Of a stretch of DNA of 64,000 bases, positions 1-64,000 are shown one piece after another. The first letter of the stretch is position 1. The number at the start of each line of letters is the position of its first letter. Position numbers and translations under genes: made by a program. The notes below the pieces were generated by a model. The model searched no databases, was not told the origin of the DNA, and saw nothing but the letters and a program-made list of their open reading frames with translations. Source of the DNA: Linnemannia hyalina (Eukaryota; Mortierellomycota; Mortierellomycetes; Mortierellales; Mortierellaceae); NCBI GenBank assembly GCA_019671135.1, contig JAHRHY010000013.1:1178001-1242000 (forward strand), given 5' to 3'.

Positions 1-2
1 GA

Positions 3-137
3 GCGAGTTATTCAGAGACGGCGGATGGAAATATACATGCGGATACCATGGAGGCCGACTGGATCCGGACTCATTGGCCCTTGCTTCGGAAGACGAACTT
101 TTTTTTTGTGTACGAAGAGACCATCGGCGACCTGTGA
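3..137 (+). CDS. possible C-terminal end of a gene entering from the left edge
   Basis: The second forward frame is open from the window start and ends in TGA at 135-137. The predicted tail is ordinary in composition (residues such as EADWIRTHWPLLRK, then YEETIGDL). No family is recognisable in 44 residues. If real, it is the 3' end of a plus-strand gene converging on ATP10, with about 190 bp between the stop codons. It could equally be chance open sequence. Confidence 0.25.
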   Translation, partial: ASYSETADGNIHADTMEADWIRTHWPLLRKTNFFFVYEETIGDL

Positions 138-330
138 TCTGTCCCCGCGCCACCTTCCTCCCTCTTTTTTTTGTTGCTTCGTTCATTCGTAATACTAATA
201 CAAGAAAACTTCACATTCGACTGCTGTCAGAATCAACACAAGTTCGATCTGGTGGCACGAACAAACATTCTCAAGAGCACTTTACGATTTTGCATTGTTC
301 TTTCTTGTATGTGTCTATGAATGTATGTAT

Positions 331-1897
331 CTATCGTCCACCGCGCTCAGAGAGCTTCTGCACAATCTCCAGCAAAGTCTTGACTTCTGCCTCGGTGGCA
401 GGTCCATGTGCGCCCCACCTGATTTTACAGTTGCTGTCAACCAGGAACACATATCCCAGGTACGAGTTCTGCATGCTCAATGGGTCCTTCAAATGCTTGA
501 TCGACTTGTAATGCAGCATGTAGTTTTCCTATGAGAAAAAAAAATAACAAGATTGAAAAAAAAAGGGGTTGAGGTGATAAGTTTGAGGGGTCCTTGTTTT
601 TGTCGTCCTTGCAGTTTTGTCCCAAAAGTGATTCATGACACAAAGATCGAGTGTCAATAGAGACTTACATGACGCTCCTCTGGGATGGTTTTTTTCACAA
701 AGGGAACCATCATCCTGACCAATCCTGCCTTCAACGGATTCTCCTGAATATTAAGCTATCAAATTTCAAGGAACCACAAAGGATTAAGTAAAGCATCAAC
801 ACGGATCTGCCCATTTTCTTGTGTACATTCCATCCCTGCCCTCCCTAATCTTTTTTTACCTCGACCAACTGGACTTTACTGTTGTTAGCTACAGTCATGG
901 GCCACCGCTTCAAGAACGGGGTCATATACGACTCTGTATGCTCCTCTCCGAACCGGGTTCCCGAAATCGCCATCAAACTGATCTTCCCCCTCAACAAGTC
1001 CACCAATTCCACGGGTTCTGAAGTCTTTAGCGATGTTCCAATGATATTAGGCATATAGAGCGCTTTCTACAAGGTTGATGTGAGAAGAAAAACAAAAACG
1101 AGTTTGGATTTTTTTTTTTTTGTAGCTCAGGTATCGAATCAATTGAGCAAAAGAAAGTCGTGTTGGAGGGTTATTGAAGGGGCTCTTCTGCTTTTTGCTT
1201 ACATCGGCGTTGATCATGTTGGAGGTCGCCTTCCAGAGTTTAGATCCCGTCTTTGACAACTCGCTGAATTCCGCAAAGTATCCCGACTGGAAATCATGCA
1301 ACCTACACCCAATCCAAAACCACACATAAAAAAAGTCAATGTGAGTACATTTTCAATAACTACAAAAGCAAAAGCAAAAAAACAACAACAACAACAACAA
1401 CCCACTTACAGCTCCTTGCGCTTCTCCAGGTTCTTCTTCTCATCCGTCCAATCATGAACCTTATTCTTAACCCCTTCCTTAGCCTTCGAAAACGGCGACC
1501 GACGACCATTGTTGGCCTGGGCCTGCGCAATCGATTTAGTGCTCATGGGTTGTTCCGGCACTCCGAATCGGCCACCATACGGCGACAGTGGTAACTCCCT
1601 TGTCGCCAGTTCTCCTGCGCCGGAATTGTCAGCCTCGGATTTGTTGTTGGGTTGGTCCTGGAAGTGACGCGCGCTGGTGGAAAAGGTGTGTCTGGATCCT
1701 GATACTTGTGCTGCTGCTGCTACCGTTGACCTCCGAACGCCTGGTGTTGTAGTAAGAGCGATTCTCCGGATCGAGACGGCGGTGCATGCGGAAGTAACGG
1801 CTGCCGAGGGTCCAGTGTGAATCTGAGCAGCAGCAATTGTGGACGAGGTGCGGAGCAATGTCCTTGCGGCTGTGGTGGTTCCTGTAACAAACGACAT
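331..1897 (-). CDS. ATP10: mitochondrial ATPase assembly factor ATP10
   Basis: Five exons on the minus strand: 1410-1897, 1203-1302, 860-1066, 669-743 and 331-528, giving 355 residues; every junction is GT-AG and keeps phase. In yeast Atp10 is an inner-membrane chaperone that helps Atp6 join the F0 sector of ATP synthase. The N-terminus (about 110 residues) is rich in Ala, Ser, Thr and Arg with almost no acid, as expected of a mitochondrial presequence. The C-terminal half carries the family core, seen as LRGKISLMAISGTRFGEEH and, in the last exon, GYVFLVDSNCKIRWGAHG followed by a short acidic helix. The start is the first ATG of the open exon and gives the presequence. The protein is longer than yeast Atp10 mainly because of the N-terminal region. 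Family assignment is from remembered motifs only. Confidence 0.85.
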
Positions 1898-2206
1898 CTC
1901 CGTTCTGTTGGCGTTTTTTTTCCGTTGTGTGTGGTGAGAAATGAATTTTATAAAAAAAAAAGACGAATCCCCAAATGCGTCCCGGAATACGTTCTGATCA
2001 GCCTACGCGAAAAAGCCTTGGACGCCAGGAGAAGGGGCTTGGTTCAGGCAGTGACGAAAATTATGTGACTTTTTCAATCTTTTTGTATGAGGTTGTATGA
2101 TGAAGAAACAAGGTTTTATGCAATATGCTATGCGAGTGAGAGAAGTATCATGAAGGTATCTAACGTGATATAGTGGGTACTTTTGTAACATGCTTGCGGG
2201 TCCGCT
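1898..2206. other. intergenic: ATP10 promoter / EME1 3' flank
   Basis: About 310 bp between the ATP10 start codon and the EME1 stop codon, both genes on the minus strand. It should contain the ATP10 promoter and the EME1 3' untranslated region. I see no convincing TATA element or coding sequence. Confidence 0.5.
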
Positions 2207-5200
2207 CTACGAGACGCCTGCGTCAGGATCCTCGCCCATAAAGACATCGTACACCCTCCTGGAGATGCCCTTTCCAATCACACTCGACCTTTCTTCCACC
2301 TAATTGACCAGCACAAAAACACAACATAATTATAAGCGACGGTATTTTCTTCAGCCATACAGCCGTACATTTAACACTCATACATTCACAGAAAAAAAGA
2401 GTAACTTACGGGAATACCCTCGAGCATGGAATGGGCGTCGCGAACAGTCGCACACCTCCTGTAACCGTCATAAAGCGACCGGATGGTCGGGTATGTCGCA
2501 GCGATCGACCGGGCTACTCGAGGTGTTATCATATGGATCTGCTGAAGACTCACTTCCCAAGTCTCCTTGTAGCCTGTCCCACTTTTGATACCATCAAGGC
2601 ACACATTGAGCCCTGTCTTACGCCCCGTTCTAGCAACGAGACAATAAAAAGGAGAGTCTGGTATCAGCATCGTGTCCATAAACATTGAGCTCTTGCGAAA
2701 TGAAAAATGAAATGGGCAACTTACTTGTAAGGGCGCTGACCGAGTTGCTCGGTCAAGCTGACGGTCATTTGGGCAGACTCGTCATAGTCGTCGGTGAGGA
2801 TGATGAGACAGTCCTCCTCTAGCTGAAGCCTCAAAAGCTCTTTGTCAATGCGGTCCTCATCAGGTTCTGAGCTGTCTCTTCCAGTGATTGCTTTAGCAGC
2901 CTTCCCAGCACCACCGCCACCACCGTATTCCGCCTGCATATTAGCCCGGACCCTTTCTGCGAAATCTCGCGAAGTTATCGTCTTCAAACCTCGGAGGTGA
3001 GCTGACAGTCCCATAATCATGAAGATCACTCGCGGTCGTCGGCTTCGATCCTCGTACGTCGTCGGGATCAAGCCCATAGCCTCCTGCGTCGCCTTTTGTC
3101 GCTTTATCCGAGTCCGCATATCTCTCGAGACCGAGTCCAGGAACCTGTGCAGCTCATCATCCTTCATCTTCTTGCAGAACTCCTTCGCAGTCATGTGACA
3201 AAGCCAGTATGACTCCAGTTCGACGGTGTGCTCCTCCTCGGGCAGGTTCACATCGGCAGCCATCTGCTCATCATATCGCTTCTTGACAATGCGTCTCCAA
3301 AAGATCAGGTCACGGACAGGGCAGGCATCGTTGGTACCATTGAGGTCTGAAAGCGAGGAGCTCAATGACTCGCCGATCGGTCTTGAAGCGTTTGCTGCGG
3401 CTGCGGCCGCAACGGCGATGGCAGTACTGACAGGTGACTTGAGCAGGTCTATGCGGCACTCGATCGCCTGCAAATACGTCTGCAGAGCCTTGCCCAGCTC
3501 GGAATCAAACATCGACTCCTCCATGCAAAGGACCATCTCCTCGACCGATTTAGACTTGGGCACCAATCGATTCGCGGCGTTTAGCTCCCTCTCCGCCTGC
3601 TTGGCCGCCTCAGTCTCCGCCATCTTGATTCGCCTTTCCTCCTCGCGTTCTCTCCTCTTCCTCAGCGCTTCATTATCCCTGGTTTGACCCATGGCCCTCC
3701 TCTCCGCTGCCTCTGCTTCCTTCGCTGAACGCTCAACCTCCTTCTCCCTATCCTTTGCTGCCTTCTCTCTATCCTTCGCTGCCTTTTCTTCATCCTTTTT
3801 CTTCTTGACCGCCTCTCTCTTCAACCTGGCCTCCTCCTTCTTCCTCTCTTTGGCAGTCAGTGGCTTTGAGGCTCCCGTGTCAGATCCGTCCTCCCCATCA
3901 CTGTTGTTGGCGTCAAATTCCAGATCCGAGTCAACAGCTTTTGCCTTGCCATTCCTTTGCCGTGGTTTCGCCGCAGTGGGTAAGTCGTCCATATCCTCAA
4001 GATCCAGACTGTCGACCCTCTTCAGCGTCGCCTTCCTGCCTTGTTGCTGACGCTGCTTCCTCCGTGTCTCAATCTCCTTCTCGACTGAGTAGTCTCCAGT
4101 AAGGTCATCGTCGTCGAGTATAATGGGCTCGTTCCGGTATTCGTCCAGCCCGCTCAAATCGAAATGATCAACTCCTGGAACCACTAACGCTGACGACGAT
4201 GGCGAAGAAGCTCCTGCGCCAGACTTTGCCTTTGCCTTTACCCTTGCCTTGGTCGGTGTGCCTGGGGCCTGCTTGTTTTTTTTGAGATCCTTGGAAGATG
4301 GAGATATGGACAGTCCGGCGTTGTTGCGCGAACGTTTCCTCGTTCCCAACCGCCAATCGTCATCGGCATCCAGGGCTCGCAGAGGGTCGTCGCTGTCATC
4401 ATCGTCCTTGTATAATCTTGGAGGACTGAGATCATCGTCGGCCAGATGCTCAAACTTGGACCACTCGTTCGGACCAGCATGGTCAAATACATCTGTGGTG
4501 CCGTCGTTGGTGACTGTCTCGCTGCTGGTACTGCGCTTGAACTCCTTCTTTACGCCATACTTGTCGTCCTCGTCATCATCGTCTTCGTCGAGCCAAATTG
4601 ATTTCTCCTCGCCCAGCACACGATCCGTCCGCTTCTCGTCCTTGACTCTCTTCAACCATGCTGCATCCGAGTACCGACTCACAGGCGAGGCGGCATTGAA
4701 CTCTCGGGTCCTCGGGAGTAGGTCGTCCTCCGATGGAAGAGGTGAGATCTTCTTTTCATCCGTGCTCCTGCGCCTTGAAATGCTAAACGGCGAAGGTGAC
4801 CGACGCTTTATGGCCAAAGCTGGCTGGGTGGTCGGCTTCGAGGAAGTGGATGTTCCCACATGAGGAGAGTCGTTGTTGGAGAGTCGCGCCATGAATCCGG
4901 GTGAGGGTGATCGAGAAAGTGCCCATCCTCTCTTAGAGGGCGAGTATGGCGGTGTAGGGGAAAGAGACCTCATCTCGACAATAGGACTCTTGGAGCGATC
5001 CCGTGCTTTCGTTGGCGTTTCCTTTGTTGCTTTTGGCGAAGGTGATGGGGATTCTGGAAGAAGAGGTATGTCGTCCCACTCTGAGCAGATCTCTAATGAT
5101 AACGGCATTTTGTCGGTGAATTTCGAAGCCAGGGCGCCAGTCCTGGTATTGTTCCGTTTGGTGAGTGAGGTCTCTGCAGGCTTTGGTTTCAAGCCATTCG

Positions 5201-6063
5201 CCCGCGTTGCTGTTGGTGATACTGCTGTCGCCTTCGTTGTAGTAGGCCTTGCGACCATGGATGGCGAGAGTTCCCGGTATGGTCGTGATGATGGTGCGGG
5301 TTCAATTATCGGCGATCTTCTGCCAGACAGGATGAGGGGTGGTGATAAAGCTGTTCGCTTGCGAGGAGACAAGGGCGTCGATGCTGCTGACTTGAACGCA
5401 GGTGCTCCCGCCGACGAAGTCCCGTTTGCCCTTTTGGATGGTGCTGCGTTTCCTGACTTGATGAGGTGAATGTTCTTCATGAGCTCGTCGAAACCGTCCT
5501 CATTATCGCTAGGGTCGTCAAAAAGGTCGTCAAAGGGGTTGGCAGGCTTGACGTGGTCTTCATCGTCCGAGGACAGAATCACGACCACGTTGCTGCTCGA
5601 TGGTGTTGTGGGTGTCGATTTTGGTGCAGGTGCAGGGGTTGGTGTTGGTCCACTCCTGGTGGCAACGGTCTGAGTACGAGGGGGAAGAAGTTGTTCCGGA
5701 GACCTTGAACGAAACAGTTCTGATGCCGAGGGCAACTCGGGCGAGCCTTGCCTAGCCCCCTTCTTCATCAACTATCAAGTATATCGTACGCGAAAGAAAA
5801 GGAACGTTAGCAAAATATAAAGAACGTCTAAAATAATAGGAGCTGTGTCATTGTTATTAATTTTCCATAAGGGAGCCATTATGTGATTCCCGCTTGTATT
5901 TTTCGTTTACCTGACCATCAAAGATACGGTTGATGGTTACTTCAGTGCTCTTAGTCGTAGTTAGGTCGGCGATAATGTCCTGGAGGTCGTACTCGTTATC
6001 ATGACAGACTTGAAGGACCTCGCGTGCCATCTCCAACAGGGCGACCTGTGACAAAGCTGCCAT
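2207..6063 (-). CDS. EME1: crossover junction endonuclease subunit EME1/Mms4
   Basis: Four exons: 5911-6063, 2725-5771, 2410-2689 and 2207-2299, encoding 1190 residues. EME1 is the non-catalytic partner of MUS81 in the nuclease that cuts branched recombination intermediates. The ERCC4-like region lies near residues 800-1070 (PRVIFMIMGLSAHL, then VSLTEQLGQRPY), and the last two exons give the helix-hairpin-helix part (WEVSLQQIHMITP, TYPTIRSLYDGY, then GISRRVYDVF). The central region is disordered, Ser/Pro-rich, with acidic runs and a long Lys/Glu coiled coil (about 670-760). Residues near 113-123 (VVVILSSDDED) look like a SUMO-interacting motif. Exon 1 encodes a 51-residue helical segment with a CUE/UBA-like look (TEVTINRIFDGQ) and joins exon 2 in phase 0. 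The start ATG at 6063 faces PCID2 across a 517-bp shared promoter region. Confidence 0.85.
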
Positions 6064-6580
6064 CCTGTTTATTGTTTTGATGAGGTGATGGTGGGAGGTA
6101 TATGGGCTCTTCTCCCGGATCCCGATTCGTCGCTTGTGCAGGTGAGTGAGAGGCGCTTGAGAAAGGAACAGGAGGGAGAGGGGACGCGGATGGGAGAGAA
6201 CAGCGAAAGTGTGAGCAATCCCTTTGCTAGTGCTCTGCCAGTTGGCGGAGGGGAGGGAGGAGTTGGTAGGGAGAAAGAAAGGTTATTTGGACTATCGAAC
6301 CAAAGGAAATAATTTGGCGGCGCAAGTTTGATGCCCAAGTACACAAGCCACTCTTGCACTGGCCCCTCGTTCCTCCTTTTCTCCTCATGCAACATACAAC
6401 GGATGCCCCACCCGCCTTTTGTTTGACACTACACTCCTCCAACCCAAGAGACACGACCAGCAGCAACGGACAGGAATTAGCAAGGACTGACACATACCCC
6501 TGACCCAACCCACCATCCAATTCGCAACCTCGAGCTCCCCACTCCTTCATTCCCAACGCAGTCCAGTTCACAATAAGCAA
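6064..6580. promoter_or_regulatory. shared divergent promoter of EME1 and PCID2/Thp1 homologue
   Basis: 517 bp between two start codons that point away from each other. It must hold both promoters and 5' leaders. No clear TATA box is visible on either side; the strand leading into PCID2 is C/A-rich (about 6400-6560). Confidence 0.55.
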
Positions 6581-8693
6581 ATGCAGGTCATTCGGTCGTT
6601 TGTTCGGGAGGTGGTTCAGGCCTACAAGCAAAAGGACAAGAGTGCCATATGCGATCTCATCAGTCTTGACAGCTCCAGTGGGCGTGTCGAGCAGCTCTCC
6701 CAAGTCCTCTACGACGTAAGCAACGCTTGTTGGCAAGTTCACAGTCGTTGCGCTGTTTCCCCTGGAATAGAAAGTCGCAGCAACAGATCAGATCGCAACA
6801 TATCGACACGAACAGCCACCGCGGTCGTTACCGTTCAAAAGGAACAAAATAATTTGATCCGCACCCAACAACAGAGAGTAGGAATTAATTTCTTCTCTTC
6901 CCCACTCTACTGTTTTATATGAGAGTAGATGACAGAGGAGTCAATACGATCGACTGTGGCCGCAGATTGCGAATCATTGGACGCGCCAAGGCCTCTCAAG
7001 GACCTGATCACAAACTACCTCATCTTTACTATCGCCTCCTGTCTCGACACCTCTGACCTCGCTGACATCTACGAGCTCTTGTCGACCTGCTACGGGTAGT
7101 TTTTATTGTCTTCATGACAGCTTTGGTCGATTGTTGTTCGCCTTGGCGATAACCTTCTTCGAACGCGCTTTAAAAGTCGCGTGGATCAAATCATTCGTTG
7201 CTAAAATAACCGCCCCCCTTCTTTTTTCGTGTTTGCATGTAGATCGTTTTTGGGTCTTTATACCGCTTTCGACGCACAATGGCTGACTCCTCTGATGATG
7301 AACATATCCTATTCGCTGGTCGACTGGGCAACCTTGGTAATAACCACCAAAAAAACAACATACAAACACCTTCCACTTTTTCGCGTTTCTTCTCAACCTC
7401 GACTCATCTTTTCGCACTAAACCCAACCACTAACATTCTTGTCATTATGCTATCTCTCCAACCTTAGGCGGATAAGGAGAACCCAAACGCAAAGGAACTC
7501 AAAGTCAGCGACGCAGCAGCAAAACATCTATCGAGGGCGTTCAACGTTGTGATCAGCGACAAGATGAGCAACGACTTGAAGGATTCTAAAAAGATGGCGC
7601 TTTATTATCTCGCCAACCTCACCTTCCGCGTCTACTTCAAGGCAAGTCTCTCTTTCTTTTGTCGGTCGTTCCAGGAAACCTTTTGATTTTCCACGTATCT
7701 GTCCGATATGGCTAGGATCCGTCTCTCTGTTAACGATTCACCCCAAAAACTTACACATGCCTTTTCTGCAACCACTTCTTCTCGGGACAAACGTGGAACT
7801 CCCACAGATCCAATCGACGCGTCTACTTCCAACAATGATCGCCAACATCTCCAAGGCAGGGGTAAAACTAGAACAGTACCCAATGAGTCAACAAGTCGCT
7901 CACCGCTACTACCTCGGCCGCTACTCCCTCTACCAACTCGACCTCCGAACCGCCGAGCGTCATCTCGCTTTCGCCTTCCGGAACTGCCCGCCCCAGAACC
8001 CCCACGACCCCCAATCCAACGAGGTCACTTATAAGAACGCTCGACTCATCCTCATCTACCTCGTCGCCGCCCGACTCTGTCTTGGGATTTTTCCTTCCCA
8101 GCAACTCCTCCACGCCTACGGTCTCGATGTGTACTTCTCGACGCTAATCAGGGCTGTGAAATTGGGTGACTTGGGACTGTTGGATAACCATTTAGATAAC
8201 CCAGAGGTTTTGGGCTGGTTTGTCGGGAAGGAGATTTACTTCTTGCTGAAGGAAAAGTTGCGGGTTTTGTGTTGGCGGTCGTTGATTAGAAGGGTGTGGT
8301 TGCTCAATGCCGGTCAGCCGAGGGTGGATTTAAATCTGTTGGTCAGTGTGGCGCAGGTGTTGATGAAGGATGGTAGCTTTGATATCAGCGATATCGAGTG
8401 TATTACTGGATCTTTACTCGACCAGGTAAGCTTTTGCTTTGGCCCCCCCACTCCCTTTCTCCTCTTTTTTTCTGTCAAGGAGATGGATCTATGCTTTTGT
8501 GAAGGGAAAAAACAAGAAAAGAAAATCAAAGGAAGCAAAAAAACTGACAATTTTTTTTTTCTTCTACGACGCTTGGGATAAATAGGGCTATATCAGAGGA
8601 TACATCCACTCGGAGAAAAAGATTTTGGTCGTCTCAAAGACAAATTCCTTCCCGCTCGTTTCTAGCGTGGAGGTGGCAGAAGAGTACGTATGA
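6581..8693 (+). CDS. PCI-domain protein, PCID2/Thp1 homologue (TREX-2)
   Basis: Six exons: 6581-6715, 6929-7095, 7243-7336, 7468-7641, 7808-8425 and 8586-8693, encoding 431 residues (animal PCID2 is about 400). PCID2/Thp1 partners Sac3 and Sem1 in the TREX-2 complex, which couples transcription to mRNA export at nuclear pores. The match runs the whole length: a helical N-terminus (FVREVVQAYKQKDK), the DSKKMALYYLANLTFRVYFK helix pair, YYLGRYSLYQLDLRTAERHL, the LILIYLVAARLCLG helix, and the C-terminal winged helix (GYIRGYIHSEKKILVVSKTN). Intron 4 (7642-7807) has a GC donor in the context AAG|GCAAGT and an AG acceptor; only this choice restores the family sequence. The start is the first ATG of exon 1 and lines up with the animal protein's N-terminus. 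Confidence 0.9.
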
Positions 8694-8949
8694 TCAAGGA
8701 GGGGCCAAAACAACTCCCCCCTCATCTCTCTAATAATTAAAGCTACAAAAAAACCCTCTGGCATTCTTCATTTCACAACACAACACAACAAACGTCATTT
8801 GGAGTTTTACATATTTATTTCAAGGATCACAAAAGAAAGAAAGAAAAAAAGAGATCTCTTTGAAGTTTCAGAACACTTCACATACCGAACAACGTCTACA
8901 GAACCAACTCCCCACCCCATGCATTTAAGCACAGACAGGAAGAAGTCGC

Positions 8950-11347
8950 TTAGTAGGAGCGTCCGAAAAGGGCCCAGCGCTTGGCATCCTTGCCGCAGGA
9001 GGTGCACTTGGTCTCGCCAGCAATAATAGGCTTGTCCTGGGGCTGCTCGAGGGGAATGCAGAGGGACTTGGCGCCCATCGAGGGAGCTTTATCATCCTGA
9101 GCCTCCTCAGTGGCCAATCCAGCGCGGGCAGACTTCTCCTTGATCTCATCCTCGCAAGCAATCTCCTCGCACCAGGGGATCAAGCAGAACTTCTTGCTAT
9201 CCAAAGCAGGGACAAAGTCGTTCCAGTCCTCGACCTTGATCACATTGGCATCACGGGTCTCCTTGGCACGGGTGAACATGTCAGCCTGGACGGTATCCAA
9301 GAGCTCACGGACATCCTTGGCGAGGGTCTCGTGCGAAATGGTCGATTTCTCGCCGTTGTCACGACGGGCAGCAAGGGCCTGGTTGGACTTGACATCCTTG
9401 GGGCCGACCTCAAGACGGACGGGGACACCGCGAAGCTCCCAGTGGTTGAACTTGTAACCGACAGAGTAGGTGGTGCGGTCATCGACCTTGGCGCGGATAC
9501 CGGCCTTCTTGAGCTGCTTGGCAATATCGGCAACACGCTCATCGACAGCGGCCTTGTCCTCGTCCGAGGTCTTGGAGTTGACACCGCAGGGGATGACAAC
9601 AACCTGGACAGAGGCAACACGAGGAGGCAAGACAAGACCCTTGTCATCTCCGTGGACCATGATCATGACACCCAACGAGCGGGTGGTCAAACCCCATGAG
9701 TTCTGCCAAGCGTGGCAGGCAGGTCTGGCCTCACCGGAGGGGAGGGGTCCCTGGGGATCCTCAAAGGAGATACCAAACATCTTGGCAAAGTTCTGTCCCA
9801 AGCAGTGGGAGGTGGCGGCCTGGATACCACGTCCAGTCGTGGGGATGTAACCCTCAATGGTGGTAGTGTACAATCCTCCTGCAAACTTCTCCTTCTCAGA
9901 CTTGATTCCCTTGATGACGGGGACGGCAAGGAGATCCTCGTAGACCTGGCGGTAGAGGTCCAAGATCTGGTAAACCTCAGCGTCGGCCTCAGCCTTGGTG
10001 GCAAAGGCAGTGTGACCCTCCTGCCACAAGAACTCACGGGTACGCAAGAAGGGCTGGGGGTTCTTGAACTCCCAACGGACAACGTTGCACCACTGGTTCA
10101 AACGGAGGGGGAGATCTCTGTGCGAGCGAACCCACTTGGCGTAGTAGGGGTACATGACAGTCTCCGAGGTGGGGCGAACCGCCAAAGGCTCCTCCAAGTC
10201 GGTGCTTCCACTGTTAGTTTTTTTTTTCGTTCCAGATGATTGTCGTATCGATTGCGAGAGGTGTTGGAAAATATTAGAAAGTAGAAGATGGTTAGCCATT
10301 TGCTCTTTTTTGGTGTAGTTCCTGCATACTGCTCCTGGTATCCTCCCATGACAATATTTATTTGCCCGCATAATAATACGAGAAGGAAACTTACGCCTTA
10401 GTAACCCAGGCGACCTCAGCGGCGAAGCCCTCGACGTGGTCCTTCTCCTTCTCCAAGTTCTTGGCAGGGACGAACATGGGGAAGTACGAGTTCTCAACGC
10501 CCAACTCCTGAATCTCGTTGTCGAACCATTCTATTATTCATAACAGACATGTACGTTCCTTTGTCAGTTTTGTTTTTGTGCCTTTTTTTTATCCATTGCG
10601 CCTCCTTTTCCATGAACAAGAGAGTATCCCGAGTGAATAAAACGCCTCCAGGACGAGATAATAAAGAGAGTCGACCTACGCTGGATCTCCTGCCAGATCT
10701 TGTAAGACCAGGGTCTCAAGATGTAGCATCCACTGACATCGTAGTACTCGAGCATCTCAGAGCGGGTAACGACCTACAATATTCATAGGATACAAAAAAA
10801 AAAGCGATAACAATCAGTCACCCTACTCCACAAACACACATTTTTACAAAAACTATCCTCTCAATATCATCAACAATAATAATTGCCCCTCCTTGCGGCA
10901 TTACCTGCTGGTACCACTTGGGGAAGTCAACATCCTTCTTGTACTCGATACCGATCTGGACGGCACCGGTCGAGGCGGCTTCCTTCTTGGCGGCCTTAGG
11001 GGCCATCTTGTTGACCTTGGGGACCTGGGGGGCCTTGACCTTGGGGGTTCTGGGCTTGCGGGCACCCTCAGCAGGGGCGGGGGCAGCAGCGTCAGCGACG
11101 ACGGCGGGGGCAACAGCTTCTTCAGCGGCTAGTTTTTGTTTGAGAGCATAAGCGTGAGGAAAGAGGAGAAAAAAAAATAGTGTGAATAAAAAGGAGATTG
11201 AATAGTTGAGGAACGAACACGCGATGAGTGTCCAGGTGAGAGCATCCGAGTCGATTCGACATTTTGAGTTGTTGAGAGAGTGTCGCAGTGTGTGCAAGTG
11301 TCGATGGGTGAGTGAGTGAGTAGTGAGAAGAGGAACTACTTACACAT
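8950..11347 (-). CDS. prolyl-tRNA synthetase, cytoplasmic
   Basis: Five exons: 11344-11347, 10905-11128, 10680-10773, 10395-10530 and 8950-10210, encoding 572 residues. The enzyme charges tRNA-Pro with proline and ATP. It is the archaeal/eukaryotic class II type: motif 1 spans exons 3-4 ([20 protein letters not shown]), motif 2 is [20 protein letters not shown], motif 3 lies around [16 protein letters not shown]. The anticodon-binding domain follows, then the C-terminal cysteine-bearing domain ([17 protein letters not shown]) ending in the typical GRSY. The first coding exon is only four bases (ATGT|GTAAGT), so Met is in exon 1 and the Ser codon is split across a 215-bp intron; the N-terminus then reads [12 protein letters not shown]. 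An Ala/Pro/Lys-rich linker precedes the catalytic domain. No bacterial-type editing domain and no fused GluRS are present. Its stop is 256 bp from that of PCID2 (tail to tail). Confidence 0.95.
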
Positions 11348-11934
11348 GGTTATTGTAGGAGGGGAGGAGTGAGAGTGGGTTAAGAGAAGAGAGGAAAAAG
11401 AAAAAAAGATGAATCGAAGCTGACAAAAAAAGTTAAAAGGCGGCTAGTGGGTGGGAAACCAAAACAATTGTTCAGGGGCGGGTAGGAGGAGGGTGTATCT
11501 GTGCCGTGTGAGTGTGTGTGGTATGTTGTTGATTGATGGTGAACCAGTAACGGGCCAGGATGCTCTTCTATTTAACAGGCGAGAAGGCGTTAAGGGGCAG
11601 GATGCATAACGTGCATCTACGCTGCATACAACTTGCACGAGTCCACTGCGGGGCTGCGGCCTGCCTCGGAGGTGACTCAGAATGCAAGAAAACAAATTCA
11701 ATTGCTCTGTCTGCCAAATACACATACAAAAGTCAACCATGACGAACTAGCACAGCTAAACTTTTCTCACTAGCTGGTATTGTAATCAATCTCCTGAGAA
11801 AAAAAGTATTGGTCCGTGTTCCTTTACATGCAGTTGTGGTTTATTATGAATGTGAGTGAGTGTGAATGCAATGTGGAGTAGAAAGAGAGAGAGGTGTATC
11901 AAAATGAAATATCGCGCTACGCGTATATCCAAAT
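11348..11934. other. intergenic: ProRS promoter / ESF2 3' flank
   Basis: 587 bp between the prolyl-tRNA synthetase start and the ESF2 stop. It should hold the ProRS promoter and the ESF2 3' end. No other coding potential is convincing. Confidence 0.5.
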
Positions 11935-13233
11935 CTACCTTCCAAAGACATTGCCAAGGACGCTCTTGATCTTGCCCGACACTGGCTTGGCTGGTGCTGC
12001 TGCTGATGTAGATTCGCTGCTCTCTCCCAGACGACGCTGCTTAAATGAACGACGGATCTTGGGTTCTGCTGTCGTCACCTGGCTCTTTGAAGATGCTGTT
12101 GATGATGCGGTGGGTGTAGAGTCCATCTCGCTCGCCTGTCGCTTGGCTGCCTTCTTCTCCTCCATGTTCTTGATCATCTTGGCCTTCTCAATGTTGGTCA
12201 AAATCGACTTGTTCTCGCGCTTCGCCTGGTTGATCTCTGCCTGCAGTCTCTGTGCCCTCGATGCATTCTCGTACGCTAAGTTGGATAACAAAAGTGAAAC
12301 GATATCAGTTCAATGGCTCAGTACATGGCAAAGAAGTAGAAAGTCTTGAAAAAGACTCCAAGGAAACTTACCGATTCTCTCGGTGAGGTGGTCCCATTTG
12401 AACTTGGGGAGGTATTTGATGTTCCACATATCGTCGTGGTAGAAACTCTTCTTGCTGCCGCCAATAATGGTCGCGTTCAAAGACTTGGCCACCTGCTTTG
12501 CAATCGACTTGTCCTTGAATTCAACCCATCCCTCTGTAAAGTTCTGCTTCTTGTTGCCTCCATACTTTTTGCGACGCGCTGCCACCTTTGCGTCTAAATA
12601 GCCATGAATAAGAAAGTCATATCGTTCGTTAGGATATATGGCACAGCCCGCGTCCTGAGTAAACAATTGCTCCGACTCTGTGTGTTCCTGAAAGAATAGT
12701 TTACCTTCAGGGGCAAGGTAGACACGACCGAGCTCTCCAAAGGCGCCCAGCAAGTGACGCAGCTTGACAGGCTTCATGAAGGGAGGGATCTTGGAGAGGT
12801 AGACGATACCGGTCTTGTCACGAACAGCCTGGAACTTTTCCAACTCCTCGAGGGTCAAAGGCTTGACCTTTTTCGTCTTCTTGGCGCCACGTACCCGCTT
12901 TGAACCGTCCTCCTCCTCGCCGTCCTCGTTGTTGTCATCGGTGAGCTTGAACCTCGAGTCCATGGATGCTGTAATAGTGGTATCCTCCTTGTCATTCTCC
13001 TCCTCCTCGTCGGCGTTCTCGTCCTGTGAACTGTAGTCATCCTCGTCATCGCTTTCTCCAGCCTGATCCAGACCAAAGACGGCGGTGGTCTTCTTTCTGC
13101 TGGCGGTGGTCTTAGTGACCTTCTTAGAAGAAGCCTTCTTGGTGGTCTGCTGCTCCTCGGAATCGTAACCGGAGCCCTCTGAATCAGCTTCCTCGAGGTT
13201 GAAGATGTCGTCTGCCTTGACCTTTGCTGACAT
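11935..13233 (-). CDS. ESF2: pre-rRNA processing factor ESF2/ABT1
   Basis: Three exons: 12705-13233, 12372-12593 and 11935-12275, encoding 363 residues. Esf2/ABT1 is a nucleolar RNA-binding protein of the small-subunit processome, needed for early cleavages that release 18S rRNA. The first 130 residues are very acidic with Lys patches, as usual in nucleolar factors. The RRM starts at IVYLSKIPPFMKPVKLRHLL, continues with GELGRVYLAPE and, after intron 1, KKQNFTEGWVEFKDKSIAKQ, then the family-specific WNIKYLPKFKWDHLTERI. The last exon adds a charged coiled coil and a basic tail. Yeast Esf2 is about 316 residues. The ATG is 279 bp from the start of the cyclophilin gene on the other strand. Confidence 0.93.
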
Positions 13234-13512
13234 TATGATGTAGTTGTTGGTGTTGTTAGGTGGTGTGGGGGTAGTTTTAGATGGTGACTTGGCCGACGAT
13301 GAGTCCCTTGTTCCTGCAGGTTAAATGAGTAAACCTTTACTTGCTTGTGGTCAAAAAAAAGAAAAAAGTGTCCTTGTGACTGCTGAAGTGTTTTGATCCA
13401 ACAATCAAAGGGACTGTCAAGCAGGCGCAGACACTCGCTGGCTGTCTTCACTTCACGCTCAGCCTAACCTACACAGTGCACTCAACACTCAACACACACA
13501 CACACATACACC
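13234..13512. promoter_or_regulatory. divergent promoter between ESF2 and PPIL3
   Basis: 279 bp separate the two start codons. Near the cyclophilin ATG there is a CA repeat (about 13490-13508). No TATA box is evident. The two genes are likely to share regulatory DNA. Confidence 0.5.
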
Positions 13513-14674
13513 ATGGTAAGCAGGAATGCCAGCAGGAGAGGCACCTGGTCACCATCGAAAACAACATAGGAGTAATATGGTTGCAACTTCTTATTGTTAA
13601 AGACCACCAGGCGTGAACAAACGACAAAACTAACGAACGCGCGTTCTCCCATTCTGTCCTCTTTGAACTCTTTTTTGTTATGGCGTAGTCTGTCACTCTG
13701 CACACCGACCTAGGAGACCTCAAGCTGGAGATCTTCTGCGAGAGCGTACCCAAAACAGCCGAGGCAAGTCAATGTACCTGCCTACTTCACTCATTTAGCA
13801 CGCATTCGGACCTAGTTACTCATCTACCTCGACGCACACCCAACATCAACACTCTTCCTCGCCGCTACTCTCATTCTTCCCCCTCAACTGTCATCACCAT
13901 ACTCTGGACCATTATCCCACTCCTCCCCTTTCCCATCAACAACCACCAACACGCTCACAAAATGCGCAAGACATGCTCAAACAGACACATGTCAACTCAT
14001 GAAAGAAAGATGATGAGCACCTGGGTTTCTAACGGACTGTTTATTTTGTATGTTATAGAACTTTCTGGCATTGTGCGCAAGCGGATACTATGATAACAAC
14101 CTGTTCCACCGCAACATCAGAGGCTTCATGGTCCAGACAGGCGACCCAACAGGAACGGGCAAAGGCGGAAACTCGATCTGGGGCACAAAGTTTGCCGACG
14201 AACTTCGCGGAGGATTGAAGGTAATAATTGAGAGGGTTGATCTATTAGCGAGTGGCGTGTTGGGTGTGGGTGAATGAGTGTTATACGTGCGTGTGTGCAC
14301 AGGCTTATCTCTCTCTCCTCGGACGTTCTCATTTTTATTTTGGGTTCTGACTTGGTGTCGCAGTCCAAAGATTGTCCAACTGACACATGCACCCATTTAT
14401 AATCGCATTGCACACATAGCATACGGGACGTGGGATTGTGTCAATGGCCAACTCGGGACCAGACAGCAACGGATCACAATTCTTTATCACCTACGACAAA
14501 CAGCAACATCTCGACACAAAGTACACAATCTTTGCAAAAGTCATCGACGGTGTTGATACGACCCTTGATGCAATCGAAAAGATCCCTGTCGATGCCAAGA
14601 ACAGACCCACACAGCCGATCCGTATCCTCTCCACCACCATCCACGCCAACCCCATCGCCGAGAAAGAGCGATAA
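13513..14674 (+). CDS. peptidyl-prolyl cis-trans isomerase, PPIL3-type cyclophilin
   Basis: Four exons: 13513-13515, 13689-13763, 14059-14220 and 14420-14674, giving 164 residues (human PPIL3 is 161). Cyclophilins catalyse cis/trans isomerisation of Xaa-Pro bonds; PPIL3 is associated with the spliceosome. Almost every residue of the fold is recognisable: [75 protein letters not shown], and the C-terminal HANP. The active-site Arg-Phe/Met-Gln set is intact. Exon 1 contains only the ATG, directly followed by GTAAGC. Intron 2 (13764-14058) starts with GC (GAG|GCAAGT) and ends TAG; no GT donor keeps the family sequence. Confidence 0.95.
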
Positions 14675-16096
14675 GAGAGAGAGAGAGAGAGCGTCTATGT
14701 AAGACATTGCATCGAGTGATCACAGGGAGCGAGGAAAGGACCCATCTTCATCTTCTTCTCCTTCGCGCCTCTGTGCCTCTGTGTCTCGGCTTTTGGTTGC
14801 CTATTTCTACCGCCATTCATGCATCCTTTCGTTTCATGGAAATGAGAAAAAAGAGAGGACAAATATGGTCCGATCTTTTTTTCTTTGTGTCTTCCTTTGT
14901 GTCTCCAGTTGTACATTACATCCCTCTTTATTTTTCTTTTTTCTTTTTTGGACCTCCTTATTCAATGCTAGTTGTTTCTCTAGTTCAAACACAAAACATA
15001 GCGACAGCAGACCTGAGCGATGAGAATGACACTTGAAATAATAATAAACCAAAAATCCGAACACCCAACCGTTCAGATCAAAGAAGTCAAACAATGAAAA
15101 AAAAATCATCCGATGGTGGGTCAATTGAGAGGTACATGTTGCGGGACAAGGAAAAAGAAGGAAAAAGGGAATGAATGAATGAATGAGTTCTCCAGATATG
15201 GGAAAGTGAGGGGCGGAAAAGAAGGGCAAGGGCCGTCCCTGAAAGAACGACATCAAAACAAACAGACAAGAGTCAACAACTCTGGATGCGTTGAAGGATG
15301 TAAAAGCCCAATTGGTTGGCTTGGTTGGCTGGAAGAAATAGATGAGAGCAATTGGAACAAAAAGGGATCATGCCACACTGTTGCCCATCCTAAAATCCTT
15401 TCTTTCTATTGTTCGTTCGTATTACATATTAATAGGCGGGTTCTTTGTAGGACAATGATAGCTGCCACGCAGAGGTAGAAGAGAGATAGATGGGGAGGTT
15501 GATTGAAGTTAATTGACGTGCAGGCAGACTTCCCTTGTGGTAAGCTGAATGGCCATTGTCCAATGGATTGCTCGATTGTGAAAAGTGGACGGGCGCATGC
15601 AGAGAGAGATAGAGACGACGGTGCGAGTGAAATAAGCGATATGAGTGGATGCTGAGGGTTGAAGAGAGGAAGGAAGAAGACTTGAATGAATGAATGAATG
15701 ATAGGAGGGCTCTCAATGGCCCCCCGGAGTAAGAGTGAGGAGTGAGAGGAGTGAGAGGAGTGAAAGGAATGGCTTTCAGGCAGGCGCACCATGAAGGGGC
15801 TATCGGACATAGCCAAATAACGTTTGAATGAGAGAGAATTGACTTAGTGGTGTGATCTGATCTCTGCACAGGCAGAGGGAGAGACATCCCAGCGGCAACA
15901 AAATAATCGAATGATTTTTTTAATTTCCTTCTCCTCTCCTCCTCCTTCTCTGCTCCTCTTCTCTCTTTGACCACTCTCACTCGCTCACTCACACGCATAC
16001 ACGCATTCACGCCACGAAAAACATAAAGAAAAAAGACACGCCATTTTCTCATATATCGCTGTTATCTTTAAACCACGATCCATATAAATACCCCAG
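14675..16096. other. intergenic: cyclophilin 3' flank and HMG-CoA synthase promoter
   Basis: About 1.4 kb without a supportable gene. It holds a GA run just after the cyclophilin stop, AATG-type microsatellites at about 15170-15187 and 15684-15702, and a CT-rich stretch at about 15925-16010 leading to the TATA element. Reading frames here are short and low in complexity. Confidence 0.55.
16083..16090 (+). promoter_or_regulatory. TATA box of HMG-CoA synthase
   Basis: A perfect TATAAATA lies downstream of a C/T-rich block. It is only 7 bp before the first in-frame ATG (16097) and 118 bp before the second (16208). With the usual 25-30 bp spacing, transcription would start near 16110-16120, favouring the second ATG. 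Confidence 0.6.
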
Positions 16097-16207
16097 ATGT
16101 CTCGCTCCCTGTCCCTTTCCTCAACTCCTTCCTTACCTCTACCCGTCCTGTCAACCTCAACTCCCTCAACAACAACTACCCCCTCCTCTCCTAATACAAT
16201 TCTCAAT

Positions 16208-18345
16208 ATGGTTGGATCTATCAACAACACCGCCCCCGCCAACGTCGGCATCCACGCCCTCGAGTTCTACCACCCCTCCAAGGTAAGCCATCCTACTGCC
16301 TTGACAGTGAACGAACAACTGGACTGCACCAAACACCAAACACCAAAGCACCAAACAACCACGAAACAACAGCGCAACTTCCTCGCTCATCCTAAAGGAT
16401 GCTGCTTGGTTGTCAACAGCAGACCTTGCTGTCGTCATTCATTCCTCCTTTCTTTCTGTTTCCGAAGCACGACATGCACTGCTCTTTTTTATTTTCCGTA
16501 TTCTTCCCCCCTCATCATATTAATTCTCACTTTTTCGTTCTTCCTGTGTTACTCTTGTTCCTCCAACTAGTTTGTTGATCAGACTGAGCTCGAGCAGTTC
16601 GATGGCGTCTCTGCCGGAAAGTACACGATCGGTCTTGGTCAGACCCAGATGGCCGTCTGCGATGACCGCGAGGACATCAACTCGATCTCCCTCACCGGTA
16701 AGGCTTTCTTTTCATATATTTTTTTAATTGTTACCTGACCACCGACTGTTTGTGCGCCTTGGAGCGCGCATAGACACGCACACTTGAAGGGAAAGGAGGA
16801 AGGAAGGGCGTGTGGTTGCACACAAGGCAACTCTAATCGGAACAATGAACAACATATTAAAATAAGAAGCAAAGAACAATGGACCCGACCATGACAACAA
16901 CAGCGACCAACGAACGGGAAAGCGGGAAAGCACATAAGAAGCAAACACGTATTCGACAACCACAAACAGCAGGAGACTGACTGGGCAAAGCGCATGAATT
17001 GTTACTATTGAGTCGACAAACATCCACAAAAACATTGCAACAGAAGCAATGAAACAGACATACGCAAACGGATATTCTGATCTGGAGGGAAAAGGGGGAC
17101 ACATTGAAGCGACGCGAGAAACAAGAATCCCCAATGACTAAAACTTACAAACAATCGCCTCCTTTAAAATACCTATTAGTCGTTCAGAACCTCATTGAGA
17201 AGCACGGTTTGTCCTTCAAGGACATTGGTTTCTTGGAGGTTGGCACAGAGTCCATCATCGACAAGTCCAAGTCTGTCAAGACCGTCTTGATGTCCCTCTT
17301 CGAGGAGTCTGGCAACAACGATGTCGAGGGTATCGACACCAAGAACGCCTGCTACGGTGGTACCGCCTCTGTCTTCCACGCCGTCAACTGGGTCGAGTCC
17401 TCCTCCTGGGACGGTCGCCTCGCCTTGGTCGTCGCTGCCGATATCGCCTCCTACGCCGAAGGCCCCGCCCGCCCCACTGGTGGTGCTGGTGCCGTTGCCA
17501 TCTTGATCGGACCCAACGCTCCTCTCGTCCTTGACCAGGGTGTCCGTGCCACCCACATGAACCATCTCTGGGACTTTTACAAGCCCGAGCTCGCCTCTGA
17601 ATACCCCACCGTCGATGGACACTTTTCCAACACCTGCTACATTCGCTCTGTCGATGCCTGCTACAGCCTCTTCACCAAGAAGTACTCCAAGCGTTACAGC
17701 CCCAACCCCGAGCAGTTGATCAAGTCCGAGGATCTCGACTACTCCGTCTTCCATGCCCCCAACTGCAAGTTGGTCCAGAAGGCTTTCGGCCGCATGGCCT
17801 ACAACGACATGCTCCAGGATCCCGAGAACGAGATCTATGCCTCGGTCAAGGACTTTGCCAAGTTTGCCCACTCTGAGGAGTCTTACTACGACAAGGGTCT
17901 CGAGCGCGCTATGATGCAGTTCACCAAGGCCGAGTACCAGAAGAAGGTTATCCCCTCGCTCTATGCCGCCACCAACGTCGGAAACATGTACACTGCCTCT
18001 GTCTGGGCCTCGTTGTCTTCGTTGTTGTCGTCTGCCTCCGACGAGGAGATCATCAACAAGCGTATCGGTCTCTTCTCGTACGGTTCCGGCTCCGCTGCGA
18101 CCTTCTTCTCGCTCAAGGTTGTCAGCTCGACCGAGAAGTTCAGGGAGACTCTCCAGATCAAGACCCGTCTTGCCAACCGCACCAAAGTCACCCCCGAGGT
18201 TTTCGCTAAGCTCTTGAAGCTCCGTGAGGAGACTGCGCTGCTGAAGGACTACAACCCCATTGGCGACATCTCGACCTTGGCCAAGGGCACCTACTACCTC
18301 ATCCGCATCGACGAGAAGTTCCGTCGTACCTATGCCCGCGCTTAA
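16208..18345 (+). CDS. ERG13: hydroxymethylglutaryl-CoA synthase
   Basis: Three exons: 16208-16282, 16571-16697 and 17180-18345, encoding 455 residues. The enzyme condenses acetyl-CoA and acetoacetyl-CoA to HMG-CoA, the second step of the mevalonate pathway to ergosterol and isoprenoids. Catalytic residues are visible: the general base Glu in [19 protein letters not shown], the nucleophilic Cys in [14 protein letters not shown], and the His in [29 protein letters not shown] marks the C-terminal half of the thiolase fold. An in-frame ATG at 16097 would add 37 Ser/Thr/Pro-rich residues (492 in all), but it sits 7 bp after a TATA box and is probably not transcribed; the shorter form starts close to the conserved [10 protein letters not shown] strand. 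No peroxisomal or clear mitochondrial signal is seen in the short form, which fits a cytosolic enzyme. Confidence 0.95.
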
Positions 18346-19553
18346 ATGTCTCTTGAGCGTCAATCATTTTCAGGATCGATTCATTTTTTTAATCATTTTG
18401 TTTATTCCTCTCACTTTAACCCTACTCAACTCAACTCTACCCTTGTACATTAATAAACCACAAACAAACATCACACATACCCATTGTCTGTTTTTCTTGG
18501 ATAATGATGCCTTGTCCTCCCGTGGAATGTACATCTTCTCTCCCTTCTTCCCTCTATCGCAAAGACGAACATCGAACCATTTCTGAACAACGAAAATTCA
18601 GCCAACCAAATTTCGTTGTTGTTTTCGATCCCCGCCCCTTGGACCCATTCAGGTTTCGCATTTCTTTGCCCGCCTCAACATACTTTACTTACAAGGGGCC
18701 CAGTCCTGACTTTCTCTCCCTCTCCCTTCGCTCACTCCCACATGCCAATTGCCTCATGGTATATTAGCTTGAGGTGCCGGCGGATAAGATAGGGAAACTG
18801 AGCTGTGTTAGACTTAAAAAGTGAGATGAATAAGAATTTTTCATCCTAGCAAATATACGTTTTCTCACTCGCGACTTGAGAGAGGGCTGGCGCATGGACC
18901 CAGCCTTTTGCATTTCAAGCAATAGGAACTTCTTGCTTTCTTTTTTTTTTTTAGATATACCGTTGTGTTGTCCACTGGTTTGATATAAAAGTAAAAAAAA
19001 AAAGGAGAAAGCTGCTTGAACTTCTCTCCAACCTGATCCCACATGATCGACCATAAATGACCCTCTCATCCATGGGGAATTTCTCACTCTTCACTTCCGT
19101 CATTGAGGGGGGGGGGGGTTGCTCCTTGCTTTCTGTGCAACATTCGCTCCTTCTTTTGCGGACTAATGTTGGGGCTTGGGGGAAGAGGAATGATACCGAG
19201 GGCAGTGTGTGGGGGTAGCTCGGGAGTGGTGTCAGGTGAAGTGAAAGCGAGGAGTGAAGAAAGAAAAGTGAAAACGAAAGGTAAAACAAAGATGAAATAA
19301 GGCGTCGAGTAACTCAAAGAAGGTTGCTCACGATTCACCTGAGAGTGCATGTGCATGATGTCCAGCCATGAAACACATTTGGCCTACATGTCATCGATCC
19401 CATCCACCCACCCACCCACATGGGAAACAATCTGGGGTTACCACAAAAAGAATGCCCCCCCACTCCCGTACAAACAACCCTCCATAAACGCGATGGATAA
19501 TTTTATTATTGACAGAAGATCGAACCGAAAAGGAAAAGAAAAAAAGAATGTTA
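18346..19553. other. intergenic: HMG-CoA synthase 3' region
   Basis: About 1.2 kb. The first 100 bp are T-rich and include AATAAA-like sequence near 18450, a candidate polyadenylation region. A run of G residues lies at about 19107-19118. No coding sequence is supportable. Confidence 0.5.
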
Positions 19554-19775
19554 CTACATGCAAGTTTGTCCACATTCAGGGAAGAGACAGCACGTCTGGC
19601 CATGGATCTTGCAATCTTTGCTGGAGGAACAGTCGTCATGGTACCAGATACAAGTCCGGGTGCCTGGACAAAGAGGAATCTTGGGTGTTGGTTTCTTTCG
19701 GCTGTTCTGGGGCTTAGCGGCTGTAGCGACGCCGATGGCAAGCAGGGCTACAAGGCAGCAAAAGGATTGTTTCAT
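19554..19775 (-). CDS. small secreted WAP-type (four-disulfide core) protein
   Basis: A single-exon reading frame of 73 residues. The first 19-20 residues form a standard signal peptide (MKQSFCCLVALLAIGVATAA), then a short basic Pro/Lys linker. The mature C-terminal half has eight cysteines spaced C-x5-C-x6-C-x5-C-x6-CC-x4-C-x3-C, the pattern of the whey acidic protein domain, with the adjacent Cys pair and GQTCC context. WAP domains are best known as extracellular protease inhibitors or antimicrobial peptides; that role here is inference. It is too short for most gene finders, but signal peptide and cysteine spacing together make chance unlikely. It sits alone about 430 bp outside the left arm of the STAND inverted repeat and is not duplicated in the right arm. 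Confidence 0.75.
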   Translation of the reverse strand: MKQSFCCLVALLAIGVATAAKPQNSRKKPTPKIPLCPGTRTCIWYHDDCSSSKDCKIHGQTCCLFPECGQTCM

Positions 19776-20209
19776 GCTCTATTGGATTTTTTCTTTGCGT
19801 TGGTTCGAAGAAGAGAGGTGAAGTAAGGGCAGGTGCTTGTGTTATGGGGGGGGGGGTAACGTTTTTGAGGTTGACGGAGTTGTGGTTTGATGTGGAGGAT
19901 GGAGAAGAAAGGAAAGGTGTTAGAGCGAGATATAAATAAATGAAGAATAGGAAGAGGTCCCAAAGTGAACTCATCCTAGGACGAACGAATGGCTCGAGAG
20001 GCATAATCCAGAAGTGAACCAACAATTGGCACCATGAACAGCCAAGAAAGTGTAAGAAAAGACGAGGAAGGAGGCGCACTGGCCTATGGAATGTGCTCCT
20101 GAAATCAGTCCGACCTATCCTTTTTACCTTGAGTGCAATTGCAATTGCTGAGATTGGCGTACAGTGCGAGGCAATGGTGGTAATCGAGGGGATTGATAGT
20201 CTGCTTGAT
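19776..20209. other. intergenic, WAP gene promoter side
   Basis: About 430 bp between the WAP gene start and the left edge of the inverted repeat. It includes a G run near 19850 and an A/T-rich element near 19928-19940 that could serve the minus-strand promoter. No gene is seen. Confidence 0.4.
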
Positions 20210-23200
20210 ATGTCCTCCGCAAAGAAAGATGTATGGTGTATTCTATGCTTAAGACCATCATCAGATACAAATAAAAATCTCAAGTCTAATATCAACGCGT
20301 TGTTCTACTCACACCCATGGTTTCCAACTCATGTGCCCCACAGGCCCTACACCTCAACTACTCTACTCTACTTCCAACTCTCATCCTTTGGTAGTTGCGT
20401 GTCCTTGTAATTGCACACGCTGCCAATTGGACAATGTTCGACTATCGACATCATTTCACCCCCCGTCATTTTCAAATTCAGAGTTCAGGAACAAAGACCT
20501 TGGCGAAGCTTTTCGTCGGTGGTGATTCGCTCGTTCGTCTTCTTGCTGCTTCGCCAAAATGGACTTTGGTACGCTTTCCTAGCTTTGCCATTGATTCTAA
20601 CTTGCCATCTCGTGGGTCCACGGTCCGCTCACCAAGCTTCGCCAAAGTCACTCTCCATTAGTTGATCAAAAGTGAAGGAAGGAAGGAGGAGAGAGAGAGA
20701 GAGAGAAAACCAAAGGAAGAGGGTCAACAGAGGTACTAAAAATAAAAAGGCGGTTCATGGTAGTCGGGACAGTTCAAAGAAAGTGGTGCCCTCTCTTTCA
20801 CTCTTACGAAGATTGACGCTCGAGTGGACAACCCTGGCGAAGGAGAGGTGAAAAGGAACAAAGAACTAGAGGGAGTAGAAAGGATCAAAGATGAGGGAAG
20901 CGAGGACCAGTCCGTATATTAGAAGTGGTATGGATTGAGGGATTGAGTGCCACAAGGCTTTTTCTCTCTTTGTCTCTTTGTGCACACTCCCCCTTCTTTC
21001 CCCCTTTCCTTTCTAACCGTTCTTTTTTCTTTTCTTGCTGCATCCCTTCTTCTCTCTTCTTCTCTCTTCTTCTCTCTTCTTCTCTCGTTACATTCCCTCC
21101 TTCCCCTCCTTCATTCCTCTTACATCCCACCCTTTCCTGACCCCATTCCTCTCAGGTACAACCGTGCTTGCATCCTCGCCTGCCCTTCGTGCCTTACTCC
21201 CATCGCCCCTCATCACCAACAAGAACGCACTGTGCACCGTCTGGTCATTCATCAACCCCAGGTCACAGTCCATCCCTTCATCGCTCGAACATACGCACCA
21301 ACCCAGATCGTGGGACTCGCCTGTAGGTAGGTGGAATATTCTTGACACGAAAAACACGAAAAGGAGTTACCGTCACCCGACAACCAAAATAATTAACCGT
21401 TCAATTATCACTTTGCGCGTGAAACGTAATGCCTTGTAGTGCCTCCTCGCCTCAAAGGCAGGCTACCACACTCGTTCGAGATTTCCCCTGCTGTTTCTCT
21501 TCTTTGTTTCTTCAGGAAACACCACGAAACACTATAGGACTCCCCCTGGTATGCTCTCAGTTTTTTAATCATGCCTCTGTCGAAAGTCTTTACGCTGTGT
21601 TGCAAGCCTCAGCATCTAACCAATCGATATTCTGTTGATAGGTCTCCTCCGTAACGGAAACACACTGACTCCTTAGTGGTAACACACGAATCACCCCTTG
21701 TCAACCAGCAAACACCAAAAAGCAAAGGCGGGTCCACACTTAACCAAGGTAACCCATCGACGTCTCACTTCTATGCCTCTTTCTATTTAAATGTCAAAGA
21801 TGGAAGAAATTAACCCAAAATCGCTCTTTTCTGCTGTGCTTAGTCTTCGACACTACCGACAAAAGACCCTACCCGCCTATGCTGCGCAGATACGAGGGCG
21901 ACAAAGATTACAACAAGCGTCCTTGCTACGATCCACAAGAACTTGCGCGTAAAATGCAAGCCGCCACAGAGGAACAAGTGCTGAAGTTGAAGAGAGTATG
22001 CCTGGATGTCCCAGAACCCGTGATCTATATTGAACCATTCGGCTATGATCGACCACTCGGCGTCATGCGATCACACAATAACACCAGCCTGGACGCCCCG
22101 GACCCTCAAACAAAACCCTTGATGTCGATAGCGCAAGAGTTCTTGGACAGCAACAAAAATGTCCTGTTGCTCATGGGCGATTCAGGTTCCGGCAAGACTG
22201 TCTTTGTCAAGCAGCTGGAGCGCAAACTGTGGGGACAATACAATGGCCCCAACGACGCCATCCCTATCCTCGTCAATCTACCAGAGATCAACAACACAGC
22301 CAATGATTTTCTCGGACAAGTGCTCAGGTCCAAAGGCTTTCAACCTAATCACATCCAGTTCCTGAGGCGCCGTGATCGCCGGTTCACCTTGATTTGCGAC
22401 GGATACGACGAGGCGCAAGTACAGGGAAACATATACAACCAAAACAAATTCAACAGTGACGGACAATGGAAAGTCAAACTGATCATCGCCTGCAGGAGCG
22501 ACAAAATCGGACGCGACTCAGACGGACGATTTCAACCCGAGGCGAACGACCGGTACAGCGGCCAGAAACTCGACGAATTTCAGAAAGCTGCTACAGCTTC
22601 GTTCACGTTTCGACAGATCAATGAGTACATCGAGGAATACGTGGCCAAACATCTTCAAGTGGCAGTTCGAGAGTCCTCCGGACGTGGTCAGGAATTAACA
22701 CAGCATTTTTCATCGGAGGTCCAGCCTTCCTCTCAGACCAGTCGTGTTTGGACTGTTCCCCAGTACAAGGAGACGTTGAACGATATCCCCAACCTGATGG
22801 AGCTGGTCAAGAACCCATACATCCTCTCCTTCATTCTGGAACTGCTGCCGGCTATCGCAGGGCCGCCACATGATGTTTCACGGTCTAGGGTCTCTTTCGA
22901 CGAGCTCTACAAGTACATTTTCGACGATTGGATGAAAGTCGGCAAGCTACGACTACACGGGAAAACGGGGAACTCCGTTGAGCAGCAGGCACTCAGCATG
23001 TTGATGGAGGACGGTTTCGAGCCGCGCTGTATGGAGTACTTGAAGGATTTGGCGGTGAATATCTTTGAGAGACAAGGTGGTGACCCGGTTGTTGAGTACG
23101 TGCACCTACGCCACAGGAACACGCCGACGAGTGGATGGAAAACCAGGTTTTTCGGTCCGGAACCAGAGTCGAGACTGTTGCAGGAATCGGTTCCCTTGAT

Positions 23201-26200
23201 CAAGTCCGGAAACTTTTACCGCTTCGTCCATCCTTCTTTATTGCAATATCTCTACTCGTTGGCTGTATTTGATCCAAGCGGTTCTGGAGATGATGATGAC
23301 CCTGGTGACGATGACCCTGGCACTGGCGGGTGGAGCTCAGGAGATTTCGATTCAGACAACTCGAGAGGTGGCGGAAGAGGTCTTATTTCAAGATCGAATA
23401 CCTGGTCGCTGTTGGAAGGAGGAACAGCCTCACGACAAGGGAGAGCATCGCAACACGCACCAGCGGTCGAGAAGGAGAAGGTTTTGGAGAAAGGGCGAGC
23501 TCTGGAGGAAGGTCACAAGCTGGGCCTCACCGACATTGCGAAGCGCTCCATGACTGTTCAATTTCTTGCCGACCGAGTTCAGAACCACCAATCCTTCAAG
23601 GAGCAGTTGGTGGAGACGGTGCGGGAATCCAGGAACAACAAAGGCATCGATCATACGTTGGCAGCAAACGCGATGACAATCTTGGTTCGCTCCGGCATGC
23701 GGTTCAACAGCGCCGATCTGCGTGGTATCAATATCAAGGGCGCCAATCTGACAGGTGGAGAGTTCGACTCGGCCGACTTGCAGGATGCGGACCTGACCAA
23801 CGTCACCTTCGACAAATGTTGGCTGCGCCAGGCAGAATTTCAAGGAGCCAAGTTGGGAGGAGCGCAGTTCGGAGAGAAGCCTTTGGACTTGCAGAACGTG
23901 CCGAATACCGCTGCCTATTCCGTCGACGGTGCCTTATATGCAGTCGCATTCACGAACGGGTCCATCACCATCTTTGACGCCACCAACTGGAACTCCATCC
24001 ATACGCGCCAGATTTCCAAGAGGAGTGTCACGGCCCTGGCGTTTTCACCGTTGGGTGGACTGTTGGCCTATGGTAACAGGACGGGAATGCTCGGGACATG
24101 GAGTTACAATAGCGAAACTTTGATGGCGTTCTCCGGCAAACATGATGGCTACATCAACAGTCTCATGTATTCTCCCAACGGAAGCCAAATTGCCACAGCT
24201 GGTGATGACGGAAAAGTTGCGGTGTGGGATGCGGTCACGGGCGGATGTGTGAAGGTCATGGTCGCACACAATGAACGAGCTTTGAGTGTCGCTTTCTCAC
24301 CTGACGGCAAGCTGCTTGTTTCTGGCGGTTCCGACGGCATCATTCAGCTTTGGGACGTACATACAGGCGACAAGGTTTATACCCAAGAGGGACATGACGA
24401 GGCCATATCCAGTATTCTGTTCTCCCCTGACGGACACCACATTGCATCCTCGAGCTCCGACAATACCATACGAATCTGGTCCGTACCGACAAGGCCATGG
24501 AGCCTGGAGGCGATCTGTCGTGGACATAGGGAGCGTATTACCAGCATTGCTTATTCGACCGATGGACAACATCTCGCTTCCGGTAGCGATGACAACACCA
24601 TTCGAACTTGGGACCCTCGCACTGGTAGCTCAGGACCTATCTTCCGAGGACACACCAACCAAGTCGTCAGCGTCGCTTACTCTCAGCGCGGATCACAACT
24701 CGCCTCATGCGGCAGAGACATGGCCCTTCGTGTCTGGGACTTTCGAGCCGCCGTCAAAGGAGCCGTTCTATTTGGGCGCACCAACAGCCTGCCGAGCGGA
24801 ATGTACCCCTATTCGACCATTAAGCGACATAACAACGACAGCGACAAACTCATACAGCCAACCCGCCCACGTCCTGCACGCACTTTCGGCTCAGAATCGT
24901 TCGGCACGAGAGGCGCGACTTGCATTGCAGTCTCTTCTGACGCCGTTCTGGCTGCCTCGGCGTCGATGAATGGCGGCACCTTTACTATCAACGTCTCGCT
25001 CGGAACTACCTCAGAGCATCGGTATGCTTTGAATGGCCACGCGAAGAAGATCTCCAGTATCACCTTTTCTCCCGACAGCCAGACCATTGCATCTGGGGAC
25101 TCCAATGGGGTCCTGCGCCTCTGGAACGCTGAATCCGGCGACGATATCTGGAACCGGAAAGAACACGACGGCAAGGTTATGAGCATCGCCTACTCTTCGA
25201 ATGGGGAACAAATCGTCACCAGCGGTGAGGATAGCACTGTTCGACTTTGGAAAGCATCGACAGGAGACATTGTCCACAGCTTTGACGCCGAAGGTTGCGA
25301 GATCCAGTGTGTCGCTTTCTCACCAAGTGGCAGATGGATTGCGTCTGGAGGTGAGGATGGAGTGGTGAGCCTATGGGACCCCGTCAACCTCATTCCTGGA
25401 CAGGTTTTCGATGGTGGCCACAACTGCAGCATCAACAGCATCGTTTTTTCATCGGACGGCATTCACATCGCCTCAGGAGGAGATGACAACAAGGTCAGGA
25501 TCTGGAACATCAATACAAGAACGGAAGTGCATGTCTTAGAGGAGCACACGGATCCAGTAAGGTGCCTTGCCTTCTCTCCATCAGGAGAGCGCATCGTGTC
25601 TGGCAGTGAAGATTGCACCATGAGAATTTGGAATGTCGCGGCTGGAGTTCTCGAATCGACTTCGGAACATAAGCATGGAGTCGCGACAGTTTCATTTTCC
25701 TCGGACGGCGCAAAGCTTTGGACGGGAACAGACTACTGCAAGGTTCACAGCTGGATTTGGGATTTCACTGGTCAGGAGACAGCCTTAACATCTACGTCTG
25801 CGTTTTCGAAGGATGGACGGCACGTCGCTTCGACTCTTGGTGGAAACGCGGTTCGACTCTGGGATACCGATTCAGGAAAACCACTACGTATTCTGCTTGG
25901 CCACTCTGAGACCATTGAGTCCATTTCGTTCTCCCCCGTCGACGACTTCATCGCGACCGGCAGCAGCGATAGCACGGTTCGGGTCTGGGACACAGCGACA
26001 GGAAAGTGCCCTTTTTTGCTAGAGGGTCACAGCGGCATTGTCACCAGTGTGGTGTTCTCTCCTGACGGCACACAGGTCGCGACATCTGGCATGGACCAAA
26101 CGTTGCGCTGGTGGGACTTGTCGGCCCCTAGGTCCGAATCTCTTTCGAGGGAAGGTGATGGAGCCTTGATCTCGCAGTTGGAGGCGCGCGCATCGGCTCC

Positions 26201-27028
26201 TATTGCGGTAATGGAAACGGACAGGACAGGAACTTCGATGGATGGAACACACCGAGCGATCGATGGAATGTATGTCCATGACGATTCAGGACTTTTCCAT
26301 GCTCCAGTGTATTCCCCGGATGGGAACGAGATCTCGGTCATCAGCGGAGAACACGGGATCTTGCGGTTCGACACTCAGTCCAAAGCCTCTCGCCGAGCGT
26401 TGGTTGGTCACACGGCTACGGCCACTTGCATCGCCTACTCACCATCTGGCGATATGATCGCGACCAGCAGCGAGGATGGGACAGCGCGCATATGGGACCC
26501 AGAGACAGGCAACGAGCTCGTCAACTTCGTGGGACACGAGAGCAGTGTCACCAGTGTCGCTTTTTCACCTCTCGGCCATCGACTCGCCACCAGTAGTGCT
26601 GACAAGAGCATTCGGCTCTGGAACGTCGCAGCCAACACACCAGATCAGCAAGCGGTCGGTCAGATTTTGTTAAGTCTCACAGCCCCGGTCCTCTGTATTG
26701 CCTATTCGCCTGATGGGAGGTTCCTCGCCTCTGGCAGCGAAGACCGGACGATGCGATTATGGGATGCTCTCACTGGAGATCGTTTGGCGGTGGTGGAAGA
26801 CTTTGCGGTCGGGGTCAAGACTATTCAATGGAAGAACTCGGCTCGAGGTGGGATGATTTTGGTGACTGGATGCAAGGAGAATCCGCTGCGGGTGTGGGAG
26901 GTAGTGGAAGGTACAGGTCGCCGGTACGAGGTTCGAAGGTACTGGGGAGCAGGAGTCGAATCGTTGGCGTTGTCGGGCACCCGTCTTGGACAGGAACATG
27001 GACTTACTGAGGTCGAGTGCAAACTGCT
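20210..27028 (+). repeat. left arm of 6.8-kb inverted repeat
   Basis: This segment reappears in reverse complement at 36461-43251. Homology starts abruptly at ATGTCCTCCGCAAAG (20210) and ends at AAACTGCT (27028), inside the last codons of the STAND gene. It spans about 1.67 kb of upstream DNA and the whole coding region. Differences are scattered substitutions and small indels (for example a 14-15 bp indel near 20907). Upstream DNA is as well conserved as the coding part, so the duplication is recent or maintained by conversion. Confidence 0.92.
21047..21087 (+). repeat. 10-bp tandem repeat (TTCTCTCTTC), left copy
   Basis: About four copies of a pyrimidine-only decamer in the upstream region of the first STAND gene. 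The purine version is present in the other arm at about 42393-42438. It is polypyrimidine DNA of the kind common in promoter regions. Confidence 0.7.
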
Positions 27029-27035
27029 GAGGTAG
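21879..27035 (+). CDS. NLR-like STAND NTPase: NACHT-pentapeptide-WD40 (copy A)
   Basis: An uninterrupted frame of 1718 residues. An N-terminal segment of about 90 residues (no known domain) leads to a NACHT-type P-loop NTPase: Walker A GDSGSGKT (100-107), Walker B LICDGYDE (171-178) and the IIACRS strand (202-207). Helical and winged-helix-like regions follow (about 290-465), then an acidic/Gly linker (466-545), pentapeptide repeats (about 608-668, ADLRGINIKGANLTGGEF) and about 22 WD40 units (about 675-1700), enough for three propellers. By analogy with fungal HET-E/NWD proteins it should be a ligand-sensing, oligomerising switch; the WD40 part would sense, but no HET, patatin or Toll-like effector domain is visible. 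The ATG is 35 bp after a likely 3' splice site (21842-21843), so a 5' leader intron is probable. It is a near-twin of the gene at 36283-41607 and less similar to that at 28073-33769. Confidence 0.9.
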   Translation: MLRRYEGDKDYNKRPCYDPQELARKMQAATEEQVLKLKRVCLDVPEPVIYIEPFGYDRPLGVMRSHNNTSLDAPDPQTKPLMSIAQEFLDSNKNVLLLMGDSGSGKTVFVKQLERKLWGQYNGPNDAIPILVNLPEINNTANDFLGQVLRSKGFQPNHIQFLRRRDRRFTLICDGYDEAQVQGNIYNQNKFNSDGQWKVKLIIACRSDKIGRDSDGRFQPEANDRYSGQKLDEFQKAATASFTFRQINEYIEEYVAKHLQVAVRESSGRGQELTQHFSSEVQPSSQTSRVWTVPQYKETLNDIPNLMELVKNPYILSFILELLPAIAGPPHDVSRSRVSFDELYKYIFDDWMKVGKLRLHGKTGNSVEQQALSMLMEDGFEPRCMEYLKDLAVNIFERQGGDPVVEYVHLRHRNTPTSGWKTRFFGPEPESRLLQESVPLIKSGNFYRFVHPSLLQYLYSLAVFDPSGSGDDDDPGDDDPGTGGWSSGDFDSDNSRGGGRGLISRSNTWSLLEGGTASRQGRASQHAPAVEKEKVLEKGRALEEGHKLGLTDIAKRSMTVQFLADRVQNHQSFKEQLVETVRESRNNKGIDHTLAANAMTILVRSGMRFNSADLRGINIKGANLTGGEFDSADLQDADLTNVTFDKCWLRQAEFQGAKLGGAQFGEKPLDLQNVPNTAAYSVDGALYAVAFTNGSITIFDATNWNSIHTRQISKRSVTALAFSPLGGLLAYGNRTGMLGTWSYNSETLMAFSGKHDGYINSLMYSPNGSQIATAGDDGKVAVWDAVTGGCVKVMVAHNERALSVAFSPDGKLLVSGGSDGIIQLWDVHTGDKVYTQEGHDEAISSILFSPDGHHIASSSSDNTIRIWSVPTRPWSLEAICRGHRERITSIAYSTDGQHLASGSDDNTIRTWDPRTGSSGPIFRGHTNQVVSVAYSQRGSQLASCGRDMALRVWDFRAAVKGAVLFGRTNSLPSGMYPYSTIKRHNNDSDKLIQPTRPRPARTFGSESFGTRGATCIAVSSDAVLAASASMNGGTFTINVSLGTTSEHRYALNGHAKKISSITFSPDSQTIASGDSNGVLRLWNAESGDDIWNRKEHDGKVMSIAYSSNGEQIVTSGEDSTVRLWKASTGDIVHSFDAEGCEIQCVAFSPSGRWIASGGEDGVVSLWDPVNLIPGQVFDGGHNCSINSIVFSSDGIHIASGGDDNKVRIWNINTRTEVHVLEEHTDPVRCLAFSPSGERIVSGSEDCTMRIWNVAAGVLESTSEHKHGVATVSFSSDGAKLWTGTDYCKVHSWIWDFTGQETALTSTSAFSKDGRHVASTLGGNAVRLWDTDSGKPLRILLGHSETIESISFSPVDDFIATGSSDSTVRVWDTATGKCPFLLEGHSGIVTSVVFSPDGTQVATSGMDQTLRWWDLSAPRSESLSREGDGALISQLEARASAPIAVMETDRTGTSMDGTHRAIDGMYVHDDSGLFHAPVYSPDGNEISVISGEHGILRFDTQSKASRRALVGHTATATCIAYSPSGDMIATSSEDGTARIWDPETGNELVNFVGHESSVTSVAFSPLGHRLATSSADKSIRLWNVAANTPDQQAVGQILLSLTAPVLCIAYSPDGRFLASGSEDRTMRLWDALTGDRLAVVEDFAVGVKTIQWKNSARGGMILVTGCKENPLRVWEVVEGTGRRYEVRRYWGAGVESLALSGTRLGQEHGLTEVECKLLR

Positions 27036-28072
27036 AGAGGAGCCATTGTTGTTGCCAGCGAGATTTTGTTGGTGCATAGAGTTAGCATTAATTGGATGAA
27101 TTTTCTTTAGCATTTTCTTTTATTTTCAACACATAAATATCGTTATCGCTTTGGAGGGAATTAATAGTGGAGATCATGGCGCTTTGTGAGCACGATATAA
27201 AATCTCACCTTACTGTTTCTTGGCCTACCAACCATTCAACACTAAGAAAGTGGGTGGTGAAGATAAAAGCTACAAAACAAAGTATCAGGAGAGACCTTGT
27301 TTATTAGAGCAGTAAAGTCTCGGTCAGACCACATGAATAAATGGCGACGTTGGATGATAAGGCTAGGCCAAGCTTGGTTTTCTCAAACCTTACTTACGCC
27401 TTCGCCAGTTTCACAATTTTCCTTCTTAAACCCCCCATTTTTTTTTTAATTCTTCTTCTCCTCCTCCTTCTTCGTACTCTTTCCCCTCCAGTTTCATCCC
27501 CCTTCCTTCCTTCCTTTCTTCACTTCTTCCTTCATTCATTCCCCCATTCACCAACCCACTTTTTTCTCCACCTCCCTTGTGCTTCTTTCGTTCTGTTCAC
27601 TCATTCCGAAGACGAAACCAGTAGAGTCCACGACTACAGTCCAAACATCAACCCACGAGTTCATCGCTATGTAAGTCCTTTCTTTCCTCTTTGCTAGACG
27701 TGTGAACACTGTGCTGGATTTCGGCAATGAATAATTGACATATGAGTTATTGGTCTTGCGCGTATGTGTCCACTGTATATAGTCCCACCTCGCATTCCAG
27801 CAGCGGACAAATATAGTCGTTTGAAAACAACGCTTTGTCTCAGGAGACATAAAAAAACGACAACACCAACACGTCCCCTGGTAAGGGATTACTACACCAC
27901 CTTCTCCATGCCAATGATGCGAAACGTGCATGAACTTATATAACCTGTCGTTGTATGGTAACATGTAAATCACTGTTAAAACTTACATGATATGTAACTC
28001 GTATGTCTTATTGTTTAGTCTTCTCAACTTGAGGTCAGCCAACAACAACAATTGAGTCACTCAGCTTAGGCT
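27036..28072. other. intergenic with 5' leader of copy B
   Basis: About 1 kb between two STAND genes. A good donor at 27671 (TAT|GTAAGT) and an acceptor at 28017-28018 (GTTTAG) define a likely 348-bp intron in the 5' untranslated leader of the next gene. The rest is C/T-rich (27425-27600) and non-coding. Confidence 0.5.
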
Positions 28073-31000
28073 ATGAGTCGTAAACGAAACAGCTATAGCC
28101 CCGAAAGAGATTACACCAAACGTCTTTGTCTCGGTACCTCTTCTCTTCGACTTGAGGACCCAATGGAATCTCCTATTGAGCGCGAGCTGCAGAGGCTGAA
28201 GATCCGCTGTCTGCAGAAGGAGGAGCAGCCGCCGGGAAATTACATTGCGCCGCTCGGCAAGGATACAATGGATGCCTCCGACTCTTCTGCGTCTCCATTG
28301 CTGCCAACCGTTATGGACTTCCTGAAAGGAAAGCGAAAGGTGCTACTTGTCATGGGCGATGGCGGCTCGGGCAAGACTTATCTCCTGCGGCAACTTGAGC
28401 GAGAGCTATGGGGAAAGTATGCCGGCTCTGACACGGACGCAATCCCAATCCTCTTCGATCTCTCGCGCGTCGACACTCCCAAGTTCGAACTTCTTACGAA
28501 AGTATTCAAGAACGAAGGAATCAACAAGGAACACGTCCGTACCCTCAAGCTAAATAACCGTCCATTGGTCTTGCTCTGTGACGGATACGATGAGGCACAA
28601 GTGGGGGGCAACATTTATAACGGCAACAAGTTCAATAGCCATGGATATGGGTGCGTCAAGTTGATTATCGCCTGCAGGAGTCAAAAACTCGGAAGTGATT
28701 TTGAGAGTCAATTTCAACCCGAGGTGGAGGACCGGTACAACCCCAAGAAACTCGACCTGTTCCAGAAAGTCGCCATGGCTCCCTTCACTCGCAGCATGAT
28801 CGAGGAATACGTGGGGAAGTACATCGAATCCCCATCCCAGTTGGAGGTTCACCAGGATGCTTCACAGTCGTCCCAGAGTCCACCTACTTGGAGCGTTAAA
28901 CAATACATGATGGCATTGGCCGACATCCCTAACTTGATGGAGCTGGTCGGGAACCCCTTCATCCTCTCCGTCGTCTTGCGCCTGTTGCCGACCCTTACAA
29001 GTCCTACCCGAGATGACACTGGGTCGCATGTCTCTTTCGATGCTCTCTACAAGCTCGTATTCGAGAACTGGATGGAGGTAAACAAGCGTCGACTGTATTC
29101 GTATTCGCGAGAAAATATGAATGGCAACGAAGAGGCTTTCAGCGAGTTGATTGAGCACGACTTTGCGGCAGAGTGCCTGAAACACATGAAAGATCTGGCG
29201 GCCGAGATATTCAAGAACCAGAGGAAGGATGCCTTGTCCGTTCGACACACATTCAAGGATCCGGCCAAATGGAAAAACAGATTTTTTGGGAGTGATGCCA
29301 GAACGAGGCTGTTGCGTGAATCGTTACCTATGACTCGGTCTGGAAAAACATACAGTTTCCTCTTCCCTTCGTTGCTCGACTACCTCTATTCACTAGTGGT
29401 GTTTGATCCTAAAGGCCCTGACGAAGGCAACATGGACACTGATGGTTCAGGGACAGATGGTCTCGACTCGGAAGATTCGGCAAGAAGCGCAGAGCCTCTG
29501 TATTCGAAGTCGGGCAGCGGCCAATCGTCTGAGAGAGGGCGAGCGCTGCAGGAACAACAGGTGGTGGAGAGAGGGCAGGCCCTGAAGAAAGGGCACGCGC
29601 TGGGATTCACCAACATATCCGAGCGACCTATGGCCGTCCAGTTTCTTGCCGACCGAGTGCAGATCCACCAGGTCCTCAAGGAACAGTTAATCGAAACGGT
29701 CCACGAATCAGCCAACGGCGATGGAAACGACAAATGGCTGGCAGCGAACGCCATGGCCATCTTGGTCAAGTCCGGTATGCGTTTCAATGGTGCCAATCTG
29801 CGGAGCATCAAGATCAAGGGAGCCAACCTGACTGGAGGAGAGTTTGACTTTGCGGACTTGCGGGATGCGGACCTCAGAGATGTCACCTTCGACAAGTGTT
29901 GGCTGCGCGAGGCGAGACTAGACAGAGCACTGCTTGAGGGATCAAAGTTTGGCGAGTCACCATACACTCTATTCGAAGACGTCCCCACTGCTTCTGCATA
30001 CTCTCCAGATGGGACCTTGCACGCTGTTACCTTCGACCATAGATTCATTATCTTCTACTATACTTCCAATTGGACGCACGCCTTTCGATCCAGAGACTTC
30101 TCAGACGCCATCACCTCTGTGGCGTTCTCACCGGATAGCAAGACGCTGGCCTTTGGTGATGAGTTCGGGGTGCTCCGTCTTTGGAGGTACACTGCCACCA
30201 CTATTATCACTCCATTACCCAGTGCACACGCCGCTATCTCCGACATTGCCTTCTCTCCAGATGGAAGCCGTATTGCGACAGCTGGTCAAGACGGAGCGAT
30301 TGGAATTTGGGATGCTGCCATGACAGATGCTGGCTCGGGTGTACGCACTATTTATCTAGGCGCGGATGGTGGGAGGCCTTCTTGCGTTGCCTTCTCTCCC
30401 GACGGCAAGCGGCTTGTTTCTGGCGGTTCCGACGGCATCATTCAGCTTTGGAATTTGGACACAGGCAGTCTAGTTTCAACCCTGAAAACACACAATGCCG
30501 CCATTTCTCGAGTCCTCTTCTCGTCAGATGGACTCCAGATTGTCTCCTCGAGCTCTGATAATACCGTACGAGTGGGGTCCCCGTCGACAACAACCAAGCA
30601 GATCGTCTTTCGCGGCCATACGGCGGCAGTTACTGGATTTGTCTATTTGTCTGATGGGCAACTTGCCTCGTGCAGTCAAGACTCCACCATTCGCCTCTGG
30701 GACACTCGCAGCGGGGGATCTGGACCCGTTTTCCGAGGACATACCGACCATATCGTGAGCATTGCTTACTCTCGGGAGACAGCGCAACTTGTTTCATGCG
30801 GTAGGGAACGGACACGTCGTATATGGGACTGTGGGGCCGCCGTCAAAGGATCGATTTTATTTGGGCGCACCAACACCAAGTCAAGCGGGATGTACCCGTA
30901 TTCGGTCATCAACGACACCACCTTCCGACCGACTATTCCTAGTTCACGCCGCTTCTTTTCCTCCGAATTGTTCGACACAAAAGTCACCGACATCGCAACT

Positions 31001-33769
31001 TCTGGAGATGGCCTGTTGGCTGCCTCGGTGCACACTGTTAGTGGCACACCGACTATAAACATCTGGCTCAGTGCCAGCAAGGCGATCATACAGGCTCTGA
31101 CTGGCCATTCCAAGGACATTTCTTGTGTCATCTTTTCACCAGATAACCAGCACATCGCATCCGGGAGCGCTGACAAGACCATTCGGATTTGGAACGCTCA
31201 GTCTGGAGTCACCATCACGACATTGAAAGGTCACGACGGCAAGGTCACGAGCATCGCCTACTCTCCGACGGGACACTATATCGTTTCTGGCAGCAAGGAT
31301 AGCACTGTTCGACTTTGGGAAGCATCGACAGGAGACATTGTCTATAGCTTTGACGCCGAAGGTTGCGAGGTCCAGTGTGTCGCCTTCTCCCCAAGTGGCA
31401 GTTGGATTGCGTCTGGAGGCGAGGATGGAGCAGTGAGCCTGTGGGACCCCGTCAATCTCATTTCTGGACTGGTTTTCGATGGTGGTCACGACCGCACTGT
31501 CAACAGCATCGCTTTTTCACCGGATGGCATTCACATCGCCTCAGGAGGAGATGATAACACGGTCAGGATCTGGAACATTAATACAGGAACGAAAGTGCGT
31601 GTCTTAGAGGGGCACATGGATCCAGTAAGGTGCCTTGCATTCTCTTCATCGGGAATGCGCATCTTTTCTGGAGGTGACGATCGGACTGTGAGGATATGGG
31701 ATGTCGATATTGAGGCGAACGCATTCTCACAGGCTCTGATTGGCCATTCCAAGGACATTTCTTGCGTCGTCTTTTCACCAGATAATAAGCACGTCGCATC
31801 CGGGAGCCCCGAAAATACCATTCGGATTGGGAACGTTCAGTCTGGAGTCACCATCAAGACATTGAAAGGACACGAAGGCAGGGTCACGAGCATCGCCTAC
31901 TCTCCGACGGGACACCATATCGTTTCTGGCAGCATGGACGGCACTGTTCGACTTTGGGAAGCATCAACAGGAGACATTGTCTATAGCTTTGACGCCGAAG
32001 GTTGCGAGGCCCAGTGTGTCGCCATCTCATCGAAAGGCCGTTGGGTTGCAGCTGGAGGTGAGGACAAGGTTGTGAGACTCTGGGATATCAACAGCGGTGA
32101 TGATGGACCTGTTTTGAGTGGCAGTCACCGTGGTACTGTCAGCAGCGTCGCCTTCTCGCCGGACGGCATTCATATCGCCTCAGGAGGAGACGATAACACG
32201 GTCAGGATCTGGAACATTGACACAGAAACGGAATTGCATGTCTTAGAGGGGCACATGGATCCAATCAGGTGCCTTGCATTCTCTTCGTCAGGAATGCGCA
32301 TCTTTTCTGGCGGTGCCGATCTGACTATGAGGATATGGGATGTCGCTACTGGGACGCTTGCATGCTCTCCATCCGAAGCACGCATCTTGTCTGACGATGC
32401 CGATCGGACTGTGGGGTTACGGGATGTCGATGCTGAGGCGCTCGTTGGGTCTCTGGCCCATACGAACAGTGTTGACGGTCTCTCCATTTCTTCGGACGGC
32501 GCGCAACTATGGACTGTATCAGACGGCGGAGTTCATGCCTGGACTATTGATGTCTTTGGCCGCAAGCCAGCAGCCGCGGCCTCAAGCACCGAGTTCTCAA
32601 GGGATTGTCGGCAAGTCGCTTGGAGCCTTGGCGAAAACAAGGTGCAGCTGTTCAGCGTTGAGACCGGAGAACCAGGACTGGTTTTGCACGGTCACTCTGA
32701 TGCCATCGAGTGCGTTTCGTATTCCCCTAAGCACAACATCATCGCCACCGCCAGCAGTGATAAAACAGTTCGGATCTGGAACTCGGTGCAAGGAGGCTGC
32801 TTGAAAGTGCTGCGAGACCAGGACGTCATTTTCACCAGTATCGTATTCTCACCCGATGGCAGACAGATAACGATGAGTTGCGAGACGAGGTGGCGCTTAT
32901 TGAACCTTGAACCCGAGTTTCTTTTGAAAGCCGGAGAGCAAGGCGACGTTTTGCAGGAGGACATTGTAGGGTCCATCGGCCACACAGTCGACGTCACATC
33001 GGCGCCGGTTTATTCTCCAGATGGGAAAGAGATCTCGGTGGGAGCTGTCGACTTTTCAGTCCGTCGCTATCCAACACGCTCCGGAGTAAATTCTCCCGCG
33101 CCTCTGGTCGGCCATGTCGGCATTGTCACTTGCATAGCATATTCTCCCCAACTCGACAAGATTGCAACAGGCAGCGGCGACAACACTGCGCGCATTTGGG
33201 ACCGATATACAGGCCAGCAGCTTTTCTTCCAATCTGAACACAGTGGTGGGATTACCAGCATAGCCTTCGCACCCTTTGACGACAAAGTGGCTACTGGCGA
33301 CAATCAATTTATCGTTCGGATCTGGGATTGGGCCAACTCTGGCTCCGTTCGCTCATTGAGGGGTCATGATGGTCCTGTCCTGTGTGTTGCTTACTCTCCC
33401 GATGGAAGGTTCCTTGCTTCCGGCAGCGCGGACCGGACAATGCGATTGTGGGACGCGGTCAGTGGAGCATGTTTAGCAACGGTGAAAGACTTTGCAGCCG
33501 GGGTTGAGTCGATTCGGTGGAAGGAAACGCAAGAAGGCTACCGCTTGGCTACTGGAAGCGTCGAGAATCCGCTGGGAATTTGGGAGTTGGTCGAGGACAA
33601 GGACCGGAACGGAACCATCCGCCAGCACGTTCGAAGATGTTGGGGTGCAGGAGTTCACGCTTTGGCTGTCTCGGGCGCTCGTATCGGCCGGGACCAAGGG
33701 TTGAATGAGGCTGATGTTACCTTGTTGAAGCAGAGGAATGCGGTGTTCACTCCTCCGGTACTCGTTTGA
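28073..33769 (+). CDS. NLR-like STAND NTPase: NACHT-pentapeptide-WD40 (copy B, divergent)
   Basis: A single frame of 1898 residues with the same plan as its neighbours. The N-terminus is basic (MSRKRNSYSP...), Walker A is GDGGSGKT (95-102), Walker B LLCDGYDE (167-174), and the IIACRS strand follows. The winged-helix-like region, an acidic linker and pentapeptide repeats (ANLRSIKIKGANLTGGEF, ADLRDADLRDVTF) lead to about 28 WD40 units. The C-terminus (LNEADVTLLKQRNAVF) looks complete. An in-frame TAG two codons before the ATG fixes the start. NACHT and linker are clearly diverged from copies A and C, yet parts of the WD40 region (31312-31655) are nearly identical to them, pointing to gene conversion. 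A 639-bp tandem duplication adds five WD40 units. Several WD units lack the usual Trp (for example TIRIGNVQSG, TVGLRDVDAE). Confidence 0.9.
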   Translation: MSRKRNSYSPERDYTKRLCLGTSSLRLEDPMESPIERELQRLKIRCLQKEEQPPGNYIAPLGKDTMDASDSSASPLLPTVMDFLKGKRKVLLVMGDGGSGKTYLLRQLERELWGKYAGSDTDAIPILFDLSRVDTPKFELLTKVFKNEGINKEHVRTLKLNNRPLVLLCDGYDEAQVGGNIYNGNKFNSHGYGCVKLIIACRSQKLGSDFESQFQPEVEDRYNPKKLDLFQKVAMAPFTRSMIEEYVGKYIESPSQLEVHQDASQSSQSPPTWSVKQYMMALADIPNLMELVGNPFILSVVLRLLPTLTSPTRDDTGSHVSFDALYKLVFENWMEVNKRRLYSYSRENMNGNEEAFSELIEHDFAAECLKHMKDLAAEIFKNQRKDALSVRHTFKDPAKWKNRFFGSDARTRLLRESLPMTRSGKTYSFLFPSLLDYLYSLVVFDPKGPDEGNMDTDGSGTDGLDSEDSARSAEPLYSKSGSGQSSERGRALQEQQVVERGQALKKGHALGFTNISERPMAVQFLADRVQIHQVLKEQLIETVHESANGDGNDKWLAANAMAILVKSGMRFNGANLRSIKIKGANLTGGEFDFADLRDADLRDVTFDKCWLREARLDRALLEGSKFGESPYTLFEDVPTASAYSPDGTLHAVTFDHRFIIFYYTSNWTHAFRSRDFSDAITSVAFSPDSKTLAFGDEFGVLRLWRYTATTIITPLPSAHAAISDIAFSPDGSRIATAGQDGAIGIWDAAMTDAGSGVRTIYLGADGGRPSCVAFSPDGKRLVSGGSDGIIQLWNLDTGSLVSTLKTHNAAISRVLFSSDGLQIVSSSSDNTVRVGSPSTTTKQIVFRGHTAAVTGFVYLSDGQLASCSQDSTIRLWDTRSGGSGPVFRGHTDHIVSIAYSRETAQLVSCGRERTRRIWDCGAAVKGSILFGRTNTKSSGMYPYSVINDTTFRPTIPSSRRFFSSELFDTKVTDIATSGDGLLAASVHTVSGTPTINIWLSASKAIIQALTGHSKDISCVIFSPDNQHIASGSADKTIRIWNAQSGVTITTLKGHDGKVTSIAYSPTGHYIVSGSKDSTVRLWEASTGDIVYSFDAEGCEVQCVAFSPSGSWIASGGEDGAVSLWDPVNLISGLVFDGGHDRTVNSIAFSPDGIHIASGGDDNTVRIWNINTGTKVRVLEGHMDPVRCLAFSSSGMRIFSGGDDRTVRIWDVDIEANAFSQALIGHSKDISCVVFSPDNKHVASGSPENTIRIGNVQSGVTIKTLKGHEGRVTSIAYSPTGHHIVSGSMDGTVRLWEASTGDIVYSFDAEGCEAQCVAISSKGRWVAAGGEDKVVRLWDINSGDDGPVLSGSHRGTVSSVAFSPDGIHIASGGDDNTVRIWNIDTETELHVLEGHMDPIRCLAFSSSGMRIFSGGADLTMRIWDVATGTLACSPSEARILSDDADRTVGLRDVDAEALVGSLAHTNSVDGLSISSDGAQLWTVSDGGVHAWTIDVFGRKPAAAASSTEFSRDCRQVAWSLGENKVQLFSVETGEPGLVLHGHSDAIECVSYSPKHNIIATASSDKTVRIWNSVQGGCLKVLRDQDVIFTSIVFSPDGRQITMSCETRWRLLNLEPEFLLKAGEQGDVLQEDIVGSIGHTVDVTSAPVYSPDGKEISVGAVDFSVRRYPTRSGVNSPAPLVGHVGIVTCIAYSPQLDKIATGSGDNTARIWDRYTGQQLFFQSEHSGGITSIAFAPFDDKVATGDNQFIVRIWDWANSGSVRSLRGHDGPVLCVAYSPDGRFLASGSADRTMRLWDAVSGACLATVKDFAAGVESIRWKETQEGYRLATGSVENPLGIWELVEDKDRNGTIRQHVRRCWGAGVHALAVSGARIGRDQGLNEADVTLLKQRNAVFTPPVLV
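31091..32368 (+). repeat. 639-bp tandem duplication inside copy B (five WD40 units each)
   Basis: The block starting CAGGCTCTGA at 31091 recurs at 31730, an offset of 639 bp (213 residues, five WD40 units of about 42-43). The copies share long identical stretches such as the DNA for EASTGDIVYSFDAEGCE and the segment ending GATATGGGATGTCG. The frame is kept. Confidence 0.85.
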
Positions 33770-34399
33770 GGTTCTTTTTTTTTTTTGTCAGTAGTAAGCT
33801 TTTGTATTATTTTTTTTCTTTGGTCGATGTTTTGTTGAACTAAACCTTTCTGAGTGAAAAAAAACGGTGGTGCCAATGGTAGAAGAATGGTGTTGACGGT
33901 CTAATTTGTGGTTTCTCTTGGGTACCTGGAGGAGCTAGAGAACTAGACGATTATCAGATTCGTGATGAAAAGAATGGAGGACATGGTGCAGTACCGACAA
34001 AAACAAACACAAGTCGAAGAACCAAAGAGAGGAAGGGGATGCCTTCACTCTTTGTCTCTCCTTCGATCATGGCCGATGCGCGATCGCTCTTATATTTTGA
34101 GGCCGGACGAGGCTGCTGGTATTATGATCAGAGAAGGAAGAAAGGGAGTGGTGGAAGTGAGAGAGGATGCAGCGATTGAATATGAGATTCAAGAAGGGGG
34201 ATGCTGCGGATGCATTACAAGATCATGAAGAAGTGAGAGAGTCGCAGACATGACGACGGAAAAAAAAGTGAACGCATTCTTTTTTTACCAGGGACGCGTC
34301 CTGTGGCTGAACAAATAGTATTAAGGTACAATGACTAATTTTTAAGTATTTGATTAACACGTTTATTCGTCTCAGATCTACCAAATCCAAGATAACGTA
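33770..34399. other. intergenic after copy B
   Basis: About 630 bp holding the T-rich 3' region of copy B and an unremarkable plus-strand frame (33962-34228) without recognisable features. It separates copy B from the convergent WD40 pseudogene tail. Confidence 0.45.
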
Positions 34400-36282
34400 C
34401 TATTCTAGAAAAGCGCGTTTTTGGCGGAGCAAAGTCCTATTGAATGTACTGAGATCGTTGACACCGTCGAACTCGGCGCCCAACATTCAAAGCCCACCAC
34501 TCTTCGGCCTCCAGATCAGCTGGACTGGAATACCGTCGTCGTCTCGCTCAATCAGTTGCCAGACATGCACCGACTTGTTGGCATCGACAGTGTACAACTT
34601 CAACCGGTTCTCCATCCAAGTGACAGACAAAAATCCAGCAATAAAACCATCAACGACCGCCAAACATTGTCCCGTAGCCCCGTCCCATAACCGCATTATT
34701 CTGTCGTCGCTTCCAGTGGCAATATATCGAATGAATGGAGAATAAACGATGCAACGAACATAGTCGCCATGGCCGTCGAGGATGTTTAAAGGCTCTCCTG
34801 ACGCGCAATCCCATATCCGAAGAGTGCGTTTTGCACTGGTTGAAGCAACGTACTGATCATTCGGAGAGAATGTAGCAGTTGTCATCTTGTCAGTGTCGCA
34901 CTCCAAGACGACGAATGGATCCCCGGTGCTCAAACTCTAGAGTCGCACCGTCTTGTCCTCACTAGCCGAGACCAGTAAATCTCCAGCTGTTGACAATGCG
35001 AGACTTGAGGTACTGTCGGCGTGGCCCTGTAATACCATCCCTTGGGTTCCCGAGGCATCCCAGAAGTGGATAATGAAATCGTTGTTCGCCGTTACGATCT
35101 GGCCATTTGGTGTGAAATCGGGGCAGTAGAAAATCCTTGGTCGTCTCTGATGACAGCGCCGCCTTCTTTGGATCCCAGAGCCGAAGAGCCCCGTCCGATG
35201 CTCTTGTGAGGACCTGCTCACCGCTCAATGAAAACTGGACGTCTGAGACAAAAGAGCCAGATTACAAGAAACTGGACGTATGTAAACAGGCTCCGTCTGG
35301 TAAGTCCACAAGCGTTCAGCCTCATCGTTGCTTGACGAAACCAAAGGTCGACCGTCCGGTGAGAGTGTAAAGCTGGTGATAATGTCAATGTGTCCACTCA
35401 GGACAGCACCTTAGGCTCCTGAGGCGAAATCTCACAACTGGATGGTGTCGTCATCATGGATGGTTGCAATGTGTTGAGTAGTCGGGACAAGATCGGTGTC
35501 AGTTCCTGTCAGCATGTCACCCCCTTTAGTCACTGCCCCACCTCCAACTACGCCCGCCTCGCTCCGCCTCGACCGTCAGTTGAATACGCAACGCTTCTCA
35601 CTCGTCCTGTGTGGCCTCGAAGAACATATCTAGGCATGTTAGAGTCCGGGTCCCATAGCTTGACGGTACCATCCCAGCTGCCAGAAGCGATCTGCGATCC
35701 ACATGGCGAGAATGCAACACTCGATACCGCACCGGTGTGTCTAATGAAGACTGACTTGACGACACCTCATTTCGGATCCCAAATTCGTATGGTCTCGCCC
35801 CAGCTGTCAGACATAAGACTCGAGTCTGTAGAAGAGTAAGCCATGCTGGTAACAACCTCTGGGTGACCCCGAAGAACACCAACAGAGGCGCCTGAGCTAG
35901 TGTCCCAAAGCGTCACTGTGCTGTCTTCTCTTACTGACGCGAGCTGCTGATTGTGTGGAGAGAACGCGATGCAGTTGATACTGCCCTCGTGATCGGAAAA
36001 GGTGAGAATGAGTTGCCCCGACATGGCATCCTAAAGATAAATGGTTTCGTCCTCGCTGGCTGAACCGATACACTTGCCGTCTGGAGAAAAGGCGATGTTG
36101 CAGACAAAGTAGCCTTGACTTGGCAAAATGAGAAAGAGCACTCCGGTCTTTGTACACCACAGCCTCACTGTCCCATCATGGCTGCCCGAAGCAACCTGAC
36201 TGCCATTCGGGGAAAAGGTGACGCAGGAGACACAATTGACATGGCCTCTCAAAGGCTCATCGCTCTTACCAGAGGAAGCATT
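34400..36282 (-). pseudogene. decayed WD40 tail of a fourth STAND gene
   Basis: Reading leftward from the stop of copy C, WD40 repeats continue for about 1.9 kb but are broken by stops and at least one frameshift (near 35150-35220). Visible pieces include SCVTFSPNGSQVASGSHDGT, AFSPHNQQLASVREDSTVTL, SVAFSPCGSQIASGSWDGTV and YVASTSAKRTLRIWDCASGE. The end (LSTFNRTLLRQKRAF, stop at 34400-34402) matches the C-terminal style of this family. Four stops fall exactly where the Trp of a WD40 unit should be: TAG at 36283-36285, 36031-36033 and 34937-34939, TGA at 35432-35434. The N-terminal NTPase part is missing; in its place stands copy C. It is not expected to make a protein of its own. Confidence 0.85.
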
Positions 36283-39200
36283 CTAGAGCCGCATCGTTCC
36301 ATCCTTAATGCCAGTCGCGAAACGGTTCTCAGTAGGTGAGACAGCAACACTTGAGATCCCATTAGTGTGGCCGCTGCAGATAAGTCGGAGCTCCCCTGTC
36401 TCAACATCCCAGATCCGAGCCGTCATGTCAAAGCTTCCTGATACCAACCATTTCCTCCGTAGCAGTTTGCACTCGACCTCAGTAAGTCCATGTTCCTGTC
36501 CAAGACGGGTGCCCGACAACGCCAACGATTCGACTCCTGCTCCCCAGTACCTTCGAACCTCGTACCGGCGACCTGTACCTTCCACTACACCCCACACCCG
36601 CAGCGGATTCTCCTTGCATCCAGTCACCAAAATCATCCCACCTCGAGCCGAGTTCTTCCATTGAATAGTCTTGACCCCGACCGCAAAGTCTTCCACCACC
36701 ACCAAACGATCTCCAGTGAGAGCATCCCATAACCGCATCGTCCGGTCTTCGCTGCCAGAGGCGAGGAACCTCCCATCAGGCGAATAGGCAATACAGAGGA
36801 CCGGGGCTGTGTGACTTAACAAAATCTGACCGACCGCTTGCTGATCTGGTGTGTTGGCTGCGACGTTCCAGAGCCGAATGCTCTTGTCAGCACTACTGGT
36901 GGCGAGTCGATGGCCGAGAGGTGAAAAAGCGACACTGGTGACACTGCTCTCGTGTCCCACGAAGTTGACGAGCTCGTTGCCTGTCTCTGGGTCCCATATG
37001 CGCGCTGTCCCATCCTCGCTGCTGGTCGCGATCATATCGCCAGATGGTGAGTAGGCGATGCAAGTGGCCGTAGCCGTGTGACCAACCAACGCTCGGCGAG
37101 AGGCTTTGGACTGAGTGTCGAACCGCAAGATCCCGTGTTCTCCGCTGATGACCGAGATCTCGTTCCCATCCGGGGAATACACTGGAGCATGGAAAAGTCC
37201 TGAATCGTCATGGACATACATTCCATCGATCGCTCGGTGTGTTCCATCCATCGAAGTTCCTGTCCTGTCCGTTTCCAATACCGCAATAGGAGCCGATGCG
37301 CGCGCCTCCAACTGCGAGATCAAGGCTCCATCACCTTCCCTCGAAAGAGATTCGGACCTAGGGGACGACAAGTCCCACCAGCGCAACGTTTGGTCCATGC
37401 CAGATGTCGCGACCTGTGTGCCGTCAGGAGAGAACACCACACTGGTGACAATGCCGCTGTGACCCTCTAGCAGAAAAGGGCACTTTCCTGTCGTTGTGTC
37501 CCAGATCCGAACCGTGCTATCGCTGCTGCCGGTCGCGATGAAGTCGTCGACGGGGGAGAACGAAATGGACTCAATGGTCTCAGAGTGGCCAAGCAGAATA
37601 CGTAGTGGTTTTCCTGAATCGGTATCCCAGAGTCGAACCGCGTTTCCACCAAGAGTCGAAGCGACGTGCTGCCCATCCTTCGAAAACGCAGACGTAGATG
37701 TTAAGGCTGTCTCCTGACCAGTGAAATCCAAGGTCCAGCGGTGAACCTTGTAGTCGTCTGTTCCCGTCCAAAGCTTTGCGCCGTCCGAGGAAAATGAAAC
37801 TGTCGCGACTCCATGCTTATGTTCCGAAGTCGATTCGAGAACTCCAGCCGCGACATTCCAAATTCTCATGGTGCAATCTTCACTGCCAGACACGATGCGC
37901 TCTCCTGATGGAGAGAAGGCAAGACACCTTACTGGATCCGTGTGCTCCTCTAAGACATGCACTTCCGTTCTTGTATTGATGTTCCAGATCCTGACCTTAT
38001 TGTCATCTCCTCCTGAGGCGATGTGAATGCCGTCCGGTGAAAAAACGATGCTGTTGATACTGCAGTTGTGGCCACCATCGAAAACCTGTCCAGGAATGAG
38101 GTTGACGGGGTCCCATAGGCTCACCACTCCATCCTCGCCTCCAGACGCAATCCAACTGCCACTTGGCGAGAAAGCGACACACTGAATCTCGCAACCTTCG
38201 GCGTCAAAGCTGTGGACAATGTCTCCTGTCGATGCTTTCCAAAGTCGAACAGTGCTATCCGCGCCGCTGGTGACGATTTGTTCCCCATTCGAAGAGTAGG
38301 CGATGCTCATAACCTTGCCGTCGTGTTCTTTCCGGTTCCAGATATCGTCGCCGGATTCAGCGTTCCAGAGGCGCAGGATCCCATTGGAGTCCCCAGATGC
38401 AATAGTTTGGCTGTCGGGAGAAAAGGTGATACTGGAGATCTTCTTCGCGTGGCCATTCAAAGCATACAGATACTCTGAGGTAGTTCCGAGCGAGACATTG
38501 ATAGTAAAGGTGCCGCCATTCATCGACGCCGAGGCAGCCAGAACGGCGTCAGAAGAGACCGCAATGCAAGTCGCGCCTCTCGTGCCGAACGATTCTGAGC
38601 CGAAAGTGCGTGCAGGACGTGGGCGGGTTGGCTGTATGAGTTTGTCGCTGTCGTTGTTATGTCGCTTAATGGTCGAATAGGGATACATTCCGCTCGGCAG
38701 GCTGTTGGTGCGCCCAAATAGAACGGCTCCTTTGACGGCGGCTCGACAGTCCCAAACACGAAGGGCCATGTCTCTGCCGCAAGAGGCGAGTTGTGATCCG
38801 CACTGAGAGTAAGCGACACTAACGACTTGGTCGGTGTGTCCTCGGAAGATATGTCCTGAGCTACCAGTGCGAGGGTCCCAAGTTCGAATGGTGCGGTCTT
38901 CGCTGCAGGAAGCGAGATGTTGTCCATCGGTCGAATAAGCAATGCTGGTAATACGCTCCCTATGTCCACGACAGATCGCCTCCAGGCTCCATGGCCTTGT
39001 CGATACGGACCAGATTCGTATGGTATTGTCGGAGCTCGAGGATGCAATGTGGTGTCCGTCAGGGGAGAACAGAATACTGGATATGGCCTCGTCATGTCCT
39101 TCTTGGGTATAAACCTTGTCGCCTGTATGTACGTCCCAAAGCTGAATGATGCCGTCGGAACCGCCAGAAACAAGCAACTTGCCGTCAGGTGAGAAAGCGA

Positions 39201-41607
39201 CACTCGAAGCTCGTTCATTGTGTGCGACCATGACCTTCACACATCCGCCCGTGACCGCATCCCACACCGCAACTTTTCCGTCATCACCAGCTGTGGCAAT
39301 TTGGCTTCCGTTGGGAGAATACGCGAGACTGTTGATGTAGTCATCATGTTTGCCGGAGAACACTATCAAAGTTTCGCTGCTGTAATTCCATGTCCCGAGC
39401 ATCCCAGTCCTGTTACCATAGGCCAACAGTCCACCCAACGGTGAAAACGCCAGGGCCGTGACACTCCTCTTGGAAATCTGGCGCGTATGGATGGAGTTCC
39501 AGTTGGTGGCGTCAAAGATGGTGATGGACCCGTTCGTGAATGCGACTGCATATAAGGCACCGTCGACGGAATAGGCAGCGGTATTCGGCACGTTCTGCAA
39601 GTCCAAAGGCTTCTCTCCGAACTGCGCTCCTCCCAACTTGGCTCCTTGAAATTCTGCCTGGCGCAGCCAACATTTGTCGAAGATGACGTTAGTCAGGTCC
39701 GCATCCCGCAAGTCGGCCGAGTCGAACTCTCCACCTGTCAGATTGGCGCCCTTGATACTGATACCGCGCAGATCGGCGCTGTTGAACCGCATGCCGGAGC
39801 GAACCAAGATTGTCATCGCGTTTGCTGCCAACGTATGATCGATGCCTTTGTTGTTCCTGGATTCCCGCACCGTCTCCACCAACTGCTCCTTGAAGGATTG
39901 GTGGTTCTGAACTCGGTCGGCAAGAAATTGAACAGTAATTGAGCGCTTCGCAATGTTGGTGAGGCCCAGCTTGTGACCTTCCTCCAGAGCTCGCCCTTTC
40001 TCCAAAACCTTCTCCTTCTCGACCGCTGGTGCGTGTTGCGATGCTCTCCCTTGTCGTGAGGCTGTTCCTCCTTCCAACAGCGACCAGGTATTCGATCTTG
40101 AAATAAGACCTCTTCCGCCACCTCTCGAGTTGTCTGAATCGAAATCGCCTGAGCTCCACCCGCCAGTGCGAGGGTCGTCATCACCAGAGTCACCATCATC
40201 TCTAGAACCGTTAGAATCAAATACAGCCAACGAGTAGAGATACTGCAATAGAGAAGGATGGACGAAGCGGTAAAAGTTTCCGGACTTGATCAAGGGAACC
40301 GATTCCTGCAACAGTCTCGACTCTGGGTCCGGACCGAAAAACCTGGTTTTCCATCCACTCGTCGGCGTGTTCCTGTGGCGTAGGTGCACGTACTCAACAA
40401 CCGGGTCACCTCCTTGTCTCTCAAAGATATTCACCGCCAAATCCTTCAAGTACTCCATACAGCGCTGCTCGAAACCGTCCTCCATCAACATGCTGAGTGC
40501 CTGCTGCTCAACGGAGTTCCCCGTTTTCCCGTATAATCGTAGCCTGCCGACTTTCATCCAGTGACCGAAAAGGTACTTGTAGAGCTCGTCGAATGAGACC
40601 CTAGACCGTGAAACATCATGAGGCGATCCTGCGATAACCGGCAGCAGTTTCAGAATGAAGGAGAGGATGTATGGGTTCTTGACCAGCTCCATCAAGTTGG
40701 GGATATCGTTCAACGTCTCCTTGTACTGGGGGACAGTCCAAACACGACTGGTCTGAGAGGAAGGCTGGACCTCCGATGAAAAATGCTGTGTTAATTCCTG
40801 ACCACGTCCGGAGGACTCTCGAACCGCCACTTGAAGATGCTTGGCCACGTATTCCTCGATGTACTCATTGATCTGTCGAAACGTGAACGAAGCTGTAGCA
40901 ACCTTCTGAAATTCGTCGAGTTTCTGGCCGCTGTACCGGTCGTTCGCCTCGGGTTGAAATCGTCCGTCTGAGCGTCCGATTTTGTCGCTCCTGCAGGCGA
41001 TGATCAGTTTGACTTTCCATTGTCCGTCACTGTTGAATTTGTTTTGGTTGTATATGTTTCCCTGTACTTGCGCCTCGTCGTATCCGTCGCAAATCAGGAT
41101 GAACCGGCGATCACGGCGCCTCAGGAACTGGATGTGATTAGGGTGAAAGCCTCTGGACTTAAGCACTTGCCGGAGAAAATCGTTGGCTGTGTTGGTGAAC
41201 TCTGGTAGATTGACGAGGATAGGGATGGCGTCGTTGGGGCCATTGTATTTCCCCCACAGTTCGCGCTCCAGCTGCTTGGCAAAGACAGTCTTGCCGGAAC
41301 CTGGATCGCCCATGAGCAACAAGACCTTGTTGTTGCTGTCCAAGAACTCTTGCGCTATCGACATCAAGGGTTTTGTTTGAGGGTCCGGGGCGTCCAGGCT
41401 GGTGTTATTGTGTGATCGCATGACGCCGAGTGGTCGATCATAGCCGAATGGTTCAATATAGATCACGGGTTCTGGGACATCCAGGCATACTCTCTTCAAC
41501 TTCAGCACTTGTTCCTCTGTGGCGGCTTGCATTTTACGCGCAAGTTCTTGTGGATCGTAGCAAGGACGCTTGTTGTAATCTTTGTCGCCCTCGTATCTGC
41601 GCAGCAT
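36283..41607 (-). CDS. NLR-like STAND NTPase: NACHT-pentapeptide-WD40 (copy C, extended)
   Basis: A frame of 1774 residues almost identical to copy A across the whole length. Walker A is GDPGSGKT here (Ser to Pro relative to A), Walker B LICDGYDE, with the same helical, linker, pentapeptide and WD40 parts. Substitutions are denser in the NACHT region (NNKVLL for NKNVLL, EFTNT for EINNT, one residue lost near DGRFQP) than in the WD40 region. Where copy A stops (KLLR), copy C reads on for about 58 residues into foreign WD40 sequence (WLVSGSFDMTARIWDVETGE ... GIKDGTMRL) before a TAG that replaces a WD40 Trp. It is therefore a chimera between the duplicated gene and a resident WD40 gene whose remains continue downstream. 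The upstream 1.6 kb is shared with copy A, so expression is likely similar. Confidence 0.88.
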   Translation of the reverse strand: MLRRYEGDKDYNKRPCYDPQELARKMQAATEEQVLKLKRVCLDVPEPVIYIEPFGYDRPLGVMRSHNNTSLDAPDPQTKPLMSIAQEFLDSNNKVLLLMGDPGSGKTVFAKQLERELWGKYNGPNDAIPILVNLPEFTNTANDFLRQVLKSRGFHPNHIQFLRRRDRRFILICDGYDEAQVQGNIYNQNKFNSDGQWKVKLIIACRSDKIGRSDGRFQPEANDRYSGQKLDEFQKVATASFTFRQINEYIEEYVAKHLQVAVRESSGRGQELTQHFSSEVQPSSQTSRVWTVPQYKETLNDIPNLMELVKNPYILSFILKLLPVIAGSPHDVSRSRVSFDELYKYLFGHWMKVGRLRLYGKTGNSVEQQALSMLMEDGFEQRCMEYLKDLAVNIFERQGGDPVVEYVHLRHRNTPTSGWKTRFFGPDPESRLLQESVPLIKSGNFYRFVHPSLLQYLYSLAVFDSNGSRDDGDSGDDDPRTGGWSSGDFDSDNSRGGGRGLISRSNTWSLLEGGTASRQGRASQHAPAVEKEKVLEKGRALEEGHKLGLTNIAKRSITVQFLADRVQNHQSFKEQLVETVRESRNNKGIDHTLAANAMTILVRSGMRFNSADLRGISIKGANLTGGEFDSADLRDADLTNVIFDKCWLRQAEFQGAKLGGAQFGEKPLDLQNVPNTAAYSVDGALYAVAFTNGSITIFDATNWNSIHTRQISKRSVTALAFSPLGGLLAYGNRTGMLGTWNYSSETLIVFSGKHDDYINSLAYSPNGSQIATAGDDGKVAVWDAVTGGCVKVMVAHNERASSVAFSPDGKLLVSGGSDGIIQLWDVHTGDKVYTQEGHDEAISSILFSPDGHHIASSSSDNTIRIWSVSTRPWSLEAICRGHRERITSIAYSTDGQHLASCSEDRTIRTWDPRTGSSGHIFRGHTDQVVSVAYSQCGSQLASCGRDMALRVWDCRAAVKGAVLFGRTNSLPSGMYPYSTIKRHNNDSDKLIQPTRPRPARTFGSESFGTRGATCIAVSSDAVLAASASMNGGTFTINVSLGTTSEYLYALNGHAKKISSITFSPDSQTIASGDSNGILRLWNAESGDDIWNRKEHDGKVMSIAYSSNGEQIVTSGADSTVRLWKASTGDIVHSFDAEGCEIQCVAFSPSGSWIASGGEDGVVSLWDPVNLIPGQVFDGGHNCSINSIVFSPDGIHIASGGDDNKVRIWNINTRTEVHVLEEHTDPVRCLAFSPSGERIVSGSEDCTMRIWNVAAGVLESTSEHKHGVATVSFSSDGAKLWTGTDDYKVHRWTLDFTGQETALTSTSAFSKDGQHVASTLGGNAVRLWDTDSGKPLRILLGHSETIESISFSPVDDFIATGSSDSTVRIWDTTTGKCPFLLEGHSGIVTSVVFSPDGTQVATSGMDQTLRWWDLSSPRSESLSREGDGALISQLEARASAPIAVLETDRTGTSMDGTHRAIDGMYVHDDSGLFHAPVYSPDGNEISVISGEHGILRFDTQSKASRRALVGHTATATCIAYSPSGDMIATSSEDGTARIWDPETGNELVNFVGHESSVTSVAFSPLGHRLATSSADKSIRLWNVAANTPDQQAVGQILLSHTAPVLCIAYSPDGRFLASGSEDRTMRLWDALTGDRLVVVEDFAVGVKTIQWKNSARGGMILVTGCKENPLRVWGVVEGTGRRYEVRRYWGAGVESLALSGTRLGQEHGLTEVECKLLRRKWLVSGSFDMTARIWDVETGELRLICSGHTNGISSVAVSPTENRFATGIKDGTMRL

Positions 41608-43251
41608 AGGCGGGTAGGGTCTTTTGTCGGTAGTGTCGAAGACTAAGCACAGCAGAAAAGAGCGATTTTGGGTTAATTTCTTCCATCTTTGACATTTAAA
41701 TAGAAAGAGGCATAGAAGTGAGACGTCGATGGGTTACCTTGGTTAAGTGTGGACCCGCCTTTGCTTTTTGGTGTTTGCTGGTTGACAAGGGGTGATTCGT
41801 GTGTTACCACTAAGGAGTCAGTGTGTTTCCGTTACGGAGGAGACCTATCAACAGAATATCGATTGGTTAGATGCTGAGGCTTGCAACACAGCGTAAAGAC
41901 TCTCGACAGAGGCACGATTAAAAAACTGAGAGCATACCAGGGGGAGTCCTATAGTGTTTCGTGGTGTTTCCTGAAGAAACAAAGAGGGGAAACAGCAGGG
42001 GAAATCTCGAACGAGTGTGGTAGCCTGCCTTTGAGGCGAGGAGGCACTACAAGGCATTACGTTTCACGCGCAAAGTGATAATTGAACGGTTAATTATTTT
42101 GGTTGTCGGGTGACGGTAACTCCTTTTCGTGTTTTTCGTGTCAAGAATATTCCACCTACCTACAGGCAAGTCCCACGATCCGGGTTGGTGCGTATGTTCG
42201 AGCGATGAAGGGATGGACTGTGACCTGGGGTTGATGAATGACCAGACGGTGCACAGTGCGTTCTTGTTGGTGATGAGGGGCGATGGGAGTAAGGTACGAA
42301 GGGTAGGCAGGGATGCAAGCACAGTTGTACCTGAGAGGAATGGGGTCAGGAAAGGGTGGGATGTAAGAGGAATGAAGGAGGGGAAGGAGGGAATGTAACG
42401 AGAGAAGAAGAGAGAAGAAGAGAGAAGAAGAGAGAAGAAGGGATGCAGCAAGAAAAGCAAAAAGAACGGTTAGAAAGGAAAGGGGGAAAGAAGGGGGAGT
42501 GTGCACAAAGAGACAAAGAGAGAAAAAGCCTTGTGGCACTCAATCCCTCAATCCATACCACTTCTAATATACGGACTGGTGGTGTCTGTTTCTCCTCGCT
42601 TCCCTCATCTTTGATCCTTTCTACTCCCTCTAGTTCTTTGTTCCTCTTCACCTCTCCTTCGCCAGGGTTGTCCACTCGAGCGCCAATCTTCGTAAGAGTG
42701 AAAGAGAGGGCACCACTCTCTTTGAACTGTCCCGACTACCATGAACCGCCTTTTTATTTTTAATACCTCTGTTGACCCTCTTCCTTTGGTTTTCTCTCTC
42801 TCTCTCTCCTCCCTCCTTCCTTCACTTTTGATCAACGAATGGAAAGTGACTTTGGCGAGGCTAGGTGAGCGGACCGTGGACCCACGAGATGGCAAGTTAG
42901 AATCAATGGCAAAGCTAGGAAAGCGTACCAAAGTCCATTTTGGCGAAGCAGCAAGAGGACGAACGAGCGAATCACCACCGACGAAAAGCTTCGCCAAGGT
43001 CTTTGTTCCTGAACTCTGAATTTGAAAATGACGGGGGGTGAAATGATGTCGATAGTCGAACATTGTCCAATTGGCAGCGTGTGCAATTACAAGGACACGC
43101 AACTACCAAAGGGTGAGAGTTGGAAATAAAGTAGTTGACCATGGGGGTGTGTGTAGAACAGCGCGTTGATATTAGACTTGAGATTTTTATTTGTATCTGA
43201 TGATGGTCTTAAGCATAGGACACACCATACATCTTTCTTTGCGGAGGACAT
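36461..43251 (-). repeat. right arm of 6.8-kb inverted repeat
   Basis: Reverse complement of 20210-27028. The inner end lies at AGCAGTTT (36461), within the coding sequence of copy C; the outer end is at 43251, about 240 bp before the start of the kinase pseudogene. The arm is 6791 bp against 6819 bp on the left, with a spacer of 9432 bp. Confidence 0.92.
42393..42438 (-). repeat. 10-bp tandem repeat, right copy
   Basis: Purine-strand version (GAGAGAAGAA) of the decamer array at 21047-21087, in the equivalent upstream position of copy C. About four units are present in each arm. Confidence 0.7.
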
Positions 43252-43491
43252 AGTCTCAATCTGTCTGTCTGTCAGGGTGGTGTCTCTCCCACTGTTAACT
43301 CTTACATGTAATCCGTTTGTGATTATTGTTTTGGTCTGCGACTTCATTTTTGTCCCATTTCGCTGCCTCCATCTACTTAACCGCGCTCCACTCACTCCTT
43401 CCCTCTTTCCCCTTTATTGATAAAACCATCCACAACGAACAACCGTCTCTGCAACACGAACAGCAAGAACAATCGCCAAAGGTAAAGACAA

Positions 43492-44973
43492 ATGCCAGTA
43501 GAAGAAGAGCCTTAACGCTCGCCTCCAGCTGCCACACAAAATGCAAAAGACAAGGCAGGGGCCACAACGACACAGGGTCCTTCAGTCAAAGTCGCCCCTT
43601 CTCCTCTCCTCACTACCGTCCCCATCAATATCCCTCCAGGATACGTTGTGCCATACAAGGTACCTTCATAGTCCAAAGTGGACATGCGAATGTAAAAAAA
43701 AAGTGATTAGGTCGCGCGTCTTTTGCCATGCTCCAGCTCATTCACGTAACGAACAAAACAAATTAACGTTCGCGTTCTTTTTCTCTCGCGCATTGGAACA
43801 ACAAAGCGGTATCGTGACTGGAAGGGAAAGAAGACCTACGATGTCGTGCGACCGATTGCTGCAGTAAGTCACCTCCTGAAACAAGATAATGGAAAGACAA
43901 CGTCGCTTTTGTGAGCATTTGAACTCATGCAAAGTTGTTATGTCAACAATATAGGGCGGATACGGGTCGGTACTCAAAGTTCAGTTGGACGGTAAACTCT
44001 ACGCTCTGAAGGTCTGCGATACCGATGATCCCAACAAGAAGGACAGTGTAAGTCGAAAGGGACGAGTTCAATTGCTTCACGTTTGGCTCACAGTTGATCC
44101 CAACAATGTCTGATTATATTTGCTTGTTTTTGAATTAGTACGACTGCGAGGCCAAAGCCTTGAGGAGGACGGACAACTGTATGCTTTAATTGAGAGGTCA
44201 GAAGGTAGACAAAGGCCTCAGAAAAGAAAGTGCGGATTGCCGACTTCGGATACCGCAGCTGTGTAGCTATCACATCGTCAAACTACATGCAGCGTTCCAG
44301 GAGCGTGGACATATATGCCTAGTACTCGAGCATGTGAACAAGGTACCTTCAAATTGTCAACGAAATGAGTGGTATATGACACCGTGTCTACATTTTATTA
44401 ACACGCACTGCGTTCTCTCTTCGCGACAATAGAGTTTGGAGGATGCGCTACGACAAACAAAACGACTCCCACTCGACGACGCCAAACATTACGCGCGAGG
44501 GATTGCTGCCGGCCTTGACTACCTCCACCAAGAGTCAATTGTTGACTGAGATATTAAACCCAACAACATCCTGTTATTCGTCCTTGATTCCCGGGTAGTC
44601 AAGCTGGCTGACTTTGGCCTCGCCGTCCGTCTTGATGGCAATATCCACAACTTTTAGTCCGCTTACTCACGACTTTTTCTTACAAGGGATCAGAGCAAAG
44701 GCCTTCTTTGAGCAAGTTTTCCACATGAATCCTGACGTGCACTTTGATATACAGCAAGCAAGGGCTCACGCCTTTCTGCAAGTAGATCAGAATGGAAAAG
44801 AACAAAGCACAGAGGACAGCATCGGATCTTCGTTGAGCAAGCGACCATCAGAGGCGATCTTGGACGAGCGGGAGGAAAAGCGCGCTCGTCAAGATACCCC
44901 AAACCCTCGAGAAGAAGATAGGGATAAAGTTGCACGAAGGTCGGTAGTGCAAGCACCTTGCCTATTTTCATAA
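43492..44973 (+). pseudogene. protein kinase pseudogene
   Basis: Exon pieces of a serine/threonine-type kinase can be read in order: the leader to GYVVPYK, KRYRDWKGKKTYDVVRP, the glycine loop GGYGSVLKVQLDG with the lysine strand YALKVCDTDD, the helix-C piece YDCEAKALRR, HIVKLHAAFQERGHICLVLE, SLEDALRQTKRLP with HYARGIAAGLDYLHQE, DIKPNNIL, KLADFGLAVR, and a last-helix piece (FFEQVFHMNPD ... ARAHAFLQ). It is broken: TAA seven codons after the ATG (43513-43515), a stop in place of Arg of the HRD motif, a frame change after the helix-C piece, and loss of the activation segment and following helices. Splice-like sites remain at several joints. It starts 240 bp outside the right arm of the STAND repeat. 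A short frame at 44614-44973 could still be translated but is only the kinase tail plus an acidic extension. Confidence 0.8.
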
Positions 44974-45549
44974 CTACAAGTACTATTACCTCAAAGGCTG
45001 AGGAACCTGTTCACTCGCAATGATGACCTGTTTTTCTTCCTTGATACCCGTATATTCATACAATAAACAAACAGAGCGACTCTGAAACGTTGCGAGCAAG
45101 GACGATGATCAATAGCAGATTTCCGCTGGCAGGGTGTCATCTATTATGTGTGCGAAAACGTTGTGAGAAAAGGGTAGAGGAGATATGGCCTTCTTTGAAA
45201 AGAAATGTAAAAAAAGGTAACGTTGATGAATCAAGCAACGCTCTTGGCCATTCTCGCCAGCGTTTTTTTTTTGCCTTTGCTATTTTCATCCATTGCCGTG
45301 GCAGTGACAACTGGCGAGGCTCAACAAAGCATGCTCGCTTTGTACCTTGTGTCATTTGTGTTTGCTCACCAAGGGGTGCGGGCGATTTCTTCTTTGTGTT
45401 TCATTTATATTTGGCGAAGACTTAAAAAAAGTTCAGGAACAACCCCACCCCTCTCCTCTTTTATTTTATTCGCTCCCATTCCTCTCCCACCTCCTGTCAT
45501 TCACTCTTCTTCACTCATCGCCGCACCTCCCCTCACCCTTCCTTCAACT
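44974..45549. other. intergenic: F-box gene promoter
   Basis: About 575 bp between the kinase pseudogene and the F-box gene. The part before the F-box ATG is C/T-rich (45430-45545), typical of a fungal 5' leader. The same frame is open back to 45223 but encodes no recognisable domain. Confidence 0.45.
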
Positions 45550-47418
45550 ATGTCATCGCCACCACCCCATGCTCTCATCAGATTCTTCGACGTCGTAGAA
45601 CTCGTCTCCTTACTCTGCTCATTCCTCACTACCAAACAAGTCTTTATGCTCGGCCAGACCAACAAGTTTCTCCGCGAAGCAGCCGAACCCTCCCTCTGGC
45701 GCCACGTCGATCTTGAAGCCGACCACCGTGTCGAAATGCTCTACACCCACTACGACCCCATCTATCACGTCAAACACAACGATGAATACGACGGAAGGAT
45801 CTTACTCTCGAAGGTCGCTTCTTACTCCAATATCAACAAGACCCGTTCACTCAAGGCGGGATTCGCTTTCATGTCTTATTACCTCGAGGGTGTACGACAA
45901 TACCTCGATAACGACAGCACACAGCCGCAACAACAGCACCAGCAGGACATACCTCCTTCATGGATCCCAGCCCATCAAACCGCCATCTTCTCAACCCCAC
46001 TCCCACTCATCAAACAATTACATCGCCTCGACGTCTCTTTACTTCGAGTGCCCCGATACCCAGACACCTTCTTTGCAGGTCTCAATAATGCCCTTCCGCT
46101 TGCACCCAAGCTCTTCCAGTTCATAACCCTCAATGCTGCCCACCTCACCTCTCTTAGCCTCCGGCATTTTCAAGTCTTGATCGCAGACCCGGCTGACCTG
46201 AATAATACTGACCCGACTAATACACTCCCTCTGTGTCGGGCCATCTCCTGCCTCTCGAAACTCGCTCACTTGGAAGTGGACATTATTCCTGAGGGGTCTT
46301 TTGAACCTCCTTTTTCTATCATCCCCAGAGTCTTCTTCAGTTGCCCAACCTCCCTTGTCTCTTTCAGCATGACGACGACCGTGTGCGGCGATAATGCAGG
46401 AGGACCTTGGGAGGATAAACTTTTTACAGGCTTGAAATACCTCAAGCTGCCACAACACAAAACCGGATACAAACTCGCGCAACTGAACCTTATTCTGGAT
46501 CAATGCCCCGCACTGGAAGAATGGGCCAACGTCCCTTCGACCCTTGCACCAGACCAGCTCGGCGGTCGCTTACAATATCCTCTGACGCTCTTGGATCTCT
46601 CGACACACCCCAGCAGGAACTGTAAAGGCGAGACTGTCATGGATATCATGAACATGATTCCAAAAGACAAGCTCAAATCTCTCGATTTTCGTTTGTTTGA
46701 GGATACATCACCCGACCAGCCGGACATGCCGGCACCCTTTTTCCTGTCTTTGTCGAGACACTCTGCCTCCCTTGTCACCATCTCCTTGGCGGACATTAAC
46801 TGGATCCAGAGCAAGTCCGTCAAGCATATCCTCACAACCTGCACGGCCCTTACGTCCCTCGTCTTAGCGAGCTCCAATACTATGCGTTCATACCTAACAG
46901 TGGAGGATGCAATCGCAAAGCCCTGGACGTGTACTCTCCTCCGGGAACTACGACTCATCATCAACCTAAACTGCGGATGCTCCAACAAAGACATCATGCT
47001 CGAAGCACTCTACACCCAACTCGGCGACTTAAAAGATCTCGAGATCTTAGACCTGACGTCAGCATGCAGCAACGAAATGGCCAGCAACAAAATGGCCAGC
47101 AAGCCCTATACAGAAACAACTATGACTTGCATGCTCGCCCTCCGTAACTCCAACCGTGAAGGGTTCCTCGAATGCCTTGTCAAACTCAAGAACCTCCGCG
47201 TCCTATTGGGCTCCTTCCTATTGAGTAATCAAGAGATGGAGAAAATGGTGGGTGAGGCCGAGGTGAAATGGATCTTGGAGAACTGGCCGCGTCTGGAGAC
47301 GATCGAGTTTATTTCTGAACAGGAGAGGCGACGTGGTTCTGTTCATTGGCCGCCCCAGATTAAGTTGTTGAAGCAAGAGCGGCCCAACCTTCAGTTTTGT
47401 CGATCGCAAACTAGATAA
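45550..47418 (+). CDS. F-box / leucine-rich repeat protein
   Basis: A single-exon frame of 622 residues from the ATG at 45550. An F-box-like motif lies at the start (RFFDVVELVSLLCSFLTTKQ, with GQTNKFLREAAEPSLWRHVDL). The remainder is a run of irregular leucine-rich units (LTSLSLRHFQVL, LSKLAHLEVDI, LKYLKLPQH, LKSLDFRLFED, LRELRLIINLN, LEILDLTSAC, LKNLRVLLG). Such proteins usually serve as substrate receptors of SCF ubiquitin ligases; the target is unknown. The frame is open for 109 codons upstream, but that part is hydrophobic then Pro/Ser-rich and looks like leader sequence, and starting at 45550 puts the F-box at the N-terminus as usual. Large F-box/LRR families are typical of this fungal group, and a broken relative lies at 51.3-52.1 kb. 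Confidence 0.75.
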   Translation: MSSPPPHALIRFFDVVELVSLLCSFLTTKQVFMLGQTNKFLREAAEPSLWRHVDLEADHRVEMLYTHYDPIYHVKHNDEYDGRILLSKVASYSNINKTRSLKAGFAFMSYYLEGVRQYLDNDSTQPQQQHQQDIPPSWIPAHQTAIFSTPLPLIKQLHRLDVSLLRVPRYPDTFFAGLNNALPLAPKLFQFITLNAAHLTSLSLRHFQVLIADPADLNNTDPTNTLPLCRAISCLSKLAHLEVDIIPEGSFEPPFSIIPRVFFSCPTSLVSFSMTTTVCGDNAGGPWEDKLFTGLKYLKLPQHKTGYKLAQLNLILDQCPALEEWANVPSTLAPDQLGGRLQYPLTLLDLSTHPSRNCKGETVMDIMNMIPKDKLKSLDFRLFEDTSPDQPDMPAPFFLSLSRHSASLVTISLADINWIQSKSVKHILTTCTALTSLVLASSNTMRSYLTVEDAIAKPWTCTLLRELRLIINLNCGCSNKDIMLEALYTQLGDLKDLEILDLTSACSNEMASNKMASKPYTETTMTCMLALRNSNREGFLECLVKLKNLRVLLGSFLLSNQEMEKMVGEAEVKWILENWPRLETIEFISEQERRRGSVHWPPQIKLLKQERPNLQFCRSQTR

Positions 47419-47424
47419 TTACCT

Positions 47425-47802
47425 TTGCAATTATTAAAAACCGCATTACATTTCAACAAAAAATACTGCTCTATTATTTTGGTTCATACTACAATAGCAA
47501 CCCCCTATCCACCCTGTCAACAGCAACAACATTACCCACCTTACCCACAACAACAACAACAATATCCACTCAATCCTCGTAACAACATGAAACAACAATC
47601 CCGTCCTCCTCTCAGCGCCAACAACTGGTGTCAAGGATGTGGTTGGAACAAATCACACATAACAAAAGACTGCAAATTCTGCACCCGCTGCCAACACCGC
47701 GGCCACGTCTATCACACATGTCACCAACGTCAACGAGACGAAGGCAGACAAACTGAAAATAAACAAAAACCACCAGAATCGAGGTACACATTCATCTATT
47801 GA
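47425..47802 (+). CDS. zinc-knuckle (CCHC-like) ORF, possibly a gag-like remnant
   Basis: An open frame of up to 125 residues; the first ATG-like start gives a Gln/Pro-rich stretch (YPPCQQQQHYPPYPQQQQQY) followed by two cysteine clusters, CQGCGWNKSHITKDC and CTRCQHRGHVYHTCHQ, which resemble CCHC zinc knuckles. The end is basic. Such knuckles bind RNA or single-stranded DNA and are common in retroelement gag proteins. No reverse transcriptase, integrase or terminal repeat is visible nearby, so this may be a remnant or a small host gene. It begins just after the F-box stop. Confidence 0.4.
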   Translation: MQLLKTALHFNKKYCSIILVHTTIATPYPPCQQQQHYPPYPQQQQQYPLNPRNNMKQQSRPPLSANNWCQGCGWNKSHITKDCKFCTRCQHRGHVYHTCHQRQRDEGRQTENKQKPPESRYTFIY

Positions 47803-48396
47803 ATCAGCATCAACCCAATCTGACTTATCTTCCTCAAAAAAACCAATAGGGCCAAACATGCCTAACAACAGTAACAACAGCGACAGAAACAACAAAGGAC
47901 AACCAACCAAGAAATAGTCCTGAACGGTCAACAAGCACAAGCTCAAAAGAAAACAGTGCCCCTCTTCGTTATCTAATAATAACCTCAGTTCAGAAATTTA
48001 CTCACACCTATGATGAACAATAAAAAGAGCAAAACAACTACAGCAACAGAAACAAGCATTTTCACAGATCATACACGATTGCATGAATCGCTTGCTACAC
48101 AATATAACAAGCACTTTCCAAAAAAGTGCGCCACTGAAAAACAAGCAACCAATCCTGAAGAAAATGTCGCTCAATTATCTCTCTGACTTTTATACATGAG
48201 CACAAAGACATTACTCTCTCACACTCACGCTTATTAATAATCGTCTCACTCACAGTTCGATGTTAGGTGTTAGGAAGTGGCAGAGTCAAACCAGTTTGGT
48301 TATGACAGGCCCGGGATGGTTCGTGACATAAACATACTTGTACAGCACTCCACATACTAAAATCGATGACGCCATTTTGTCGATTTCCAACTCGGC
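47803..48396. other. A/C-rich non-coding stretch
   Basis: About 590 bp, strongly biased on the plus strand to A and C (for example AACAACA runs at 47860-47910). No frame looks coding. It may belong to the same decayed element as the zinc-knuckle frame. Confidence 0.4.
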
Positions 48397-50822
48397 CTAT
48401 TTGCGTTTGTGCTTTATTCCCAAGGCAGCGTTACGCTGGGGTATCGCAAGTGTTGGGAATGGAACATCGGTTAAGGGTCTGTCCCTTTTTCGCTCCAACC
48501 GATCCCTTGTGACGCGCACCAATGTTTCCACTTGGAACAGGTGGTAGAAAACCTCCTGATCAAGGCTCAGTTCCGTCAGAAGAGATGGTAGACTGACCTC
48601 TGAGAGTTGAGCATGAACAACTGTGTTATCAACTTTTGCACCTAGGAAGAAGGTGACAACACGACCCACAGACTGAAAGGACAAGATCGGTGGATCCTGC
48701 TCAAGTTCGTTAGAGAAAGAATCGAGCGCGTCTTTTGTGAACACTGTCAGTCGTAGCAGATCAGCATCCTTGGATGATGTTCTTGGGTGGGGTCCTTTCA
48801 GTTCGCCGAAGTATGCCTCTCGCTTGTCCTTTGTTCGACCAACAACATCAGGTTGCCGCGCCTGTCCATCATGCTCCAATGTCGCCTTCCTGGTCCTTCC
48901 GGCAGTACAGGAGGCATTAAGGCTATCAATAGTAAAAGCAGCTGGTGAGTAAGGGTCATCCCATAAATTAACGACATGCCGACACTGACAGTGTAGATAT
49001 ATGTACCATTTGAACTTGATATGACCTGGTACCGTCATGAACTCTTGGAGAATTGGAGTAATGACAGAAGCCATAGCATCCGATTCGCTCTCAAGCGTTC
49101 CCCAGTCATCCAAATGGCGGAACACATACTGTGCAATTGTATGAAGCGGGAGGATCTGTTGGTCTTTGCATGTATTGTAAGCTTCCATGATCATGTCCAA
49201 AACCGGCTGCATAGAGAGGTCCGCCAAGCCAGGTGCCCCAGACGCCTTGCCAAGCTCATGTCGCAGCTTCATAGAGTTCCATTTCTACCCGTTCATTGGA
49301 GAAAAAATGAGAGAGATCATTAACAATTAATACTAAAAGATTATTAAGAAAGTAGCAAAAAAAAACAGGCAACAAACCTGTGTTATGGAGTTCCAAAACG
49401 TGGCTGCATGTTCAGCCCGCTCCTTGTCCCTTGCTTGCATTCGAGGAGAGTAAAACCGTGCAAGGATATCTCTTCGAACAGCAGCGATATCATCCGCATT
49501 CAATCCAATGTGGGTCTTGTTGATGTGCAAGACTCCAGTCAGCAACCTAACACAAAATATAATATGCCTTATGAGAACCAGTCTTCAGTTTGCATATTGC
49601 AAATGTTATCCATTCAACTGGTCAACACTTACGAGATCTCATCCAAGTTCTTGTGAGTGAAGGATTTTTTGGCCCTGGCCGCATCGTATAACTCCGTCAC
49701 CTTTGGACCCCAGTCGTTCCGAAGTGGCAGCCTGAATGTGAATGCAGGTCTCTCCTGAATCCATGTCTCGCTTGGGGATTTTCCTGTTGGCGGCGTATCG
49801 TCTTGAAAGACGTCAGATACGTGAGGGTTAGATATTTCGTCCTCGCCATCTGTTGTTATTTCTTGGAACCGAGGGCGTTCTGGAGGGGGCATCGTGGGTG
49901 ATGAAGGTCCCGACCCGTGTTGGTATGGCTGTGTCCGTGCCGAGGATGAGGGAGCTCCTATTATTCATGTCGCGTCAGTACAATCGAAATATATTTCCAA
50001 AATACAATCAATCAATCAATCAAAATATTACCGAGCGGGTTTCTGTAGTCTTCATCATATGGATCGCGTAGACGCTTCCGGCCAGCTGGTAAAATGATAA
50101 CAAAAGGTGTTCAAGAAGTCAAAACATAAAGAACGCGAAGTGAATGACGGGTCTTTGGACAAATTGGTATATGGCGAGTTGCTCACCTGCGTTGATGACA
50201 TTGAAGGGCGACAAGGTTGATACCGACTTGATTGTTGCTGAAGACCCCGCCATTCCTACAATAGCAAATGCACTAGAATGGAGTCAACAAAGTTCATTGG
50301 CTCAATGCTTTATCAAAAAGCATAAACGCAGTAATGACTTAAGAGTCGAGTTAATAGAGAAACTGTATGATTCTTACCTTTGACTAGTAAGCCGACTACC
50401 TCCTCCTCATCCTCCCCCTTCTCTTCTGAAACATCAACCACCTCCAAAGGCTCCATGTTCGGCATATTAGTGGGGTATCGTTCTAACCCTGCCCTTGCCT
50501 CCTTAAGGCCCGCTTCTTGGACCATACATCCTGCCTTTTTGGCGATAGTTGCACTGGTGATTAACAGCATATGATCGGCGGCTTTCAATGTACGGCTTGC
50601 CCAAAATGTGTCTTCGCCACGTTCCTGATAGAGCTTGTATGCTTTATGAAGCTTCATCCGTCGTTTTTTACGGATGTGTGAAGAATGGATGAGTGACTGG
50701 TACGCCTCGTGTGCGCTCTCCTTGTTGGTGAGGCCGAATATTATCACAAAGTTCTTAAAGGACACATGCTCTTTCTTGGGCTCCTTCTTGAGCGCCCAAT
50801 CAAGATGAACACTCGTTGCCAT
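48397..50822 (-). CDS. unrecognised protein with PD-(D/E)XK-like signature
   Basis: Six exons that keep phase: 50378-50822, 50187-50255, 50032-50085, 49633-49957, 49378-49546 and 48397-49284, giving 649 residues. I do not recognise the family. The N-terminus (exon 1) is helical and basic (RKKRRMKLHKAYKLY) with an acidic end; exons 2-4 are Ser/Pro-rich with a Lys/Arg patch (GRKRLRDPYDEDY) that could be a nuclear signal. The C-terminal half contains a compact domain with CRHVVNLWDDPYSP and then QPDVVGRTKDKREAYFGELK, which has the spacing of a PD-(D/E)XK nuclease core (PD ... E-x-K). A nuclease role is inference only. The intact multi-exon structure speaks for a live gene, although it lies between pseudogenes and repeats and could be of mobile origin. 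Confidence 0.6.
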
Positions 50823-50925
50823 TAGTGGACGACCTCTAATGACTCAGTCACGTAGAAGAGCAAGAGTTAGCAAGTGTAATGGCAAAGTGCTTCATGCAAC
50901 GTGTTAAAGTCGCAAAATCTTCAGA

Positions 50926-51076
50926 AGTGTACATGACGCCATAGACAGCTCATGGCATGTAAAGCCAAACTGAAGACCACCATCGTCACAGCCACCTCCC
51001 GCTCGGCGGTGGACGATGTTACTCTGATCCGACCGCTGGAGCTCAAGAGGCCAGACTGCTATTTGACTAGATGTTT
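50926..51076 (+). repeat. 151-bp tandem direct repeat, copy 1
   Basis: The segment from AGTGTACATGACGCC to CTAGATGTTT is repeated at 51109-51259 with about four substitutions and a 32-bp spacer. It is rich in the CCGCTCGGCGGT palindrome-like core. No coding role is evident on the plus strand. Confidence 0.9.
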
Positions 51077-51108
51077 ATGCGTATTCCCTTCACCTAATGT
51101 CAACAGAA

Positions 51109-51259
51109 AGTGTACATGACGCCATAGACAGCTCATGTCATGTAAAACCAAACTGAAGACCACCATCGTCACAGCCACCTCCCGCTCGGCGGTGGACGAT
51201 GTTACTCTGATCCAACCGCTGGAGCTAAAGAGGCCAGACTGCTATTTGACTAGATGTTT
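51109..51259 (+). repeat. 151-bp tandem direct repeat, copy 2
   Basis: Second copy of the 50926-51076 segment, differing at about four sites (for example CATGTCATG for CATGGCATG, ATCCAACC for ATCCGACC). It joins directly to the end of the F-box/LRR pseudogene, whose tail may have been the source of the repeated unit. Confidence 0.9.
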
Positions 51260-51261
51260 CA

Positions 51262-52056
51262 AGGTGAAGAAAAAGGCACAGTAACATTGATCACCTCCAG
51301 GTTAGTACACCCCTTCAAGAACGGGATCAAGACCAGAGGCAAGACCTGCCTGTCCTTTACAATATCATACAAAGCCGTGTCGAAATGAAAACCCCTTGAG
51401 CTTTGGGTGCTGTCTTGATCATGCAGGCGCCCTGACCTTCAGTTCTTCCAAAAGCTCACTCGCCTCTCTCTGGCTACAGTTGAGTCTCAGCGACAGCACC
51501 TTCATTTCTATGGGACAGGTCTCAGAGACATCCCCGTAGCACGACAGGGTGGACCAAGAGGGCGGTGTTTTGGAACAGGTAAAACGAGTCCTGAGTCTAG
51601 GAAGGAACTGGAAAATGATATTAAACAGTCTCACAATGCCCTCTGATGGAATGCCATCAATATGTAACTCTCGAAGTTGAGACTACTTCTCCAGGAACCT
51701 TGGCGGGCTGTTCAAATATTAACGGGAAGACCGGGCTCAGGCTGACTTCAAGGCAGGTCAAGTTGAGGTGTTGCGGGTGCGGGGTGTTCCTGTGCAGAAG
51801 ATTGAGGACACCTTAATCTACCGATCGGATAGAGAGCGTGCGGACGAAATAGTCGTTGCGGGCAGCGGCCCCTTCCGCCTCTTTGGTCCAAAGAAGTGAA
51901 TGTTGGTTGAGGTCATAGGTGGCGGGGGTATTCCAGAGGAAGGGGGGTGAAGAGTGCATTCAGCCCCTTCTTGATGAAGACCAGGCGGGTTAGATCATGC
52001 TAGTTGTAGTGAATGGGAACTGTTGCAATCAGTTCTGGGAGGAGAAAGGACCGCAT
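51262..52056 (-). pseudogene. F-box / LRR pseudogene
   Basis: Minus-strand pieces resemble the family's usual layout: MRSFLLPELIATVPIHYN, then after a stop LTRLVFIKKGLNALFTPFLW and WTKEAEGAAARNDYFVRTLS (the region just after an F-box), later LSLRLNCSQREASELLEELK and VLPLVLIPFLKGCTNLEVIN as leucine-rich units. Several stops and frame changes interrupt it. It is not a close copy of the intact F-box gene at 45.5 kb at protein level. It is probably a dead member of a dispersed family. Confidence 0.6.
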
Positions 52057-52324
52057 GGTGGGAACAGTGGGTTGAAGGTGAGTGGTTGCAAAAAGCGATA
52101 CCTACAAACGCGTCGTTAGCTCAGGGCGGCGTTCTTTGACACTTTTTTTTAGCCAGGACTACTTTCGCGTCCAAACGAACATTTGATTGTGTGAACAACG
52201 TCAGAGGAACGGCACACGGAAAAGTGAAGATGTGCAAACAATTGGTACCAACTATCAGATAACATCTAGCAAGAGCGTTTATTCTAAAATGAGGGTACCA
52301 GTATGTGAAAATAGCGGTCGATCG

Positions 52325-54144
52325 TTATTTCGGACTGTACCACTCCGGTGTATCCTCAGTAACAGGCGGATCACTCCAAGCTGACCATCCCCTGTCGTCC
52401 AGAGGCACGTCAAATTGTTGCTCTACCTCCTGGTCCGTGAAATCTTGGTATGCCCAACCGTAAGGCTTTCTCTCTGCCTCGTCCTCACCCTCAAAATTGT
52501 CATTCTCGCCTTTGTAGAAACTCGAGTCGCTCCAGTCGCCATTGTCAGATCCTCTTGGACTGAGCTGTTCATCGTTCTGAGAATAAGCAGCCTCGAAAGG
52601 TTTGTCAGCTTCCTTCCAGTAAGGGTCATCCTCGTCAAACCGTATCAATCCTGCTTCTTGCTCGACCCTGACCAAGGAACTCAGATTGAGAATGCGGATC
52701 ATGTTCGTCTTGTTCTTGCATCGCTGCCTTACACCAAGGACAATCCACAGGTCCTCTAGTAAGACAACTCCAAGTTCAACACTGGTCTCGTTTGGTGGAT
52801 CGTCCGCTGTGGTGTTGGAAGAGGTGCCATCTGGCTGATCTAAAGAAGATTTCGCGCCATAACCGACACCCGCATCCCCATATGAGGTTTCATTGTGGTG
52901 ACCCATGTCGTCCGTCTCATCGTATGGTTCAGGTAACCGTGGTCGGATGCAAGCGATATATTCATGAAGATATCCCAGGATTTCTTCATCCGAGTGCTGT
53001 TCTTTGTAGATGGGGTATTCGACTCGTGAGAAAAGACGATACGGCTGATCCTCTGTGCTGGCACCTAGTGACGCTAATGCAGGTTGTTGTGTAGGGTTCT
53101 GAGCGTGGAGAATTGCAAACTGGGTGCAGAGACCGATCTCAGGGTTGTATCCTGGAAGTGCACCCGTCCCTGTGTATGTCACATCGTAGCCGTACTGTCC
53201 AGCAGCAGCATTGCACCTATTGTCACAGTGAGAGAAAGAAGAGCGTAATTAATTAAATGTTGCTCAGTGTTAGTCACGTATACTAACACGGGAAACAGTA
53301 GGAGACACACACCAGTCTTGGAAATCTTGACGCGTCCATTCAAAGCGGTGGTCGTCGTTCCGGAAGATGGCATTGAGCTTTCCATAGTTGAGCTGAGGAA
53401 AGTAGATATTGAACTCGGCGTTTGGTGTGGACACAATGACCATCTTGGGTTTGAGTGATCCCAAAACGACGCTCCAGAACTTATCCAGCACAGGTGGGTC
53501 CAAATGTTCAACCCTATTGTTATTTGTTGCACAAAAAGCTAATATGATTAGAATGTGAACATCAGGAAAAGGAGGTGTGGTTAATAAGAGCGGTACTCAC
53601 ACTTCAAGGCAGACAAGGGCATCATATCCAATGAGGCGCTGGTCGGGCTGGTCAATAGAGCCTTGGAAGAGATCAATGGTGAGCTCATTGACACGAAGAT
53701 TGGATCCCAGCTCAAAGTCTTGGGGTTGACATGCTTCGCGCGCGAGTTGAAGGCGATCCTCTTTCAGTTCGACACCAGCCAAATGGGTTATTGGATAGTC
53801 TCCTGTAGTCTCCCAAATCAACAGCGATATCAGCGCTGCCTCTCCACACCCAAAGTCAATCACCTAGATTGAATGGGGGGGGGGGGGAGGTTGTTAGATA
53901 GGTGAACACAAAAGATCAAGCCCATACTGTCACAAAAATCCAATGGAAACATTAGCGCACACACAAATAAGTATAAAAGCCTTTGTCGACGTACCGAGGT
54001 GGCATGATTCTCGTCGAGGATGCGACGAGCGAGGTTTCGGCGTTGTTGCCACAGTGGGGGGTAGAAACGAGGTTCGTCGTCTGCGTCGCAGGCCGAGTCT
54101 CCAGTTGAGCTGGCGGTAGAGTTGGCAGTCGGAGGAAAGTACAT
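52325..54144 (-). CDS. HEN1: small RNA 2'-O-methyltransferase HEN1
   Basis: Four exons: 53995-54144, 53601-53863, 53313-53513 and 52325-53216, encoding 501 residues. HEN1 methylates the 2'-hydroxyl of the 3'-terminal nucleotide of small RNAs and so protects them from tailing and decay. The N-terminal signature FYPPLWQQRRNLARRIL is followed by the SAM-binding VIDFGCGEAALISLL, the metal-binding EVVEHLD (E-x-x-E-H), VIVSTPNAEFNIYF and NDDHRFEWTRQDFQDWC, all hallmarks of the family. The C-terminal half (after about residue 260) is acidic, low in complexity and not conserved. The ATG at 54144 is the first in frame and lies 21 residues before FYPPLW. The gene implies a small-RNA pathway with 3'-end protection. 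It lies about 9 kb beyond the edge of the STAND island. Confidence 0.93.
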
Positions 54145-55458
54145 GGAGGGGGGTGATCTCGAGTGGAGTATTGATGAGGGTGGATTCAGCTTGGTGTGAA
54201 TCTGATTCAAGCTGTGGTTGTGCGACAGGTGGAAAAGTGGTGAGGGAGTTACAGGCACATTCGAGCGAGAGGGAGGTTGACGAATGTAACAAGGCTAGAG
54301 GGTAGCAAGTGTGGTCGTGGTTGTGGGAAGCAGAGGAAAGGGAGAACGCGCCTGCGCGAAGAGGAGAAAAATGAACACTTTTTTACTCCTTTTTTTATGT
54401 GTCACGTGCAGAAAACCATTTTCTCACTGTCTGTGCCTGGGCGAAGTACGCCAGAACATCGTCGTTCCTGACCCGATGAGGACGGATTGTACCATCCTCA
54501 CGTGCATGGTACGGTTTAGGATGCGTTACTGAGCAAGGCAGACTACGTGTGCGTACGAGGAACACTTAGACAGCACCACTATTAGTTGGATAATCACAGA
54601 CGGGCATCATTACATATAAATAAATAAAAAAAAGGATCGACAGATCAAAGTAAGAGATGGCCTTGGAGCAAGACATTCCCTTTTGACACAAATCAACAAT
54701 AAATTCAGATGGAGGTTTTTACTTACAAGGAAATTCAAGGTATTGGGCTGAAAAGTACTACTTTTTGGTTACGATAAAACGAAAATGATGCCGTTGTTGC
54801 TGTTGTTGACAATGCAAATGCTAGTTTTTTACCGCTGGTGGAGTTTGTTACCGTTGGTGCTAAATGTTGTGGAACAGTGGCATTGGAAAATTAAATGGGT
54901 GTGTGGATGTGCGTTGTGGGTGTCCGCCTACGCCGACACGGGCTGGATGAACTGGTCTTGTAGTCAATCTCCTCACAGGGGACACGGATATGGCGCTAAT
55001 TCTTGCGCTCGATCTCCTCGCCGCGAAAAGGATGGGGACCAGGCTCATGTACTTGGTCTCCATGTAGCTATTGTTGTGACTTTTGTCCATGTGGTTGGGA
55101 TTGTTGCGCTTGGTGGCAGTTATCGTCTGGGGGTACTATTCGGTAGTACAATGGACACCAGAAGGCCTGTGTCTGTGTCGCTCTCAAAGATCTCTCAACG
55201 TAGTTGTCTGCTTTCAAGAAGAATGAGGCCCAGTTGTGATTGGGGAGGATAATAAAATACAATTGACCAAAACGACTTGTTTTTTCAGACGTGTAGTGTG
55301 TGATTTGTGCAAAGCGATTGTATTATTTCTTCGGTGGTGAGCAAAAATACGAAAACAAAAGTCTGATAGTGTGCTATCCAAGAAAGTTACATACTTTGGC
55401 TACAACTACCACCGATCTTCACTACCAGGAAGTGAGAAAAGAAAAAAGAGACTCATTA
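54145..55458. other. intergenic: HEN1 promoter side and SDR 3' flank
   Basis: About 1.3 kb. A G run (53879-53890) lies inside HEN1 intron 1, not here; here there is a TATAAATA at about 54608-54616 in A/T-rich DNA on the plus strand. A plus-strand frame at 54785-55252 is Leu/Val-rich with no recognisable domain and poor composition. I support no gene. Confidence 0.45.
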
Positions 55459-56271
55459 CTAAACGGCCATACCGCCGTTGACCCTCAAAATCTGTCCATT
55501 AACCCACCTAGCAGCATCGCTCGCCAAAAACCTCACAACTCCCGCAACATCCTCAACCTCCCCCAACCTCCCCTCGGGATGCAATCCTGCAAAGAACCCC
55601 AACGCCGCCTCATCCTTAATATCCTGTCTCAACCCCTCCGTATCAATCGGTCCTGGTGCAACACTGTTAACCGTGATTCCGGACCCGCCAAAGGACTTGT
55701 CCTTGGCAAGAGTGCGGGTCACTTGTTCAAGTGCTCCCTTGGTCGCACAGTAGAGGAAATGGTCTCCTTGGACGAGAGATAGGGATGTCAGGGTTGTTGA
55801 GACCGTAATGATGCGCGCTCCGCCGGCGGTGTTGGGGATGGGAGTGGATTGGGCCTTGGCGAGGTGGGGGTGGGCGAGTTTCGCGAAGAACATGGGACCC
55901 TTGACGTTAGTATCGAATGCCTCAAGGTACGATTCTTCCGTCATATCATGGATCGACTCGTAGTACAACCAGGCGGCATTCAAGACCACAACATCCAAAC
56001 GCCCAAACGCCGCGATTGTCTCCGCGAGGAGTTTCCTGCCCTGGTCGATGTCGGCGATGTTAGCCTGCACCGCAATCGCACGAACCGGGTTAAGATTGGT
56101 GGACGTGGGGAGGGTGTTGGAGATGAGGTCGACGACTTCTTGGGCCTTGGCGGCATTGGAGTGGTAGTTGACTACAATGTTGAAGCCGTCTTCGGCCAGG
56201 CGGAGGGCGATGGCGCGGCCGATTCCGCGAGAAGAGCCAGTAACGAGGGCGACGCGACGGGTGGAAGTCAT
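55459..56271 (-). CDS. short-chain dehydrogenase/reductase
   Basis: An intronless gene of 270 residues, the normal length for classical SDR enzymes. The NAD(P)-binding motif TGSSRGIG is at residues 11-18, the structural NAA(W) motif follows VVVLNAA, the catalytic Ser is in ARIITVSTTLTS and the Tyr-x-x-x-Lys is YCATK. SVAPGPIDTEG and the C-terminal GQILRVNGG are typical of the FabG-like branch. An Arg after the Gly motif and a neighbouring Asn/Tyr favour NADPH, but this is weak. Substrate is unknown; relatives reduce keto or aldehyde groups in secondary or lipid metabolism. Absence of introns sets it apart from its intron-rich neighbours and is compatible with transfer from bacteria, though not proof. 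Confidence 0.9.
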   Translation of the reverse strand: MTSTRRVALVTGSSRGIGRAIALRLAEDGFNIVVNYHSNAAKAQEVVDLISNTLPTSTNLNPVRAIAVQANIADIDQGRKLLAETIAAFGRLDVVVLNAAWLYYESIHDMTEESYLEAFDTNVKGPMFFAKLAHPHLAKAQSTPIPNTAGGARIITVSTTLTSLSLVQGDHFLYCATKGALEQVTRTLAKDKSFGGSGITVNSVAPGPIDTEGLRQDIKDEAALGFFAGLHPEGRLGEVEDVAGVVRFLASDAARWVNGQILRVNGGMAV

Positions 56272-57475
56272 TTGTTTTGTTTGTTGGTGCTCGGTTGGGG
56301 GAGTTAGGGGTTTTGGTTTGGTGGTGTTGTTGAAAAGAAGAGTTGCTGTTTGTGATGATGAACTATGAGAAACATGGCGATTGTCGCTCCCTTATATACT
56401 CGTTCCCCGCATTCAATGCCCACTATCGTACAAACCCCACCCCTCAAGCCAATTATCTATTCATCGTACAAGTGAACTCGAAAAGACCTAAAGAGAGCCT
56501 CATCTTGGTCAAGAAAGGCGACGACGAAGCTGTGAGCGTTCACAAGAATTATTCTTTTTTCAATCGAGCGAATCTGAGGTTCGGAGACGTTGAGCTGCGT
56601 CACTAATGAACAAGCATTCAAACCTACATGCTGCTGTTAGCCAATGAAAAGCATAGAATCGACATCCGCCGCTTATACCTCCTGACGTGTATGAAAGCAG
56701 AGAGAAAAGAAGAGCCAGAACGTCGTGGAGGTGAGGTTGTCTCCAGGAACTCCTACAGTGTTGCAGGTTGCGCGTCCTGATAATAAGAGGGTAGGTCAGA
56801 TCAACCAATCAAAATCCTGACTCGTCTTCACACGCAAAAAAAGGCTCGTTGAACGAAATCAATTTTCCGGGCGCAGTAGGAACAGCACTTAGGCAGGATA
56901 GAGGGAAACAACCAAGAAAGTCATCGTGCCTGCTATTGGGCAATTGAACAAAGAAAAGTTGAATCCATTACTTAATCCAATCGCGCCATGACGCCCGCTC
57001 TGTTGGTATACAAGAGGCAGACGAGGAGAACCTTCACCTATCGATTGTACCTCACCTCTGTCCGCTAGTTTAGGAAAGTGCAGCTGAGGTACGATAGTCA
57101 TTGCACAAAATGAAAATACGCATACACTCGTCGTACACAAAGTGCTCAACCCCATTACTGCTGAAGACTTCCTTCGAAACCACAACACCGGTGAACGGTT
57201 CTTGTAATTACAACATTTTTTAACCCAACGCACTCGGGTATTGGAACGCATTATCGTCCCGAGCTCTGCGGCGTCGTTTTGCAAGAGGGACCGTCATGAT
57301 AAGGAGCTCGTTATCAGATAAAAAAGAAAAAAACTTAGTCAATGCAAAATAACGAACTCTTGCTAGTTCGTGGTGTTGTTGTGTGTTTAATAGTTCAATG
57401 CTAATCCGCAGACCCAACCTGCCTCTACTCCTGCTCCAATCTCTTAACTCCCAAAATGCGTCTCTAACACTTCCC
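56272..57475. other. intergenic: SDR promoter and RRP40 3' flank
   Basis: About 1.2 kb with no supportable gene. TTATATA-type A/T elements near 56391-56398 sit about 120 bp upstream of the SDR start in minus orientation. Short frames here lack any recognisable feature. Confidence 0.45.
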
Positions 57476-58491
57476 TTACATCTTCTCAACCAAGCTCTTG
57501 ACCATCGCAGAGCATTCTGCAGAGTTCAAATACTCCGAGTTCCGGATCGCATTACAGATCAAAATCGTATGCTGAGCGTTCGCAGAGTTGACCCAAACCT
57601 TGCCATTGGTACCCACAGCCATCTCAAAAGGGATATGCTGTCCCAACAGTCTCAGCACCAAGTTTTTGGGATCCAATAACCGACGTGCGAGACCCAATGA
57701 GATCTTGATCACAAATCCTCCCTTGAGTTCTCCAAACCCATCGGCCTTTCCTGTGGTTGGGTTCATGCATTCCAGTTCGGCCTCCATGTCCTTGTTGGCC
57801 ATCGATACTCTACAGTACAGCAAATCTCCGATCTGTTTGTTGTTATAGGAAATTCAAATGCGGAGGTTAGTCTCAAAAATGCCAACGGCTGGGCGTCATT
57901 TAAGATAGTGAACATCGCACAGTCATTCGTGAAACGAAAGATCCCGTTATCCAAGATGCCGATGTAAATAGAAGACGTACGTTGTGGTTGGGCTTGTTGC
58001 GCTTGGTGGCACCCTCAAAGGCCAAAACGCCCAACAATGCCGGCTGAGAAGCTCCAATGTCGACCTTGTAATGCTCTACAGACTTTCCAGTGACTACTCC
58101 AATAATCGACTCTCCCTGTGCCGCCACATACTATTCATCAATGGAAAAGTAATATAAGGAATTGAAGATGTCAGAATTGTTGACAAACACGACAAATAGA
58201 CTCCCACGCCGATGCAGACTTTAAGAGCTGTCTGTACTTAATGCTGCAAAATAGACAAGAACATACCCGACGCTGGTTGCTTTCGACCCACCACCGGTTG
58301 CCGACAGCGTTATGTTTAAGGATCCCCGCCTTGACCGCAGTAATAGAGTCGTCATCCATGGGTGCCAAACCTGGTCCCAGTGTCAAACGGTGTGCTGCTG
58401 ACGAGTCCTCCATAAGGCCTGATTCGGGAAGTTGGTCTCCTGGGAGGACGATGAGGAGCTTAGACTCTTCTTCTGTGGTTATTGAGGCCAT
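57476..58491 (-). CDS. RRP40: exosome complex subunit RRP40 (EXOSC3)
   Basis: Three exons: 58267-58491, 57981-58130 and 57476-57832, encoding 243 residues (yeast Rrp40 is 240). RRP40 is one of the three S1/KH cap proteins of the RNA exosome and helps to thread RNA into the 3'-5' nuclease core, in nucleus and cytoplasm. The N-terminal domain has LLIVLPGDQLPESG. The S1 domain reads IIGVVTGKSVEHYKVDIG, GATKRNKPNHN and, across intron 2, IGDLLYCRVSMANKDMEAEL. The KH-like part has GFVIKISLGLARRLL and EMAVGTNGKVWVNS, near the motif diagnostic for the family (GxNG). The start is the only upstream ATG in frame and places the first strand correctly. Confidence 0.95.
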
Positions 58492-59217
58492 GGCTATGTG
58501 TGTGTGTTGGTATGCGTGTAGTTGTTTTGTTCGTTTTGGTGGCGTCCGGTGTTGTTGTAGTTCGGGTCAAGTCACGGGGAATGCAAGACTGTGCGGTGAC
58601 AAATGAGGGTATGAGTTACTTTTGTTGATGGAAAGTCTCTGTTCGTTCTTTTCCGTTCCTGTTTGGATGTGCGATGAGTTCTCCTGTTGAAAGGCGTGCG
58701 TGCGGGTACTGTTCCTTGGTTGTCTGCTCGAATGAAAGATGCAAGAAAAAAAAAAGAAAGGGATCTGTTTGCTTGCCATTGCAACGATTTGGCAGTCTCA
58801 CTAAACACGTGATACAAGTTAAGGGGTGCGAAGGGATCAATTTTTTGATTCTGATTGTAACATGTGCAAAAGAGGTGTCACCATTCTGTGTGGAGAGAGA
58901 TCAAACAGAGGGCGTGCGGTCATCAGAAGAGAGAGAAATCTTGCACCCTTTCACTTGAAAAAGATGGTCTTGACAGCTTAATTCAATCCATCTTGGACAC
59001 ACACATGCTTCTGTGCTACGTCTCTCCTCTCTTCTCACTTTCGTCAACTCGTTCAAACAAAGAAATCGATTCACAAAAGTGAAGATAGAATACATTGGGG
59101 ATTTATTCGCAGAGAGATCTCAAATCGAGGTACAAAAGCGCGAGAAGGAAAGGTAGAAAAACCTCTCGCACCTTTTTTCAATAGTGAACCAAGAAAATAG
59201 GGAAAGAGAAAAAGTAT
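58492..59217. other. intergenic: RRP40 promoter and SCP2 3' flank
   Basis: About 725 bp with no gene. Candidate 3' elements of the SCP2 gene lie in the A-rich DNA at about 59150-59215. Confidence 0.45.
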
Positions 59218-60123
59218 TTACAACTTGGCCTTGACAGCAGCCTTGTCCTTGAGAGACTTGAGGACAACGTCGAGCTTGGTGGCCATCATGACGTTACCCT
59301 TGACCTTGATCTTTCCAGACATGAAGAGCTTCTGTCCGTTGGCCTTGCCGTCGGCAAGAGCGACAAAGTCCTCATCGGCAATCTCGATGATGATGTCGGC
59401 CTTGAGCTTGTCGACGGTTCCCTTGTGCACGGCACCGGCACCGTTCTTCAAGTCAAAGGTCCAGGTGGCGACCTTGCCGGCCTTGTTCTTGACGTTGAAC
59501 TGGTAAACACCCTTGACCTTGCTGACCTGCTCCTTGCGCTCGGCCTCGGGGAGGGCCTTGAGCTGCTCGTCGATCTGGGAGAGGAGAGCAGAGGATTGGA
59601 AACCTTCGACGATAAGAGCTGTAAAAGAGGGGTGCGAAGAAAGGAACGGATTAATTTACTTTCCGAGTCAACACGGTTGGTTATACAAATGGTAGTATCT
59701 ACACCACGTCGCCTCTGAAGATGTTTTTGCCTTTGCTGCTGTTGTTGCAGGCTTGTTGTTCAGGGTATAGATCGCAAGTGGTGACCCAATTCTCAGCTGC
59801 TGGCAATCCTGAGTCGACTTTTTCCCGTCTCGGTTGGTTATGAACTGCATTGACGACAGCACTTGTAGAAATTGGCCCGGACACCGAAGAGGGACTTGAG
59901 AGTGGGGTTTCAAGATAGGCGAAAGGTGATGTCCATCCTGGTAGGCTATCTTGCAGGTAGAGTGTGGGTCGATACACCCCGGAGATGGCTGGGAAGCCGA
60001 GGTCGCTGTTGTTTATTGTCGTGGTATAGCTGTCGTGTGCAAGGCAAGACAACCTTCTTCCATGCAAGAGCAATGGCGAGGCTAACAATGTGTGAGCGAG
60101 TGATGAAGAGTGGACTTACACAT
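59218..60123 (-). CDS. stand-alone SCP2 sterol/lipid-transfer protein
   Basis: Two exons: 60120-60123 and 59218-59618, encoding 134 residues, a single SCP2 domain. Such proteins bind fatty acyl-CoAs and sterols and are thought to move them inside peroxisomes. The domain is complete: the first helix (FQSSALLSQIDEQLKALPE), the strands VKGVYQFNVKNKAGKVATWT and DLKNGAGAV, the DIIIEIADEDFVALADGK region, LFMSGKIKVKGNVMMATKL, and a last helix. It ends in AKL, a good peroxisomal targeting signal 1. The first coding exon is four bases (ATGT|GTAAGT) with a 501-bp intron, so Ser2 is split; the protein then begins MSLIVEGFQ. Without this exon no ATG precedes the domain. Confidence 0.93.
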
Positions 60124-62171
60124 TGTTGCTGTTTGTGAGTGGAGGGGAGTGGGTTTGGTTGAAGAGTGGTGGTGGTGTGGAGTGGACAAAGAAGAAGAAA
60201 AGAGAAAAGAGAAACGGGGGGCGTGAAAAAGTGGACAGGTTAAATACCTCCCTAAGGCTCAATGGAGCATTGAAATGTAAGAATCAAGCTGAAAGTACAA
60301 ATCAACCGCACACAAACAAAGGAACAAACAAGGAACAACAACAACAGTGTCCACTCGCCCTTTGGAATCCGCTCCATGTCCACACAAAAAAAACACGATC
60401 GATTGCTTCTTGCAGCTCGCTTCGCTTGTTTCTTTTCTTCCTCTTAGTTCATCCCTCTTCTGTTTGTGTTTGTACATCCCTACCATGTTGCTTTTCTGTT
60501 TTGTTTGCCTCCGTTTCTCTTTGCTGTTCCTTTCATTTGTACATATCGGCTCGTCTCCCTTCCTCAGTAGGGTAACCATTTGTTACGAATGGCCTTTCTA
60601 GCACCATTGAGTGCTTTGTTTTGATTCTCCTCCTTGCCTTCCCCACACAGAACCGATTAGAGGATGAAATCAACAACAACCTCGTTTCGCTTCTCTACCC
60701 TTGACGTTAACCGAAAGAAGGTCCCGCACTCTTTTGTTGCTCCGCACTACCTTTTGTTTTCCACGGATGCAATTCACCCTTCATTGTTTGTCGTGTGTTG
60801 CGTGTGTGTATGTTCTCCAGTCCATTTATTACCAAAGTGTGAATACATCTTCCCCATACTTTGCACGTGCAATTCCGATCCGACTGCTCTCTCTCCTTTC
60901 ACTTTGCTCTTTGTCATCTTCAAAAGGGATGTCCAATGGTATGTAAAGGACAACGACAGAAGAGATGAACAAACGCGCTTATTTTCCTTTCTCTTCCTGT
61001 ACCTTCAAACGGCGTGGTATTCCATCGCTCCTTTTCCGTATTCATACAAACTATCAACTGAACCCTTCTTCCTTGCATGCACTTCTCGGCAATCAATTCC
61101 TCCGAGACCCTCGCACTTTCTTTTACCGAATCCTTTTTTATCTTATTTTGCCAACTATGGTACTCGACTCAATTGCACTTGTCAGGCCATACCCGTCTAG
61201 TGAACGATCACGATGTAATCGATACGCCTCTCTGTCGTCTTTCACGTTCTTGTGAACCGTGCCAGTCTTGCTTTTGATATATATCCCGGCTCTTCTTAAC
61301 AACGGAAATAAGATCGAAGTCTGTTCCTCATTGTCAAATAAAAATACGACCATTTCTGGGTACTGTATCATTGCAACCGAAAGCATAAAACAAATAAAAA
61401 AGACTTGCCATCGATCTGTCGTATCTCAACCTTGCAACCACAGAACCACCAACAAAATAAGCGCAAAAAAAAAAAAAAAAGAAGAGATACGGATGGGAGT
61501 CTCCACCCAAAGCTGGCATGTATCGCAACCCCCACTAATTCTCGTAATCCACCAGACTGCCCAGTGCTACCAACATTCTCGTTGATCCATTGCTGGCCTA
61601 CGATAGTCAGTTATTTAATGGCCTCCTGCCTCAGACCTACGTCCAGGACAGAATGTCAACACCGAGCTTCCAATGGGCGATATACCTGAGTCGCCGCGGT
61701 ACACGTTATCCCAGCCTCGAGCAATTCATCATCCAAATACCGGCCCAAAGCAAGGACTCACACCAGTTCGCTGAAGACTGGCCGATTCAATTATTAGTGT
61801 AGTGGTAGTCTGGTATTTATTGACGGATAGAGAGTTATAGTAGGATTTATGGGATTATATGCTCTTTTTGTGAATTGAACTTTGTGCTTTTTGCTCTTTC
61901 TTTTGCAAATGACTTGAAAAGACAGTCCTCACTGTCTTCTTTCCCCTGCCTCCATCACTCTTGTGGGTTGAAACTTGAAAAAAAAGTCCGATCGTATCTC
62001 TGGGGTGAAGGGGGATGCCGTTGACACTCTTGTTTCTCTCGCTTTCAGGCACAAATCAAGGAAAATACTAGTTCTCTTGTCTCGCGCAATTCACAGGTCG
62101 AATCAGGATCAAATGGGATATCGATTTTTGTTTGTTTATTTTCTACTAGGCGCACCTGCAAACAGCTGTGA
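60124..62171. other. intergenic: SCP2 promoter to GGA 3' end
   Basis: About 2 kb. The SCP2 side is C/T-rich. A 16-base A run lies at about 61466-61481. A plus-strand frame of about 80 codons ending in TAG at 61800-61802 (with residues such as QLFNGLLPQTYVQDRM and FQWAIYLSRRGTRYPSLEQF) has ordinary amino-acid composition and could be a lone exon or a remnant; it matches nothing I know. No other gene is supportable. Confidence 0.4.
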
Positions 62172-64000
62172 TTACACCAGAGGAAACTGGTTGAACTCGC
62201 CCTGCTCTTCTATCGTTCTAGCATCAACAACATACGAGACATGGTACTTGATTCGGACAGGTTGTTGGCGAGTGGGGTTGTTGATACTCAACGACTGTGT
62301 CACCGATCGCTTCGAGAACGGTGCCAATACTTGACCAGACTGGGGGTTTAATTGCAACTGCAAACTCTTGGGGACTGCAACACGGAATGTCAGACTGGAC
62401 ATAGCGCTGCTGTGTGCGTTGGAGAAAAGTGCTACCACTTTGATCGAACTCACGTCTCCTGGGACCACATACTCAATATCCAGCTCAATCAACAATCCAT
62501 TTTTGTTCAACAACACCACTACACATCACAGGGAAACGAGAACAGGAGTTAACAGGTGTTAGTATCTTCTTAACGACTGCTTCCTGTAGCCACACAAGTC
62601 AGTCAACAGTGAAAATGTGAGATATAGTACCGGTGGTGGGTCCAGATTGGGTAGTTCCGGTGTTGGAGATAAAGTCAAAATCGTCGAATCCAGAGTTGGC
62701 GTTGGTATTTGTATTAGAGGAGCTCGACATGGGTTGCATCATAGGACTGTTAGAGAATGCTGGCGATCCAGAACTAGACGTGTTGTTTCCTCCAAATGAC
62801 GAAGAAAGGACATTGTAAGCTGGAGGGGCACCAGTGTTGAAGGATGATGAAGAGTTGGAGTTGAATGAAGCCGCTGGGGATATGGATCGACCAAGAGAAA
62901 TGCTTCCTGCTGCACCCCATGCTGGTGGTGGTCCGTCATTAAAGTTAAGACTCATCAGATCGTCCATCAAGTTGCCTGTCGTAGGTGGTGGAGGAGCTGC
63001 TGATGTTGTTATTGGCGAGCTGTTGTCATCTGGACCACCAAAATCAACCAAATCGATCAACGATGACTCGCTCTGTGCTGGTGCTCCACTGGATCCAGTG
63101 TTGTTGTTCTCGTCATGTCCGACTGAAGGAACCGCTGCTTTAACTAAGCGGCCACTCTTGACCTGGCTGTATTGCTCAATCACATTGTTGATAACATCGT
63201 TGGTCTGAAGCAGTTTCTCTAATTGAGCCCAAAACATGAACAAAGACAGTGTCAATATCATGTCTGGGCATGCTGGTTCCATTGATATCCTGATCAGTAA
63301 GTGAAATCGACGGCACTTACCCATGTCATCGTCGTCTGATGCCTCGCCGATGAACTTTTGGACCTTGGGTTGTGCTGCTTTGCATGCACTGAGAAGTTCC
63401 TATTGAAAAGTTGACAAGTTCACGAAGGGCAGGTGTGAGTCGACTATTCCTGCCAATGAGTGAAAAGGAAACGTGCAGGCGAACATCCTGCGCACCTGAT
63501 CAATACCTCAAACTTGTCGCCGCGACCGATGGACTCGCCTGGCTTGACTTCGTTCAGCATCTCTGTCAGCAAGATTGCTTTAAGAAGAATCTTGTCAAGT
63601 TCCGACGACGCTTCCTCCTCGTAATCGGGCCTTTCTTCTTGCTCCTACATGACATGAATCATAAATCGCGCAAAATGGAATAATGAGTGATAGGTCTGTC
63701 GGACAGATGCTCATCGATTGTGCCAAGACTTGAACTTAACAATATCTCAAGGCTTTTGTTAAGTGAGTGAGACTTACGTATCCTGTCATCTTCTTGACCA
63801 GCTCGTTGGCAGCCACGACGTCCTCTGGGCGTCCGCGACGGATGAGCTCTTGCAGTTTCTGTATTCATATTGCGGGGTGAGAAAAAGTTCAATTGCATAG
63901 TCCGATTAATTAAGAGATAAAGACGAAAAACAAAAAGCCAATGCAGCCAATGCAGTTGTTCATTGCTTCTTGTTCACTTACAGCTGACTGTGCTGCTCTG
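62172..64000 (-). CDS. GGA-type clathrin adaptor (partial, 5' end off window)
   Basis: Six exons are visible: 63982-64000 (continues beyond the edge), 63778-63858, 63507-63644, 63321-63399, 62631-63218 and 62172-62518; phases agree at each joint. GGA proteins bind Arf-GTP and sort cargo at the trans-Golgi network toward endosomes. The GAT domain runs through the upstream exons: KLQELIRRGRPEDVVAANEL, the helix LDKILLKAILLTEMLNEV, ELLSACKAAQPKVQKFIGE, and LLQTNDVINNVIEQYSQVKS. A hinge of about 180 residues is Ser/Asn/Gly-rich with acidic-hydrophobic motifs of the kind that bind clathrin or adaptors (SLIDLVDFGG, DDLMSLNF, FDDFDFI). The last exon is the gamma-adaptin ear (LLIELDIEYVV, ISSLTF-like strands, VRIKYHVSY). 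The VHS domain should lie to the right of the window. Confidence 0.88.

What the first reader, a model, noticed from the sequence alone, without database searches (positions are those of the whole stretch)
20210..43251. NLR-like receptor island built as a 23-kb inverted-repeat structure
Three intact giant STAND genes and one dead tail form a compact cluster. Seen directly: two near-identical 6.8-kb arms in opposite orientation, each a complete gene with 1.6 kb of upstream DNA, around a 9.4-kb spacer with a divergent paralogue. Known: NACHT-WD40 proteins in filamentous fungi (HET-E, HET-D, NWD families) act in non-self recognition and evolve by birth and death. Inference: this is an active diversification site for innate recognition in an early-diverging fungus, where such systems are little described.
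Basis: partly seen in the sequence, partly recalled or inferred. Interest (0 to 1): 0.8.

Follow-up and report, generated by a model that had tools for sequence, protein, structure and literature searches.

The report
Fungal NLR cluster with inverted duplicate
A soil fungus carries three giant intracellular receptor genes side by side, one of them a recent upside-down copy that landed on the remains of another receptor-like gene, and the genes appear to have swapped a piece of their sensing part; it is a clear small example of a receptor family already known in these fungi.

Summary
Arms 20209-27028 (+) and 36461-43252 (-) match at 96.9% over 6833 columns around a 9.4-kb spacer, each with an intact NACHT-pentapeptide-WD40 gene; a third, divergent gene lies between them. 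The genome is inferred to be Linnemannia hyalina SCG-10. The inverted repeat is not exceptional: the genome has at least 117 NACHT loci, other clusters are larger, and 12 of 24 sampled same-contig paralogue pairs are inverted.

New here: (1) arm B is the derived copy; its 3' end is fused in frame to a decayed WD40 gene, giving gene 3 a chimeric C-terminus. (2) About 420 bp of the WD40 region is shared between gene 2 and gene 1 at dS 0.24, against 0.77-2.06 in 11 other blocks: cassette exchange; M. hygrophila proteins show the same hot spot. (3) The trio belongs to a 29-protein clade; in 28 the protein starts just before the NACHT domain, without the ARM_5 domain found at 88 of 117 loci here.

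The family (NACHT-PPR-WD40 of Mortierellomycota) is already published. Function in recognition is inferred, not shown. A strict AU test of the cassette was not significant (p = 0.073).

The parts
20209..27028 (+). Arm A of the inverted repeat (source copy, inferred)
   Evidence: after the arm ends the DNA of arm A still reads like the orthologues' C-terminus (RGAIVV after the stop, cf. RGAVVI in P0008)
36461..43252 (-). Arm B of the inverted repeat (derived copy, inferred)
   Evidence: joins foreign WD40 sequence at 36460/36461
21879..27035 (+). Gene 1, NACHT-pentapeptide-WD40, 1718 aa (P0001)
22161..22640 (+). NACHT core match of gene 1 (PF05729)
   Evidence: C5:1200161-1200640
28073..33769 (+). 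Gene 2, divergent paralogue, 1898 aa (P0002)
   Evidence: 51% aa identity to gene 1
28340..28828 (+). NACHT core match of gene 2
   Evidence: C5:1206340-1206828
36283..41607 (-). Gene 3, copy of gene 1 with a foreign WD40 tail of 58 codons, 1774 aa (P0003)
40843..41325 (-). NACHT core match of gene 3
   Evidence: C5:1218843-1219325
36283..36460 (-). Foreign WD40 codons read in frame as the C-terminus of gene 3
34106..36460 (-). Decayed WD40 gene ('dead tail'); 3 stops in the 36447-35569 part, two where relatives have Trp; the 34106-35461 part has a relative at C5:1385632-1386903, 76-80% identical
25176..25598 (+). Exchanged WD40 cassette in gene 1 (residues 1100-1240)
37851..38332 (-). Same cassette in gene 3 (blastn limits)
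31090..31706 (+). Cassette-containing block, copy 1, in gene 2
31729..32345 (+). Tandem copy 2 of the block in gene 2 (period 213 aa, 74% aa identity to copy 1)
21585..22156 (+). 572-bp stretch without a difference between the arms (possible inter-arm conversion tract)
   Evidence: longer than in any of 2000 permutations (max 495)

Best explanation
This is a small, recently rearranged cluster of NLR-like receptor genes of the NACHT-pentapeptide-WD40 family of Mortierellaceae, in (by inference) Linnemannia hyalina. Shown by sequence: gene 1 with 1.65 kb of upstream DNA exists a second time in inverse orientation; the copy (gene 3) is joined at its last codons to the WD40 part of another, now decayed gene and reads into it for 58 codons. 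Shown by sequence: a block of about 420 bp in the sensor region is far more alike between gene 2 and gene 1 (and gene 3) than the rest, at silent sites too. Inferred: gene 1 was copied onto a resident minus-strand WD40 gene; later recombination still homogenises parts of the arms; exchange of WD40 cassettes between paralogues renews the sensor. Inferred from the family: the WD40 propellers bind a cue, the NACHT ATPase switches and oligomerises. No classical N-terminal effector domain is present, so the output must come from a partner, from the short N-terminus, or from the oligomer itself; I think a partner is most likely.
Against: No expression, strain or phenotype data. dN/dS 0.39 between arm genes gives no sign of positive selection. 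The strict AU test of type-1 monophyly on the cassette alone does not reject (p = 0.073; without the M. hygrophila proteins there is no conflict at all; eight other blocks p 0.30-0.52). The earlier significant AU values used a poor null tree, and with it three of five control blocks were rejected as well. NG86 dS values near 2 are saturated. The M. hygrophila proteins are database gene models, one partial. Clumped differences could partly reflect constraint at the promoter and start.
Confidence: 0.66

Rival explanations
1. One arm is an assembly artefact (a false or misplaced duplicate).
For: Long near-identical inverted arms are a classic source of misassembly (recalled); I could not inspect reads.
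Against: 147 differences in 6624 aligned sites, unique junctions and flanks on each arm, PacBio reads of about 22 kb. The published assembly has 52 contigs, the one held here 50.
Confidence: 0.05
2. A long-lived palindrome kept alike by arm-to-arm gene conversion, older than the species split, rather than a recent copy.
For: M. hygrophila also has two gene-1-type proteins (P0004, P0005) that group with each other as the arm genes do (support 0.92 and 0.88); a 572-bp identical stretch and clumped differences.
Against: Independent duplication explains the same tree; the position and orientation of the M. hygrophila copies are unknown; dS is low throughout (0.025-0.076 by region, 0.048 overall).
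Confidence: 0.15
3. Not an immune receptor: the STAND proteins serve symbiont control or another internal signalling role, and the duplicates are near-neutral birth and death.
For: No function is known; a related protein occurs in the endosymbiont Mycoavidus (P0082; PMC11291939); dN/dS is below 1.
Against: At least 117 loci, clusters, cassette exchange and decay resemble recognition families; all three ORFs are intact.
Confidence: 0.2
4. The high identity in the cassette is protein-level conservation of a functional propeller surface, not exchange.
For: Strict AU test not significant (p = 0.073).
Against: Silent sites are also alike (dS 0.24 against 0.77-2.06), limits are sharp near residues 1095 and 1240, and orthologues P0006-P0008 are less like P0001 there than gene 2 is (68-69% against 79%).
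Confidence: 0.08

Closest known systems
NACHT-PPR-WD40 NOD-like receptors of Mortierellomycota, shared with Mycoavidus (PMC11291939, passages read)
   Same: Same domain order NACHT, pentapeptide repeats, WD40; same fungal group; a Mycoavidus homologue is among the hits (P0082, 37%)
   Different: 88 of 117 loci in this genome and P0082 carry ARM_5 in front of NACHT; the trio does not
NLR_Helical N-terminal class of Mortierellomycetes and Pezizomycotina (PMC9815663, passages read)
   Same: Same fungal group, and also shared with Mycoavidus
   Different: An N-terminus of more than 500 aa is absent in the trio. That NLR_Helical and ARM_5 are the same domain is my inference
HNWD genes of Podospora anserina, HET-D/HET-E/HET-R (PMC4986451 and PMC12222747 passages; PMC2873952 listing only)
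   Same: NACHT-WD40; exchange of WD40 sequence within and between paralogues
   Different: No room for a HET domain before NACHT (its size recalled); repeats are divergent (no high internal conservation); exchange is of a multi-blade cassette, not of near-identical single repeats
Fungal NLR clusters of Sordariales (PMC12258605, passages read)
   Same: NLRs clustered within 40 kb, proposed to aid diversification
   Different: Clusters there hold 2-5 genes, 16 of 272 made of paralogous copies; here up to 16 genes, with many close paralogues. I applied the 40-kb limit only, not their limit on genes in between

Membership tests
NLR-like STAND NTPase | NACHT ATPase domain with Walker A | tested here: met
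   PF05729 over cut-off for all three genes; Walker A at residue 98, 93 and 98 in genes 1, 2 and 3; fold of gene 1 matches NOD2/NLRC4/NLRP3
NLR-like STAND NTPase | C-terminal superstructure-forming repeats | tested here: met
   15, 17 and 15 WD40 stretches (PF00400)
NLR-like STAND NTPase | N-terminal effector or signalling domain | tested here: not met
   Only 18 residues precede the first helix (19-43) of the model, 1-14 with pLDDT under 50; the six best structural matches begin at model residue 24-32, in NLRC4 at residue 94-95, i.e. behind its CARD (CARD position recalled). No ARM_5 found upstream
NLR-like STAND NTPase | Cue-triggered oligomerisation and signalling | not testable with these tools
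   needs biochemistry
Mortierellomycota NACHT-PPR-WD40 family | NACHT then pentapeptide repeat then WD40 | tested here: met
   PF05729 and PF00805 listed for P0001 and P0002, WD40, coil of regularly spaced short strands from about residue 613 in the model
Mortierellomycota ARM_5-bearing NLRs | ARM-like N-terminal domain PF23948 | tested here: not met
   Of the PF23948 matches on C5 the nearest ends at 1079612 (window starts at 1178001); 100 of 108 candidates were scored. No tblastn hit at E 1e-3 in 18400-21900, 27020-28100 or 41590-45300 with 121 proteins
HNWD (HET-D/HET-E) family | WD40 repeats with high internal conservation (over 85% across at least 100 aa) | tested here: not met
   Best ungapped 100-residue offset window 41% and 42% in genes 1 and 3; 83% in gene 2, at the 213-aa period of its tandem block
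HNWD (HET-D/HET-E) family | Concerted exchange of WD40 sequence between paralogues | tested here: inconclusive
   Silent-site and informative-site evidence is for it; the strict topology test is not significant, p = 0.073
Head-to-head sensor/helper NLR pair | Divergent head-to-head arrangement | tested here: not met
   Genes 1 and 2 are in tandem and gene 3 converges on them
Conversion-maintained palindrome | Arms older than species split yet nearly identical | tested here: inconclusive
   no orthologous DNA available

The most novel reading that the evidence does not exclude
The trio represents an old branch of fungal NLRs that has shed its effector domain and works as a linked pair of sensor-only receptors. 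Gene-1-type (subclade B) and gene-2-type (subclade A) proteins lie on one contig in L. hyalina and, judging by equal contig lengths and neighbouring tags, in M. hygrophila and L. zychae (EC991), so the two may form a hetero-oligomer, or call on ARM_5-bearing NLRs as helpers, while swapping a WD40 cassette with each other to change specificity.
Probability: 0.14. Interest if true: 0.68.

Novelty: new member of a known kind. Interest (0 to 1): 0.42.

Why it matters
The locus shows three steps of receptor evolution in one place: copying, fusion with a dying neighbour, and (on silent-site evidence) exchange of a sensor cassette between paralogues. That makes birth-and-death and recombination testable in an early-diverging fungus with over a hundred such genes; the passages I read describe the family, its helical N-terminus and its sharing with an endosymbiont, not such events. 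If the effector-less clade truly depends on partners, fungi would have receptor networks like those of plants and animals.

Tried and rejected
Rejected: that the inverted layout is special. Among 32 loci fetched (two of them, L004 and L012, the same place; a biased sample of the 117, window not included), 24 same-contig pairs of at least 85% over at least 2.5 kb split 12 inverted, 12 direct (the pairs are not independent).

Rejected: a hidden ARM_5 exon upstream of the trio. Rejected as proof: AU tests with the NACHT tree as null, because gene 2's two block versions were forced to be sisters and the long type-2 branch attached arbitrarily, and because three of five control blocks were also rejected; the stricter constraint test gave p = 0.073.

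Led nowhere: two genome-contig scans for bacterial relatives (40 and 385 pattern matches, none confirmed), so the Mycoavidus link rests on database proteins only. Whether the family moved from bacterium to fungus or back could not be decided: the tree is unrooted. Searches at the two 5' arm ends found no dispersed repeat at arm A and, beside arm B, a flank that is itself repeated on C5; the DNA just behind arm A's 3' end was not searched, and no transposon annotation was run on the window.

Full report
Where it is. The window is C5:1178001-1242000 of a 51.5-Mb, 50-contig genome. Contigs C7 (1,790,564 bases) and C48 (2,461,853) have exactly the lengths given for contigs of Linnemannia hyalina proteins KI688_004064, KI688_004080 and KI688_011272 (P0094, P0096, P0048), so I take it to be L. 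hyalina SCG-10 (whole text of PMC8444964 read: 51,558,230 bp, 52 contigs, PacBio, HGAP4).

The observation. The inverted repeat is as described: 20209-27028 and 36461-43252, 96.9% over 6833 columns (core 97.5% over 6679). The arms hold genes 1 and 3, pointing at each other, with gene 2 (51% aa identity to gene 1) between. All three ORFs are open. Between 20400 and 27028 the arms differ at 147 of 6624 aligned sites, 108 transitions and 39 transversions; dN 0.018, dS 0.048 for the genes. The differences are clumped (variance 4.99 against 2.13 per 100 bp), and one 572-bp identical stretch is longer than in any of 2000 permutations (maximum 495); a second run of 465 bp is within the permuted range. 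I read this as some inter-arm conversion, with constraint near the start as an alternative.

Which arm came first. At the 3' end both arms read ...TGCAAACTGCT and then part. Arm A continues with codons like the C-termini of orthologues (RGAIVV after a TAG stop; RGAVVI in P0008, RGATVD in P0006). Arm B continues with WD40 codons of another gene, in frame for 58 codons. So arm B is the derived copy, and gene 3 is chimeric. The other gene is a remnant from 36460 down to about 34106, with three stops in the 36447-35569 part, two of them where relatives have Trp, and a frame change near 35.5 kb. For its 34106-35461 part the best match elsewhere in the genome is C5:1385632-1386903, 76-80% identical, next to a fourth gene-1-like piece (C5:1387071-1389221, 717 open codons, blastn 88.7% over 1978 columns to arm A) without a match to the NACHT part; the 3' end of an 847-codon ORF with an endonuclease domain (PF03372), as in LINE elements (recalled), lies 356 bp beyond the piece.

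Sensor cassette. Gene 1 against gene 2 (block copy 1) has dS 0.24 and dN 0.11 over residues 1100-1240; the other 11 blocks of at least 59 codons have dS 0.77-2.06, and one of 30 codons 1.10. At sites where an orthologue and gene 2 differ and P0001 agrees with one of them, P0001 follows gene 2 at 28 of 41 (own P0006), 30 of 45 (P0007) and 24 of 34 (P0008) in the cassette, against 71 of 590, 67 of 561 and 83 of 520 elsewhere. In M. hygrophila, P0005 follows gene 2 at 35 of 45 against 32 of 693, and P0004 follows the second tandem version of the gene 2 block at 21 of 35 against 32 of 693. Gene 2 itself holds the block twice (74% aa identity), which P0024 and P0025 do not. Against this: the strict AU test on the cassette does not reject monophyly of the gene-1 type (p = 0.073), and without the two M. 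hygrophila proteins there is no conflict; eight other blocks gave p 0.30-0.52. I trust the silent-site evidence more, because protein conservation would not lower dS.

The family in the genome. The union of two searches gives 117 NACHT loci, a lower bound since only the best candidates are scored. 88 have an ARM_5 match within 1.5 kb upstream on the same strand; 29 do not, among them the trio but also fragments and short frames. 79 of 117 lie within 40 kb of another; the largest cluster has 16 (C6), the next 9 (C7); the window's has 3. Residues 1-468 of gene 1 match only gene 2 and gene 3 from their start; the other listed hits are 37-47% identical and begin at query residue 54 or later, with two exceptions at 31 and 38 (its list is cut).

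The clade. I had 121 proteins (the 120 listed of 296 hits, plus gene 3) and the fetched loci. In a FastTree of 156 NACHT cores the trio sits in a 29-protein clade (support 1.0); the named members are Mortierellaceae. In 28 of 29 Walker A lies at residue 55-144; the exception, P0009, is a 2941-aa partial, apparently fused model. Among the 92 other proteins the median is 619, but 26 of the 90 with a Walker A match are also at or below 160, so a short N-terminus alone is not unique. The clade splits into A (gene 2 side, 0.94) and B (gene 1 side, 0.69). The nearest outsiders are the second NACHT of P0041 and L002, an ARM_5-bearing gene here, which suggests loss of ARM_5; rooting is by midpoint, so this is a lead.

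Structure. AlphaFold of residues 1-680 of gene 1 (40 sequences, mean pLDDT 74.6, pTM 0.72) gives residues 1-14 at low confidence, a helix 19-43, a NACHT with helical parts, a low-confidence linker 469-538 and a coil of short strands as in pentapeptide repeats. Best solved matches are NOD2, NLRC4 and NLRP3. The match starts behind the CARD of NLRC4 (CARD position recalled), so an effector domain is missing.

Literature. PMC11291939 (passages) describes NACHT-PPR-WD40 NOD-like receptors of Mortierellomycota as acquired from, or shared with, Mycoavidus; PMC9815663 (passages) describes the helical N-terminus; PMC4986451 and PMC12222747 (passages) describe repeat exchange in HNWD genes; PMC12258605 (passages) describes clusters in Sordariales.

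Verdict. A new member of a known kind.

Noticed in passing
C5:1387071-1393793 (loci L033, L034): A fourth gene-1-like piece, cut off before its NACHT part, with a LINE-like element (847-codon ORF with endonuclease domain, and a 581-codon ORF without a Pfam match) 356 bp beyond it; convergent with a WD40 relic related to the window's dead tail.
   Followed up: partly
43494-45255: The flank outside arm B recurs as two tandem-like copies at C5:1270.0-1275.4 kb, pieces 78-92% identical.
   Followed up: partly
20664-20823: Stretches of about 60-140 bp inside the upstream part of arm A match eight other places in the genome at 70-86%: a short dispersed repeat.
   Followed up: no
P0082, P0101, P0103: The Mycoavidus protein P0082 and two unnamed near relatives fall within a 21-member clade (support 1.0) whose other printed members are fungal or unnamed, not beside the trio; unrooted, but the published direction bacterium to fungus deserves a rooted test.
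   Followed up: partly
P0011, P0028, P0031, P0035, P0037: Five database proteins with two NACHT regions, all listed with ARM_5; the second NACHT of P0041 is next to the ARM-less clade, so the clade might descend from the second half of a double-NACHT gene. Could also be fused gene models.
   Followed up: no
N-termini of the ARM-less clade, e.g. 21879-21935: A short basic motif of the type D-x-x-KR-x-C (DYNKRPC in gene 1, DYTKRLC in gene 2) is shared by several members of both subclades.
   Followed up: no
50922-51259: Tandem duplication of about 156 bp at 96.8% identity.
   Followed up: no
45223-47418: A 731-codon ORF next to the island with a weak, sub-threshold LRR match (PF24758).
   Followed up: no
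C18:612500-645700 and C23:3700-40600: Two further inverted NLR pairs, 92.5% over 5518 and 92.4% over 4020 columns, 26 and 30 kb apart.
   Followed up: partly
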